From the NCBI GenBank assembly GCA_900318065.1, contig ONIY01000050.1, positions 1 to 40,689 of the forward strand: a DNA stretch of 40,689 nt, in the 5' to 3' direction. The position numbers and the translations under genes were made by a program. Positions 1-40,689 of this stretch are shown piece by piece (position 1 is the first letter of the stretch; each line of letters opens with the position of its first letter). A model generated the notes under the pieces. It saw only the letters and a list, made by a program, of their open reading frames with translations, was not told the origin of the DNA and made no database searches. This DNA is from an uncultured Prevotellaceae bacterium. GTDB taxonomy: Bacteria > Bacteroidota > Bacteroidia > Bacteroidales > Muribaculaceae.

Positions 1-590
1 ATAGATGCCACCACAATCTTGCTTGGATAATCTTTCTTGAGCCTCCGCAGTATGTCGAAGTCAACCTCGGCGGGATTCTCGCTAAGCTGCTCCATGTTGC
101 GCAGGGCGTTGAAGTCGCCAGTCTTGCCCTCGCGGTTAACGACGTCGAAGCGTGGCGACACCTCGTTGATGTCTTGCAGGCAGATGGTCTTGAAGAACAC
201 TCCTGCCCAGCCGGCGTCGAAGGCGCGGGCTACCATCTCATAGTTAGTACAAATTGATGACGAAGCAAGGAAGAACGGGTTCTCACAATGCATGCCACAA
301 AAATCTATCTCGAGCGAAGGCAACTTATTAGGCAATGTAGCCTCGGGCAACAGTTTGGCAATCTGGGAAATGCGAATGGGACGGTCGTAGTGCAGACATG
401 CTTTCTCGGCATCGGCGAGGTCTTGCTCGCTGCAGTCTTTTATCCATTCCTGGGCAACAGCCACATTGCCAAAGCGTGTGGCACGAATAGCGCGTGCAGG
501 GTCTCCTGCGCGGCAAGCCTTTGTGCAAGGAGCATCATCGCACAAAAGGCAGCGAGAAACTTCCTCTTGGAGGTGTAACTGGTTTTTCAT
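1..590 (-). CDS. preA: PreA-type dihydropyrimidine/dihydroorotate dehydrogenase, 5' part only
   Basis: Partial gene: about 196 N-terminal residues are inside the window and the rest runs off the left edge. The start is the ATG at 588-590, read leftwards. Residues 1-30 contain a cysteine cluster (CLLCDDAPCTKAC) of the kind that holds an Fe-S centre in the N-terminal domain of dihydropyrimidine dehydrogenases. From about residue 75 a dihydroorotate-dehydrogenase-like FMN barrel begins (IDFCGMHCENPFFLASSS, then AGWAGVFFKTI). Known family role: NAD(P)H-linked reduction of uracil/thymine, usually with a PreT partner. I infer PreA rather than a respiratory or class-1 DHODH from the leading cysteine cluster; the C-terminal ferredoxin domain that would confirm it is not visible. 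Confidence 0.75.
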   Translation of the reverse strand, partial: MKNQLHLQEEVSRCLLCDDAPCTKACRAGDPARAIRATRFGNVAVAQEWIKDCSEQDLADAEKACLHYDRPIRISQIAKLLPEATLPNKLPSLEIDFCGMHCENPFFLASSSICTNYEMVARAFDAGWAGVFFKTICLQDINEVSPRFDVVNREGKTGDFNALRNMEQLSENPAEVDFDILRRLKKDYPSKIVVAS

Positions 591-613
591 ATCATTGTTT
601 TTTTGATTTTTTG

Positions 614-651
614 CAAAGTTACACATTATTCTTTAAAGTAACACATTATTC
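614..651 (-). promoter_or_regulatory. preA upstream region: -7 box and two direct repeats
   Basis: On the minus strand TAACTTTG (621-614) fits the Bacteroidota -7 box, 24 bases before the preA ATG. No clear -33 TTG is seen. Two 17-base direct copies of AAAGTNACACATTATTC lie at 615-631 and 635-651 with 16 of 17 identical bases and a 20-base period, so a regulator could bind the same DNA face twice, overlapping the promoter. The rest of the gap up to the HU gene (about 660-1028) holds no convincing gene; 660-780 is GC-richer and unexplained, and 781-900 is A/T-rich with a small ACCC/GGGT hairpin. Confidence 0.45.
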
Positions 652-1028
652 ATTGATTAATATCTTCTTACTGCCATGATTCCAGTTCCAGTGGCATTGC
701 AAGTGAGGGCAATGGCAGGCAAGTGGCAAGAAAACGCGCAGCACTTGAGGGTGACAGGGGCACGCACGCAACGTTTTCTTACCCAAAAAATGGGTAAAAA
801 ATGCTGAAAATGAGAAAAAAAGTAAAAAAAAAGAGTTTTTTTGCGCAATAATAGGTGCTAATTAAAAAAAAAGTACGATATTTGCACTTGCAAAAAATGA
901 GGGCATTCTTTATTAGCTTGTTTTTTAGGCGTTTCAACCACGTCGCAAGAGGCGAGTTTTGAAGTTTGTCGCTACTTTTTGGAGTGAGTGATAATTTTTT
1001 AATCAAACAATATAAAATTTTTACTAAA

Positions 1029-1304
1029 ATGACAAAAGCAGATATCGTTAGCGAAATCGCTAAGACTACAGGCATTGACAAGGCCTCAGTATTGGAGACT
1101 ATTGAGAAATTTATGGAGACAGTTAAGGATTCACTCGCCGAGGGTGAAAATGTTTACCTGAGAGGTTTTGGTAGCTTCATCGTGAAGACTCGTTCGCAGA
1201 AGACTGCCCGCAACATCTCTAAGAACACTGCCATCATCATTCCAGAGCACAAGATCCCAGCTTTCAAGCCAGCTAAGGTGTTCATGGAGCAGGTTAAGAA
1301 GTAA
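1029..1304 (+). CDS. HU/IHF-family DNA-binding protein
   Basis: A 91-residue nucleoid protein of the HU/IHF family, the usual length. The sequence starts MTKADIVSEIAKTTGIDKASV and carries the family signature GFGSFIVKTRSQKTARN at about residues 46-62 followed by a lysine/proline-rich DNA-binding arm (PEHKIPAFKPAK). The open frame extends upstream to 966, but the ATG at 1029 gives the canonical HU N-terminus. A near-consensus -7 box (GATATTTG, 877-884) lies well upstream. It is followed by the 30-residue basic protein and rng on the same strand, an order common in Bacteroidales. It binds and bends DNA as a dimer; which HU paralogue it is cannot be told from sequence. Confidence 0.93.
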   Translation: MTKADIVSEIAKTTGIDKASVLETIEKFMETVKDSLAEGENVYLRGFGSFIVKTRSQKTARNISKNTAIIIPEHKIPAFKPAKVFMEQVKK

Positions 1305-1378
1305 TCCTTGCAACTAATTGTTACAACTTCAAATACACAACTTTATAATTATTTTCTAAATATTTAATATTCAATACA

Positions 1379-1471
1379 ATGCCAAGCGGAAAGAAAAGAA
1401 AAGGCCACAAGATGGCTACGCATAAGCGCAAGAAAAGACTTAGAAAGAATCGTCACAAGAACAAGAAGTGA
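1379..1471 (+). CDS. 30-residue basic protein, AURKAIP1/COX24-like (ribosome-associated)
   Basis: A 30-residue protein with about 60 percent Lys/Arg/His: it starts MPSGKKRKGHKMATHKRKKR and ends in more Arg/Lys/His/Asn. This matches the small Bacteroidota proteins annotated as AURKAIP1/COX24-domain proteins, related to mitochondrial mS38 and the tiny actinobacterial ribosomal protein bS22. The expected role is a structural component of the small ribosomal subunit binding rRNA; that is family knowledge, not visible here. It lies 74 bases after the HU gene and upstream of rng, probably co-transcribed with one or both. It is too short for most gene callers, but composition and context leave little doubt. 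Confidence 0.82.
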   Translation: MPSGKKRKGHKMATHKRKKRLRKNRHKNKK

Positions 1472-1495
1472 TTCTTCTAGATGAGTCGGAAGCGA

Positions 1496-1554
1496 AGAAC
1501 AAACTAATGATACGGGCTCACAACGTGTTGACGCTAATTTCATTGGTTTGTTCT
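1496..1554 (+). promoter_or_regulatory. Structured leader / terminator-like hairpin upstream of rng
   Basis: AGAACAAACTAATGA (1496-1510) pairs with TCATTGGTTTGTTCT (1540-1554): 15 base pairs with one G-U. An inner CAACGTGTTG (1521-1530) can also fold. CTCGTTTTAG follows, a poor U-tract, so it may be a weak terminator of the small-protein transcript or part of the long (about 250-base) rng leader. In enterobacteria RNase E controls its own mRNA through leader hairpins; a similar role here is inference only. Confidence 0.45.
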
Positions 1555-1718
1555 CTCGTTTTAGACTAAGGCTTCTTGAACACACCGCCTCAAGGGGGCA
1601 GTTGACAAGAGCCTCACGACCCCACTCACAGCACCCATAGCCCCACAACACATTATAATATATATAGTCACCCAGGGGCAACGCGCGTGAGTGAATATCC
1701 CAAAAACAGATTTTCACG

Positions 1719-3356
1719 ATGAGAAGTGAACTGATTGTAGACGTCAAGCCCACAAGCATCAGCACCGCCCTTCTTGAGGACGGGAGGCTGATGTCGCTAC
1801 AAAGGGAGGCACGCGACGCTTCCTATGCGGTGGGAAACCTCTATTTTGCCAAGGTAAAGAAGCTCATGCCTGGACTCAATGCCGCGTTTGTCAACGTGGG
1901 CTATGGAAAAGAGGCGTTTCTTCATTACCTTGATTTAGGCTCACAATTCAAAAGCTATCTGGCATTTCTCAAGCAGGTTAAAGAAAGTGGTGGCAAGCGG
2001 CAGATGCTGCTGTCGAAGTTCAAGCTCGAATCCGACATCGACAAGCAAGGGTCGGTGACCGATGTCCTTCAGGCAGGACAGGAACTGATAGTCCAAATCT
2101 CGAAGGAACCCATCTCTACCAAGGGCCCACGACTCACCACCGAGATAACATTCACAGGACGATTCCTGGTGCTGATACCATTCAGCAACAAGATCCTGGT
2201 ATCGCAAAAGATTAAAGACCGCGCCGAGAAAACCAGGCTTCGCAGGCTCATTGAGAGCATCAAGCCCCGCAACTTTGGGGTGATAGTGCGCACCTCGGCC
2301 GAGGGCAAGAAAGCCGCCGAGCTAAATAGCGAGCTAAAAGTGCTGCTCAAGTGCTGGGACGACAGCATTGCCAAGATCAACTACAGCGAGCCGCCTTCGC
2401 TCGTCTACGAGGAAGACAGCCGTGCCGTGAGTTTGATTCGCGACATCTTCAGTCCCGAGTTTGAAAGCATTCATGTGAATAATGCCGAAGTCTATGAGCA
2501 AATTCACAACTATGTGAGCCTAATCGCCCCCGAGCGCAGCGACATTGTTAAGATTTACAGCGACGACCAGCCTATCTTCGACAAGTACAATGTCACCAGG
2601 CAGATGAAGTCGTCATTTGGCAAGACAGTTTCGTTTAGATCGGGCGCATACATAATCATCGAAAGCACCGAGGCACTGCACGTGATCGACGTGAACTCGG
2701 GTAACAGGTCCCGCAAGACCACCGACCAGGAGAGCAACGCTCTCGACGTGAACCTGCTTGCTGCCGACGAGATTGCGCGGCAGCTCAGGCTACGAGACAT
2801 GGGTGGTATCATTGTCATCGACTTCATCGACATGGCTAAGAGTGAGCACCGACAGGCTCTCTACGACCACATGCGAGAAGTGATGCAGAAGGACCGAGCA
2901 AGGCACAACATCTTGCCGCTGAGCAAGTTTGGACTCATGCAGATTACCCGCCAGCGAGTGCGACCAGCACTCGACATCGTCACTAGCGAGACGTGCCCCT
3001 CTTGTGGAGGTAAGGGGGAAGTGATGCCCTCGCTGCTCTTCACCGACCGCCTTAAAGACAAGCTCGAATACTTAATCAACGACTTGAAGGTGAGAGACTT
3101 TATTATGTATGTCCATCCATTTGTCGATGCCTATCTTAAGAAAGGCTTCTTCAGCCTTTACCGTAAATGGCGACGGGAATTTGGACGCAACTTTAAAATC
3201 ATGGCCGACCAAGACCTCGCCTACCTGCAATACCGGGTCATCGACAACCACAAGCAGGAAATTGACCTTAGCGAAGAGAAAGACACAAGCAGTTCCTCAA
3301 GCAAGAAGGAAAACCGCCTGAGGAAACAAAAAGAACAAGAAGATGCCGACGAGTGA
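1719..3356 (+). CDS. rng: Ribonuclease G/E family endoribonuclease
   Basis: A 545-residue member of the RNase E/G family, which cuts single-stranded AU-rich RNA in rRNA maturation and mRNA turnover. An S1-like region spans about residues 36-130 (VGNLYFAKVKKLMPGLNAAFVNVG). The catalytic part has the paired Mg-binding aspartates in HVIDVNSGN (D324) and IVIDFIDM (D368), and the zinc-link motif CPSCGGKG lies at 426-433. The last 25 residues are charged and rich in Ser/Lys/Glu. Length fits RNase G plus a short tail; the long scaffold of proteobacterial RNase E is absent. The ATG at 1719 gives the typical Bacteroidales N-terminus (MRSELIVDVKP). A perfect terminator follows at 3396. Confidence 0.95.
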   Translation: MRSELIVDVKPTSISTALLEDGRLMSLQREARDASYAVGNLYFAKVKKLMPGLNAAFVNVGYGKEAFLHYLDLGSQFKSYLAFLKQVKESGGKRQMLLSKFKLESDIDKQGSVTDVLQAGQELIVQISKEPISTKGPRLTTEITFTGRFLVLIPFSNKILVSQKIKDRAEKTRLRRLIESIKPRNFGVIVRTSAEGKKAAELNSELKVLLKCWDDSIAKINYSEPPSLVYEEDSRAVSLIRDIFSPEFESIHVNNAEVYEQIHNYVSLIAPERSDIVKIYSDDQPIFDKYNVTRQMKSSFGKTVSFRSGAYIIIESTEALHVIDVNSGNRSRKTTDQESNALDVNLLAADEIARQLRLRDMGGIIVIDFIDMAKSEHRQALYDHMREVMQKDRARHNILPLSKFGLMQITRQRVRPALDIVTSETCPSCGGKGEVMPSLLFTDRLKDKLEYLINDLKVRDFIMYVHPFVDAYLKKGFFSLYRKWRREFGRNFKIMADQDLAYLQYRVIDNHKQEIDLSEEKDTSSSSSKKENRLRKQKEQEDADE

Positions 3357-3395
3357 CGAGTCACCACAACACAATGGCAACTTCAACACACTTCA

Positions 3396-3430
3396 AAGCC
3401 CATGCACAGCAACGACTTGTGCATGGGCTT
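3396..3430 (+). terminator. Intrinsic terminator after rng
   Basis: Perfect 13-bp inverted repeat AAGCCCATGCACA / TGTGCATGGGCTT with a 9-base loop, followed by GAGTTTTAG. It lies between rng and the convergent XRE/toxin pair and could serve both strands. Confidence 0.75.
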
Positions 3431-3468
3431 GAGTTTTAGTCTGTGGTGATTACTTCGAGATTAGGCTG

Positions 3469-3777
3469 TCACACGCAAGCTGCAGCCTGAAAACAGTCAA
3501 CACCTAAACGTTCTTCGATTTCAGCGATTGTCTTGAATGAAAAATTCACTTTTCCCGAAAGAATCTTACTCACATATTGAGGACTTACTTTCAATCGCTC
3601 GGCAACATCATTGCGAGTTAAGTTGTTCTCCTGCATGAAGTTGATAATTGCAAGGGCTACACTCCGTGACCGTTTTAGCCAAGAAGCGTTTTCCCGACGC
3701 CATTGTGCGTCGGAGGCAAAAGTGGATTGCTCGCCTGACTGGTGAGATTCCAAAAACTCTACTGCTCTTGTTCCCAT
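3469..3777 (-). CDS. XRE-family helix-turn-helix protein, probable antitoxin
   Basis: 102 residues with a Cro/CI-type helix-turn-helix at about 46-92: NLTRNDVAERLKVSPQYVSK followed by ILSGKVNFSFKTIAEIEERLG. The first 45 residues are a polar extension. Its ATG overlaps the stop of the upstream 184-residue gene by one base (TAATG), so the two are translated as a coupled pair, toxin-like gene first, as in HigBA-type modules. A 16-bp palindrome overlapping the pair's promoter is the likely operator. The segment is AT-richer than its neighbours, suggesting acquisition. Antitoxin function is inferred from arrangement; it could simply be a regulator. Confidence 0.8.
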   Translation of the reverse strand: MGTRAVEFLESHQSGEQSTFASDAQWRRENASWLKRSRSVALAIINFMQENNLTRNDVAERLKVSPQYVSKILSGKVNFSFKTIAEIEERLGVDCFQAAACV

Positions 3778-4331
3778 TATATATCCTCCTTTCTTAAATC
3801 AATAAAACTATCTGCATCAAATACACCATTACTGATTAAAAATTGACGACAACTATTAAGTTTGTCAAGTTGCTCTTTAGTGTGTGGTCGCTCTTGCATC
3901 GTGCGTGTTAGTTTAATTGCCCCGCCAGTAATTACAAACACATTTTCTTCCAATCGTATAGCGTATACTCTTAGCCAACTTGCGTGACCGCTTCTATCCC
4001 AATTGCGTGCTTTTTCTCGTGCTAATTCTCGCACCGACATATCCATTGTACCTAATGGTTTGAACAATTCATCTAAATTATCGGTGAAAGGAATATCAAG
4101 TATCAATCGTTCTAATTGTTCGGCATCATCGAGCGTGTCTTCTATCGCATCACTAATGCGTTCAATATGAAACCTATCCTTCAAGTCGCTGAAGTTATCA
4201 ATAAAGAACTGCATTAGATACTCCATGTCGTTCCATGTGTCGAACAACAATGCCAATTCGTTCTTGGGCTTTGCCATATCACGTACTGCCCAAAGATGGT
4301 CTTTGCCTTCTATTATTCGCTCAAATCTCAT
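3777..4331 (-). CDS. Putative toxin-like protein upstream of XRE gene
   Basis: 184 residues if translation begins at the ATG at 4329-4331 (MRFERIIEGKDHLWAVR); the frame is open to an ATG at 4352, but that lies upstream of the predicted transcription start. The C-terminal third (WLRVYAIRLEENVFVITGGAIKLTRTMQERPHT) resembles the final strands of HigB/Gp49-type RNA-interfering toxins, where a Lys/Arg-rich stretch follows a 'GGAIK' strand. The N-terminal part is acidic and helical and unlike short RelE/HigB toxins, which have about 100 residues. I recognise it as a recurring Bacteroidota family next to XRE genes but know no proven activity. One-base overlap with the XRE gene; AT-rich compared with neighbours. 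Confidence 0.7.
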   Translation of the reverse strand: MRFERIIEGKDHLWAVRDMAKPKNELALLFDTWNDMEYLMQFFIDNFSDLKDRFHIERISDAIEDTLDDAEQLERLILDIPFTDNLDELFKPLGTMDMSVRELAREKARNWDRSGHASWLRVYAIRLEENVFVITGGAIKLTRTMQERPHTKEQLDKLNSCRQFLISNGVFDADSFIDLRKEDI

Positions 4332-4339
4332 ATCGACGA

Positions 4340-4382
4340 CAAAGATAGTCATTTATTTTGAATTGCGCAACTTATAAGTTGC
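4340..4382 (-). promoter_or_regulatory. Promoter and palindromic operator of the toxin/XRE pair
   Basis: Read leftwards: -33 TTG (4370-4368), a 20-base spacer, then -7 TATCTTTG (4347-4340), an exact Bacteroidota promoter. The perfect 16-bp palindrome GCAACTTATAAGTTGC (4367-4382) covers the -33 box, so a dimeric HTH protein bound there would block the promoter. This fits autorepression by the XRE protein. Transcription should begin around 4336-4334, only a few bases before the ATG at 4331. Confidence 0.7.
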
Positions 4383-4453
4383 ATTTTTTATAAACAAATA
4401 TCCATTTATCTTGAGACTCAGTAAAAAAGTCTAAATTTCTTTTACTCGGCTGG

Positions 4454-4483
4454 TTTGTAAATCGTGGGTTTTATCTACCTTTG
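4454..4483 (+). promoter_or_regulatory. Promoter of the C_GCAxxG_C_C gene
   Basis: TTTG at 4454-4457, an 18-base spacer, then TACCTTTG at 4476-4483, a consensus Bacteroidota promoter. It excludes the TTG at 4481 as a start codon and supports the ATG at 4508. Confidence 0.7.
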
Positions 4484-4507
4484 CACATCACTATTATTAA
4501 TCAAAGC

Positions 4508-4885
4508 ATGGAAACAAGAACAGCAATAGCAGTAGAGAGAAAGAAGACGTGCAACTGTGCGCAGGCAGTAATTGCAACCTATGCCGACCTGGTGGGCATC
4601 ACCCAGGAGCACGCCATGAACTTGGGCAACGCCTTTGGCAGCGGCATGGGAAACATGGAAGGCACCTGTGGCGCACTCACCGGTGCCGCCATCATCGTGG
4701 GTCTGGCAACCGCCGACAAGCAGCGTTCGCGCCAAGTGATGAGTAGCATCATGGCACAATTCCAGTCACGCAACGGCTCCACCCAGTGCCGCGCCCTGAA
4801 GGGCATAGACACCCACAAGATGCTGCGCTCCTGCCCCGATTGCGTAGCCGACGCCTGCGAGCTGCTCGAGAAAGAACTCTTTTAA
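4508..4885 (+). CDS. C_GCAxxG_C_C family protein
   Basis: 125 residues with the spaced cysteines of the C_GCAxxG_C_C family: CNCAQAV at about 15-21, GTCGALTGA at about 54-62, TQCRALKG and the closing CPDCVADAC. Family members are small cytoplasmic proteins thought to be redox- or metal-related, often found near flavin or transport genes; no reaction is established. The start is set by the promoter just upstream (-7 box ends at 4483) and by the family's N-terminus. It is divergent from the toxin/XRE pair and monocistronic as far as can be seen, since the next gene has its own promoter. Confidence 0.85.
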   Translation: METRTAIAVERKKTCNCAQAVIATYADLVGITQEHAMNLGNAFGSGMGNMEGTCGALTGAAIIVGLATADKQRSRQVMSSIMAQFQSRNGSTQCRALKGIDTHKMLRSCPDCVADACELLEKELF

Positions 4886-4933
4886 CCCAAATTCAGCCCC
4901 CAAGTCCACCACCACGCCAAAAAATGTCAATCA

Positions 4934-4965
4934 TTTGTTTTTTCCATTTTTTGCACTTATCTTTG
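4934..4965 (+). promoter_or_regulatory. Promoter of the propeller/amidase operon
   Basis: TTTG (4934-4937), a 20-base spacer and TATCTTTG (4958-4965) form a consensus Bacteroidota promoter 52 bases before the ATG at 5018. Confidence 0.75.
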
Positions 4966-5017
4966 CAAAAAGAAAGCAAATAGACCAGAATACTATCAAA
5001 ATAACACCTTTTCTGCA

Positions 5018-5908
5018 ATGAAAAAGACATTTTTACTATTAATGTGGGCATGGGCACTGGTTGCTGGCGCGCAGCAGGTGACAATCACCTCTACCACCCG
5101 CCTGCTCAAGGACGTGGAGCCCGCCTTCTACCCCACCCTCAATGCCAGTGGCGACCGCCTGCTCTATAGCGACGCCAGCGCTCACGGCCTCAAGATGCTC
5201 GACCTTGCCACCAGCAAGGTGACAACAATCAGCAACGACGACGGCGCCGGGTTCGACGCCAAGTGGAGCAACGACGGCAAGGTATACTACATCACCAGCG
5301 AGGTGAACAGCAAAGACCACCTGGTCTATCGCACAGGCAAGCGCTACGACCTGGCACGAAACACCAGCAAGGTGGTGCTTGAGGCGCAGCATGGCGCCCT
5401 TCACCTCGAGACAGGCACCCAGGGCATGGCAATCAACGGCACTCGGCACAGCTATGCCACCTCATCCAGCCGCGGCGTGAGCGTCTACACCACTGGTTCG
5501 CAACTGGTGGTCAACCAGGGCGGCAAGGAGAGTCGCTTCACTCCAGTAGAGAGCTATGCCGGCTACCTGTGGTCCTCGATTTCGCCAGGTGGCGACAAGA
5601 TAGCCTTCTTTGCCGCAGGCAAGGGCATCATCGTCACCACCCTTAAGGGCAAGGTGCTTGCCCAGCTAGGCAACTACGAGATGCCGTGCTGGTACAACAA
5701 CGACTACATCGTTGCCCAGAATGCTACCGACGATGGCCACCAGTTCACCTCGTCGCAAATCCTACTGCTCAAGGCCGACGGCACCTTCCGTCACGAGCTC
5801 ACACCCCGCACGTCGATGACCATGCAGCCCACGGCGGGCGGCGGCAAGATTGTGTACACCACCATCGACGGCAATCTCACCATGATAACAATCGACATTA
5901 ACGAATAA
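5018..5908 (+). CDS. Secreted TolB/WD40-like beta-propeller protein
   Basis: 296 residues with a signal peptide (MKKTFLLLMWAWALVAGAQQ, cleavage near residue 18). The mature part shows repeated blades of the TolB/PD40 kind: FYPTLNASGDRLLYSD, GFDAKWSNDGKVYYIT, WSSISPGGDKIAFFA and MQPTAGGGKIVYTT, each with the 'SpDGk.iyf' rhythm. Such periplasmic propellers act as binding scaffolds; there is no catalytic motif. The amidase gene begins 14 bases downstream, so the two share a transcript, and a role in handling cell-wall material is inferred from that pairing. Its own promoter lies at 4934-4965. Confidence 0.78.
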   Translation: MKKTFLLLMWAWALVAGAQQVTITSTTRLLKDVEPAFYPTLNASGDRLLYSDASAHGLKMLDLATSKVTTISNDDGAGFDAKWSNDGKVYYITSEVNSKDHLVYRTGKRYDLARNTSKVVLEAQHGALHLETGTQGMAINGTRHSYATSSSRGVSVYTTGSQLVVNQGGKESRFTPVESYAGYLWSSISPGGDKIAFFAAGKGIIVTTLKGKVLAQLGNYEMPCWYNNDYIVAQNATDDGHQFTSSQILLLKADGTFRHELTPRTSMTMQPTAGGGKIVYTTIDGNLTMITIDINE

Positions 5909-5922
5909 CTGCAACACACATT

Positions 5923-8517
5923 ATGAAAAAGTCATTCCTCACTTTAGCACTGATCATGCTCGTTGCAGTCTTCGTTACTGCAATAGCCGACGGCAACTAC
6001 ATGCCACACGTCTACATCAATCCTGGCCATGGCGGCCACGAGAGCGACGACCGCAACGTGGTGATCTACCCCTTTGTGCAAGGCGACACGGCAGGCTACT
6101 GGGAGTCGAACTCCAACCTCAAGAAAGGCTTCGCACTCAACAACTGCCTCAGGGCAAAAGGCTACACCACCAGCATGTCGCGCGTGACCAACGACGCTGC
6201 CAGCGACCTCGCGCTCTCTACCATCGTGGCGCTGTGCAACAGCAGCGGCGCCGATATCTTCTATGCCATACACAGCAACGCCACCGGTGTGCCACAACGG
6301 CGCAACCACATCCTGGGACTCTACCGCGGACCCACGGGCTCGCCCGTGGTCGCCAATAGCGACGTGCTCGCCAGCACCCTCATGGAGCGACTCCAGGTCA
6401 ACGAGGCTGCCGTGTGGACCAGCGGCTACCAGATTGCCGGCGACTTCACCTTCTACCCCGACTGGAACAATGCCGGGCTGGGCGTGCTGCGCGGCAACCA
6501 CGCCGTGTCGATGCTCAGCGAGGGCTCTTTCCATGACTACATCCCCGAGACATACCGCCTGATGAACGACAACTACTGCTGGATGGAAGGCTGGAACTTC
6601 TCTCTCGGTGCCGACGACTACTTTGGCTACGCATTCTTCAACAAGGGAGCCGTGGCAGGCAACATTCGCGACAACCGCATGCCTCGCACTCTCAACGACT
6701 TCATCATGTTTGGCGACGACAACCGCGAGCCCGTGAGCAACGCCACCGTCATCCTGCTCGACATGAACGACACACCACTCGACACCTGCTACACCGACGA
6801 CCTCTACAACGGCATCTACGCCTTCAAGATGCTCGACCCGGGAAACTACAAGATAAAGGTTGAGCAAGAGCACTATTTCTCTCAGACCAAGGAAGTTACC
6901 ATCCAGGGCAACCACTCCACCTATTGCAACTTCGACCTCGCACGAGTGCGTGAGACGCCTCCCGAGGTGCTCAGCTACTCGCCAGTGTGGCACGAGGGCG
7001 ACCCGCTCCTGAAGGCCAACACCCCTGTGGTGTTCAATTTCAACTGGGACATGAACACCCAAGCCACCGAGGCGGCTTTCCACATCGAGCCACCAGTAGA
7101 GGGCAACTTCCGTTGGGAAGACAGCAACTACCGCATGATATTTGAGCCCACCGACGCCTACGACACCAACACCCTCTACACCGTTACCCTCGACACCACC
7201 GCCGAGCATGGTGGCGGCATGACGATGCTCGAGCCATTCACCTTGCAGTTCAAGACCACCTATCGCAAGTACCTCGAGGTAATCGACATCTTCCCGCATC
7301 AGGGCGACAAGGTTCACTACAAGAGCGCCACCATTGAGCTGCGCACCGACTCCATGCTCAACAACAGCTACTACTACGACAAGATCATCGTTACCGACAA
7401 AGACGGCAACGCCCTCGCCTACAACCGCCGTAACACCAAGACCGGCAAAGTGGGCGACCCATTCGGTTACATCCGCATTCCTGTCGCCACCACCATGGTT
7501 CCTGGCGAGGAGTACACCCTGAGCATCGCCAAGGAAATGGACGACACAGCAGGAATCCACCTGCCCGATGCCATCGTCTACAAGTTCACCGCTGTAGATG
7601 CCGGCGAGGAGAAACCCGGCACCACCGTGATTGAGGGTTTTGAAGATGCCAGCACATTCTCAATAGTAAGTGCATCGGCCAACACCGAAGTCACCCTTAG
7701 CGCATCTTCCGACCACCTCTATGGCAGCAAGTCGCTCCAAGTCAAAATCAACGACCCGTTATCGCTGGAGACAGCATTCACCAGCACGTCTTTCAACGAC
7801 GCAATCATCAATGGTGACGAAGAACTCTCGCTGCACGTAAACGGCGACATGAGCAACGTGTACCTTAGAATGCACCTCGTGAGCACCGACCCAAGCCAAG
7901 AGAGCGAATACATCGACTTTGGGAAAATCGACTTCCACGGGTGGAGATACATCACAGGCACTGGAAACTTGAAGCCTGGCAAGACCTACAAAATAATTGC
8001 CATAGAAACCGACAGCGACGAGGACGACCCCATATGGAGTGCCAACATCAAGCTCGACAATCTGCTCAAGGGACCTAAGACCGCGGGCATCTATGGCGAC
8101 GTGAATGGCGACGGCGTGGTCACCAGTGCCGACATCACACAACTTTACAACTTCCTGCTAAGCGGCGACAACAGCGGCATTGTCAATGGCGATGTTGACG
8201 GCGACGGAACCATCACCAGTGGCGACATCACCGCAATCTATAGCATCCTCTTGGGGGTTGACCAAGCATCACTTCCTGCCGCCTCCACTGGCTCAAGCGG
8301 CAATGTAAAAGTGGGACCGGTGCCATCCAGCGACTATATCGTGGCAAGTGCCGACGGCTACATCCAGGGCGTGGAACTCTACGACATGAGGGGCAACCTC
8401 GTAGTGCGCCACGGCGGCAACTTCGTCAATGTGGAAAAGATCACCAGCGGCGACTACACCCTCAAAGTCTACACCAGCAGCGAAGTGACAACCCACCACG
8501 TCACAGTAAAGCACTGA
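5923..8517 (+). CDS. Secreted N-acetylmuramoyl-L-alanine amidase with Ig-like, dockerin-like and C-terminal sorting domains
   Basis: 864 residues. Signal peptide about 1-22. An Amidase_3-type zinc peptidase fills about 28-215 with the metal and catalytic set visible: H36 in NPGHGG, E61 in YWESNSNL, H117 in AIHSNA and E200 in MLSEGSFHD. Then follow a carboxypeptidase-regulatory/Cna-B-like domain (about 255-350: PVSNATVILLDMNDTPLDT), Ig-like domains (about 350-560) and a carbohydrate-binding-like region (about 575-710). Two dockerin-type calcium loops occur, GDVNGDGVVTSADI (725) and GDVDGDGTITSGDI (756). The C-terminus (about 794-864, ELYDMRGNLVV... SGDYTLKVYTS) resembles a type IX secretion sorting domain. 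The enzyme should cut the MurNAc-L-Ala bond outside the cell membrane. Combining dockerin-like loops and a sorting tail is the odd part. Confidence 0.85.
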   Translation: MKKSFLTLALIMLVAVFVTAIADGNYMPHVYINPGHGGHESDDRNVVIYPFVQGDTAGYWESNSNLKKGFALNNCLRAKGYTTSMSRVTNDAASDLALSTIVALCNSSGADIFYAIHSNATGVPQRRNHILGLYRGPTGSPVVANSDVLASTLMERLQVNEAAVWTSGYQIAGDFTFYPDWNNAGLGVLRGNHAVSMLSEGSFHDYIPETYRLMNDNYCWMEGWNFSLGADDYFGYAFFNKGAVAGNIRDNRMPRTLNDFIMFGDDNREPVSNATVILLDMNDTPLDTCYTDDLYNGIYAFKMLDPGNYKIKVEQEHYFSQTKEVTIQGNHSTYCNFDLARVRETPPEVLSYSPVWHEGDPLLKANTPVVFNFNWDMNTQATEAAFHIEPPVEGNFRWEDSNYRMIFEPTDAYDTNTLYTVTLDTTAEHGGGMTMLEPFTLQFKTTYRKYLEVIDIFPHQGDKVHYKSATIELRTDSMLNNSYYYDKIIVTDKDGNALAYNRRNTKTGKVGDPFGYIRIPVATTMVPGEEYTLSIAKEMDDTAGIHLPDAIVYKFTAVDAGEEKPGTTVIEGFEDASTFSIVSASANTEVTLSASSDHLYGSKSLQVKINDPLSLETAFTSTSFNDAIINGDEELSLHVNGDMSNVYLRMHLVSTDPSQESEYIDFGKIDFHGWRYITGTGNLKPGKTYKIIAIETDSDEDDPIWSANIKLDNLLKGPKTAGIYGDVNGDGVVTSADITQLYNFLLSGDNSGIVNGDVDGDGTITSGDITAIYSILLGVDQASLPAASTGSSGNVKVGPVPSSDYIVASADGYIQGVELYDMRGNLVVRHGGNFVNVEKITSGDYTLKVYTSSEVTTHHVTVKH

Positions 8518-8520
8518 TCG

Positions 8521-8677
8521 ATGGTGGAACGAGGAACGAAGAAAGTGGAAAGTGGAACGTGGAAGGAAATAATAGCTCGACCGCCCGATTGCTCGATTGC
8601 TCGATTGCTCGATTGCTCGACCATTCGAATGCTCGACCGCTCCCTCGACCTTCCACCTTCCACGTTCCACGTTCCAC
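8521..8677. repeat. Word-repeat element: GGAACGT arms around CTCGATTG tandem repeat
   Basis: After the amidase stop, repeats of GTGGAA/GGAACGTGGAA (8521-8570) face their complements (CCTTCCACCTTCCACGTTCC type, 8649-8678), so the arms can fold on each other. Between them CGATTGCT is repeated four times exactly (8586-8617, 8-base period) within more CTCGACC words. No gene. The same words recur near 39285 and 40625. Confidence 0.75.
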
Positions 8678-8707
8678 CCGAAAAGTTAACGCCGTTAACT
8701 TTTTCGG
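8678..8707 (+). terminator. Terminator-like hairpin after the amidase operon
   Basis: CCGAAAAGTTAAC and GTTAACTTTTTCGG pair across a 3-base loop with one bulged base. No long U-tract follows, but the position between two transcription units suggests termination. Confidence 0.5.
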
Positions 8708-8778
8708 CCCATTTTAGTTAACAGGTGTATTGTTGTGTTAAACTATATGTAATTAATATTTATTAGAATTATATTTTA

Positions 8779-8786
8779 TAATTTTG
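8779..8786 (+). promoter_or_regulatory. Probable -7 box for the BadF-type kinase paralogue
   Basis: TAATTTTG followed by CAGC matches TAnnTTTG 65 bases before the ATG at 8852; no convincing -33 TTG at the right distance. Confidence 0.45.
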
Positions 8787-8851
8787 CAGCCGTGAAGATT
8801 TCACTTATATAATCATACAAAACAGAATACTAAAATTTACGACAGAAATAA

Positions 8852-9721
8852 ATGAGTGCAAGTCAATTTGCTAAAGTTATCGCCGAGAGTACGTCAACCC
8901 ACTCCGAGTGGAGCTTAGTAGACGGCAGCAATGTGGTGGCTCACGCCATTATCTCGGGCATCAACCCTTATTTTCAAACCCGACGTGAAATCAGCCATAT
9001 CATCAGGCTGGAACTGCCACGCGAGTTTTTCAAGCGCCGCTGGGACAAAGTGCTGTTCTATGGAGCGGGATGCTCCACACCCGAGCGCAACAAGATTGTT
9101 GAATCTTCATTAGTGGCACAATTCAAGACCCCCGTCACTGTTGAGAGCGACCTCGTGGGAGCCGCCCACGGCCTGCTTCAGCGCGAGGCTGGACTGGCGT
9201 GCATCCTGGGCGCAGGATCCAACTCCTGCTTCTACGATGGCGAGAAAATAACCAAGAGCGTCACCGCTGGCGGCTTCATCCTGGGTGATGAAGGCAGCGG
9301 TTCGTCGATAGGCCGTCTCTTCCTGAGCGACGTGCTCAAGGACCTTGCTCCACGCGAGCTCAGCGAGGAGTTCCTGGCTGCCAACAAAGCCACCAAGGCC
9401 ACCCTCATGGATGCCGTGTACAACAATCCACACGCCAACAACAACCTGCACGACTACTCCTTCTTCCTCGCCGACCATCTCGATAACGAGTATGCCCGCA
9501 CCCTGGTTACCAACGAGATAAAGCGCTTCTTCGACCGCAACCTGTGCCAGTATGACTACAAGGACTATCCCGTGTGCTTCGTGGGCACCATCGCCACTCG
9601 CTACAGCGAGTTGTTGCTCCAGGTGGCCTACAGCTACAACATGAACGTGAAGAAAATCGTGAGCGAGTCAATGCCAGGACTGGTTGCCTACCACTCCATA
9701 GCCCTCAAGGCCGAGAGATAA
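8852..9721 (+). CDS. BadF/BadG/BcrA-type sugar kinase paralogue with altered phosphate-1 motif
   Basis: 289 residues, related throughout to the MurK-like kinase at 23433: shared GAGSNSCFYDG (120-130; GTGSNSCYYDG in the other), LGDEGSGSSIGRLFLSDVL, FFDRN and a C-terminal GLVAYHS. The family (ASKHA fold) phosphorylates GlcNAc or MurNAc with ATP. The N-terminal phosphate-1 loop, which should read D/E-x-G-S-T-K-x-D-W, is AESTSTHSEW here (residues 11-20): the Gly and the Lys are lost. Activity may be reduced or changed, so a regulatory or sugar-sensing role is possible. It has its own -7 box (8779) and terminator (9748), unlike the operon copy. Sugar kinase fold is sure; substrate is not. Confidence 0.8.
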   Translation: MSASQFAKVIAESTSTHSEWSLVDGSNVVAHAIISGINPYFQTRREISHIIRLELPREFFKRRWDKVLFYGAGCSTPERNKIVESSLVAQFKTPVTVESDLVGAAHGLLQREAGLACILGAGSNSCFYDGEKITKSVTAGGFILGDEGSGSSIGRLFLSDVLKDLAPRELSEEFLAANKATKATLMDAVYNNPHANNNLHDYSFFLADHLDNEYARTLVTNEIKRFFDRNLCQYDYKDYPVCFVGTIATRYSELLLQVAYSYNMNVKKIVSESMPGLVAYHSIALKAER

Positions 9722-9747
9722 GATTCCAACACAACTACTATCTATAA

Positions 9748-9784
9748 AAATCCATCAAGTCAACACCAGTGGCTCGATGGATTT
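9748..9784 (+). terminator. Intrinsic terminator after the kinase paralogue
   Basis: AAATCCATC (9748-9756) pairs with GATGGATTT (9776-9784), 9 bp with a 19-base loop, followed by CTTTTTG. Confidence 0.65.
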
Positions 9785-9906
9785 CTTTTTGCGCATTACT
9801 ACCACTTTTTGTCTTTATATTACTAAAAATATGTTTATAATTCATAAATAGAATGCTTTTATGAAAAATGAACATTTTTTTTGTTTTTTATTCGAAATGT
9901 TTGTTG

Positions 9907-9914
9907 TAAATTTG
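9907..9914 (+). promoter_or_regulatory. Probable -7 box of the 16-kb salvage operon
   Basis: TAAATTTG matches TAnnTTTG 35 bases before the ATG at 9950. A TTG lies at 9881-9883, spacer 23, slightly long. No other promoter or terminator of comparable quality is seen until 26134, which supports one long transcript. Confidence 0.5.
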
Positions 9915-9949
9915 TAAACTGAAGTAAGTAGGCAACAAAACATTACATC

Positions 9950-12900
9950 ATGATAAAGAACAGATTTTTCCTGCTGGCGATTGCGGCAATGCTATTGAGC
10001 ACGCTGCAACTTCACGCAAGCGACATTACCGAGACAAAAAAGGATAGTGTGCAACGGGTGATAGCCTCTCTGCTGCCCGAGCACATGGGGATAGGCACTC
10101 TCAAGGCACGGTCGATCGAGGTGGTTGACGACTCCATCAAGGTGGACCTGAGCGAGAACTTTGGCGACGTGCCCTTCACTCGCGAGAGCGTGAGCCGCCT
10201 CAAGAGCGACATCAAGACAGTGATGGGCGACGACTACTCTTCAAGCAACGTCTATCTCACCATCGCTGGCAACGACATCGAGAATTATTTCTCGGAGTTT
10301 GAGGCCACATATCAGCGCAAGCACAACGCCTTTGTCACTCCCATCGACGAGAACCGCCACTACGAGAAGGGCCTGAGCGGCAACATTGTGGCAGTGTGGC
10401 CCAGCCACGGCTGGTACTTCGAGCCCTACCTCAACCGCTGGGAATGGCAGCGCGCCAGGATGTTCCAGACCGTTGAGGACATGTACACCCACAGCTACAT
10501 GATTCCATTCATCATGCCCATGCTTGAGAATGCCGGTGCCTATGTGTGGGACGCTCGCGAGCGCGACACCCACAACTTTGGCGCTGTGGTCGACAACGAC
10601 GGCGGCCATGCCCAGAAGAGCTACCACGAGAACAATGGCAAGAAAAAATGGAAAAAAGGCGACGGCCACGGCTTTGCCTACCATCGCAACGAGTATAAAG
10701 ACTTTGAGAACCCCTTTGAGGAAGGCACCTACCGCATGGTAGAGGCCGAGACCGAGCGCAACAAGCTCGCCACTTGCTCGTGGGATGTGGAGATGCCCGA
10801 GGCGGGAACCTATGCCATCTACGTGAGCTACAAGTCACTGCCCAACAGCGCTCACGACGCCACCTACACCATCAACTCCCTTGAGGAGCCACGACAGTTT
10901 GTCGTAGACCAAACGATGGCTGGCGGTGTGTGGGTCTATCTGGGCTCCTTCCAGCTCGCCAAGGGCTTGAACAAAGACGTGGTGACACTCACCAACAAGT
11001 CGAGTGAGAAGAATGCCGTAATCACCGCCGACGCCATCAAGGTGGGAGGCGGCAAGGGCAACATCGTGCGCCGCGTGGCATTGCCCACCCCCGAGAACAC
11101 TGCCATTGCCGAGAAGAATGGCGACACCAAGTATCTGGGCAAGGAAGGCATCGACTACCAGTATGTGGGCAGCGGGGACCATCCCTGGTTCCACCTGGGC
11201 TCGCGCTACTTCCTGCAGTGGTCGGGATTTCCTCACAAGGTGTACTCCACCAGCGACGGCATCAACGACTATGTGGACGACTACCGCAGCCGTGGCGAGT
11301 GGGTCAACTGGCTCGCTGGCGGCAGCGACGTGCTGCCCGGCAAGCCCGGCCTCAAGGTCCCCGTCGACGTTTCGTTCTGCCTCCACACCGACGCTGGCAC
11401 CACCCAGAACGACGACATCATTGGCACACTGCTCATCTACTGCACCACCAAGAACGGAAAGCAGTTTGGAAAATATGAGAACGGCACTCCACGTGAGCTG
11501 TCGAGGCAGTTTGCCAATATTGTCTCGACCGAGGTGGTCAACGACATCCGCGCCAAGTACGAGCCCAACTGGACCCGTCGCGGCATGTGGGACAAGAGCT
11601 ACTACGAGGCACGCGTCCCCGAGGTGCCCGCACTGCTCATGGAGCTGCTCTCGCACCAGAACTTCGCCGACATGAAATACGGTCTCGACCCCCAGTTCCG
11701 CTTCGACGTGAGCCGCGCTATCTACAAGGGCATTGCCAAGTTCATTGCCAAGCGCGACCACCGCGAGTGCGTGATACAACCACTGCCCGTCAATTCCTTT
11801 GCCATCAACAAGGTGAGTGACAACCTATTCATGCTCAACTGGCAACCCACCGCCGACCCCCTGTGCTCCTGCGCCGATGCCAAGAAATACATCATCCTCG
11901 AGCAGGTGGGCGACGGCGGATTCAAGGAGATTGACGTCACCGACCAGTTGTTCTGCTCGGTACTCATCAGCGACAACGAGATTCACAGCTACAAGATTAT
12001 TGCCATGAACGACGGCGGACGCAGCTTCCCCAGCGAGACGCTAAGCGTGGGAGTGGCACGCGACAGCAAGGGCACTGTGATGGTTGTCAACAACTTCACC
12101 CGAGTGAGCGGTCCCGACTGGTTCGACAGCGGCAAGATGGCTGGGTTCTACGACAACAAGGACCACGGCGTGCCCTACATGGAGCAAATCAACTACCTGG
12201 GATCGCAGTTTGAGTTCCGCCGCCATCTCCAGTGGCGCGACGATGACGCCCCAGGCTTCGGGGCCTGCCGCAGCAACCATGAGACCGAGAACATTGCCGG
12301 CAACACCTTCAACTACCCCGCCATCCACGGCAAAGCCATCATGAAGGCAGGATATTCGTTTGTCTCTACCAGCGCCAAGGCGCTGGAGAACGGCACTGCC
12401 GAAGTGGGCGACTGCAAACTCATCGACATCATCATGGGCAAGCAGAAGGAGATTCCCACAGGGCGTGGCGCCAAGCCTTCACGCTTCAAGGCTTTCACTC
12501 CCGGCTTGATGAATGCCATCACAGGCCTCACCCGCAATGGCGCCAGCGTGCTCATGACCGGTGCCTACGTGGGCAGCGACATCTGGGACAAGGAGAACCC
12601 CTCGGGCAGCGAGAAAAACTTCGCGCAAAACGTGATGGGATACACATGGGTTGATGGCCGTGCCACACTCATGGGCGAGGCCTACAGCGTGCCCACAGCC
12701 CTCAAGATGAGCGACGGCATGACCAGCCTCACCTTCCACAACACCCTCAACAGCGACTTCTATGCCGTGGAGTCGCCCGACGCCATCAAGGCCAGCGACA
12801 GCAAGGGTGCTACCATCCTGCGCTACAAGGAGAACAACATCCCCGCCGGCATTGCCTCGAGCCGCAGCGGCTACAAGACAGTTGTGGTGGGCTTCCCATT

Positions 12901-12973
12901 TGAGACCATCAAGAACGAGAGCGAGCGCAACGAGTTCATGCAGCGCGTGCTCAACTTCTTCGAGAACAAATAA
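9950..12973 (+). CDS. Golvesin-domain protein with split amidase-like catalytic domain (formerly 'xanthan lyase')
   Basis: 1007 residues with a signal peptide (about 1-23, ending LQLHAS). I recognise the Bacteroidota family called golvesin C-terminal-like or 'xanthan lyase'. Four residues echo the Amidase_3 zinc set: H153 in WPSHGW, E176 in FQTVEDMY, H479 in CLHTDAG and E565 in LLMELLSHQN. The stretch between E176 and H479 is interrupted by a beta-rich golvesin/CBM-like domain (about 250-365: AGTYAIYVSYKSLPNSAHDATYTI, WVYLGSFQLAKG). After about 610 a fibronectin-like segment and a DUF-type C-terminal region follow. I infer a periplasmic or surface peptidoglycan amidase, first gene of the salvage operon; polysaccharide lyase activity has no support in the sequence. 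Confidence 0.75.
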   Translation: MIKNRFFLLAIAAMLLSTLQLHASDITETKKDSVQRVIASLLPEHMGIGTLKARSIEVVDDSIKVDLSENFGDVPFTRESVSRLKSDIKTVMGDDYSSSNVYLTIAGNDIENYFSEFEATYQRKHNAFVTPIDENRHYEKGLSGNIVAVWPSHGWYFEPYLNRWEWQRARMFQTVEDMYTHSYMIPFIMPMLENAGAYVWDARERDTHNFGAVVDNDGGHAQKSYHENNGKKKWKKGDGHGFAYHRNEYKDFENPFEEGTYRMVEAETERNKLATCSWDVEMPEAGTYAIYVSYKSLPNSAHDATYTINSLEEPRQFVVDQTMAGGVWVYLGSFQLAKGLNKDVVTLTNKSSEKNAVITADAIKVGGGKGNIVRRVALPTPENTAIAEKNGDTKYLGKEGIDYQYVGSGDHPWFHLGSRYFLQWSGFPHKVYSTSDGINDYVDDYRSRGEWVNWLAGGSDVLPGKPGLKVPVDVSFCLHTDAGTTQNDDIIGTLLIYCTTKNGKQFGKYENGTPRELSRQFANIVSTEVVNDIRAKYEPNWTRRGMWDKSYYEARVPEVPALLMELLSHQNFADMKYGLDPQFRFDVSRAIYKGIAKFIAKRDHRECVIQPLPVNSFAINKVSDNLFMLNWQPTADPLCSCADAKKYIILEQVGDGGFKEIDVTDQLFCSVLISDNEIHSYKIIAMNDGGRSFPSETLSVGVARDSKGTVMVVNNFTRVSGPDWFDSGKMAGFYDNKDHGVPYMEQINYLGSQFEFRRHLQWRDDDAPGFGACRSNHETENIAGNTFNYPAIHGKAIMKAGYSFVSTSAKALENGTAEVGDCKLIDIIMGKQKEIPTGRGAKPSRFKAFTPGLMNAITGLTRNGASVLMTGAYVGSDIWDKENPSGSEKNFAQNVMGYTWVDGRATLMGEAYSVPTALKMSDGMTSLTFHNTLNSDFYAVESPDAIKASDSKGATILRYKENNIPAGIASSRSGYKTVVVGFPFETIKNESERNEFMQRVLNFFENK

Positions 12974-13027
12974 ATCATCTCACACAATTCATTCAACGCC
13001 AATTAATAATCAATCATAAATTATATC

Positions 13028-14533
13028 ATGACAAAAATCAATTGCTTTATCCCCTTTGCCAGCGCCGAGCAGGCACAGGCTACTGTCGACGGATTGAAGT
13101 CCAATCCATTAGTGAACAAAATCTTCTTGCTGGCTGGCGACGACGCCCAAGGCACCATCGAGGGCTGTGAAATGCTCAAGGTGAACAACCTCACCTCGAC
13201 TGCCACCATCAAGGCTATCGCCGAGCACAGCGACGCTTGCGTGACTTTGCTTTACACTAAATATGTGACTCTCAAGTTTGCGCCTTTCGCCATTGAGCGT
13301 TTCGTGAAGATTCTTGCCGACACCCAGAGTGGTATGGTATATGCCGACCACTACAACGTGACCGACAAAGGTGCCGACAAGGCTCCCGTAATCGACTACC
13401 AGATGGGCTCGCTGCGCGACGACTTCGACTTTGGTTCGGTAATGGTGTTCTGTGCCGAGTGCTTCAAGAAGGCTGCTGCTGCCATGAAGGCGACCTACGA
13501 GCATGCCGGCCTCTATGACCTGCGCCTGAAGCTGTCGCAGCATTGCGCTATCACCCACATCAACGAGTTCCTCTACAGCGACGTGGAGCTCGACACCCGC
13601 AAGAGTGGCGAGAAGATCTTCGACTATGTAGACCCACGCAACCGTGGCCGCCAGATTGAGATGGAGGCTGCATGCACCGAGCACCTCAAGGAGATAGGCG
13701 GCTACCTGGCTCCCACTAAGGTAGTCGACGGCAAGGAAGTGCCCAACTTCAAGCACATCGAGTTTGACCACGACAAGTTTGAGGTAGAAGCCACTGTGAT
13801 GATACCAGTGCGCAACCGCATCCGCACCATCCGCGACGCCATCGACAGCGTGCTGCGCCAGAAGACCAACTTCAAGTTCAACCTCATGGTAGTTGACAAC
13901 TTCTCTACCGATGGCACTCGCGAGGCTATCGCCGCCTACGACGACCCACGCCTGATCCACATCATCGCCGACTACTACGACATGGGAATTGGCGGTTACT
14001 GGAACCTTGCCGCTCACCACGAGAAGGCTGGAAAATTTGTGGTGCAACTCGACAGCGACGACATGTACAAGGATGAGAACACGCTGCAAACTATGGTCAA
14101 CGCCTTCTACGAGCAGAACGTGGCAATGGTGGTGGGCACCTATCTGATGACCGACATCAACTGCAACCCCATTCCTCCCGGCGTGATCGACCACAAGGAG
14201 TGGACTCCCGAGAACGGCCGCAACAACGCCCTGCGCATCAACGGCCTGGGAGCGCCACGTGCCTTCTACACTCCAGTGCTTCGCGAGGTGATGCTGCCCA
14301 ACACCAGCTACGGCGAGGACTATGCCCTGGGCCTGAATATCTCGCGCACCTACCAGATAGGCCGCGTGTATGAGCCCGTGTACCTGTGCCGCCGCTGGGA
14401 CGACAACAGCGATGCCAACGTCGACGTTGTTAAGATGAACAACAACAACCTCTACAAGGACCGCATGCGCACCTGGGAGCTCATGGCACGCATCGCCATG
14501 AACAAGAAAGAGTGCTGTTGCTGCTGCAAGTAA
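13028..14533 (+). CDS. Two-domain family 2 glycosyltransferase with penta-cysteine C-terminus
   Basis: 501 residues. The C-terminal half (from about 256: ATVMIPVRNRIRTIRDAIDS) is a classical GT-A family 2 domain with a metal-binding QLDSDDMY motif (D342-D345) and VVDNFSTDGTREA. The N-terminal half looks like a degenerate second GT-A fold (YADHYNVTD..., IDYQMGSLRDDFDFGSVMVF). No membrane segment, so a cytoplasmic enzyme moving a sugar from a nucleotide donor; acceptor unknown. The protein ends KKECCCCCK: five consecutive cysteines encoded by TGC TGT TGC TGC TGC, unusual for a soluble protein. It follows the golvesin gene by 54 bases and precedes the DUF4922 gene by 11, so its product probably belongs to the same pathway. 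Confidence 0.85.
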   Translation: MTKINCFIPFASAEQAQATVDGLKSNPLVNKIFLLAGDDAQGTIEGCEMLKVNNLTSTATIKAIAEHSDACVTLLYTKYVTLKFAPFAIERFVKILADTQSGMVYADHYNVTDKGADKAPVIDYQMGSLRDDFDFGSVMVFCAECFKKAAAAMKATYEHAGLYDLRLKLSQHCAITHINEFLYSDVELDTRKSGEKIFDYVDPRNRGRQIEMEAACTEHLKEIGGYLAPTKVVDGKEVPNFKHIEFDHDKFEVEATVMIPVRNRIRTIRDAIDSVLRQKTNFKFNLMVVDNFSTDGTREAIAAYDDPRLIHIIADYYDMGIGGYWNLAAHHEKAGKFVVQLDSDDMYKDENTLQTMVNAFYEQNVAMVVGTYLMTDINCNPIPPGVIDHKEWTPENGRNNALRINGLGAPRAFYTPVLREVMLPNTSYGEDYALGLNISRTYQIGRVYEPVYLCRRWDDNSDANVDVVKMNNNNLYKDRMRTWELMARIAMNKKECCCCCK

Positions 14534-14544
14534 GTGATTTCTAA

Positions 14545-15444
14545 ATGAATCTTGTACACGAAATAGAAGAGCTTTACTCTCGCCAGTTGAACCAATGGGA
14601 ACTGGCGAGGGTGAACTATGATGCTGTGTCGCACATCAACGTCAAGAAGTTTAATTTCAATGGGCGTGAGATAGTGGCGCAGTTCAACCCTTGCCGCTAC
14701 AAATCGGCTACGGCACAGGTCGACTCCAAGTCACCCAGCGGGCAGGATTGCTTTCTTTGCTCCGAACATCAACCCGTTGAGCAAGAGACCATCATGTGGC
14801 AAGACTCCTACAAGATTCAAATAAACCCCTACCCTATTTTCAACAGGCACCTCACGCTGAGTCACGTTGAGCATCGTCCACAAGCCATCGCTCCACACAT
14901 TGATCCGATGATGATGCTGGCAGAACAGTTGCCAGGCTACGTGCTCTTCTATAACGGTCCCAAATGTGGCGCCTCGGCACCCAATCACCAGCACTTTCAG
15001 GCAGTACCCTTCGATGTGTTGCCATTGTGTCGCGAGGTCATCCACGATGATTGCGACTTGAGCGTTTACTTTCCTTTCTTTCACATTATCAGGAAGGAAG
15101 CAAGCGAAGCAAAGCGCTGGTTTCACGTCTTTGAAGAAGGCATGAAATCTATGAATCCAAATGCCGACGAGCCTCCCCAAAACGTGCTGTGCTGGAGAAC
15201 CAGGAATGAATGGCACATCATCATCATTCCACGCTCAAAGCATCGCCCCAGCTGCTACGGCTATGGCGAAGACCAATTTCTCTTGAGCCCAGCATCGGTC
15301 GAAATGACCGGAGTGTGGCCCATCGCCAGAGAAAGTGACTTTAACCGCATTACTCCTTCATTACTTCAATCCATTACCGAAGAAGTAACTATAAGCGAAA
15401 ATGAGAAAGAACAGATTTTAGAATACTTTATAAATAACGTTTAA
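14545..15444 (+). CDS. DUF4922 HIT/GalT-like protein
   Basis: 299 residues. The motif APNHQHFQ (about 148-155) is the His-x-His-x-Gln active-site signature of the HIT/GalT superfamily, which transfers or phosphorolyses nucleotide monophosphates, as in Ap4A phosphorylase and GDP-L-galactose phosphorylase. CFLC (about 72-75) could bind zinc. Family DUF4922 has no established substrate. Placed between a glycosyltransferase (11 bases upstream) and a SpoIID gene (6 bases downstream) inside a cell-wall sugar operon, it is a candidate nucleotidyltransferase or phosphorylase for a sugar-nucleotide; that is inference. No signal peptide, so cytoplasmic. Confidence 0.8.
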   Translation: MNLVHEIEELYSRQLNQWELARVNYDAVSHINVKKFNFNGREIVAQFNPCRYKSATAQVDSKSPSGQDCFLCSEHQPVEQETIMWQDSYKIQINPYPIFNRHLTLSHVEHRPQAIAPHIDPMMMLAEQLPGYVLFYNGPKCGASAPNHQHFQAVPFDVLPLCREVIHDDCDLSVYFPFFHIIRKEASEAKRWFHVFEEGMKSMNPNADEPPQNVLCWRTRNEWHIIIIPRSKHRPSCYGYGEDQFLLSPASVEMTGVWPIARESDFNRITPSLLQSITEEVTISENEKEQILEYFINNV

Positions 15445-15450
15445 AAGATT

Positions 15451-16788
15451 ATGGCACAAGTTCCACAAGTGAGAGTAGGCATCATGAATGAGCCTATTGT
15501 TGAGTTCGTTCTCAACAACTATTACCTTGTCAATGGAGAGAAAGTGACTGGCAACCAGCTGGTTCAATGTGTAGATGGCATGGTGCAGTGGAATGGCAAG
15601 AAATACAACGACTTGCTCTTTGAACCCATCAATGCCGACAGTGACTCGTTCACACTCGAGAATGTGACGATTGGTGTGAGTTTCCACTGGAAACGCAAGG
15701 AAGACCAGACCTTCCGCGGCGCTCTGCACCTGATTGTGGAGAACGACCGCATCACCACCATCAACATCCTCTCGGTAGAGGAATACCTGCTCAGCGTCAT
15801 CTCCAGCGAGATGAGCGCCACGGCATCGCTCGAGCTGCTGAAGGCGCACGCCGTGATCTCGCGCAGCTGGCTACTGGCGCAAATCAACAAGGACAATGAC
15901 ACTGCTCTCGACCATGACCCTGGACTGCATCAGGAGTTTGCCGCAAGCAACGATGACGAGGAAATCAAGTGGTGGGACCGCGACGACCATGTGAACTTCG
16001 ACGTGTGTGCCGACGACCACTGCCAGCGATATCAAGGCATCACGCGCGCCTCGACCGAGGCGGTGCGACAGGCCATTGAGGCCACTTGGGGACAAGTGCT
16101 CATGTATGGCGGCGAACTGTGCGATGCCCGCTTCTCCAAGTCGTGCGGCGGCGTGTATGAGCAATTCGAGAACTGCTGGCAAGACGACCATCACCCCTAC
16201 CTGGTGGCTCGCCGCGACGATGACGATGAGATGAACTTCCCCGACCTCACTCGCGAGGACAACGCTGCCGACTGGATTCTCTCGTCGCCACACGCCCATT
16301 GCAACACCACCGACAAGGAAATCCTCTCGCAGGTGCTCAACGACTACGACCAGGAGACCACCGATTTCTATCGCTGGCGCGTGGAATACACGCAAGACGA
16401 GTTGAGCAAGCTCATCAAGGAGCGCACCGGCAACGACTACGGCCGCATCATCGACCTTGAGCCCGTGGCTCGTGGCACCAGCGGACGATTGTTCAAGCTG
16501 CGCATCGTGGGCGAGAAGATGACCAAAGTGATTGGCAAGGAACTCTCTATACGCTACGCCCTGTCGCCATCATGCCTCTACAGCTCGGCTTTCATCGTCG
16601 AGAAAATCAACGAGATCCCCGACGGCTTCCCCGAGAAATTCATCCTGCGCGGAGCAGGATGGGGACACGGCGTGGGACTGTGCCAGATAGGCGCCGCAGT
16701 AATGGGCGCCAAGGGCTACAACTACCAGCAAATCCTGCTGCACTACTTCATCGACGCACAAGTCAAGACCAACCCTATATTTTATTGA
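15451..16788 (+). CDS. SpoIID/LytB-domain protein without signal peptide
   Basis: 445 residues with the SpoIID signatures: VEEYLLSVISSEM and LKAHAVISRSW (about 111-140), a Cys/His-rich insertion including CADDHCQRYQGI, SKSCGGVYE, and near the end GAGWGHGVGLCQIGA (about 401-415). SpoIID proteins are lytic transglycosylases acting on peptide-free glycan strands; LytB relatives enhance amidases. No signal peptide or membrane segment is present (MAQVPQVRVGIMNEPIVEFV), so it is predicted cytoplasmic, where it could act on imported fragments. The last nine codons (KTNPIFY and stop at 16786) overlap, one frame off, with codons that read as the N-terminus of the following AmpG-like permease. Confidence 0.87.
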   Translation: MAQVPQVRVGIMNEPIVEFVLNNYYLVNGEKVTGNQLVQCVDGMVQWNGKKYNDLLFEPINADSDSFTLENVTIGVSFHWKRKEDQTFRGALHLIVENDRITTINILSVEEYLLSVISSEMSATASLELLKAHAVISRSWLLAQINKDNDTALDHDPGLHQEFAASNDDEEIKWWDRDDHVNFDVCADDHCQRYQGITRASTEAVRQAIEATWGQVLMYGGELCDARFSKSCGGVYEQFENCWQDDHHPYLVARRDDDDEMNFPDLTREDNAADWILSSPHAHCNTTDKEILSQVLNDYDQETTDFYRWRVEYTQDELSKLIKERTGNDYGRIIDLEPVARGTSGRLFKLRIVGEKMTKVIGKELSIRYALSPSCLYSSAFIVEKINEIPDGFPEKFILRGAGWGHGVGLCQIGAAVMGAKGYNYQQILLHYFIDAQVKTNPIFY

Positions 16789-16840
16789 AGGTATTCCTTA
16801 TTTCCTTGTTAACGAGATTTCAGTAATCCTCTTCAAGAAG

Positions 16841-18052
16841 ATGGGTGTGCCCAATGGACAGATGGCGCTTTTCACCAGCCTCATCTATTTGCCATGGGTC
16901 ATCAAGCCACTGTGGAGTCCATTTGTGGATATCATCAAGAAGAAACGTTGGTGGATTGTGATGATGCAGGCCCTCATGGCTGCCACCTTAATTCTGCTCA
17001 CTGTGACCATGCCATCTCCAGGCGAAGAGATGATTAAAGCTGGCACAACGCCCATTAGCATGTTCACCGTAACACTCATTTTCTTTGTAATCACGGCGTT
17101 TGCCTCAGCTACTCACGACATTGCCGCCGACGGTTTCTACATGCTTGCTCTATCGCAGAAGAACCAATCGGCATTCGTGGGTGTGCGTTCCACCTTCTAC
17201 CGCCTTGCCAACATCTTTGGCAACGGTGTGCTTGTGTGGATTGCCGGCTATCTCGAGACCAAGACATCAATTCCCGCTGCTTGGAAAATCACAATGGGCA
17301 TTGCATCGGCCATCTTGTGCCTGTTCTATGTTTATCATCTGTTCTTCATTCCTCGCCCCGACAGCGACCGCTCGTCGCTCGAAGGCTCGCTGAAGAGCAA
17401 TAGCTCACAGGTGATGAAAGAGTTTGGGCGCACCATTGTCACTTATTTCAAGAAGCCAGGCGTTTGGATAGCAATCATCTTCATGCTGCTCTACCGATTG
17501 CCCGAGGCTTTCTTGCTAAAGATGTGCAAGCCCTTCATGCTCGACCCAATCGACAAGGGCGGCTTGGCCATGACAACTCAAGACGTGGGTTTAGCTTATG
17601 GTACCATAGGCGTGGCAGCACTGCTTGCAGGCGGCATTTTGGGCGGTATTTTCTCGTCGAGGGTGGGACTGAAGAAAGCTATCTGGCTCATGGCTGGCTG
17701 CATGACGCTTCCATGCCTCACATTTGTCTATCTTTCTATGGCGCAACCCACCAATTTCTTCATCATCAGCACTTGCATAGTTATTGAGCAATTTGGCTAC
17801 GGTTTTGGCTTTACTGCCTATATGCTCTACATGATGTTCTTCTCGGAGGGTGAGTTCAAGACCTCGCACTATGCCCTGTGCACAGCGTTCATGTCGTTGA
17901 GCATGATGATTCCTGGCATGTTTGCTGGCTATCTGCAAGAAGCTATGGGCTACTCGGCATTCTTCTGGATGGCATTTGCTTGCAGCATCGCAACAATCGT
18001 CGTCACCTTCCTCGCCGATCGCAAAATTGACCCAGAATACGGACTCAAATAG
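16841..18052 (+). CDS. ampG: AmpG-like MFS permease; true N-terminus lies upstream without a normal start codon
   Basis: At least 403 residues of a major-facilitator permease with AmpG hallmarks: LIYLPWVIKPLWSPFVDII, ATHDIAADGFYM (the 'ATQDI.xDa' motif) and about eleven membrane segments. AmpG imports anhydro-muropeptides into the cytoplasm. The coordinate given uses the first ATG, but the same frame reads PTLYFIEGIPYFLVNEISV from 16769, the conserved first membrane segment, so the ATG would delete half of it. The frame is open from 16703 with no ATG, GTG or TTG before 16841. Initiation at ATT 16784, a +1 slip from spoIID on TTTT (16780-16783), a small deletion or a sequence error could explain this. 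It lies next to NamZ and the Mur genes, supporting the assignment. Confidence 0.85.
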   Translation: MGVPNGQMALFTSLIYLPWVIKPLWSPFVDIIKKKRWWIVMMQALMAATLILLTVTMPSPGEEMIKAGTTPISMFTVTLIFFVITAFASATHDIAADGFYMLALSQKNQSAFVGVRSTFYRLANIFGNGVLVWIAGYLETKTSIPAAWKITMGIASAILCLFYVYHLFFIPRPDSDRSSLEGSLKSNSSQVMKEFGRTIVTYFKKPGVWIAIIFMLLYRLPEAFLLKMCKPFMLDPIDKGGLAMTTQDVGLAYGTIGVAALLAGGILGGIFSSRVGLKKAIWLMAGCMTLPCLTFVYLSMAQPTNFFIISTCIVIEQFGYGFGFTAYMLYMMFFSEGEFKTSHYALCTAFMSLSMMIPGMFAGYLQEAMGYSAFFWMAFACSIATIVVTFLADRKIDPEYGLK

Positions 18053-18069
18053 TTTTAACCCCACTTTTA

Positions 18070-19329
18070 ATGATTATGAAACGACACATTATAATTATAG
18101 CAATGGCACTGGTGGCTATGGCTGCCAGCGCAGTGGTGAAACCTGGTATTGAGGTGCTGCGCGACGGCGGCTTCAAGCAGCTGCAGGGCAAGCGCGTGGG
18201 ACTGGTGACCAATCCCAGCGGCATCGACAACAACCTTAAATCAACTGTCGACATCCTCAACGAGGCGCCTGGGGTGAAGCTTGTGGCACTCTTCGGTCCC
18301 GAGCATGGAGTGCGTGGCAATGCCCATGCTGGCGATGCCGTGAGCGATGCTGTTGACCCAGCAACTGGTGTGAAGATGTACTCGCTTTTTGGCAAGACCC
18401 ATGAGCCCACTGCCGAGATGCTGAAAGACATCGATGTGCTCATCTATGATATTCAAGACATTGGTTGCCGCAGCTACACATTCTATGCCACTATGGGAGT
18501 GTGCATGCAAGCATGTGCCAAGCACAATAAGGAATTTATGGTTCTCGACCGCCCCAACCCACTGGGTGGCAACAAGGTGGAGGGCAACCTCGTAGAGCCA
18601 GGATATTTCTCCTTTGTGAGCAAATATGCCATACCCTACCTTTATGGATTAACCCCTGGCGAACTCGCACAATACCTCAACGAGGAAGGCATCATCGCCA
18701 CCGAGTCCAAGACCGGCAAGAAGTGCAAACTCACAGTCATCCCCATGGAAGGCTGGACCCGCGACATGAAGTTCCGCGACACCGGCATGCCCTGGGTGCT
18801 GCCATCGCCACAGATTCCAGCCCCCGAGAATGCGTTTTTCTACCCCGTGAGCGGCATCCTGGGCGAGTTGTACATTTTCAACACCGGCATTGGCTACACA
18901 CTGCCCTTTGAGTGCTTTGCCGCATCATGGATTGATGCCGAGGCGCTTGCCCGCAACATGAACGCATTGAACCTGCCTGGCATGCACTTCCGCCCCATCA
19001 ACTACAAGCCATTCTTCGCGCTTAGCGTGGCAGTCGACAAGTCGTTGCAAGAGGTGCATGGAGTACAGATTTATATCACCGACTTTGACCGTGCCAATCT
19101 TGTGCTCACCCAGTTCTACTTCCTGCAGGTGATCCATGAGATGTATCCCGAGCAGCAACTCTTTGAGCAGAACCCCAAGCGATATGCGATGTTTGACAAG
19201 GTGTGTGGCACCAAGGAGATTCGCGAGCGATTCACCAAGCGCTACAAAGTGGAAGACATCATCGACTATTTCAACAAAGACAACGAGACTTTCAAAGCAA
19301 AGTCAAGCAAATATTACCTCTATCACTAA
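18070..19329 (+). CDS. namZ: NamZ-type exo-beta-N-acetylmuramidase (DUF1343)
   Basis: 419 residues with a signal peptide (residues 1-23, ending AMAASA), therefore periplasmic or lipid-free exported. DUF1343 signatures are intact: GKRVGLVTNPSG (about 38-49), LFGPEHGVRG (about 75-84, containing the conserved acid residue), YDIQDIGCRSYTFYATM, LDRPNPLGG and FINTGIGYTLPFE-like FNTGIGYTLPFE. The family's characterised member, B. subtilis NamZ (YbbC), removes terminal MurNAc from the non-reducing end of peptidoglycan. It sits 17 bases after the AmpG gene and upstream of MurT/MurK/MurQ, which would take up and degrade the MurNAc it releases. The neighbourhood makes the assignment strong. Confidence 0.9.
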   Translation: MIMKRHIIIIAMALVAMAASAVVKPGIEVLRDGGFKQLQGKRVGLVTNPSGIDNNLKSTVDILNEAPGVKLVALFGPEHGVRGNAHAGDAVSDAVDPATGVKMYSLFGKTHEPTAEMLKDIDVLIYDIQDIGCRSYTFYATMGVCMQACAKHNKEFMVLDRPNPLGGNKVEGNLVEPGYFSFVSKYAIPYLYGLTPGELAQYLNEEGIIATESKTGKKCKLTVIPMEGWTRDMKFRDTGMPWVLPSPQIPAPENAFFYPVSGILGELYIFNTGIGYTLPFECFAASWIDAEALARNMNALNLPGMHFRPINYKPFFALSVAVDKSLQEVHGVQIYITDFDRANLVLTQFYFLQVIHEMYPEQQLFEQNPKRYAMFDKVCGTKEIRERFTKRYKVEDIIDYFNKDNETFKAKSSKYYLYH

Positions 19330-19365
19330 TCTAGAATTCTAGAACGTCTAGAAAATCTAGTTAAA
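19330..19365. repeat. CTAGA word repeat upstream of the D-lactate dehydrogenase-like gene
   Basis: The 39-base gap holds four copies of CTAGAA/CTAGA-type words (TCTAGAATTCTAGAACGTCT then AGAAAATCTAG), largely self-complementary. The same word fills the gap before murQ at 24285-24325. Confidence 0.7.
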
Positions 19366-19368
19366 AAA

Positions 19369-22167
19369 ATGGACGAGAAGCACAAAACATACTTGAAGCG
19401 CATCAAGGGATTCATCCCAAGCGACCGCATCTACACCGACGACCTGCACTGCCTGGCGTGGGGTACCGATGCTGGCTTCTACCGCAACATCCCGCAGGTG
19501 GTGGTGCGCTCAATGGATGAGCACGAGGTGTCGCAACTGCTCGCCATCGCCCATGAGATGCAGTTGCCGGTAACCTTCCGTGCTGCCGGCACCAGCCTGA
19601 GCGGACAGACCAACTCCGACTCCATCCTCATCGTCGCCGGCAAGAACTGGGAGCACTATGAGGTGGCGCCCGACGCCAGCTACATCAAGCTGCAGCCAGG
19701 ACTGGTGGGCAGCGAGGTCGACAAGATTCTCGCGCGCCACAACCGCGCCTTCACCCCCGACCCTGCCAGCAAGAACTCGGCAATGGTGGGAGGCATCGTC
19801 ATCAACAACGCCAGCGGCATGAGCTGTGGCACCCATGCCAACAGCGACCGCATGATGCTATCAATGCGCATCGTCCTGGCCGATGGCACAGTGCTCGACA
19901 CTGGCGACGAGGCAAGCCGCAACGCCTTCAAGCAGTCGCACCCCGAGTTCATTGACCGCATCGAGGAGATTCGCGACCGGGTAATTGCCGACAAGGAGCT
20001 CGTCGACCGCATCCGTCACAAGTATGCCATCAAGAACGTGACTGGATTGAACATCTCGCCATTTGTGCTCTACCGCGACCCCTTCGACATCATCACCCAC
20101 CTCATCGTGGGTAGTGAGGGCACACTCGCCTTTGCCAGCGAGTTCACAATGAAGACTGGTCACCTCTACCCCTGCCGCGCCAGCGCTATGCTCTATTTCC
20201 AGGACATGCGCGAGAGCTGCGAGGCAGTGGTGGCGATGAAGAAAGGTCCCGTGCACTGTGCCGAGATTCTCGACAAGAAATCGCTCGCCAGCGTCGACGA
20301 CACCACCGGCGAGGGCCTCACCGCAGTACTCATCCAAACCTTTGCCGACAGCAACGACGAGCTGCAGAGCAACATCAACGAGATAATGGCGATTCTCGAG
20401 CCATTCCACCTCTTTGTCCCTGCCGTCTTCACCAGCGACCCCAAGGTCTATGGCAAGTACTGGGCCATTCGCTCGGGCATCTTCCCCAGCGTGGGTGGCA
20501 CGCGCCCCCTGGGCACCACAGTGCTCATCGAGGACGTGGCGTTCCACATCGAGGATCTGCCACAAGCCACTGTCGACCTGGCTCAGATGCTTGAAGACTA
20601 CGGCTACGACGACAGCTGCATCTACGGCCATGCCCTTGAGGGCAACTACCATTTCATCATCTCGCAGTCGTTTGACACTCAAGAGGAAATCAAGCGCTAC
20701 GAGAACCTCATGCGAGCTGTGGTGGAACTGGTGATCGACAAGTATGACGGTTCGCTCAAGGCCGAGCACGGCACAGGCCGCAACATGGCGCCATTTGTCA
20801 AGAAAGAATGGGGCGAGAAGGCCTACCAGGTGATGCTCGACGTGAAGCAGCTCTTCGACCCCAAGGGAATCCTCAATCCTGGCGTCATCTTCAACAACGA
20901 CCCCGAGTGCTTCATCAAGAACCTCAAACCCATGCCGTTGACCAACGACAATGTAAACAAGTGCATCGAGTGTGGGTTCTGCGAGGTGAACTGCGTGAGC
21001 AGCGGGCTCACCCTCTCGTCGCGCCAGCGCATCATCGTGCAGCGCGAGATTTCAAGATTAAAAGACTCAGGCGAAGACCCCGAGCGGTTGAAACGCCTTG
21101 AGCAGCAATATAAATACTATGGCGAAGCCACTTGCGCCGCCGACGGCCTGTGCGCAACCTCGTGCCCCATGGGAATCAACGTGGGCGAACTCACCCACGA
21201 CCTGCGTGCTCAGCACAACGGCAAGGGCACTATGGCACACAGCATTGCCAGCAGTGTGGCACGGCATTTTGCAACGACAAAAGGCAGCCTCAAGTCGCTG
21301 CTCTACATCGCCAGCGCTGCCCACACAGTGCTTGGCGACAGCGGTGTGAAAGCCGTGGGCAAGGCGATGCACGCCCTGGGCGCACCATTGTGGACTCCCT
21401 CCACGCCCCAGCCTCACAAGATGAAGCCTTTGCATCAGAGCGAAAGCGACAAGAAGGTGGTGTACTTCCCCAGCTGCCTCAACCAGGCACTGGGTCGTGA
21501 CAAGCATGGTGTGGAAGTTGACTTGGTCGACAAGGTGGTAGCTTTCCTGGGCAAGGCGGGATGGGAAGTCATCTATCCCGAGGGCATGAGCAACCTGTGC
21601 TGCGGCATGATTTGGAACAGCAAGGGAATGCCCGACATTGCTCAGCAGAAGACTGCCGAGCTCGAGCAGGCACTCCTCAAGGCGAGCGAGGGCGGCAAGC
21701 TGCCCATCGTGTGCGACCAGAGCCCCTGCCTGCACCACATGCGCCAGCACATGGAACAAGTCAAGCCACTCGAACTCATGGAGTTCATCCACGACTATGT
21801 GGCGCAAGACCTTGAGTTCACCCCCACCAGCGAGCCCATCGCCCTGCACCTCACCTGCTCCACCCGCCTGATGAAGATCGACGACAAAGTGCTCGACCTT
21901 GCCAAGCGGTGCTCAACCAGCGTTCTCATCCCCGAGGGAGTGGGATGCTGCGGCTTTGCCGGCGACAAGGGATTTACTCACCCCGAGCTAAATGCCTATG
22001 CCCTGCGCAAACTGCGCCCGCAAATCGATGCGGCAGGCATCAAGCGTGGCTTCAGCAACAGCCGCACCTGCGAGATAGGGCTCACCACCCACAGCGGAGT
22101 GCCCTACCAGTCGCTCATCTACCTCATCGACGAAGTGACAAAATATTGCGGTAAGTCTCACCAATAG
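19369..22167 (+). CDS. FAD/Fe-S D-lactate dehydrogenase-like oxidoreductase (Dld-II/GlcD-GlcF fusion)
   Basis: 932 residues in one chain: a FAD-binding PCMH domain (about 38-210, with FRAAGTSLSGQTNSD and DPASKNSAMVGGIVINNASG), a FAD-oxidase C-terminal domain (about 220-480, ending YDGSLKAEHGTGRNMAPF), a ferredoxin-like part with CIECGFCEVNC (532-542) and CAADGLCATSC (589-599), and two CCG domains (FPSCLNQ...CCGMIW; HLTCSTRL...GVGCCGFAGDKG). This order and length match Dld-II-type quinone-linked D-lactate dehydrogenases; glycolate oxidase GlcD/GlcF is the main alternative. Lying between namZ and murT/K/Q, it fits as the enzyme that oxidises D-lactate released by MurQ, feeding electrons to the respiratory chain. 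No signal peptide; peripheral at the inner membrane by inference. Confidence 0.85.
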   Translation: MDEKHKTYLKRIKGFIPSDRIYTDDLHCLAWGTDAGFYRNIPQVVVRSMDEHEVSQLLAIAHEMQLPVTFRAAGTSLSGQTNSDSILIVAGKNWEHYEVAPDASYIKLQPGLVGSEVDKILARHNRAFTPDPASKNSAMVGGIVINNASGMSCGTHANSDRMMLSMRIVLADGTVLDTGDEASRNAFKQSHPEFIDRIEEIRDRVIADKELVDRIRHKYAIKNVTGLNISPFVLYRDPFDIITHLIVGSEGTLAFASEFTMKTGHLYPCRASAMLYFQDMRESCEAVVAMKKGPVHCAEILDKKSLASVDDTTGEGLTAVLIQTFADSNDELQSNINEIMAILEPFHLFVPAVFTSDPKVYGKYWAIRSGIFPSVGGTRPLGTTVLIEDVAFHIEDLPQATVDLAQMLEDYGYDDSCIYGHALEGNYHFIISQSFDTQEEIKRYENLMRAVVELVIDKYDGSLKAEHGTGRNMAPFVKKEWGEKAYQVMLDVKQLFDPKGILNPGVIFNNDPECFIKNLKPMPLTNDNVNKCIECGFCEVNCVSSGLTLSSRQRIIVQREISRLKDSGEDPERLKRLEQQYKYYGEATCAADGLCATSCPMGINVGELTHDLRAQHNGKGTMAHSIASSVARHFATTKGSLKSLLYIASAAHTVLGDSGVKAVGKAMHALGAPLWTPSTPQPHKMKPLHQSESDKKVVYFPSCLNQALGRDKHGVEVDLVDKVVAFLGKAGWEVIYPEGMSNLCCGMIWNSKGMPDIAQQKTAELEQALLKASEGGKLPIVCDQSPCLHHMRQHMEQVKPLELMEFIHDYVAQDLEFTPTSEPIALHLTCSTRLMKIDDKVLDLAKRCSTSVLIPEGVGCCGFAGDKGFTHPELNAYALRKLRPQIDAAGIKRGFSNSRTCEIGLTTHSGVPYQSLIYLIDEVTKYCGKSHQ

Positions 22168-22208
22168 GCTTCCATAAACTATAAACAACAAACTATAAAC
22201 CCATAGGA
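22168..22208. repeat. AACTATAAAC word repeat before murT
   Basis: Two copies of AAACTATAAAC separated by AAC fill the gap between the FAD/Fe-S gene and the MurT-like gene. Short, but of the same style as the other word-filled gaps. Confidence 0.5.
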
Positions 22209-22210
22209 CT

Positions 22211-23368
22211 ATGGCAAAAGACTCAAAACGACTCCTCTCGCTCGACATACTGCGAGGAATTACAATAGCCGGCATGCTCCTGGTGAACAATCCTGGCACG
22301 TGGAGCCACCTCTACGCTCCACTCGAGCACGCCCAGTGGATAGGGCTCACGCCCACCGACCTGGTGTTCCCCTTCTTCATGTTTTTGATGGGCGTGTCGA
22401 TGTATTTCTCGCTGCGCAAGTTCAACTTCAAGCTCAGCGGCAGCCTCATGCTCAAGATTTGCCGGCGCACCATCATCCTCTTCCTCATTGGCTGGATGGT
22501 GCAGTGGTTTGGAATGTGGCTGCGAGGCCTCTACGACCCCGAGTCGCACTTCTTCACCCGCATGTTTGGCGACCTGCGCATCCTGGGCGTGTTCCAGCGC
22601 CTGGCACTGGTCTACTTCTTTGGCTCGATGACGGCAGTGCTGTTCAAGAGCAAGTTCATCCCCTGGATAATAGGTCTCATCCTCGTTGCCTATGCCATAA
22701 TACTGGGCTTTGGCAATGGCTATGAGTTCTCGCTCGACAACATCCTCTCGCGAGTAGACTGCGCCATCCTGGGCGAGGACCACATGTATCATGAGGAGGC
22801 GTTTGGCCAGAAGCTTGCCCTCGACCCCGAGGGAATTCTCAGCACCCTGCCATGCATCGCCCATGTGCTCATAGGCTTCATGATGGGCAAGTGCATCAAC
22901 ACCGTGCACAACAACCGCGACCGCATCGTCGAGATTGCCGTGTGGGGAGCACTGATGCTGCTTGTGGGATGGCTATTGCAATATGGCATCCCTTGCAGCA
23001 AGAAGGCGTGGACCTCGAGCTACGTGCTCATCACCTGTGGCATGGCGTCGTGCATCCTAGCAATGCTCATCTATGCCATCGACATCAAGGGCCACAACCG
23101 GTGGTGCCGCTTCTTCCAGGCCTTTGGCATCAACCCGCTCTTCTGCTACCTCGTGGGCACCGTGCTCGCTATCGCCTTTGGAGCAGTGCGCTTTGGCACT
23201 AACGCCAGTGGCGACCCCATCACCGCCCACTCTCTCATCTACGACGCCTGGAGCGCCGTCACCACCACTCCTGAGGCCGCCTCATGCCTCTATGCCATCA
23301 CCTTTGTGCTCATCACCTGGTGCTTTGGCTACATCCTCTACAAGAAGAAAATCTACATCAAGATATAA
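22211..23368 (+). CDS. murT: MurT-like inner-membrane MurNAc transporter (DUF5009/acyltransferase-like family)
   Basis: 385 residues with about ten membrane segments and the family opening LLSLDILRGITIAGMLLVNN, then HAQWIGLTPTDLVFPFFMFLMGVSM and RRTIILFLIGW. This family includes the heparan-alpha-glucosaminide N-acetyltransferase-like/NagX proteins and the Tannerella forsythia protein MurT, shown to import MurNAc. Immediately downstream are murK (64-base gap) and murQ, the same order as in T. forsythia, so transport of MurNAc across the inner membrane is the best call. A sugar acetyltransferase role cannot be excluded from sequence. Confidence 0.85.
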   Translation: MAKDSKRLLSLDILRGITIAGMLLVNNPGTWSHLYAPLEHAQWIGLTPTDLVFPFFMFLMGVSMYFSLRKFNFKLSGSLMLKICRRTIILFLIGWMVQWFGMWLRGLYDPESHFFTRMFGDLRILGVFQRLALVYFFGSMTAVLFKSKFIPWIIGLILVAYAIILGFGNGYEFSLDNILSRVDCAILGEDHMYHEEAFGQKLALDPEGILSTLPCIAHVLIGFMMGKCINTVHNNRDRIVEIAVWGALMLLVGWLLQYGIPCSKKAWTSSYVLITCGMASCILAMLIYAIDIKGHNRWCRFFQAFGINPLFCYLVGTVLAIAFGAVRFGTNASGDPITAHSLIYDAWSAVTTTPEAASCLYAITFVLITWCFGYILYKKKIYIKI

Positions 23369-23432
23369 TGCAATAGCGCTTATTGCCCACAACTAAACGA
23401 AAATAATAACATAACAAAAAATAAAACACATT

Positions 23433-24275
23433 ATGATTTTAATTGCTGATTGCGGATCCACCAAGATTGACTGGTGTCTGCTAGACGGAAAAAAGAAAGT
23501 TGCTCAAATCTTCACCACCGGCATGAACGCACTGCTCATGACCGAGGAAGAAATGGCCGAGTGCATCATGACCGAACTCATGCCCAGCCTTCAGGGCTAT
23601 GACGTGACCGAGATTTACTACTATGGCGCCGGCATCATTAGCGACGAAATCAAGAATCAGGTTGTCAACGCTCTCAAGCGCAATATGCCCAACGTGACCA
23701 AGATAGAGGTCGACAGCGACCTGCTTGCAGCTGCACGTGCACTGTGCCAGCACGAGCCAGGCATAGCATGCATTCTGGGCACTGGCAGCAACAGCTGCTA
23801 CTACGACGGCGAGAAAGTGGTCGACAATGTGTCGCCACTGGGCTATATCCTGGGCGATGAGGGAAGCGGTGCCGTGCTGGGCAAGCTCCTCGTGGGCGAC
23901 GTGCTCAAGAAGCAGCTGCCCGAGCACCTGTGCGAGAAGTTTCTCAAGGAGTACAACCTCGACCGCAACACCATCATCGACCGCGTGTACCGCAAGCCTG
24001 CCGCCAACCGATTCCTGGCTCAGTTTGCCCCATTCCTTGAGCACAACATCAACGAGCCATCTATCAAGGCTATCGTGATGCGCTCGTTCACCGATTTCTT
24101 TGTGCGCAACGTTGCCAGTTACCCCAACTACAAGGAGCTGCCCTGCAACTTCGTGGGCTCTATCGCACTGCTGCAGAAGGATGTCCTCACCGAGGCCGCC
24201 AGCAAGCTGGGCATCACCATTGGCACCATTATCCAAGCCCCAATGGAAGGACTCATCAAGTACCACTCAGCTTAA
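23433..24275 (+). CDS. murK: MurK-like N-acetylmuramate/N-acetylglucosamine kinase (BadF family)
   Basis: 280 residues with an intact ASKHA nucleotide site: phosphate-1 ADCGSTKIDW (5-14), GTGSNSCYYDG (116-126) and LGDEGSGAVLGKLLVGDVL. MurK-type BadF kinases convert cytoplasmic MurNAc and GlcNAc to the 6-phosphates with ATP. It lies between murT and murQ, giving the order transporter, kinase, etherase. A second copy at 8852 has lost the Gly and Lys of the phosphate-1 loop, so this gene is the likely working enzyme. Start ATG 23433 gives the usual N-terminus two residues before the first strand. Confidence 0.9.
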   Translation: MILIADCGSTKIDWCLLDGKKKVAQIFTTGMNALLMTEEEMAECIMTELMPSLQGYDVTEIYYYGAGIISDEIKNQVVNALKRNMPNVTKIEVDSDLLAAARALCQHEPGIACILGTGSNSCYYDGEKVVDNVSPLGYILGDEGSGAVLGKLLVGDVLKKQLPEHLCEKFLKEYNLDRNTIIDRVYRKPAANRFLAQFAPFLEHNINEPSIKAIVMRSFTDFFVRNVASYPNYKELPCNFVGSIALLQKDVLTEAASKLGITIGTIIQAPMEGLIKYHSA

Positions 24276-24284
24276 TGCGTAATC

Positions 24285-24332
24285 TAAATACTAGAAAATC
24301 TAGAATGTCTAGAAATCTAGAAGAACTTAACA
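24285..24332. repeat. CTAGA / ACTTAACACT word repeats before and across the murQ start
   Basis: CTAGAAAATCTAGAATGTCT followed by AGAAATCTAGAA repeats the word seen at 19330. Two copies of ACTTAACACT follow (24325-24334 and 24339-24348), the second already inside murQ. Confidence 0.7.
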
Positions 24333-24333
24333 C

Positions 24334-25152
24334 TTGAAACTTAACACTAAGATAAGCGAACAACCTTCTCTCTACAACGATCTTGAAAAGAAGAGTGTGC
24401 ACGAGTTGCTCACCGAGATCAACCAGGAAGACCACAAAGTTGCCGACGCCGTGCAGAAGACCATCCCGCAGGTCGAGAAACTCGTCACTGGCATTGTCGA
24501 GCGCATGAAGCGCGGAGGACGCGTCTTCTACATGGGTGCTGGCACAAGCGGCAGGCTGGGAGTGCTCGACGCCAGTGAGATTCCTCCCTCCTTTGGCATG
24601 GACCCAGGGTGGATTATAGGCCTCATTGCTGGGGGAGACATTGCCCTGCGAAATGCCGTGGAGAATGCCGAGGACGATGAGCAGCAGGGATGGAAAGACC
24701 TGCAGCAGTACAACATCACCAGCAACGATACCGTGGTGGGAATCGCTGCCAGTGGCACCACTCCCTATGTGATAGGCGCACTGCGCGATGCTCGTGCCCA
24801 CGGATGCCTCACCGCTGCCATCACCAGCAACCCCGACGCCCCCGTGAGCGAGGTTGCCGAGATTGCCATCGAGATGATTGTGGGACCCGAATATGTCACC
24901 GGCAGCAGCCGCATGAAGAGTGGCACAGGCCAGAAGATGATTTGCAACATGATCTCCACCAGTGTCATGATCCAAATGGGGCGCGTCAAGGGCAACAAGA
25001 TGGTGAACATGCAGCTCACCAACAAGAAACTCGTGGACCGCGGCACACGCATGGTGGTCGAAGAGCTTGGACTAGGCTACGACGAAGCCAAGCGCCTGCT
25101 CCTGCTCCACGGCAGCGTGAAAAAAGCCTGCGATGCCTATCGTGGGAACTAG
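24334..25152 (+). CDS. murQ: N-acetylmuramic acid 6-phosphate etherase
   Basis: 272 residues of a SIS-fold etherase that splits MurNAc-6-P into GlcNAc-6-P and D-lactate. The family motifs are clear: FYMGAGTSGRLGVLDASEIPPSFG (65-88, with E82 as a catalytic acid), NAEDDEQQG (111-119, E113), GIAASGTTPYVIGAL and SSRMKSGTGQK. The start must be the TTG at 24334 (no in-frame ATG nearby), which yields MKLNTKISEQPSLYNDLEKKS, matching the family N-terminus. That start lies within a repeated word (ACTTAACACT twice), and residues 2-6 are encoded by the second copy, so the repeat seems to have overrun the original start. Slightly shorter than the E. coli protein (298), lacking only a C-terminal extension. 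Confidence 0.93.
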   Translation: MKLNTKISEQPSLYNDLEKKSVHELLTEINQEDHKVADAVQKTIPQVEKLVTGIVERMKRGGRVFYMGAGTSGRLGVLDASEIPPSFGMDPGWIIGLIAGGDIALRNAVENAEDDEQQGWKDLQQYNITSNDTVVGIAASGTTPYVIGALRDARAHGCLTAAITSNPDAPVSEVAEIAIEMIVGPEYVTGSSRMKSGTGQKMICNMISTSVMIQMGRVKGNKMVNMQLTNKKLVDRGTRMVVEELGLGYDEAKRLLLLHGSVKKACDAYRGN

Positions 25153-25154
25153 TG

Positions 25155-25358
25155 CAGAGTACAGAGTACACAGTACAGAGTACAGAGTACAGAGTACAAA
25201 GGACGAAGTACTAAGGACTAAGGACAAAGTAATAATTCCAGCTCCCGCTCCCCCGGAACTTCCGGAAAACCCGGAACTTCCGGAAAACCCGGGACCTCCG
25301 GGACCTCCGGGAAAAACTGACTACTGATAACTGACTACTGATAACTGACTACTTACTA
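25155..25358. repeat. Composite word-repeat spacer (GTACAGA, CCGGAACTT, ACTGATA)
   Basis: The 209-base gap between murQ and the SGNH gene has no gene. It is built of three blocks: GAGTACAGAGTACA words (25155-25200), AAGGAC/AAAGTA words to about 25230, CCGGAACTTCCGGAAAAC and GGGACCTCCGG copies (25255-25314), then CTGACTACTGATAA copies (25317-25358) ending just before the ATG. Each block is strongly self-similar and partly palindromic. Confidence 0.8.
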
Positions 25359-25361
25359 CTC

Positions 25362-26033
25362 ATGAAACGTTTTATTTTAATATTAATAGCGGCGGTGGCT
25401 GCTGTGACTGCAATGCAGGCGCAGCCACCGGCACGCACTGCCAATCAGGACAAGTACTACGTGCGCCGCGCTACCCACTTCGATGACCTGCCCGTCTACC
25501 GTCGCGACATCATCATGCTGGGCAACAGCCTCACCGACGGTGCCGAGTGGAACGAGCTGCTGCGCAACCCGCACGTGAAGAACCGCGGCATCATTGGCGA
25601 CATTGTGCAAGGACTATATGAGCGCATGGAGCCCATCCTCAAGGGCAAGCCCCGCAAGATTTTCATCCTCAGCGGCGTGAACGACGTGTCGCACGGCGTG
25701 GATGGCGACAGCATTGCACGGGCGATGGAGAAACTCATTGTCCTGATCAAGCAACGCTCGCCCAGGACAAAAATCTACCTGCAGTCGATGCTGCCCTTCA
25801 ACACCGACGTGCAGATGTGGAAACTGCTAAAAGACCGCGAGCAAGTGGTGATCGACGGCAACCGCGCCATGGAAGAGGTGTGCAAGCGGCAGCATGTCAC
25901 CTGGATCAACCTCTACCCTCTCTTCGTGGACAAGAACGGCAAGCTGCGCGAAGAACTCACCAACGACGGCCTGCACCTGCTGGGACCAGGCTACCTGATT
26001 TGGCGCGATGCCATCCTGAAGTACACCCGATAG
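25362..26033 (+). CDS. Secreted SGNH/GDSL hydrolase
   Basis: 223 residues with a signal peptide (about 1-20, ending MQAQ). SGNH blocks: GNSLTDG with nucleophile S56, RGIIGD, the block III GVND, and NDGLHLLGPGY with D202 and H205. The family contains esterases that remove acetyl groups from sugars. Last gene of the salvage operon, before the terminator at 26134. Removing O-acetyl groups from MurNAc, which otherwise block muramidases, would suit the location, but is inference; sialate or xylan esterases share the fold. Confidence 0.85.
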   Translation: MKRFILILIAAVAAVTAMQAQPPARTANQDKYYVRRATHFDDLPVYRRDIIMLGNSLTDGAEWNELLRNPHVKNRGIIGDIVQGLYERMEPILKGKPRKIFILSGVNDVSHGVDGDSIARAMEKLIVLIKQRSPRTKIYLQSMLPFNTDVQMWKLLKDREQVVIDGNRAMEEVCKRQHVTWINLYPLFVDKNGKLREELTNDGLHLLGPGYLIWRDAILKYTR

Positions 26034-26133
26034 CATCTCAACATCTAAACATAATTTTGCCATTAGTGGCTATCGGCCAAAATGAGTGGTGCAAAGTGAT
26101 GAAGAGTTAATGTCATAGCACCTCTCTCAAAGC

Positions 26134-26168
26134 AAAAAAGACTCCCAGGAATTTTGGGAGTCTTTTTT
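26134..26168. terminator. Bidirectional intrinsic terminator
   Basis: AAAAAA-GACTCCCA (26140-26147), 7-base loop, TGGGAGTC (26155-26162)-TTTTTT. The symmetrical A and T tracts let it stop both the salvage operon and the leftward tRNA-His transcript. Confidence 0.9.
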
Positions 26169-26174
26169 GTGGTG

Positions 26175-26249
<75 letters not shown>

Positions 26250-26270
26250 ATGTTTTTTCAATTGCGACTG

Positions 26271-26301
26271 CAAAGGTAAGCACTTTTTTTCAATCGTGCA
26301 A
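26271..26301 (-). promoter_or_regulatory. Promoter of tRNA-His
   Basis: Minus strand TTG (26301-26299), 20-base spacer, TACCTTTG (26278-26271): a textbook Bacteroidota promoter ending 22 bases before the tRNA. Confidence 0.85.
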
Positions 26302-26356
26302 CACTTACCTGATTTTTTTGTTGATTTTTCTTTTTTGCCCCCCTGCTTGAGGTGCC

Positions 26357-27523
26357 TCACGCGTTCTCCTTGAGGTTCACCATCTGTCCCATGCAGTACA
26401 CTGCATGCAGCTTGATGTCCTTATCGAGGATGATGACATCGGCATCCTTGCCACGCTGCAGCGAGCCCTTGCGGTCGTAGACGCCCATGATGCGGGCAGG
26501 CGTCTCGGCAACCATGCGGCAAGCGTCCTGCAGTGGAATCTCGGCCATGTGCACGGCAGTGGCTATCAGGCGGTCCATCGTGGCGATGCTGCCTGCCAGT
26601 GCCGAGCGGTCGGCGAGTTTGCACACTCCATCCTCGATGATTACACGCGGGTCAAACGCCTTGTTGCTGTCGCTGGCAGCCACCGCCAGGGCATCGGTCA
26701 CCATCGCTGTGCGCTCCACGCCCTTAGTGTGGTACACCAGTTTGAGCAGCGTGGGCGGCACGTGGATGCCATCGGCAATCATCTCCACCGTCATGTTCTC
26801 CATCAGGTAAACCGCCTCGACAGTGCCGGCGTGCTTGAACTCTCGCACGTTGTGGAAGCCAGGCATGCCGTTGTAGAAATGGGTGGCGTGGGTATATCCT
26901 GCCTCGTAGGCCTCCTTCACGTGGTCATACTCGGCAGCGGTGTGGGCTATTGAGGGCAACACGTCCTTAGCCGTGAGATACCTGCCCATCTCTATCACGC
27001 CAGGCAGCTCGGGAGCCGAGTCCCAACGCTTGATGCAGTTGAAATCCTCCACCACGTGCTCATACTCGTTGGGGTCGGGCAGGCGAATGAGCTCAGGCAT
27101 CTGGGCACCAGCCTTCAACGGGTTGAAATAGGGCCCCTCAAGGTGCAGTCCCAGCACCCCGCTGAAGGGGTCCTCGATGAGTTCGTCGCAGGTTTGGGCT
27201 GCAGTCTCAATCATGGGCAGTGTTGCCGACGACAACGTGGGGAATATCGACGTTGTGCCATGACGGCGATGAGCCATCACAGCGGCGCGGAACGCCTCCT
27301 CGGTGCCCTCCATGAAGTCGTGGCCTCCACCGCCATGGCAATGAAGCTCTATGCCACCCGGAACCACATGCATCCCCAGGGCGTTTATCGCCGTGTCGGC
27401 ACGTGGCTCGATGTGGCTGTTCTTGCGGATCTCCACTATGCGTGAGTCCTCAAAGAGCAGCGAGCCACCATTTATCCACCCCGATGGAGTGAGTATATGA
27501 CCGTTGTAAATCTGGGTTAACAT
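26357..27523 (-). CDS. nagA: N-acetylglucosamine-6-phosphate deacetylase
   Basis: 388 residues of an amidohydrolase that converts GlcNAc-6-P to glucosamine-6-P and acetate. Metal and active-site residues are visible: H61 and H63 in ELHCHGGGGHDF, E129 in GLHLEGPYF, H194 in SIAHTAAEYDHV, H215 in HATHFYNGM and the catalytic D277 in MVTDALAV. It takes the product of MurQ, so it completes the salvage route although it lies beyond tRNA-His on the opposite strand with its own promoter. nagB is not in the window. Cytoplasmic, full length. Confidence 0.94.
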   Translation of the reverse strand: MLTQIYNGHILTPSGWINGGSLLFEDSRIVEIRKNSHIEPRADTAINALGMHVVPGGIELHCHGGGGHDFMEGTEEAFRAAVMAHRRHGTTSIFPTLSSATLPMIETAAQTCDELIEDPFSGVLGLHLEGPYFNPLKAGAQMPELIRLPDPNEYEHVVEDFNCIKRWDSAPELPGVIEMGRYLTAKDVLPSIAHTAAEYDHVKEAYEAGYTHATHFYNGMPGFHNVREFKHAGTVEAVYLMENMTVEMIADGIHVPPTLLKLVYHTKGVERTAMVTDALAVAASDSNKAFDPRVIIEDGVCKLADRSALAGSIATMDRLIATAVHMAEIPLQDACRMVAETPARIMGVYDRKGSLQRGKDADVIILDKDIKLHAVYCMGQMVNLKENA

Positions 27524-27591
27524 AAGCGACTAAAAAGTGTGTGTTCTATTGAATGCCTCAAGGTCAACGGACCTTATATTTTTTCTAATCA

Positions 27592-27599
27592 CAAAGGTA
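27592..27599 (-). promoter_or_regulatory. -7 box of nagA
   Basis: TACCTTTG on the minus strand, 69 bases before the nagA ATG; the nearest suitable TTG is 22 bases upstream. The leader can form a small AAGGTC/GACCTT hairpin at about 27580-27565. The 312-base gap to pepT (27524-27835) contains only the two divergent promoters and A/T-rich DNA. Confidence 0.55.
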
Positions 27600-27783
27600 G
27601 TACATTTTTTTCAATAAAACACAAAAAAATCGAAAATAATCTATAATGAATGTGAATGAGCTGTGCAAAATAGGCAAAACATCGCCCAGCAACACATTAC
27701 CGGGCGTGAATGCTTTTATCAATAGTGATTAGTGAATGATGGTATTATTTTTGTAAAATAGTAGTTTTTTAGAGAAAAAATTG

Positions 27784-27791
27784 TATTTTTG
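27784..27791 (+). promoter_or_regulatory. -7 box of pepT
   Basis: TATTTTTG followed by CAG matches TAnnTTTG, 44 bases before the ATG at 27836; no clear -33 TTG. Confidence 0.5.
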
Positions 27792-27835
27792 CAGAAAATA
27801 ATAAGAGAATAATTTATTAACTAGAAAATATCATT

Positions 27836-29059
27836 ATGACACCATTAATTGAACGTTTTATCAAGTATGTGAAGTTTGAAACCACCAGTGACGAGAACAC
27901 TGGCGTAACACCTTCAACCCCAACCCAAATGGTCTTTGCCAAGGAATTGAAGAAAGACCTTGAGGAAATGGGCCTTAGCGAGGTGTCGCTCGACGACAAC
28001 GGCTACCTCTATGCCACCCTGCCCGCCAACACCGACAAACCGCTGCCCACCATTGGCTTTATTGCCCACATGGACACTGCCCCCGACATGAGCGGCCTCA
28101 ACGTGAAGCCACGCATCGTGGAGAAATATGCCGGCGGTCCCATCACCCTCAACGAGGAACAGGGCATCGTGCTCGACCCAGTGCAGTTCCCCGAGCTTGA
28201 CGACCACATTGGCCAGGACCTTATCGTGACCGACGGCACTACCCTGCTGGGCGCCGACGACAAGGCCGGCATCGCCGAGATCGTTAGCGCCATCGAGTGG
28301 TTCCAGCAGCACCCCGAGGTGAAGCACGGCAAGATTCGCATTGGCTTCAACCCCGACGAGGAGATTGGACTTGGAGCTCACAAGTTTGACGTGGAGAAAT
28401 TTGGTTGTGACTGGGCCTACACCATGGACGGCGGCGCCGAGGGAGAGCTCGAATATGAGAACTTCAACGCTGCCAGCGCCAAGATTACCATCAAGGGCCT
28501 GAACGTGCACCCAGGAATGGCTAAGAACAAGATGATCAACGCCATCCTCGTTGCTGGCAAGCTCATGTCGCTGCTGCCCGAGAGCCAGACACCCGCCACC
28601 ACCGAGAAATATGAGGGATTCTACCACATCGTGGGCATTGAGGGCACTGTTGAGGAGTGCCGTCTCACCTACATCATCCGCGACCACGACCGCGAGCGCT
28701 TTGAAGCACGCAAGGCCGAGGTGAAGCGCGTGGTAGCCTTCATCAATGGCACTTATGGCGACATCGCCACCGTCGAGCTCAAGGACCAGTACTACAACAT
28801 GCGCGAGAAGATCGAGCCCGTGATGCACATCATCGATATTGCCGAGCAAGCCATGGAGCGCGCTGGCGTTAAGCCCAAAGTGCAGCCCATTCGCGGCGGC
28901 ACCGACGGTGCACAGCTCTCGTTCAAGAACCTGCCATGCCCCAACATCTTTGCCGGCGGCATGAACATGCACGGCCGCTACGAGTACGTCTCCATCCAGG
29001 CAATGGAAAAGGCCATGATGACAGTGGTAGAAATCTGCAAGATTGTAGCCGAGAGATAA
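27836..29059 (+). CDS. pepT: Peptidase T (tripeptide aminopeptidase)
   Basis: 407 residues, the standard length. The M20 di-zinc set is present: H78 and D80 in [10 protein letters not shown], the bridging Asp in LGADDKAG (141-142), E175-E176 in NPDEEIGLG, and a late His in MNMHGRYEY. PepT releases the N-terminal residue from tripeptides in the cytoplasm. It has its own promoter and terminator. It could process peptides released by wall turnover, but that is not specific to the enzyme. Confidence 0.96.
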
Positions 29060-29088
29060 TCGCCACAAGTGCTTTTCAAAACACCCAC

Positions 29089-29121
29089 AAGGCAGGAGCA
29101 TCACAATGTTCCTGCCTTTTT
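29089..29121 (+). terminator. Intrinsic terminator after pepT
   Basis: AAGGCAGGA (29089-29097) pairs with TCCTGCCTT (29110-29118), extended inward by CAT/ATG, followed by a U-rich TTTTTC. Confidence 0.85.
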
Positions 29122-29125
29122 CTTC

Positions 29126-29143
29126 CCCCTCGAATTCGAGGGG
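29126..29143. repeat. Palindrome CCCCTCGAATTCGAGGGG
   Basis: A perfect 18-bp palindrome directly after the pepT terminator, followed by GTTAAAAAAAGAGGCGGGGTTAAA-type G-rich sequence. It looks like one of the short dispersed palindromic elements of Bacteroidales intergenic DNA; the hairpin TCCCCCTCAGAGGGGGA at 29344-29360 is similar. Confidence 0.5.
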
Positions 29144-29220
29144 TTAAAAAAAGAGGCGGGGTTAAAGCCACATAAACCAAATAAACAATCAAAAAAACAT
29201 TCATTTCAAAAGTTTTTTCG

Positions 29221-29360
29221 TAACTTTGCAGCTTGATAAAGATTTGGCACATTTTTTGCTATAGCATCTTTTTTAAAATAAAACAATCACGTTTCTAAAA
29301 TAGGCGAATGACCCTACACGACGTAAGATATGATATAACCAACTCCCCCTCAGAGGGGGA
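29221..29360 (+). promoter_or_regulatory. secA -7 box and leader hairpin
   Basis: TAACTTTG (29221-29228) fits a -7 box 173 bases before the secA ATG, so the mRNA has a long leader. A 7-bp hairpin TCCCCCT/AGGGGGA (29344-29360) sits 40 bases before the start. No leader peptide stands out. Confidence 0.5.
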
Positions 29361-29400
29361 ACTTACCCTTGCAAATTAAATAAAACACAAAATACACGAC

Positions 29401-32400
29401 ATGTCATTTAATAGTTTTTTGAAATCAATCTTCGGCAACAAGAGCGACCGAGACCTGAAGAAACTCATGCCCATCGTGCGTGATATTCAGAAGGTGTACC
29501 CCGAGATCGAGCAGTTGTCGAACGACGAGTTGCGCGCACGCAGCGCAGCCATCAGAGAGGAGATACAAGAGTATGTGAAGCCACAACGCGACGAGATTGC
29601 TGCCATTAAGGCAGAAATCGAGACGCTGGAATATGAGCAGCGCGAGCCCCTGTGGGCCAAGGTTGACAAAATTGAGAAAGAAGTGCTCGAGCGCATCGAG
29701 GAGAAACTCAACGACGTGCTGCCAGTAGTGTTCGCTATCGTCAAGGACACTGCACGACGCTTCACCGAGAACGAGGACATTGAGGTGACAGCCACCGACT
29801 TTGACCGCAAGCTTGCTGCCGACGGGCACGACTTCCTCGACATCGAGGGCGACAAGGCCATCTACCACAACACCTGGGTAGCCGGTGGCAACGAGATGAC
29901 ATGGAACATGATTCACTACGACGTGCAGCTCATTGGTGGCTCGGTATTGCATCAAGGCAAGATTGCCGAGATGGCTACTGGTGAGGGTAAGACCCTCGTG
30001 GCCACGCTGCCAGTGTTCCTCAACGCCCTGGCAGGATGCGGCGTGCATGTGGTTACCGTCAACGACTACCTCGCCAAGCGTGACTCGGAGTGGATGGGAC
30101 CGCTCTACATGTTCCACGGCTTGAGCGTGGCATGTATCGACAAGACTGAGCCTAACAGCCTAGAGCGTCGCGAAGCCTACAACTGCGACATCACCTTTGG
30201 TACCAACAGTGAGTTTGGCTTCGACTACCTGCGCGACAACATGGCAATGGAGCCCGAAGATTGCGTGCAGCGTCCACACCACTATGCCATCGTCGACGAG
30301 GTGGACTCGGTGCTCATTGACGACGCCCGCACTCCATTGATTATCTCAGGTCCCGTGCCCCGCGGCGAGGACCAGATGTTTGACGAATACAAACCCAACG
30401 TTGAGCGCCTTTACTCGGCCCAGCGCAGCCTCGTGACCCAGCTGCTGAGCGACGCTCGCCGCATGATGGCAAGCGACGACGACAACGAGCGCAAGGAAGG
30501 CACGCTGCTGCTCTTCCGTGCCTACAAGGGCCTGCCCAAGTACAAGCCACTCATCAAGTACCTCTCGCAAGAGGGCGTGAAGCAGGCTATGCTCAAGGTC
30601 GAGGCATTCTACATGCAAGACAACAGCCGCGAGATGCACGTGGTGACCGACCCGCTGTACTTCATTATCGAGGAGCAGAACAACACTGTGGAGATCACCG
30701 ACAAGGGTATTGACGTGCTCACCCGTGGCACCGACGACCCCAAGTTCTTCGTCCTGCCCGACATTGCCAGCGAACTCTCGGCAGTGACCAACGAGCCACT
30801 GAGCGAGGACGAGAAACTGCAAAAGAAAGACGAGCTGCTGCAAAACTACTCGGTAAAAGCCGAGCGCGTGCACACCGTCACTCAGCTGCTCAAGGCCTAC
30901 ACCCTCTTTAACCGCGACGACGAGTACATCGTCGACGAGGAAGGAAAGGTGAAGATCGTTGATGAGCAGACAGGCCGCATCATGGAAGGCCGCCGCTACA
31001 GCGACGGTCTGCACCAGGCCATCGAGGCCAAGGAGGGCGTGAAGGTGGAGGCCGCTACCCAGACCTTTGCCACCATCACACTGCAGAACTACTTCCGCAT
31101 GTATCACAAGCTTGCCGGTATGACCGGTACCGCCATGACCGAGGCAGGTGAGTTCTGGGAGATCTACAAACTCGATGTTGTAAACATCCCCACCAACCGC
31201 CCAGTCATCCGCAAGGACCAGCCCGACCGCGTGTTCAAGACCGAGAAGGAGAAGTTCAATGCCGTGATTGAGGAAATCGTGAAGATGCGCGAGATGGGAC
31301 GACCCACGCTGGTGGGTACCACCTCGGTAGAGATCTCGGAGCGCTTGAGCCGCCAGCTCAGCCTGCGACACATCGAGCACAACGTGCTCAACGCCAAGCT
31401 GCACCAGAAGGAGGCCGACATTGTGGCACAAGCCGGCCGTCAGGTCAACGGCAAGGGCGTGGTAACCATTGCCACCAACATGGCAGGTCGTGGTACCGAT
31501 ATCAAGCTCACCCCCGAGGTTAAGGAAGCCGGCGGTCTCGCCATCATTGGCACCGAGCGCCACGAGTCACGCCGCGTCGACAACCAGTTGCGCGGTCGTG
31601 CCGGACGTCAAGGCGACCCTGGCAGCTCGGTATTCTTCGTGTCGTTTGAAGACAAGGTGATGCGTCTGTTTGCCAGCGAGCGCGTTGTCAAGCTGCTCGA
31701 CCGCCTGGGTCTGCACGACGGCGAGATGATTGAGTCGCCCATGGTAACCAAGAGCATCGAGAACGCACAGAAACGCGTCGAGGAGAACAACTTTGGCATC
31801 CGCAAGCACACCCTTGAATATGACGACGTGATGAACGCGCAGCGCAAGGTGATCTACACCCGCCGCCACCACGCCCTGCTGGGTGAGCGCATTGGCACCG
31901 ACATCATCAACACCATCTACGACAGCATCGAGGACACTGTCAACAAGTACGGCCCTTCGGAATATGAAGACATGCGAATGCATGTGCTCTCAACATTTGC
32001 TCTTGAGCCTCCATTTGACGAGGACACCTATCGCAAGCAAGACAGCCAGAAGAATATTGAACAGCTCTTCGACGCTGTGCTCGCTGCTTTCCGTCGCAAG
32101 ACCGAGCGCCTCTCGGAGGTTGCCAACCCTGTGATCCAGAGCATCTGCCAGCAGCAGATGAGCGAGGGAGCACCCGAGCCTCAAGGCAAGATGCGCGTGC
32201 CCATCACCGACGGCAAGCGCACCTATGGCATCGTCATCGACATGAAGGAAGCCTACGAGACCCAGAGCAAATGCATCGCCAAGGCTTGGCAAAAGGCAAT
32301 CATGCTGCTCTCTATCGACGAGAGCTGGAAGGTTCACCTGCGTGAGCTCGACCAGTTGCGACAGAGCGTGCAGAACGCAAGCTATGAGCAGAAGGATCCA

Positions 32401-32754
32401 TTGGTGATCTACAAACTCGAGTCGTTCGACCTCTTCAAGGTGATGCTCGCCGACATGAACAACAAGTTCATCTCGTCGCTCATGCGCGGACAGATTCCTG
32501 TGCAAAATGAGAGCGACGTGCAGCGCGCTGCCGACAACGAGCCTCGACGCCGCCAGCAATACAGCGAGGGACGCGGACAGGATGCTGTGGCTGCAGCAGC
32601 AGCAGCGCAGCGACAGGCAGGTATGGGCGCAAGCCAGGCAGGACGTGGCCCAGTAGCACCCATCCGCAACGAGGGGCCAAAGATTGGCCGCAACGATCCA
32701 TGCCCATGCGGCAGCGGCAAGAAGTATAAGAACTGCCACGGCCGCGGCCTGTAA
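29401..32754 (+). CDS. secA: Preprotein translocase ATPase SecA
   Basis: 1117 residues, long as usual for Bacteroidota SecA (E. coli 901) because of insertions in the nucleotide-binding and scaffold regions. Seen: Walker A MATGEGKT (191-198), the DEAD-type [14 protein letters not shown] (D299-E300), helicase motif [23 protein letters not shown]-like [19 protein letters not shown], a low-complexity Ala/Gln-rich linker ([13 protein letters not shown]) and the zinc-binding [14 protein letters not shown] tail for SecB or ribosome contact. It drives preproteins through SecYEG with ATP. Single gene with long leader and a terminator at 32801. Confidence 0.98.
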
Positions 32755-32800
32755 GCAACGCTAATGCACGATCTTGACTGCGACCAGTTAATGCAGTAAA

Positions 32801-32841
32801 AAGAATAATCCCTTGAGCTTAATGCCCAAGGGATTATTCTT
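32801..32841. terminator. Terminator shared by secA and the convergent gene
   Basis: Perfect 15-bp stem AAGAATAATCCCTTG/CAAGGGATTATTCTT with an 11-base loop. The T-tract (TTTTTA) is on the minus side, favouring the leftward gene, but it lies between two convergent genes. Confidence 0.8.
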
Positions 32842-32884
32842 CACCCATTTCATGCCACGTGCCTGATTAAGCACTGTGACTTGT

Positions 32885-33541
32885 TTAGTGGTACATCTTC
32901 TTTGTAACCTTGCTTCCCTGCTTCTCAATCACGATACCACTCTGTGGACCATCAAGCTTGCGACCCTGCAAGTCATAATACTCAACAGGAGTATACACCG
33001 AAATTTCATCAATTGAGGTCACTACTTCATAATATAAGATATTGGCAATTCTTATCATTATATTATGATCTGTCGTCTCATGGCGATCAAAAATAAGATA
33101 GTGCAAAGAATTGCAATTTGGATTCTCATCTTTCAATAAAGACTCATGAAAAGTGTCGGTAAATGTGAATTTGACTACCTTACCCTCGTCGTTTGTTATA
33201 CAAGAATAATCACACCATTTAGGATTAATTGATGGTTGTAATTTCATATTCCAAACGGGATCAATTTCATCATCAACCTGATGAGTACCATCGGCATGAC
33301 ATCTGTAGATTTCAATGTCCTCTTCATCTACGGGTTCAGTTAATGTAATGGTGATTGTGCAAGAAATATGTTTGCTTTCTGATTTAGTAACATTGCCAAT
33401 TCTCACAATATATTTGCCCAAAATTGACTCATACTTTTCTAGTTCTCCATTTTTACCATAATTAGTGTAAAAATGATAAGAATCGGCATAACTCATCATT
33501 GAGCAAAGGCCCAATAACATAACAAAAAATAATTTCTTCAT
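32885..33541 (-). CDS. Secreted hypothetical protein with short Bacteroidales C-terminal tail
   Basis: 218 residues, not recognised as a known family. Signal peptide about 1-19 (MKKLFFVMLLGLCSMMSYAD). The middle is polar with many Asp/Glu/His. The C-terminus (VEYYDLQGRKLDGPQSGIVI) is the 'YYdLqGrkv..p..Giyi' motif common at the ends of exported Bacteroidales proteins and related to type IX sorting tails. It is much AT-richer than its neighbours, hinting at recent arrival or relaxed selection. Promoter at 33624-33653 on the minus strand. Confidence 0.75.
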   Translation of the reverse strand: MKKLFFVMLLGLCSMMSYADSYHFYTNYGKNGELEKYESILGKYIVRIGNVTKSESKHISCTITITLTEPVDEEDIEIYRCHADGTHQVDDEIDPVWNMKLQPSINPKWCDYSCITNDEGKVVKFTFTDTFHESLLKDENPNCNSLHYLIFDRHETTDHNIMIRIANILYYEVVTSIDEISVYTPVEYYDLQGRKLDGPQSGIVIEKQGSKVTKKMYH

Positions 33542-33623
33542 TTTAAGACTAAAAATAAACTCACTCCAGTCACGGAGTTACAACAATTTATAAAAAATAA
33601 TTACCTCTGGGAAAATTGGACTG

Positions 33624-33653
33624 CAAAATTAGACAAAAGTTTCATTACCCAAA
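33624..33653 (-). promoter_or_regulatory. Promoter of the secreted hypothetical protein
   Basis: Minus strand TTTG (33653-33650), 18-base spacer, TAATTTTG (33631-33624), about 83 bases before the ATG. The rest of the 327-base gap (33542-33868) is A/T-rich with only the next terminator. Confidence 0.65.
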
Positions 33654-33779
33654 CCATTAATTGTATAAAAAAACTTAATGGAGCATTTTGCCCCACATCA
33701 AAAGCCTAAATTAATAAACCATAATGACCTATTTGGTATAAAGTCGAGCATAATCGCAACTGGGGTGTGCAAACAAAAA

Positions 33780-33814
33780 AATTCCCCTTCGAGCCTCTTG
33801 GTCAAAGGGGAATT
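33780..33814 (-). terminator. Terminator of the YpfJ-type gene
   Basis: AATTCCCCTT (33780-33789) pairs with AAGGGGAATT (33805-33814); read leftwards it ends in a TTTTTTGTTT tract. Confidence 0.8.
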
Positions 33815-33868
33815 AGCCGTTACTCATTAAGGCACAATCTCATTTATGCCTTTTGAGTTAAGCATAGC

Positions 33869-34762
33869 TTAAAGCTGGTTGTAATCGAGCTGCATAGCGC
33901 TGTTGATGCCGCGTTTCACGTCGCCAGTTTGGTATCCAGCCTTGAACCAGCGCATGCGCTGCTCGCTCGTGCCGTGAGTAAAGCTCTCGGGCATCGCATA
34001 GCCCTGAGCGCGCTTCTGCAAGTAGTCACCAATCTTCAGAGCGCAGTCGATAGCCTCTTGAAGGTCACCATCCTCAACCGAGCCAAACTGCTCATTGTCA
34101 TAGTGAGCCCAGCAGCCTGCCAGGTAGTCGGCAAGCAACTCAATGCGCACACTCTCCTTGTTGGCCTGAGCACTGCCCTGACCGTAGCGCGCCATCTTGC
34201 TGTGAATCTGCTGCAGCACACCAGTTTGCTGCTCAACATGGTGCCCAACCTCGTGAGCAATCACATAGGCATAGGCAAAGTCGCCATCGGCGCCAAGCTG
34301 CTGCTTCATGCTCATGAAGAACGACAAGTCGAGATAAAGACTCTGGTCACCGCTGCAATAGAAAGGACCCATCGCTGCCTGACCCTGACCACACGCCGTG
34401 CTGGTAGAGCCACTATAGAGCACCATCTTGGGATTGTGGTACTCACCCAAGCCCTGCTGGGCAAAGATCTGCGACCAGATGTCCTCGGTGCCACCCAGGA
34501 TTTGCTTCGAGAACTTCGCCAGCTCCTGCTCCTCCTCGCTGAACTCCACCTTGCCATCCTCGCGCATTGTGGGCTGCTCCTCAACCTGAATCATGTTGCC
34601 CAGGTTACCGAGCACATCACCCATGTTGCCGCCACCCATAAACATGGCCAGCAACGCTATTACTATACCCATAATACCGCCGCCCAGGCCAGCCTTCATG
34701 CCGCCACTCATGCCACGACGATCTTCTACATTAGTACTCTCTCTACGTCCGTCTAAGTTCAT
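33869..34762 (-). CDS. YpfJ-type neutral zinc metallopeptidase
   Basis: 297 residues. A short Gly/Met-rich N-terminus is followed by one membrane segment (about 28-43), anchoring the protein with the catalytic part outside the cytoplasm by inference. The metallopeptidase site is HEVGHH (H170-E171-H174) with a downstream E208 in ELLADYLAGCWAHY as likely third ligand, typical of family PF04228. YSGSTSTACGQGQAAMGPFYC (116-136) is another family block. Substrate unknown. A -7 box lies at 34803-34810 (minus). Full length for the family. Confidence 0.9.
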   Translation of the reverse strand: MNLDGRRESTNVEDRRGMSGGMKAGLGGGIMGIVIALLAMFMGGGNMGDVLGNLGNMIQVEEQPTMREDGKVEFSEEEQELAKFSKQILGGTEDIWSQIFAQQGLGEYHNPKMVLYSGSTSTACGQGQAAMGPFYCSGDQSLYLDLSFFMSMKQQLGADGDFAYAYVIAHEVGHHVEQQTGVLQQIHSKMARYGQGSAQANKESVRIELLADYLAGCWAHYDNEQFGSVEDGDLQEAIDCALKIGDYLQKRAQGYAMPESFTHGTSEQRMRWFKAGYQTGDVKRGINSAMQLDYNQL

Positions 34763-34802
34763 AGTATCTTATTTTAAATTATTATTCTTTGCTTTTAACT
34801 CG

Positions 34803-34810
34803 CAAATGTA
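34803..34810 (-). promoter_or_regulatory. -7 box of the YpfJ-type gene
   Basis: TACATTTG on the minus strand, 40 bases before the ATG at 34762; no clear -33 TTG at standard spacing. Confidence 0.5.
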
Positions 34811-34924
34811 GCAATTTTTTAAAAACAAAACACTATTATTACCATAAAATAATGAACAAAACACTCAAAAAATGGTCAAAAACCACTTTTTTGCGTTTTT
34901 TTTGAAAAAAAGTCGCAAAAACGC

Positions 34925-34954
34925 TTGCCAGTTCAAAAATAAGTAGTACCTTTG
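34925..34954 (+). promoter_or_regulatory. Promoter of tRNA-Lys
   Basis: TTG (34925-34927), 19-base spacer, TACCTTTG (34947-34954), ending 32 bases before the tRNA. Confidence 0.85.
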
Positions 34955-34986
34955 CAGTCGGAAATCAACTAATGGTTTCTTTTTTT

Positions 34987-35059
34987 GACTCCGTGGCTCA
35001 GTTGGTAGAGCAACTGACTCTTAATCAGTGGGTCGAGGGTTCGAGCCCCTCCGGGGTCA
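34987..35059 (+). tRNA. tRNA-Lys (CTT)
   Basis: Cloverleaf: acceptor GACTCCG/CGGGGTC with one G-U pair, D arm TGGCTCAGTTGGTAGAGCA, anticodon stem ACTGA/TCAGT around CTCTTAA (anticodon CTT), T arm GAGGGTTCGAGCCCCTC, discriminator A. CCA not encoded. Confidence 0.96.
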
Positions 35060-35065
35060 CAATAA

Positions 35066-35107
35066 AAATGGTTAAATTGCTAACAATGAGCGATTTAACC
35101 ATTTTTT
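35066..35107 (+). terminator. Terminator of tRNA-Lys
   Basis: AAATGGTTAAAT (35066-35077) pairs with ATTTAACCATTT (35093-35104), followed by more T to 35107. Confidence 0.85.
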
Positions 35108-35194
35108 GTTTCCCAATATTTTATAATCTTTGTGGCTCACCTTTGTCCTTTTAGTGTATTAACGTGAGTTCGACGAAAATAACTTGCTGTGTTT

Positions 35195-35250
35195 CAGCTG
35201 CTCCCCTAAGCTAGGGGAGCTGGCACGAAGTGACCCACAGGGGTATGGCA
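35195..35250. repeat. REP-like intergenic hairpin element
   Basis: CAGCTGCTCCCCTAAGCTAG followed by GGGAGCTGGCACGAAGTGAC and CCACAGGGGTATGG. The first 28 bases form a hairpin with a 2-base bulge. It has the look of dispersed CTCCCCT...AGGGGAG elements common between genes in this phylum. The following stretch 35260-35360 contains no gene I can support. Confidence 0.55.
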
Positions 35251-35361
35251 ATTGCGAAATTGTAAAACCTTGAGTATATCATACTCCCCCTTACCCGCTC
35301 TTTCAGCATCAATGGGCTGCGCCTCACCAATGCCAAAACAAGTTTTGCCGCTGGCTTCGGC

Positions 35362-35476
35362 TTGCACCATTGGTCTTATAACTATATTTGCACAAATAAT
35401 TCCATTATATTACATCCACCATAAAAACCGCAATGAATTTTCATTGCGGTTTTTATGGTGTTTCACTTCTTTTTTG
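35362..35476 (+). ncRNA. Candidate small RNA: promoter plus strong terminator, no gene
   Basis: TTG (35362-35364), 18-base spacer and TATATTTG (35383-35390) form a good promoter; transcription would start near 35396. About 20 bases later a perfect 20-bp stem CACCATAAAAACCGCAATGA / TCATTGCGGTTTTTATGGTG (35417-35460, 4-base loop) is followed by a T-rich run to about 35475. The product would be a transcript of about 80 bases without a convincing reading frame. It could instead be an attenuator before the gene at 35519. Confidence 0.4.
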
Positions 35477-35484
35477 TACATTTG
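35477..35484 (+). promoter_or_regulatory. -7 box of the secreted protein at 35519
   Basis: TACATTTG followed by CA fits TAnnTTTG, 35 bases before the ATG, immediately after the strong hairpin. No standard -33 box. Confidence 0.5.
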
Positions 35485-35518
35485 CACTTAATATTAACCC
35501 ACTAAAACACCTACTGAG

Positions 35519-36145
35519 ATGAAAAGATCAACATTTGCACTATTTTTTGCCTGCCTCGTGCTTTGCGTGGCAGCACAAGACAGTTATAAAGTGAACTACA
35601 AGGGCGCCAAGCCCACCATCAAAGACTTTGCGCAAGCCTATTTCTCGCAAGTGGAGGTTTGGGACGACCCAGTGGAAGAAGTAGGTCTGGATGAGGCCAC
35701 CAATGCCTTCAAGAATGCATGGATGCGCTACTACCAGGGCCTTGAGCAACCCGATGGCGACAAGTTCATCGTCGATGAGAAGAACGGCTACATCCTCTAT
35801 GAGTCGCAAGACGAGAACAACCTGTTCCGCGCCGAGATGTGCTACTGGAACGAGTCCGACGGCAAGCACAAACTCATTGCCATCAACATCGCCTGCTTCA
35901 CCAACGGTCGTCACGAGCCGGGACAATACGACGGTCTCTCGTTCTTGCGCTACAACAATGCCACCAAGCGGATGGCCGACTGCGATGCACCGGGTTTCAG
36001 AGTGCGCTACGCCACCGACAATCTCGACTATATCTCCTACTCGCTGCCGCGCACCGGCAAGAACATCACCGAGACCGCCTGGCTCAAGAACGGCAAGACA
36101 TCGAAACGCGTCCTCAAGTGGAACGGCCGTAAGTTCAGCTACTAA
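35519..36145 (+). CDS. Secreted hypothetical protein
   Basis: 208 residues, not recognised. Signal peptide about 1-19 (MKRSTFALFFACLVLCVAAQ). The mature protein is polar, with ERC-like repeats absent, three cysteines, and a C-terminal basic strand pair (NGKTSKRVLKWNGRKFSY) that looks like a closing beta-hairpin. Probably periplasmic. Its own promoter (35477) and terminator (36229) make it monocistronic. Confidence 0.75.
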   Translation: MKRSTFALFFACLVLCVAAQDSYKVNYKGAKPTIKDFAQAYFSQVEVWDDPVEEVGLDEATNAFKNAWMRYYQGLEQPDGDKFIVDEKNGYILYESQDENNLFRAEMCYWNESDGKHKLIAINIACFTNGRHEPGQYDGLSFLRYNNATKRMADCDAPGFRVRYATDNLDYISYSLPRTGKNITETAWLKNGKTSKRVLKWNGRKFSY

Positions 36146-36228
36146 GCGACACCCACGATTTGCCTATATGCACTGAATGATGCCTACAACCACATAGCTG
36201 CACAGCAAGGAATGCAAGCATAGAGTGT

Positions 36229-36260
36229 GCCGCAGTGTCGCCCTAGTGGCACTGCGGCTT
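36229..36260 (+). terminator. Intrinsic terminator after the secreted protein
   Basis: GCCGCAGTG (36229-36237) pairs with CACTGCGGC (36250-36258), followed by TTTCTCG. Confidence 0.7.
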
Positions 36261-36281
36261 TCTCGTATGATTACCACCTCA

Positions 36282-38543
36282 TCACAAGTACTTTGCCGTG
36301 ATGGATGTGGGGGTGTTGAGGATTTCTTGGGGGGTGCCGGTGTAGATTATGTGTCCTCCCTGCTCGCCGGCGCCTGGGCCTAGCTCGATGACATGGTCGG
36401 CGGCTTTTATCACGTCGGTATTGTGTTCTACTACATAGACGGTGTTGCCCTGGTCTACCATGCGGTTGAAAAGGTCGATGAGGTGATGCACATCCTTGAG
36501 GTGGAGACCGTCGGTGGGTTCGTCAATGATAAAGATGCCGCGCTGGCCGCCTTTGTCGACCGGCGAAGTGTAAGGCTGCAGGTAGGAGGCGATCTTCATG
36601 CGTTGCAGCTCGCCACCCGAGAGGGTGCTAAGTGCCTGGTTCAGATGCAGATAGTCGAGCCCCACAGCCATGAGTGGACGCAGTTTCTCCTCTACCGTAG
36701 TACCTGCAAAGAACTCGCTGGCACGGCGCACCGAGAGGTCCATCACCTGCGCTATGTTCATGCCGTCGATAGTGTATTGCAGCGCTTCTTGCGAGTAGCG
36801 CAGTCCACCGCACGCCTCGCATGTCGTCTCGATATTGTCCATAAACGCCATCTCCGATATCACCACTCCCTTGCCGCCACACACTGGGCAACCGCCCTTG
36901 CCGTTGAAGGTGAAATACTGCTCCTTCATCTTGTGGGCTCGGGCAAAGCGCTTGCGTATGTCGGGCGCCACGTCCATATAGGTTGCTGGTGTGGAGCGCA
37001 GACTCACACCTATGTTCTTCTGACTGATGTAGATGATGCCTTCATGGTCGCGGCGGAAGCATTCCATGAGCGAACTCTTTCCCGACCCTGCCACGCCAGC
37101 CACCACGGCAAAGACGCCTAGCGGCAGGTCGATCGACACGTTCTTGAGGTTGTGGAGCGAAGCGTTGCGCAGGGCAAAGTGGCCCGACGGCTTGCGGGGC
37201 GACAAGTTGAACTCTCCTCGCTTGCCGAGCATTGTTCCGGTGCTGGTGCCGCTGTGCAGCAACTCATTGTAGTTGCCCTCAAAGACTATCTGACCTCCGC
37301 GACTTCCGGGTCCAGGTCCCAGGTCCACAATGTGGTCGGCAATGGCAATCATCTCCTTGTGGTGCTCCACCAGCAGCACGGTGTTGCCGGCATCGCGCAG
37401 CCTGCGCACCGAGTGTTTCATTTTCTCAATGTCGTGGTCGTGAAGGCCAGTGCTGGGTTCGTCGAGGATATAAAGCACATCGGCGAGCGACGAGTTGATG
37501 TACTTGGCAATCTTGCAGCGCTGCGACTCGCCACCCGAGAGGGTTCCCACTGCGCGGTCAAGGCTCAGATATCCCAACCCTATCTCCTCGAGCGCAGTGA
37601 GGCGTGCGCCTATCGCTTTCTTGAGGTCTACCGCCAGAGGCGACGTGAGCGACCCTATCCACTGGTTGAGCTTTGTTATCGACATCGCGCTCACCTGGGC
37701 AATGTTCTTGCCGTCGATCTTGCACGAGAGCACGCGCTTGCTCAGGCGGGTGCCGCCACAGTCGGGACACGTGCCCATGTTGAGCATGGGGTTGAGCACT
37801 GCGGCGTGAAGCAGTCCTTCCTCGCTGTTGATGATGCTGCGGTACATGCGCGGGATGATGCCCTCATATTTTGCGCTCTTGGGCCAGTTGGCGGGTGGAT
37901 TCTTGAGACGGATTTGCGGACTGTTGAGGAACAGGTCGAGTTCCTCGGGCGTGTAGTCCTTGATTTTCTTGTCCAGGTCGAAGAGGCCGCTGTGGGCATA
38001 GCGAATCCAGCGCCACCCGCCCTTGCCAAAGGCTATGTAGTGTATCGTATCCTCATCGTTGAGGCTCTTGTCAAAGTCCACGAGTTTGTGGATGTCGAGC
38101 TCGCGAATCTCGCCCAGGCCCGAGCAGCGCGGGCAGCTTCCCTCGGGATGGTTGAAGCTGAACGACTCGGCATATCCCACCCAGGGCTGACCCACGCGCG
38201 AGAACAGCAGTCGCAGCAGCGCGGCAATGTCGGTATAGGTTGCCACTGTCGAGCGCGAGTTCTGCGCCGGCTTCTTCTGGTCGATGACGATGGCAATGGG
38301 GAGGTTCTCGATGGCGTCGACATGAGGCCGGCCATACTTGGGCAGATATTGCTGCACAAAGGCCGGGAACGTGTCGTTGAGCTCGCGTCGCGACTTGGCA
38401 GCGATAGTGTCGAGCACCAGCGAACTCTTTCCCGAGCCCGAAACGCCGGTGAATACGGTAATCTTATGTTTGGGTATCTCGAGCGACACATCCTTGAGGT
38501 TGTTCTCACGGGCGCCGCGAATTATGATTCGGTCGATGTTCAT
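36282..38543 (-). CDS. Short UvrA paralogue (UvrA2-like ABC ATPase)
   Basis: 753 residues, about 190 shorter than UvrA proper. Two ABC modules are intact: Walker A GVSGSGKSSL (33-42) and GVAGSGKSSL, signatures TLSGGESQR and TLSGGELQR, Walker B LYILDEPSTGLH and IFIIDEPTDGLH. Zinc-finger cysteine pairs CPRCSGLG, CPDCGG, CPVCGGKG and CEACGG are present. The N-terminal insertion that holds the UvrB-binding domain in UvrA is missing, as in UvrA2 proteins linked to DNA-lesion or drug tolerance. The frame is open upstream, but ATG 38543 gives MNIDRIIIRGARENNLKDV, the UvrA N-terminus, and overlaps the GT2 stop (ATGA), so the two are coupled. Confidence 0.9.
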   Translation of the reverse strand: MNIDRIIIRGARENNLKDVSLEIPKHKITVFTGVSGSGKSSLVLDTIAAKSRRELNDTFPAFVQQYLPKYGRPHVDAIENLPIAIVIDQKKPAQNSRSTVATYTDIAALLRLLFSRVGQPWVGYAESFSFNHPEGSCPRCSGLGEIRELDIHKLVDFDKSLNDEDTIHYIAFGKGGWRWIRYAHSGLFDLDKKIKDYTPEELDLFLNSPQIRLKNPPANWPKSAKYEGIIPRMYRSIINSEEGLLHAAVLNPMLNMGTCPDCGGTRLSKRVLSCKIDGKNIAQVSAMSITKLNQWIGSLTSPLAVDLKKAIGARLTALEEIGLGYLSLDRAVGTLSGGESQRCKIAKYINSSLADVLYILDEPSTGLHDHDIEKMKHSVRRLRDAGNTVLLVEHHKEMIAIADHIVDLGPGPGSRGGQIVFEGNYNELLHSGTSTGTMLGKRGEFNLSPRKPSGHFALRNASLHNLKNVSIDLPLGVFAVVAGVAGSGKSSLMECFRRDHEGIIYISQKNIGVSLRSTPATYMDVAPDIRKRFARAHKMKEQYFTFNGKGGCPVCGGKGVVISEMAFMDNIETTCEACGGLRYSQEALQYTIDGMNIAQVMDLSVRRASEFFAGTTVEEKLRPLMAVGLDYLHLNQALSTLSGGELQRMKIASYLQPYTSPVDKGGQRGIFIIDEPTDGLHLKDVHHLIDLFNRMVDQGNTVYVVEHNTDVIKAADHVIELGPGAGEQGGHIIYTGTPQEILNTPTSITAKYL

Positions 38544-39271
38544 TTCAGTTTGCGTGATAGATGCCTGAGTGCAAAACGCAAGTGCCGTAGCATGGTGGGC
38601 ACGGTGCCGTAGTAGTGGCACATGATGCGGTAGCGTTCCTTGAGCGAGCGCTTGTGGTTCTGAGTGGTGAGGCCGTCGGTGAGGAAGCTGATGATGGGCT
38701 GGTCGCCGGCATAGGCGTTCTTGTCGCTCTTGCGCAGCACCTTGATGCACCAGTCATAGTCGGCGCTGAAGCGGTAGCTCATGTCGTAGTGAGGGCACAG
38801 CTCACGCTTGGCGACAAACGCCTGGTGGCACACCAGCATGCCGTTCTTGAAGCTGCGCCAGTCGAGGGTGGCGGGAGCAGTGAGGTGCCTCATCCCCACC
38901 ACGTTGCGAGCGCTGTCCACGAGTTGGGTCTGCCCATAAATCACGTCGGGGTCGTCCTCGGCACAGCGTGCTATCAGCGCAAGGGTCTCGGCAGTGGCAA
39001 AGGCATCGCCAGCGTTCAGGAATATCAGGTACTTGCCCTGGGCACGGTCTATCGCCTTGTTCATGGCGTCATAGAGCCCCTTGTCGGGCTCGCTCCACAC
39101 CTTTGCGGTAGGAATTTGGGCATCATCAACGAGGCGCAGGGTGTCGTCGGTCGACGCACCGTCAATCACCAGGTATTCAAAGTCGCGAAACGACTGCTCC
39201 TGCACGCTCTCCAGCGTGGGAGCAAGCACACCAGCGGCATTATATGTTACTGTTATAATCGAAAAAAGCAT
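38540..39271 (-). CDS. Family 2 glycosyltransferase (WcaA-like)
   Basis: 243 residues from ATG 39271 (MLFSIITVTYNAAGVLAPTL). GT-A motifs: DGASTDDT (about 38-45), SEPDKGLYDAMNKAI, FLNAGDAF in the DxD position, and a YDW motif in the second half. Cytoplasmic enzyme adding a sugar to a lipid or glycan; acceptor unknown. The open frame extends to 39361, but that extra stretch (TFHVPLSTFYVLRFS-like) is just the intergenic word repeat read as protein, so I exclude it. Stop overlaps the start of the UvrA2 gene by four bases. Confidence 0.87.
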   Translation of the reverse strand: MLFSIITVTYNAAGVLAPTLESVQEQSFRDFEYLVIDGASTDDTLRLVDDAQIPTAKVWSEPDKGLYDAMNKAIDRAQGKYLIFLNAGDAFATAETLALIARCAEDDPDVIYGQTQLVDSARNVVGMRHLTAPATLDWRSFKNGMLVCHQAFVAKRELCPHYDMSYRFSADYDWCIKVLRKSDKNAYAGDQPIISFLTDGLTTQNHKRSLKERYRIMCHYYGTVPTMLRHLRFALRHLSRKLK

Positions 39272-39279
39272 AAAGCACG

Positions 39280-39440
39280 AGAAACGTAGAACGTAGAAAG
39301 TGGAAAGTGGAACGTGGCAGGTGAATCGAGGATCGGGAATCGAGGATGGCTCTACTGACAACTGATTACTGAGAACTGAGAACTGACTACTGAAAACTGA
39401 GAACTGATTACTGACAACTGATTACTGATTACTGACAACT
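39280..39440. repeat. Word-repeat spacer (AACGTGG, AATCGAGG, ACTGATTACTGA)
   Basis: Between the GT2 and DUF2752 genes. GAACGTAGAAAGTGGAAAGT words (39285-39320) are followed by AATCGAGGAT copies (39323-39347) and at least eight ACTGA(G/T)(A/T)ACTGA variants (39355-39440). GGAACGT words also occur at 8521 and ACTGATAACTGA words at 25317. Confidence 0.75.
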
Positions 39441-39444
39441 CCTC

Positions 39445-39834
39445 TCACCATCCCCAGATGTTTCTTGCTACAGTCCACAGGGTCACTATCACCACCAGGA
39501 TGATGATAGCCACTGGGTGATTGAGGGTGTTGTCAAGTGCCGGATAGCGCCGCTTGAGGGCGTCGGCAACGAAGTAGAGCCCTATCACCGGTATCGCCAC
39601 CAGCAGCAGTGCGTTGTGCTTCACAGCAAGCGACCAGTCGCCATTCAAGAGGTCGTGCAGCACGCGCTGACTGCCGCAACCGGGACATTTCAACCCCGTG
39701 AGGCTATACACAGGACACTTGGGGAAATACTTGCTTGCGCCAGGGTCCGACGGGTCGTTGAAGAAATAAACCGCCACACCCGCCAGCACCAGCACGCCAG
39801 CAATCGTCCACAACACTATTCGCTTGGTCGACAT
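39445..39834 (-). CDS. DUF2752 membrane protein
   Basis: 129 residues, three membrane segments (about 7-25, 73-92, 107-127). The DUF2752 signature is CPVYSLTGLKCPGCGSQR (40-57), a cysteine-rich loop facing out, then LLNGDWSLAVKHNALLL. Function unknown. It follows the GYF/CD225 gene by 20 bases, a frequent pairing in Bacteroidota. Confidence 0.88.
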   Translation of the reverse strand: MSTKRIVLWTIAGVLVLAGVAVYFFNDPSDPGASKYFPKCPVYSLTGLKCPGCGSQRVLHDLLNGDWSLAVKHNALLLVAIPVIGLYFVADALKRRYPALDNTLNHPVAIIILVVIVTLWTVARNIWGW

Positions 39835-39854
39835 TGAGCCTCAGCAGTGTGTCA

Positions 39855-40475
39855 TCACTGAATTGCCATCTTAGCGGCTTGCATAGCGCACGACAGTGGC
39901 ATGGAGATGATGCCCAGGATAATAGAGGCTATCACCGCCCACGCTCCATAGTCGCTCATGCGCTGAGCCTTCTTGTAGTTGCCCTGGCGGTAGTGTTTCT
40001 TAGTGAGGAAGGCAAACACAATGCCCACGATGCCGGCTGGAGTGCAGCACAGCAAGGTCACGATAATCGACCACACCAGGTTGGTTGGAGGGCATTCGGG
40101 CACTTCCTCAGGGGCGGGCATGGGTTGCGCAGCAGCCATGGCGGGACCATAATTGCCTGCCATGTAGGGCGACTGCTCGTTGCTCTCCATCACATTGTCC
40201 AGGCTGGGGATCTCGTCCTCATCCACCACCTCGCTTGTCACGAGTTCATCGCTGCCGGCTTCCTGCTCGGGCAGGTTGGGCACAGGCTCGTCTTGTGCAG
40301 GCCCATTGTTGTTCTCGAGCATCTCCTTGAGCTCAGGCACGTTAGTAATTCTCACCCAGTCGGGAAGGCCACTGTGCCACACGTAGGCGCTCTCATCAAC
40401 ACCCATCTGAGCCAGTTGCTCCATCGACATAGGGCCCTCTTGCTTACCTTTGAAATTTATCCAATATTGACGCAT
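39855..40475 (-). CDS. GYF-domain and CD225/dispanin-like membrane protein
   Basis: 206 residues from ATG 40475 (MRQYWINFKGKQEGPMSMEQ); the frame continues to 40514, but the -7 box at 40509-40502 rules that out. Residues 1-52 form a GYF_2 domain (YVWHSGLPDWVRITNVPEL). A low-complexity acidic and Pro/Ala/Met linker (about 58-130) follows. The C-terminal 75 residues carry the two membrane segments and the intracellular basic loop (TKKHYRQGNYKKAQRMSDYGA) of CD225/dispanin proteins. Role unknown; probably a membrane-bound scaffold. Encoded with DUF2752. Confidence 0.87.
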   Translation of the reverse strand: MRQYWINFKGKQEGPMSMEQLAQMGVDESAYVWHSGLPDWVRITNVPELKEMLENNNGPAQDEPVPNLPEQEAGSDELVTSEVVDEDEIPSLDNVMESNEQSPYMAGNYGPAMAAAQPMPAPEEVPECPPTNLVWSIIVTLLCCTPAGIVGIVFAFLTKKHYRQGNYKKAQRMSDYGAWAVIASIILGIISMPLSCAMQAAKMAIQ

Positions 40476-40501
40476 ATTATCGCAATTTTTAAAAACTATT
40501 G

Positions 40502-40509
40502 CAAAGGTA
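40502..40509 (-). promoter_or_regulatory. -7 box of the GYF/CD225 operon
   Basis: Minus strand TACCTTTG followed by CAATAG, 27 bases before the ATG at 40475. No TTG at the usual spacing. Confidence 0.6.
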
Positions 40510-40559
40510 AGCAATAGATTTCAATAAAAAAACATTCAGGCAACGGAATTCATAAAAAA

Positions 40560-40689
40560 ATCAGGAGAGAGGGAAGAGGGGAGAGGGCAATGCTCAATGC
40601 ACAATGCTCAATGCACAATAAATCCCTCGACAGCTCGACCACTCGAACACTCGACCGCTCGATTGCCCTCTTCCCTCTCCCCTCTTCCC
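40560..40689. repeat. Word-repeat element running off the right edge
   Basis: Outer arms of GGGAAGAGGGGAGAGGGCAA (40570-40589) and its reverse complement (TTGCCCTCTTCCC and more, from 40662) enclose AATGCTCAATGCACAATGCT words (40588-40620) and CTCGACC/CTCGAACA words (40625-40660). Same design as the element at 8521: outer inverted arms and an inner CTCGA block. Confidence 0.75.

What the first reader, a model, noticed from the sequence alone, without database searches (positions are those of the whole stretch)
9950..27523. One transcript appears to encode a complete peptidoglycan-sugar salvage route
Eleven same-strand genes lie between a -7 box at 9907 and a bidirectional terminator at 26134. 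In order they include an amidase-like protein, SpoIID, AmpG, NamZ, MurT, MurK, MurQ and an SGNH esterase, with nagA just beyond. NamZ, MurT, MurK and MurQ have known roles in MurNAc release, import, phosphorylation and cleavage, and the order murT-murK-murQ matches Tannerella forsythia. The unusual part is the breadth: several uncharacterised members (GT2, DUF4922, cytoplasmic SpoIID) travel inside it and so become candidates for new steps.
Basis: partly seen in the sequence, partly recalled or inferred. Interest (0 to 1): 0.7.

Follow-up and report, generated by a model that had tools for sequence, protein, structure and literature searches.

The report
Cell-wall sugar salvage operon, Muribaculaceae
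The window carries a gut-bacterial version of a known cell-wall salvage operon, with an added enzyme that probably burns the lactate released, in a genome that seems to have lost the genes for making the cell-wall sugar itself, which may explain why this bacterial group grows better with neighbours.

Summary
The cluster is real: eleven same-strand genes, 9950-26033, between a -7 box and a strong terminator, with no other -7 box inside. It is not new as a kind. Tannerella forsythia has the same nine genes in the same order, shown by RT-PCR to be one transcript (2017). It probably oxidises the D-lactate that MurQ releases, and it precedes murT in 38 of 41 DUF4922-anchored loci with murT. GT2-DUF4922-SpoIID form a cytosolic module (fused in 26 of 135 loci), reaction unknown. 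The window's ampG lacks its 5' end. The largest result lies outside the window: this draft genome has no detectable MurA or MurB. Of 91 scorable family genomes (of 99), 31 of 36 with the operon's dehydrogenase form lack both, against 3 of 55 without it; clades are shared, so these are not independent events. The family is Muribaculaceae, the genus most likely Sodaliphilus ('loves a companion'), whose type species is boosted by other bacteria. I predict MurNAc auxotrophy. S. pleomorphus itself could not be searched.

The parts
5923..8517 (+). Secreted amidase: Amidase_3 plus Big_5, dockerin and weak (below cut-off) T9SS-tail domains; upstream neighbour of the operon
   Evidence: relatives (u1) in the same place, e.g. 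L038-L040
8852..9721 (+). MurK-related sugar kinase, in the position of T. forsythia K1058; -7 box at 8779
   Evidence: PMC10465942 passages
9907..9914 (+). Bacteroidota -7 box TAAATTTG, probable operon promoter (-33 element not clear)
   Evidence: consensus recalled
9950..12973 (+). Amidase-like protein with golvesin domain and signal-peptide-like start (the 'xanthane lyase' of the T. forsythia operon, by position)
   Evidence: golvesin 8.9e-23; Amidase_3 25.3 bits, just under its cut-off 27; motifs HG at 153, LHTDAG at 478, LMELLSHQ at 563
13028..14533 (+). Soluble GT2, two GT-A-like halves; the second keeps DSDD (342-345) and GED (429-431) in 30 of 30 rows
14545..15444 (+). DUF4922: Ap4A-phosphorylase/GalT-like histidine-triad enzyme; CFLC in 31 of 31 rows, HxHxQ in 30 of 31
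15451..16788 (+). SpoIID/LytB-domain protein without signal peptide; Glu118 in 106 of 106 rows (window counted twice)
16841..18052 (+). AmpG-family permease, 5'-truncated in this assembly
18070..19329 (+). NamZ exo-N-acetylmuramidase with signal-peptide-like start
19369..22167 (+). FAD-linked oxidase fused to GlpC/GlcF-like Fe-S domains; predicted D-lactate dehydrogenase; only match of its kind in the genome at E <= 1e-10
22211..23368 (+). MurT (MurNAc transporter by position; NagX/HGSNAT superfamily by sequence)
23433..24275 (+). MurK-type MurNAc kinase (BadF/NagK-like, below cut-offs)
24334..25152 (+). MurQ, MurNAc-6-phosphate etherase (start codon uncertain)
   Evidence: TIGR00274 311.3 bits, cut-off 302
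25362..26033 (+). SGNH/GDSL esterase with signal-peptide-like start
   Evidence: present in 22 of 38 family loci with the dehydrogenase
26132..26170 (.). Bidirectional terminator-like stem
26357..27523 (-). NagA, GlcNAc-6-phosphate deacetylase, separate transcript
   Evidence: TIGR00221 236.7 bits, cut-off 225.65; -7 box at 27592 (-)

Best explanation
This is the Muribaculaceae form of the Tannerella forsythia muropeptide/MurNAc salvage operon, in a bacterium that probably cannot make MurNAc. Inferred route: secreted amidases strip stem peptides; NamZ frees MurNAc outside the inner membrane; AmpG and MurT import sugar fragments and MurNAc. Part of the MurNAc is turned into UDP-MurNAc by an AmgK-RapZ fusion protein and a MurU-like enzyme encoded elsewhere, bypassing the missing MurA and MurB. 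The surplus is phosphorylated by MurK, cleaved by MurQ to GlcNAc-6-phosphate and D-lactate, and deacetylated by NagA; the FAD/Fe-S dehydrogenase oxidises D-lactate to pyruvate and feeds the electrons to the respiratory chain. GT2-DUF4922-SpoIID is a cytosolic module acting on imported glycan, step unknown. Shown here by sequence: gene content and order, conservation, domain families and key motifs, lack of signal peptide on SpoIID, absence of MurA and MurB matches in the assembly. Shown in T. forsythia by others: co-transcription, MurT/MurK uptake, MurK and MurQ activities, AmpG function. Inferred: every activity in this organism, the substrate of the dehydrogenase, and the auxotrophy.
For: Same gene order as the RT-PCR-proven T. 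forsythia unit with a K1058-like kinase upstream. No internal -7 box. MurA: 0 matches in G000 (control rings in 14 of 14 genomes, over the cut-off in 10); MurB 0 (control 10 of 14). In 99 family genomes MurA is over its cut-off in 60; MurB is matched in 57, 55 over the cut-off. Cross-table of the 91 scorable genomes: with the dehydrogenase form of the operon 31 lack both and 5 have both; without it 3 lack both and 52 have both. At completeness 98% or more: 10 of 15 against 0 of 39. Order-wide MurA is matched in 146 of 149 genomes, 141 over the cut-off. AmgK/RapZ-like and MurU-like neighbours in G000. Dehydrogenase directly before murT in 38 of 41 DUF4922-anchored loci incl. the window; present in 56 of 80 named murT loci and in 29 of 29 titled Muribaculaceae. 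Sodaliphilus: MurT tree and published growth habit (PMC7738495 passages) resembling MurNAc-limited T. forsythia (PMC5790795 passages).
Against: G000 is a 97-contig, 93.85% complete assembly, so its own absences are weak. Five genomes with the operon keep MurA and MurB, including a congener (G186), so the operon alone does not prove auxotrophy; two more keep MurA only (G152, G173). Five genomes with sub-cut-off MurA matches (G172, G175, G195, G218, G234), which I read as AroA-like, were scored as lacking MurA. On the tree of cluster genes the operon form changes state only 2 times and MurA/MurB absence 5 times; the independent-pairs test had 2 pairs and no power. AmgK and MurU models match far below cut-off (41.6 of 550 and 146.3 of 250 bits), and 99 of 99 genomes have a sub-cut-off MurU match, prototrophs included. 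The dehydrogenase fails the curated cut-offs of GlcD and YdiJ, and related genes next to GT2-DUF4922 occur without murQ in L127, L134, L137, so D-lactate is not the only candidate substrate. The window's ampG is truncated. MurC-MurF were not sought.
Confidence: 0.75

Rival explanations
1. Prototroph with a catabolic operon: the organism makes its own MurNAc and uses the operon only to eat or recycle peptidoglycan; MurA and MurB were missed in the assemblies.
For: Five genomes with the operon have both enzymes, among them G186 of the same genus; G109 with the operon (L010) has MurA; assemblies are drafts.
Against: Two consecutive enzymes are missing together in 31 genomes; at completeness of 98% or more, 10 of 15 operon genomes lack both against 0 of 39 others.
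Confidence: 0.2
2. The dehydrogenase serves another substrate (glycolate, D-2-hydroxyglutarate or the like) and is linked to the operon for another reason.
For: Below the curated cut-offs of GlcD (195.7 of 567.9 bits) and YdiJ (125.5 of 1350); GT2-DUF4922-dehydrogenase without murQ in L127, L134, L137.
Against: Directly before murT in 38 of 41 loci; MurQ releases D-lactate from MurNAc-6-phosphate (PMC3022706 and PMC5790795 passages); LctD and D-lactate dehydrogenases are among the solved relatives, together with glycolate oxidase and D-2-hydroxyglutarate dehydrogenase.
Confidence: 0.2
3. GT2-DUF4922-SpoIID makes or edits an unrelated intracellular glycan and only shares the promoter.
For: DUF4922 (with or without GT2) has none of the other cluster genes nearby in 10 of 20 phylum-level loci; GT2 resembles chondroitin and heparosan synthases in overall architecture.
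Against: Of 96 Bacteroidales loci with GT2, DUF4922 and SpoIID, 87 also have AmpG; SpoIID, AmpG or NamZ lie near DUF4922 in 6 of 20 phylum loci; fusions in 26 of 135 loci.
Confidence: 0.25

Closest known systems
Tannerella forsythia Tanf_08345-08385 operon (ampG-murTKQ)
   Same: Nine genes in the same order, MurK-like kinase upstream, host lacks MurA and MurB (PMC5388701, PMC7670621, PMC10465942, passages)
   Different: Here a FAD/Fe-S dehydrogenase is inserted between namZ and murT and an SGNH esterase follows murQ; in T. forsythia murQ is the last gene. Control by GppX not tested here. Sequences were not compared directly; the match rests on published gene names and order.
AmgK-MurU anabolic MurNAc salvage (Pseudomonas)
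   Same: AmgK-like and MurU-like genes adjacent in G000
   Different: The AmgK-like protein is fused to a RapZ C-terminal domain; both are below the curated cut-offs
Shewanella oneidensis Dld (SO_1521) and GlcD/GlpC-type D-2-hydroxyacid dehydrogenases
   Same: FAD-dependent enzyme of the same broad class (PMC5432575 passages; large Fe-S chain of SO_1521 recalled)
   Different: No direct sequence comparison made; here next to MurT-MurK-MurQ instead of a lactate permease gene
SpoIID lytic transglycosylases
   Same: TIGR02669 166.7 bits over cut-off 83.3; conserved Glu and Cys/His residues
   Different: No hydrophobic start in any of 103; fused to DUF4922 or GT2-DUF4922 in 19 of 135 loci, so read as cytosolic
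Yeast Ap4A phosphorylase Apa2, ADP-glucose phosphorylase, GalT
   Same: Fold and HxHxQ motif of DUF4922 (motif role recalled)
   Different: Substrate unknown; identity 16-18% to Apa2 and 9-13% to the listed ADP-glucose phosphorylase, GalT-like and uridylyltransferase structures

Membership tests
T. forsythia-type muropeptide/MurNAc salvage operon | Order amidase-like, GT, second 'GT', SpoIID/LytB, AmpG, NamZ, MurT, MurK, MurQ | tested here: met
   against the gene list of PMC5388701; T. forsythia sequences themselves not compared
T. forsythia-type muropeptide/MurNAc salvage operon | One transcript | not testable with these tools
   only indirect: no internal -7 box
T. forsythia-type muropeptide/MurNAc salvage operon | Host lacks MurA and MurB | tested here: met
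   (draft assembly, 93.85% complete)
MurQ etherase | Equivalog model TIGR00274 over cut-off | tested here: met
NamZ | NamZ_N and NamZ_C domains with export signal | tested here: met
   (signal judged by hydropathy)
MurK / NagK-type kinase | Curated model over cut-off | tested here: not met
   BadF 23.4 of 31.5 bits; NagK 30.7 of 370; kinase role rests on position and on the T. forsythia work
MurT MurNAc transporter | Transports MurNAc | not testable with these tools
   Sequence places it with NagX and HGSNAT, membrane N-acetyltransferases; PMC5790795 passage calls Tf_MurT a sodium-symporter relative
AmpG permease | Full-length permease | tested here: not met
   403 aa, N-terminal stretch missing; TIGR00901 176.6 of 350 bits; longer in the 18 close loci printed
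D-lactate dehydrogenase | Oxidises D-lactate | not testable with these tools
   FAD and Fe-S domains present
GlcD / YdiJ equivalogs | Curated NCBIfam cut-off | tested here: not met
   195.7 of 567.9; 125.5 of 1350 bits
SpoIID lytic transglycosylase | SpoIID/LytB domain with catalytic Glu | tested here: met
   that this Glu is the catalytic one is recalled
SpoIID lytic transglycosylase | Exported | tested here: not met
   0 of 103 with a hydrophobic start against 92% of 72 NamZ
GalT/Apa histidine-triad nucleotidyltransferases | Fold and HxHxQ | tested here: met
   (one of 31 rows HMYFQ)

The most novel reading that the evidence does not exclude
A large lineage of gut and rumen Muribaculaceae, including Sodaliphilus, cannot make MurNAc and lives on the cell walls of its neighbours. 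The operon is the marker of this dependence, it respires the D-lactate half of MurNAc, and it carries a cytosolic GT2-DUF4922-SpoIID enzyme complex that performs a salvage step not yet described, for instance opening or phosphorolysing imported anhydro-disaccharides in cells that mostly lack AnmK (4 of 99 have it).
Probability: 0.45. Interest if true: 0.85.

Novelty: new variant of a known kind. Interest (0 to 1): 0.66.

Why it matters
In the open-access library, phrases for MurNAc auxotrophy occur in 12 papers, 11 of them listed; the titles and abstract starts shown name no auxotroph other than T. forsythia. I did not read most of these texts. If a common gut lineage shares the trait, that gives a concrete reason why such bacteria are hard to grow alone, a one-ingredient cultivation test, and a cross-feeding dependence in gut and rumen. 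The operon also offers two testable enzyme assignments: a D-lactate dehydrogenase tied to MurQ, and a cytosolic SpoIID module.

Tried and rejected
Idea that cytosolic SpoIID replaces AnmK: not supported as a correlation. AnmK is in 4 of 99 family genomes (G168, G173, G188, G208), all four with the operon, and the genomes without DUF4922 lack AnmK as well.

Idea that MurU marks the auxotrophs: 99 of 99 genomes have a match, all below the cut-off, so it does not discriminate.

Idea that MurA/MurB absence is a draft artefact: did not explain the split at completeness of 98% or more. The Fisher p-values printed there ignore kinship, and I do not rely on them.

Tree-based test of association: 2 informative pairs only. 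That run wrongly included G008, a genome of another family, scored as lacking MurA/MurB; one search repeats the change counts without it.

Search for lactate genes beside the dehydrogenase in other phylum members: the loci have flanks too short to judge. Solved-structure search with the amidase-like protein: no match up to E 1. Scan for sigma-70 promoters: 13 found, 10.4 expected, uninformative; terminator scan 15 found, 16.6 expected. One repeat pattern from the window had no exact match in the 262 loci.

Scoring choices and rows dropped: MurA counted as present only over its cut-off; five sub-cut-off genomes (G172, G175, G195, G218, G234) were scored as lacking it. MurB counted as present at E <= 0.001, including G149 and G184 below the cut-off. 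'With the operon' means that the dehydrogenase was found in the DUF4922 locus; of these 38 family loci 33 also show murQ, the other five being L039, L050, L063, L069, L074. From the cross-table 8 of 99 genomes were left out: G152, G173, G244 (MurA only), G175, G229 (loci cut at a contig end) and G191, G194, G195 (loci not fetched at the time; G191 was fetched later, and is cut at its contig end). The last five lack both enzymes. G-loci and named loci partly come from the same genomes, so their counts are not to be added.


Full report
What is in the window. Eleven + strand genes run from 9950 to 26033: amidase-like protein with a golvesin domain, GT2, DUF4922, SpoIID-domain protein, AmpG, NamZ, a 932-aa FAD/Fe-S dehydrogenase, MurT, MurK, MurQ, SGNH esterase. 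A -7 box lies at 9907. Of 26 TANNTTTG matches in the window none lies between 9915 and 26051, and a strong stem with A and T runs lies at 26132-26170. The kinase at 8852 has a -7 box of its own at 8779. A second secreted amidase (Amidase_3, dockerin and weak T9SS-tail domains) lies at 5923. nagA is on the other strand, beyond a tRNA-His gene. The ampG gene, however, is shorter (403 aa) than in the 18 close loci printed (442-492 aa; three genomes appear twice among them), because the joint with spoIID is about 80 bases shorter than in L073 and L109.

What is already known. In T. forsythia Tanf_08345-08385, annotated as xanthane lyase, gtf, gtf, lytB, ampG, ybbC, murT, murK, murQ, is a single RT-PCR-proven transcript with murQ last (PMC5388701, passages; PMC7670621, passages). 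A second MurK-like kinase, K1058, lies directly upstream (PMC10465942, passages). The window has the same order. That the second 'gtf' is DUF4922 and 'lytB' is SpoIID is my inference from position and family; no T. forsythia sequence was fetched.

What differs. The dehydrogenase sits between namZ and murT. Of the 135 loci anchored on DUF4922 plus the window, 41 contain murT and 38 of these have the dehydrogenase directly before it; the three without are L003, L015, L018, from other families of the order. In 80 named murT loci, the best 80 of a capped list, 56 have it; the 24 without bear titles such as Dysgonomonas, Proteiniphilum, Petrimonas, Paludibacter or unnamed Bacteroidales or Bacteroidia. 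All 29 loci titled Muribaculaceae have it (some contigs are short). The protein has an FAD-linked oxidase part and Fe-S/CCG parts. Solved relatives include glycolate oxidase, LctD, D-lactate and D-2-hydroxyglutarate dehydrogenases. It is the only match in this genome at E <= 1e-10. MurQ releases D-lactate, so D-lactate is the most likely substrate; this is inference, and the curated GlcD and YdiJ cut-offs are not met. An SGNH esterase follows in 22 of 38 family loci with the dehydrogenase and in 40 of 80 named loci.

The uncharacterised members. GT2, DUF4922 and SpoIID occur together in 96 of 115 fetched Bacteroidales loci, and 87 of these 96 also have AmpG. Fusions occur in 26 of 135 fetched loci: GT2-DUF4922 in 7, DUF4922-SpoIID in 17, all three in 2 (ORF calls, not proteins). 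SpoIID keeps Glu118 in 106 of 106 rows, the window counted twice. DUF4922 was modelled with mean pLDDT 93 and is closest to yeast Ap4A phosphorylase Apa2 (E 4e-11), then ADP-glucose phosphorylase and GalT; HxHxQ is kept in 30 of 31 rows. In two plant papers DUF4922 is the domain name given to some members of the GDP-L-galactose phosphorylase family (PMC9871823, PMC11047344, passages). GT2 (mean pLDDT 87) has two GT-A-like halves in the manner of chondroitin polymerase (low global TM-scores of 0.3-0.4); DSDD and GED of the second half are invariant in 30 of 30, and I saw no DxD in the corresponding stretch of the first. A glycosyltransferase next to an NDP-sugar phosphorylase-like enzyme could together release a sugar as sugar-1-phosphate from an imported disaccharide; this is a guess.

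MurT. By sequence it belongs with NagX and human HGSNAT, membrane N-acetyltransferases. Transport rests on published T. forsythia work (passages).

The genome around it. MurA (TIGR01072) has no match in this genome (control rings in 14 of 14 genomes, over the cut-off in 10) and MurB (TIGR00179) none (control 10 of 14). In the 99 family genomes searched, MurA is over its cut-off in 60 and MurB is matched in 57, 55 over the cut-off. I cross-tabulated the 91 that could be scored (scoring choices and the 8 left out are given under tried and rejected): with the dehydrogenase form of the operon 31 lack both and 5 have both (G159, G160, G169, G186, G202); without it 3 lack both (G218, G221, G239; completeness 90, 68, 88) and 52 have both. 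At completeness of 98% or more it is 10 of 15 against 0 of 39. Elsewhere in the order MurA loss is rare: 146 of 149 have a match, 141 over the cut-off. On the cluster-gene tree (78 rows) the operon form changes state 2 times and the absence of MurA and MurB 5 times; every row without the two enzymes in that tree has the operon. This is a strong pattern but few independent events, and the tree is of cluster genes, not of species.

A bypass exists. In G000 a 490-aa protein (APH domain and RapZ C-terminal domain; AmgK model E 8e-11, below cut-off) lies next to a 247-aa nucleotidyltransferase whose best model is MurU (E 1e-42, below cut-off). Sub-cut-off MurU matches occur in all 99 genomes, so the route may be general in the family and would become essential once MurA and MurB are gone.

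Which organism. Many of the nearest named murT relatives are titled Muribaculaceae. The window falls in a set of 31 rows (SH-aLRT 96) with all five congeners used and both Candidatus Sodaliphilus records. [quoted passage not shown] Its type species grows slowly, only on solid medium, forms irregular rods up to 50 um that shorten and thicken on longer incubation, and is boosted by co-incubation with other isolates (PMC7738495, passages). MurNAc-starved T. forsythia shows thickening and shortening of cells, then fusiform shape (PMC5790795, passages). The parallel is suggestive only; S. pleomorphus was not searched.

Novelty. Phrases for MurNAc auxotrophy gave 12 papers, 11 listed; the titles and abstract starts shown name no auxotroph other than T. 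forsythia, and in one gut review the phrase occurs only in a T. forsythia reference (PMC11382707, passages). A wider search (any 3 of MurNAc auxotroph, MurA, MurB, Muribaculaceae, Bacteroidales) gave 154 papers, of which 20 were listed and none looked relevant beyond T. forsythia. The terms N-acetylmuramic acid, Muribaculaceae, auxotroph and peptidoglycan together gave 0 papers. A Muribaculaceae review does not contain the words peptidoglycan, muramic or auxotroph (PMC11356848, passages). This covers only the open-access library held. The operon is a new variant of a known kind; the predicted auxotrophy of a gut lineage and the dehydrogenase link are, as far as these searches show, unreported.

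Noticed in passing
window 8524-8678, 22174-22200, 25151-25360, 39283-39440, 40588-40619, 40666-40689: Intergenic gaps hold tandem arrays, mostly of 7-base units, with different units in different gaps; by my rough gene list 605 array bases lie in non-coding and 99 in coding sequence, although non-coding is 6689 of 40689 bases. Period-7 arrays are also the commonest in the named loci of the window's murT clade (20 of 58 arrays, L175-L205) and rarer in other groups (6 of 69, 3 of 31, 2 of 21), but none was found in the five congener loci.
   Followed up: partly
window 16724-16841: ampG lacks its start and N-terminal stretch; the joint with spoIID is about 80 bases shorter than in L073 and L109. 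Real truncation or assembly fault undecided.
   Followed up: partly
window 14485-14533: The GT2 protein ends in a run of cysteines (ECCCCCK); several close relatives have similar Cys-rich tails, most distant ones do not.
   Followed up: no
L256 (G186:C32:130000-147000): A congener keeps adjacent murA and murB although it has the operon; whether kept or regained was not tested.
   Followed up: no
L127, L134, L137: GT2-DUF4922 followed directly by the same dehydrogenase family in another family of the phylum, without murQ.
   Followed up: no
window 39855-40514 (-): ORF with GYF_2 and CD225 (interferon-induced transmembrane protein-like) domains.
   Followed up: no
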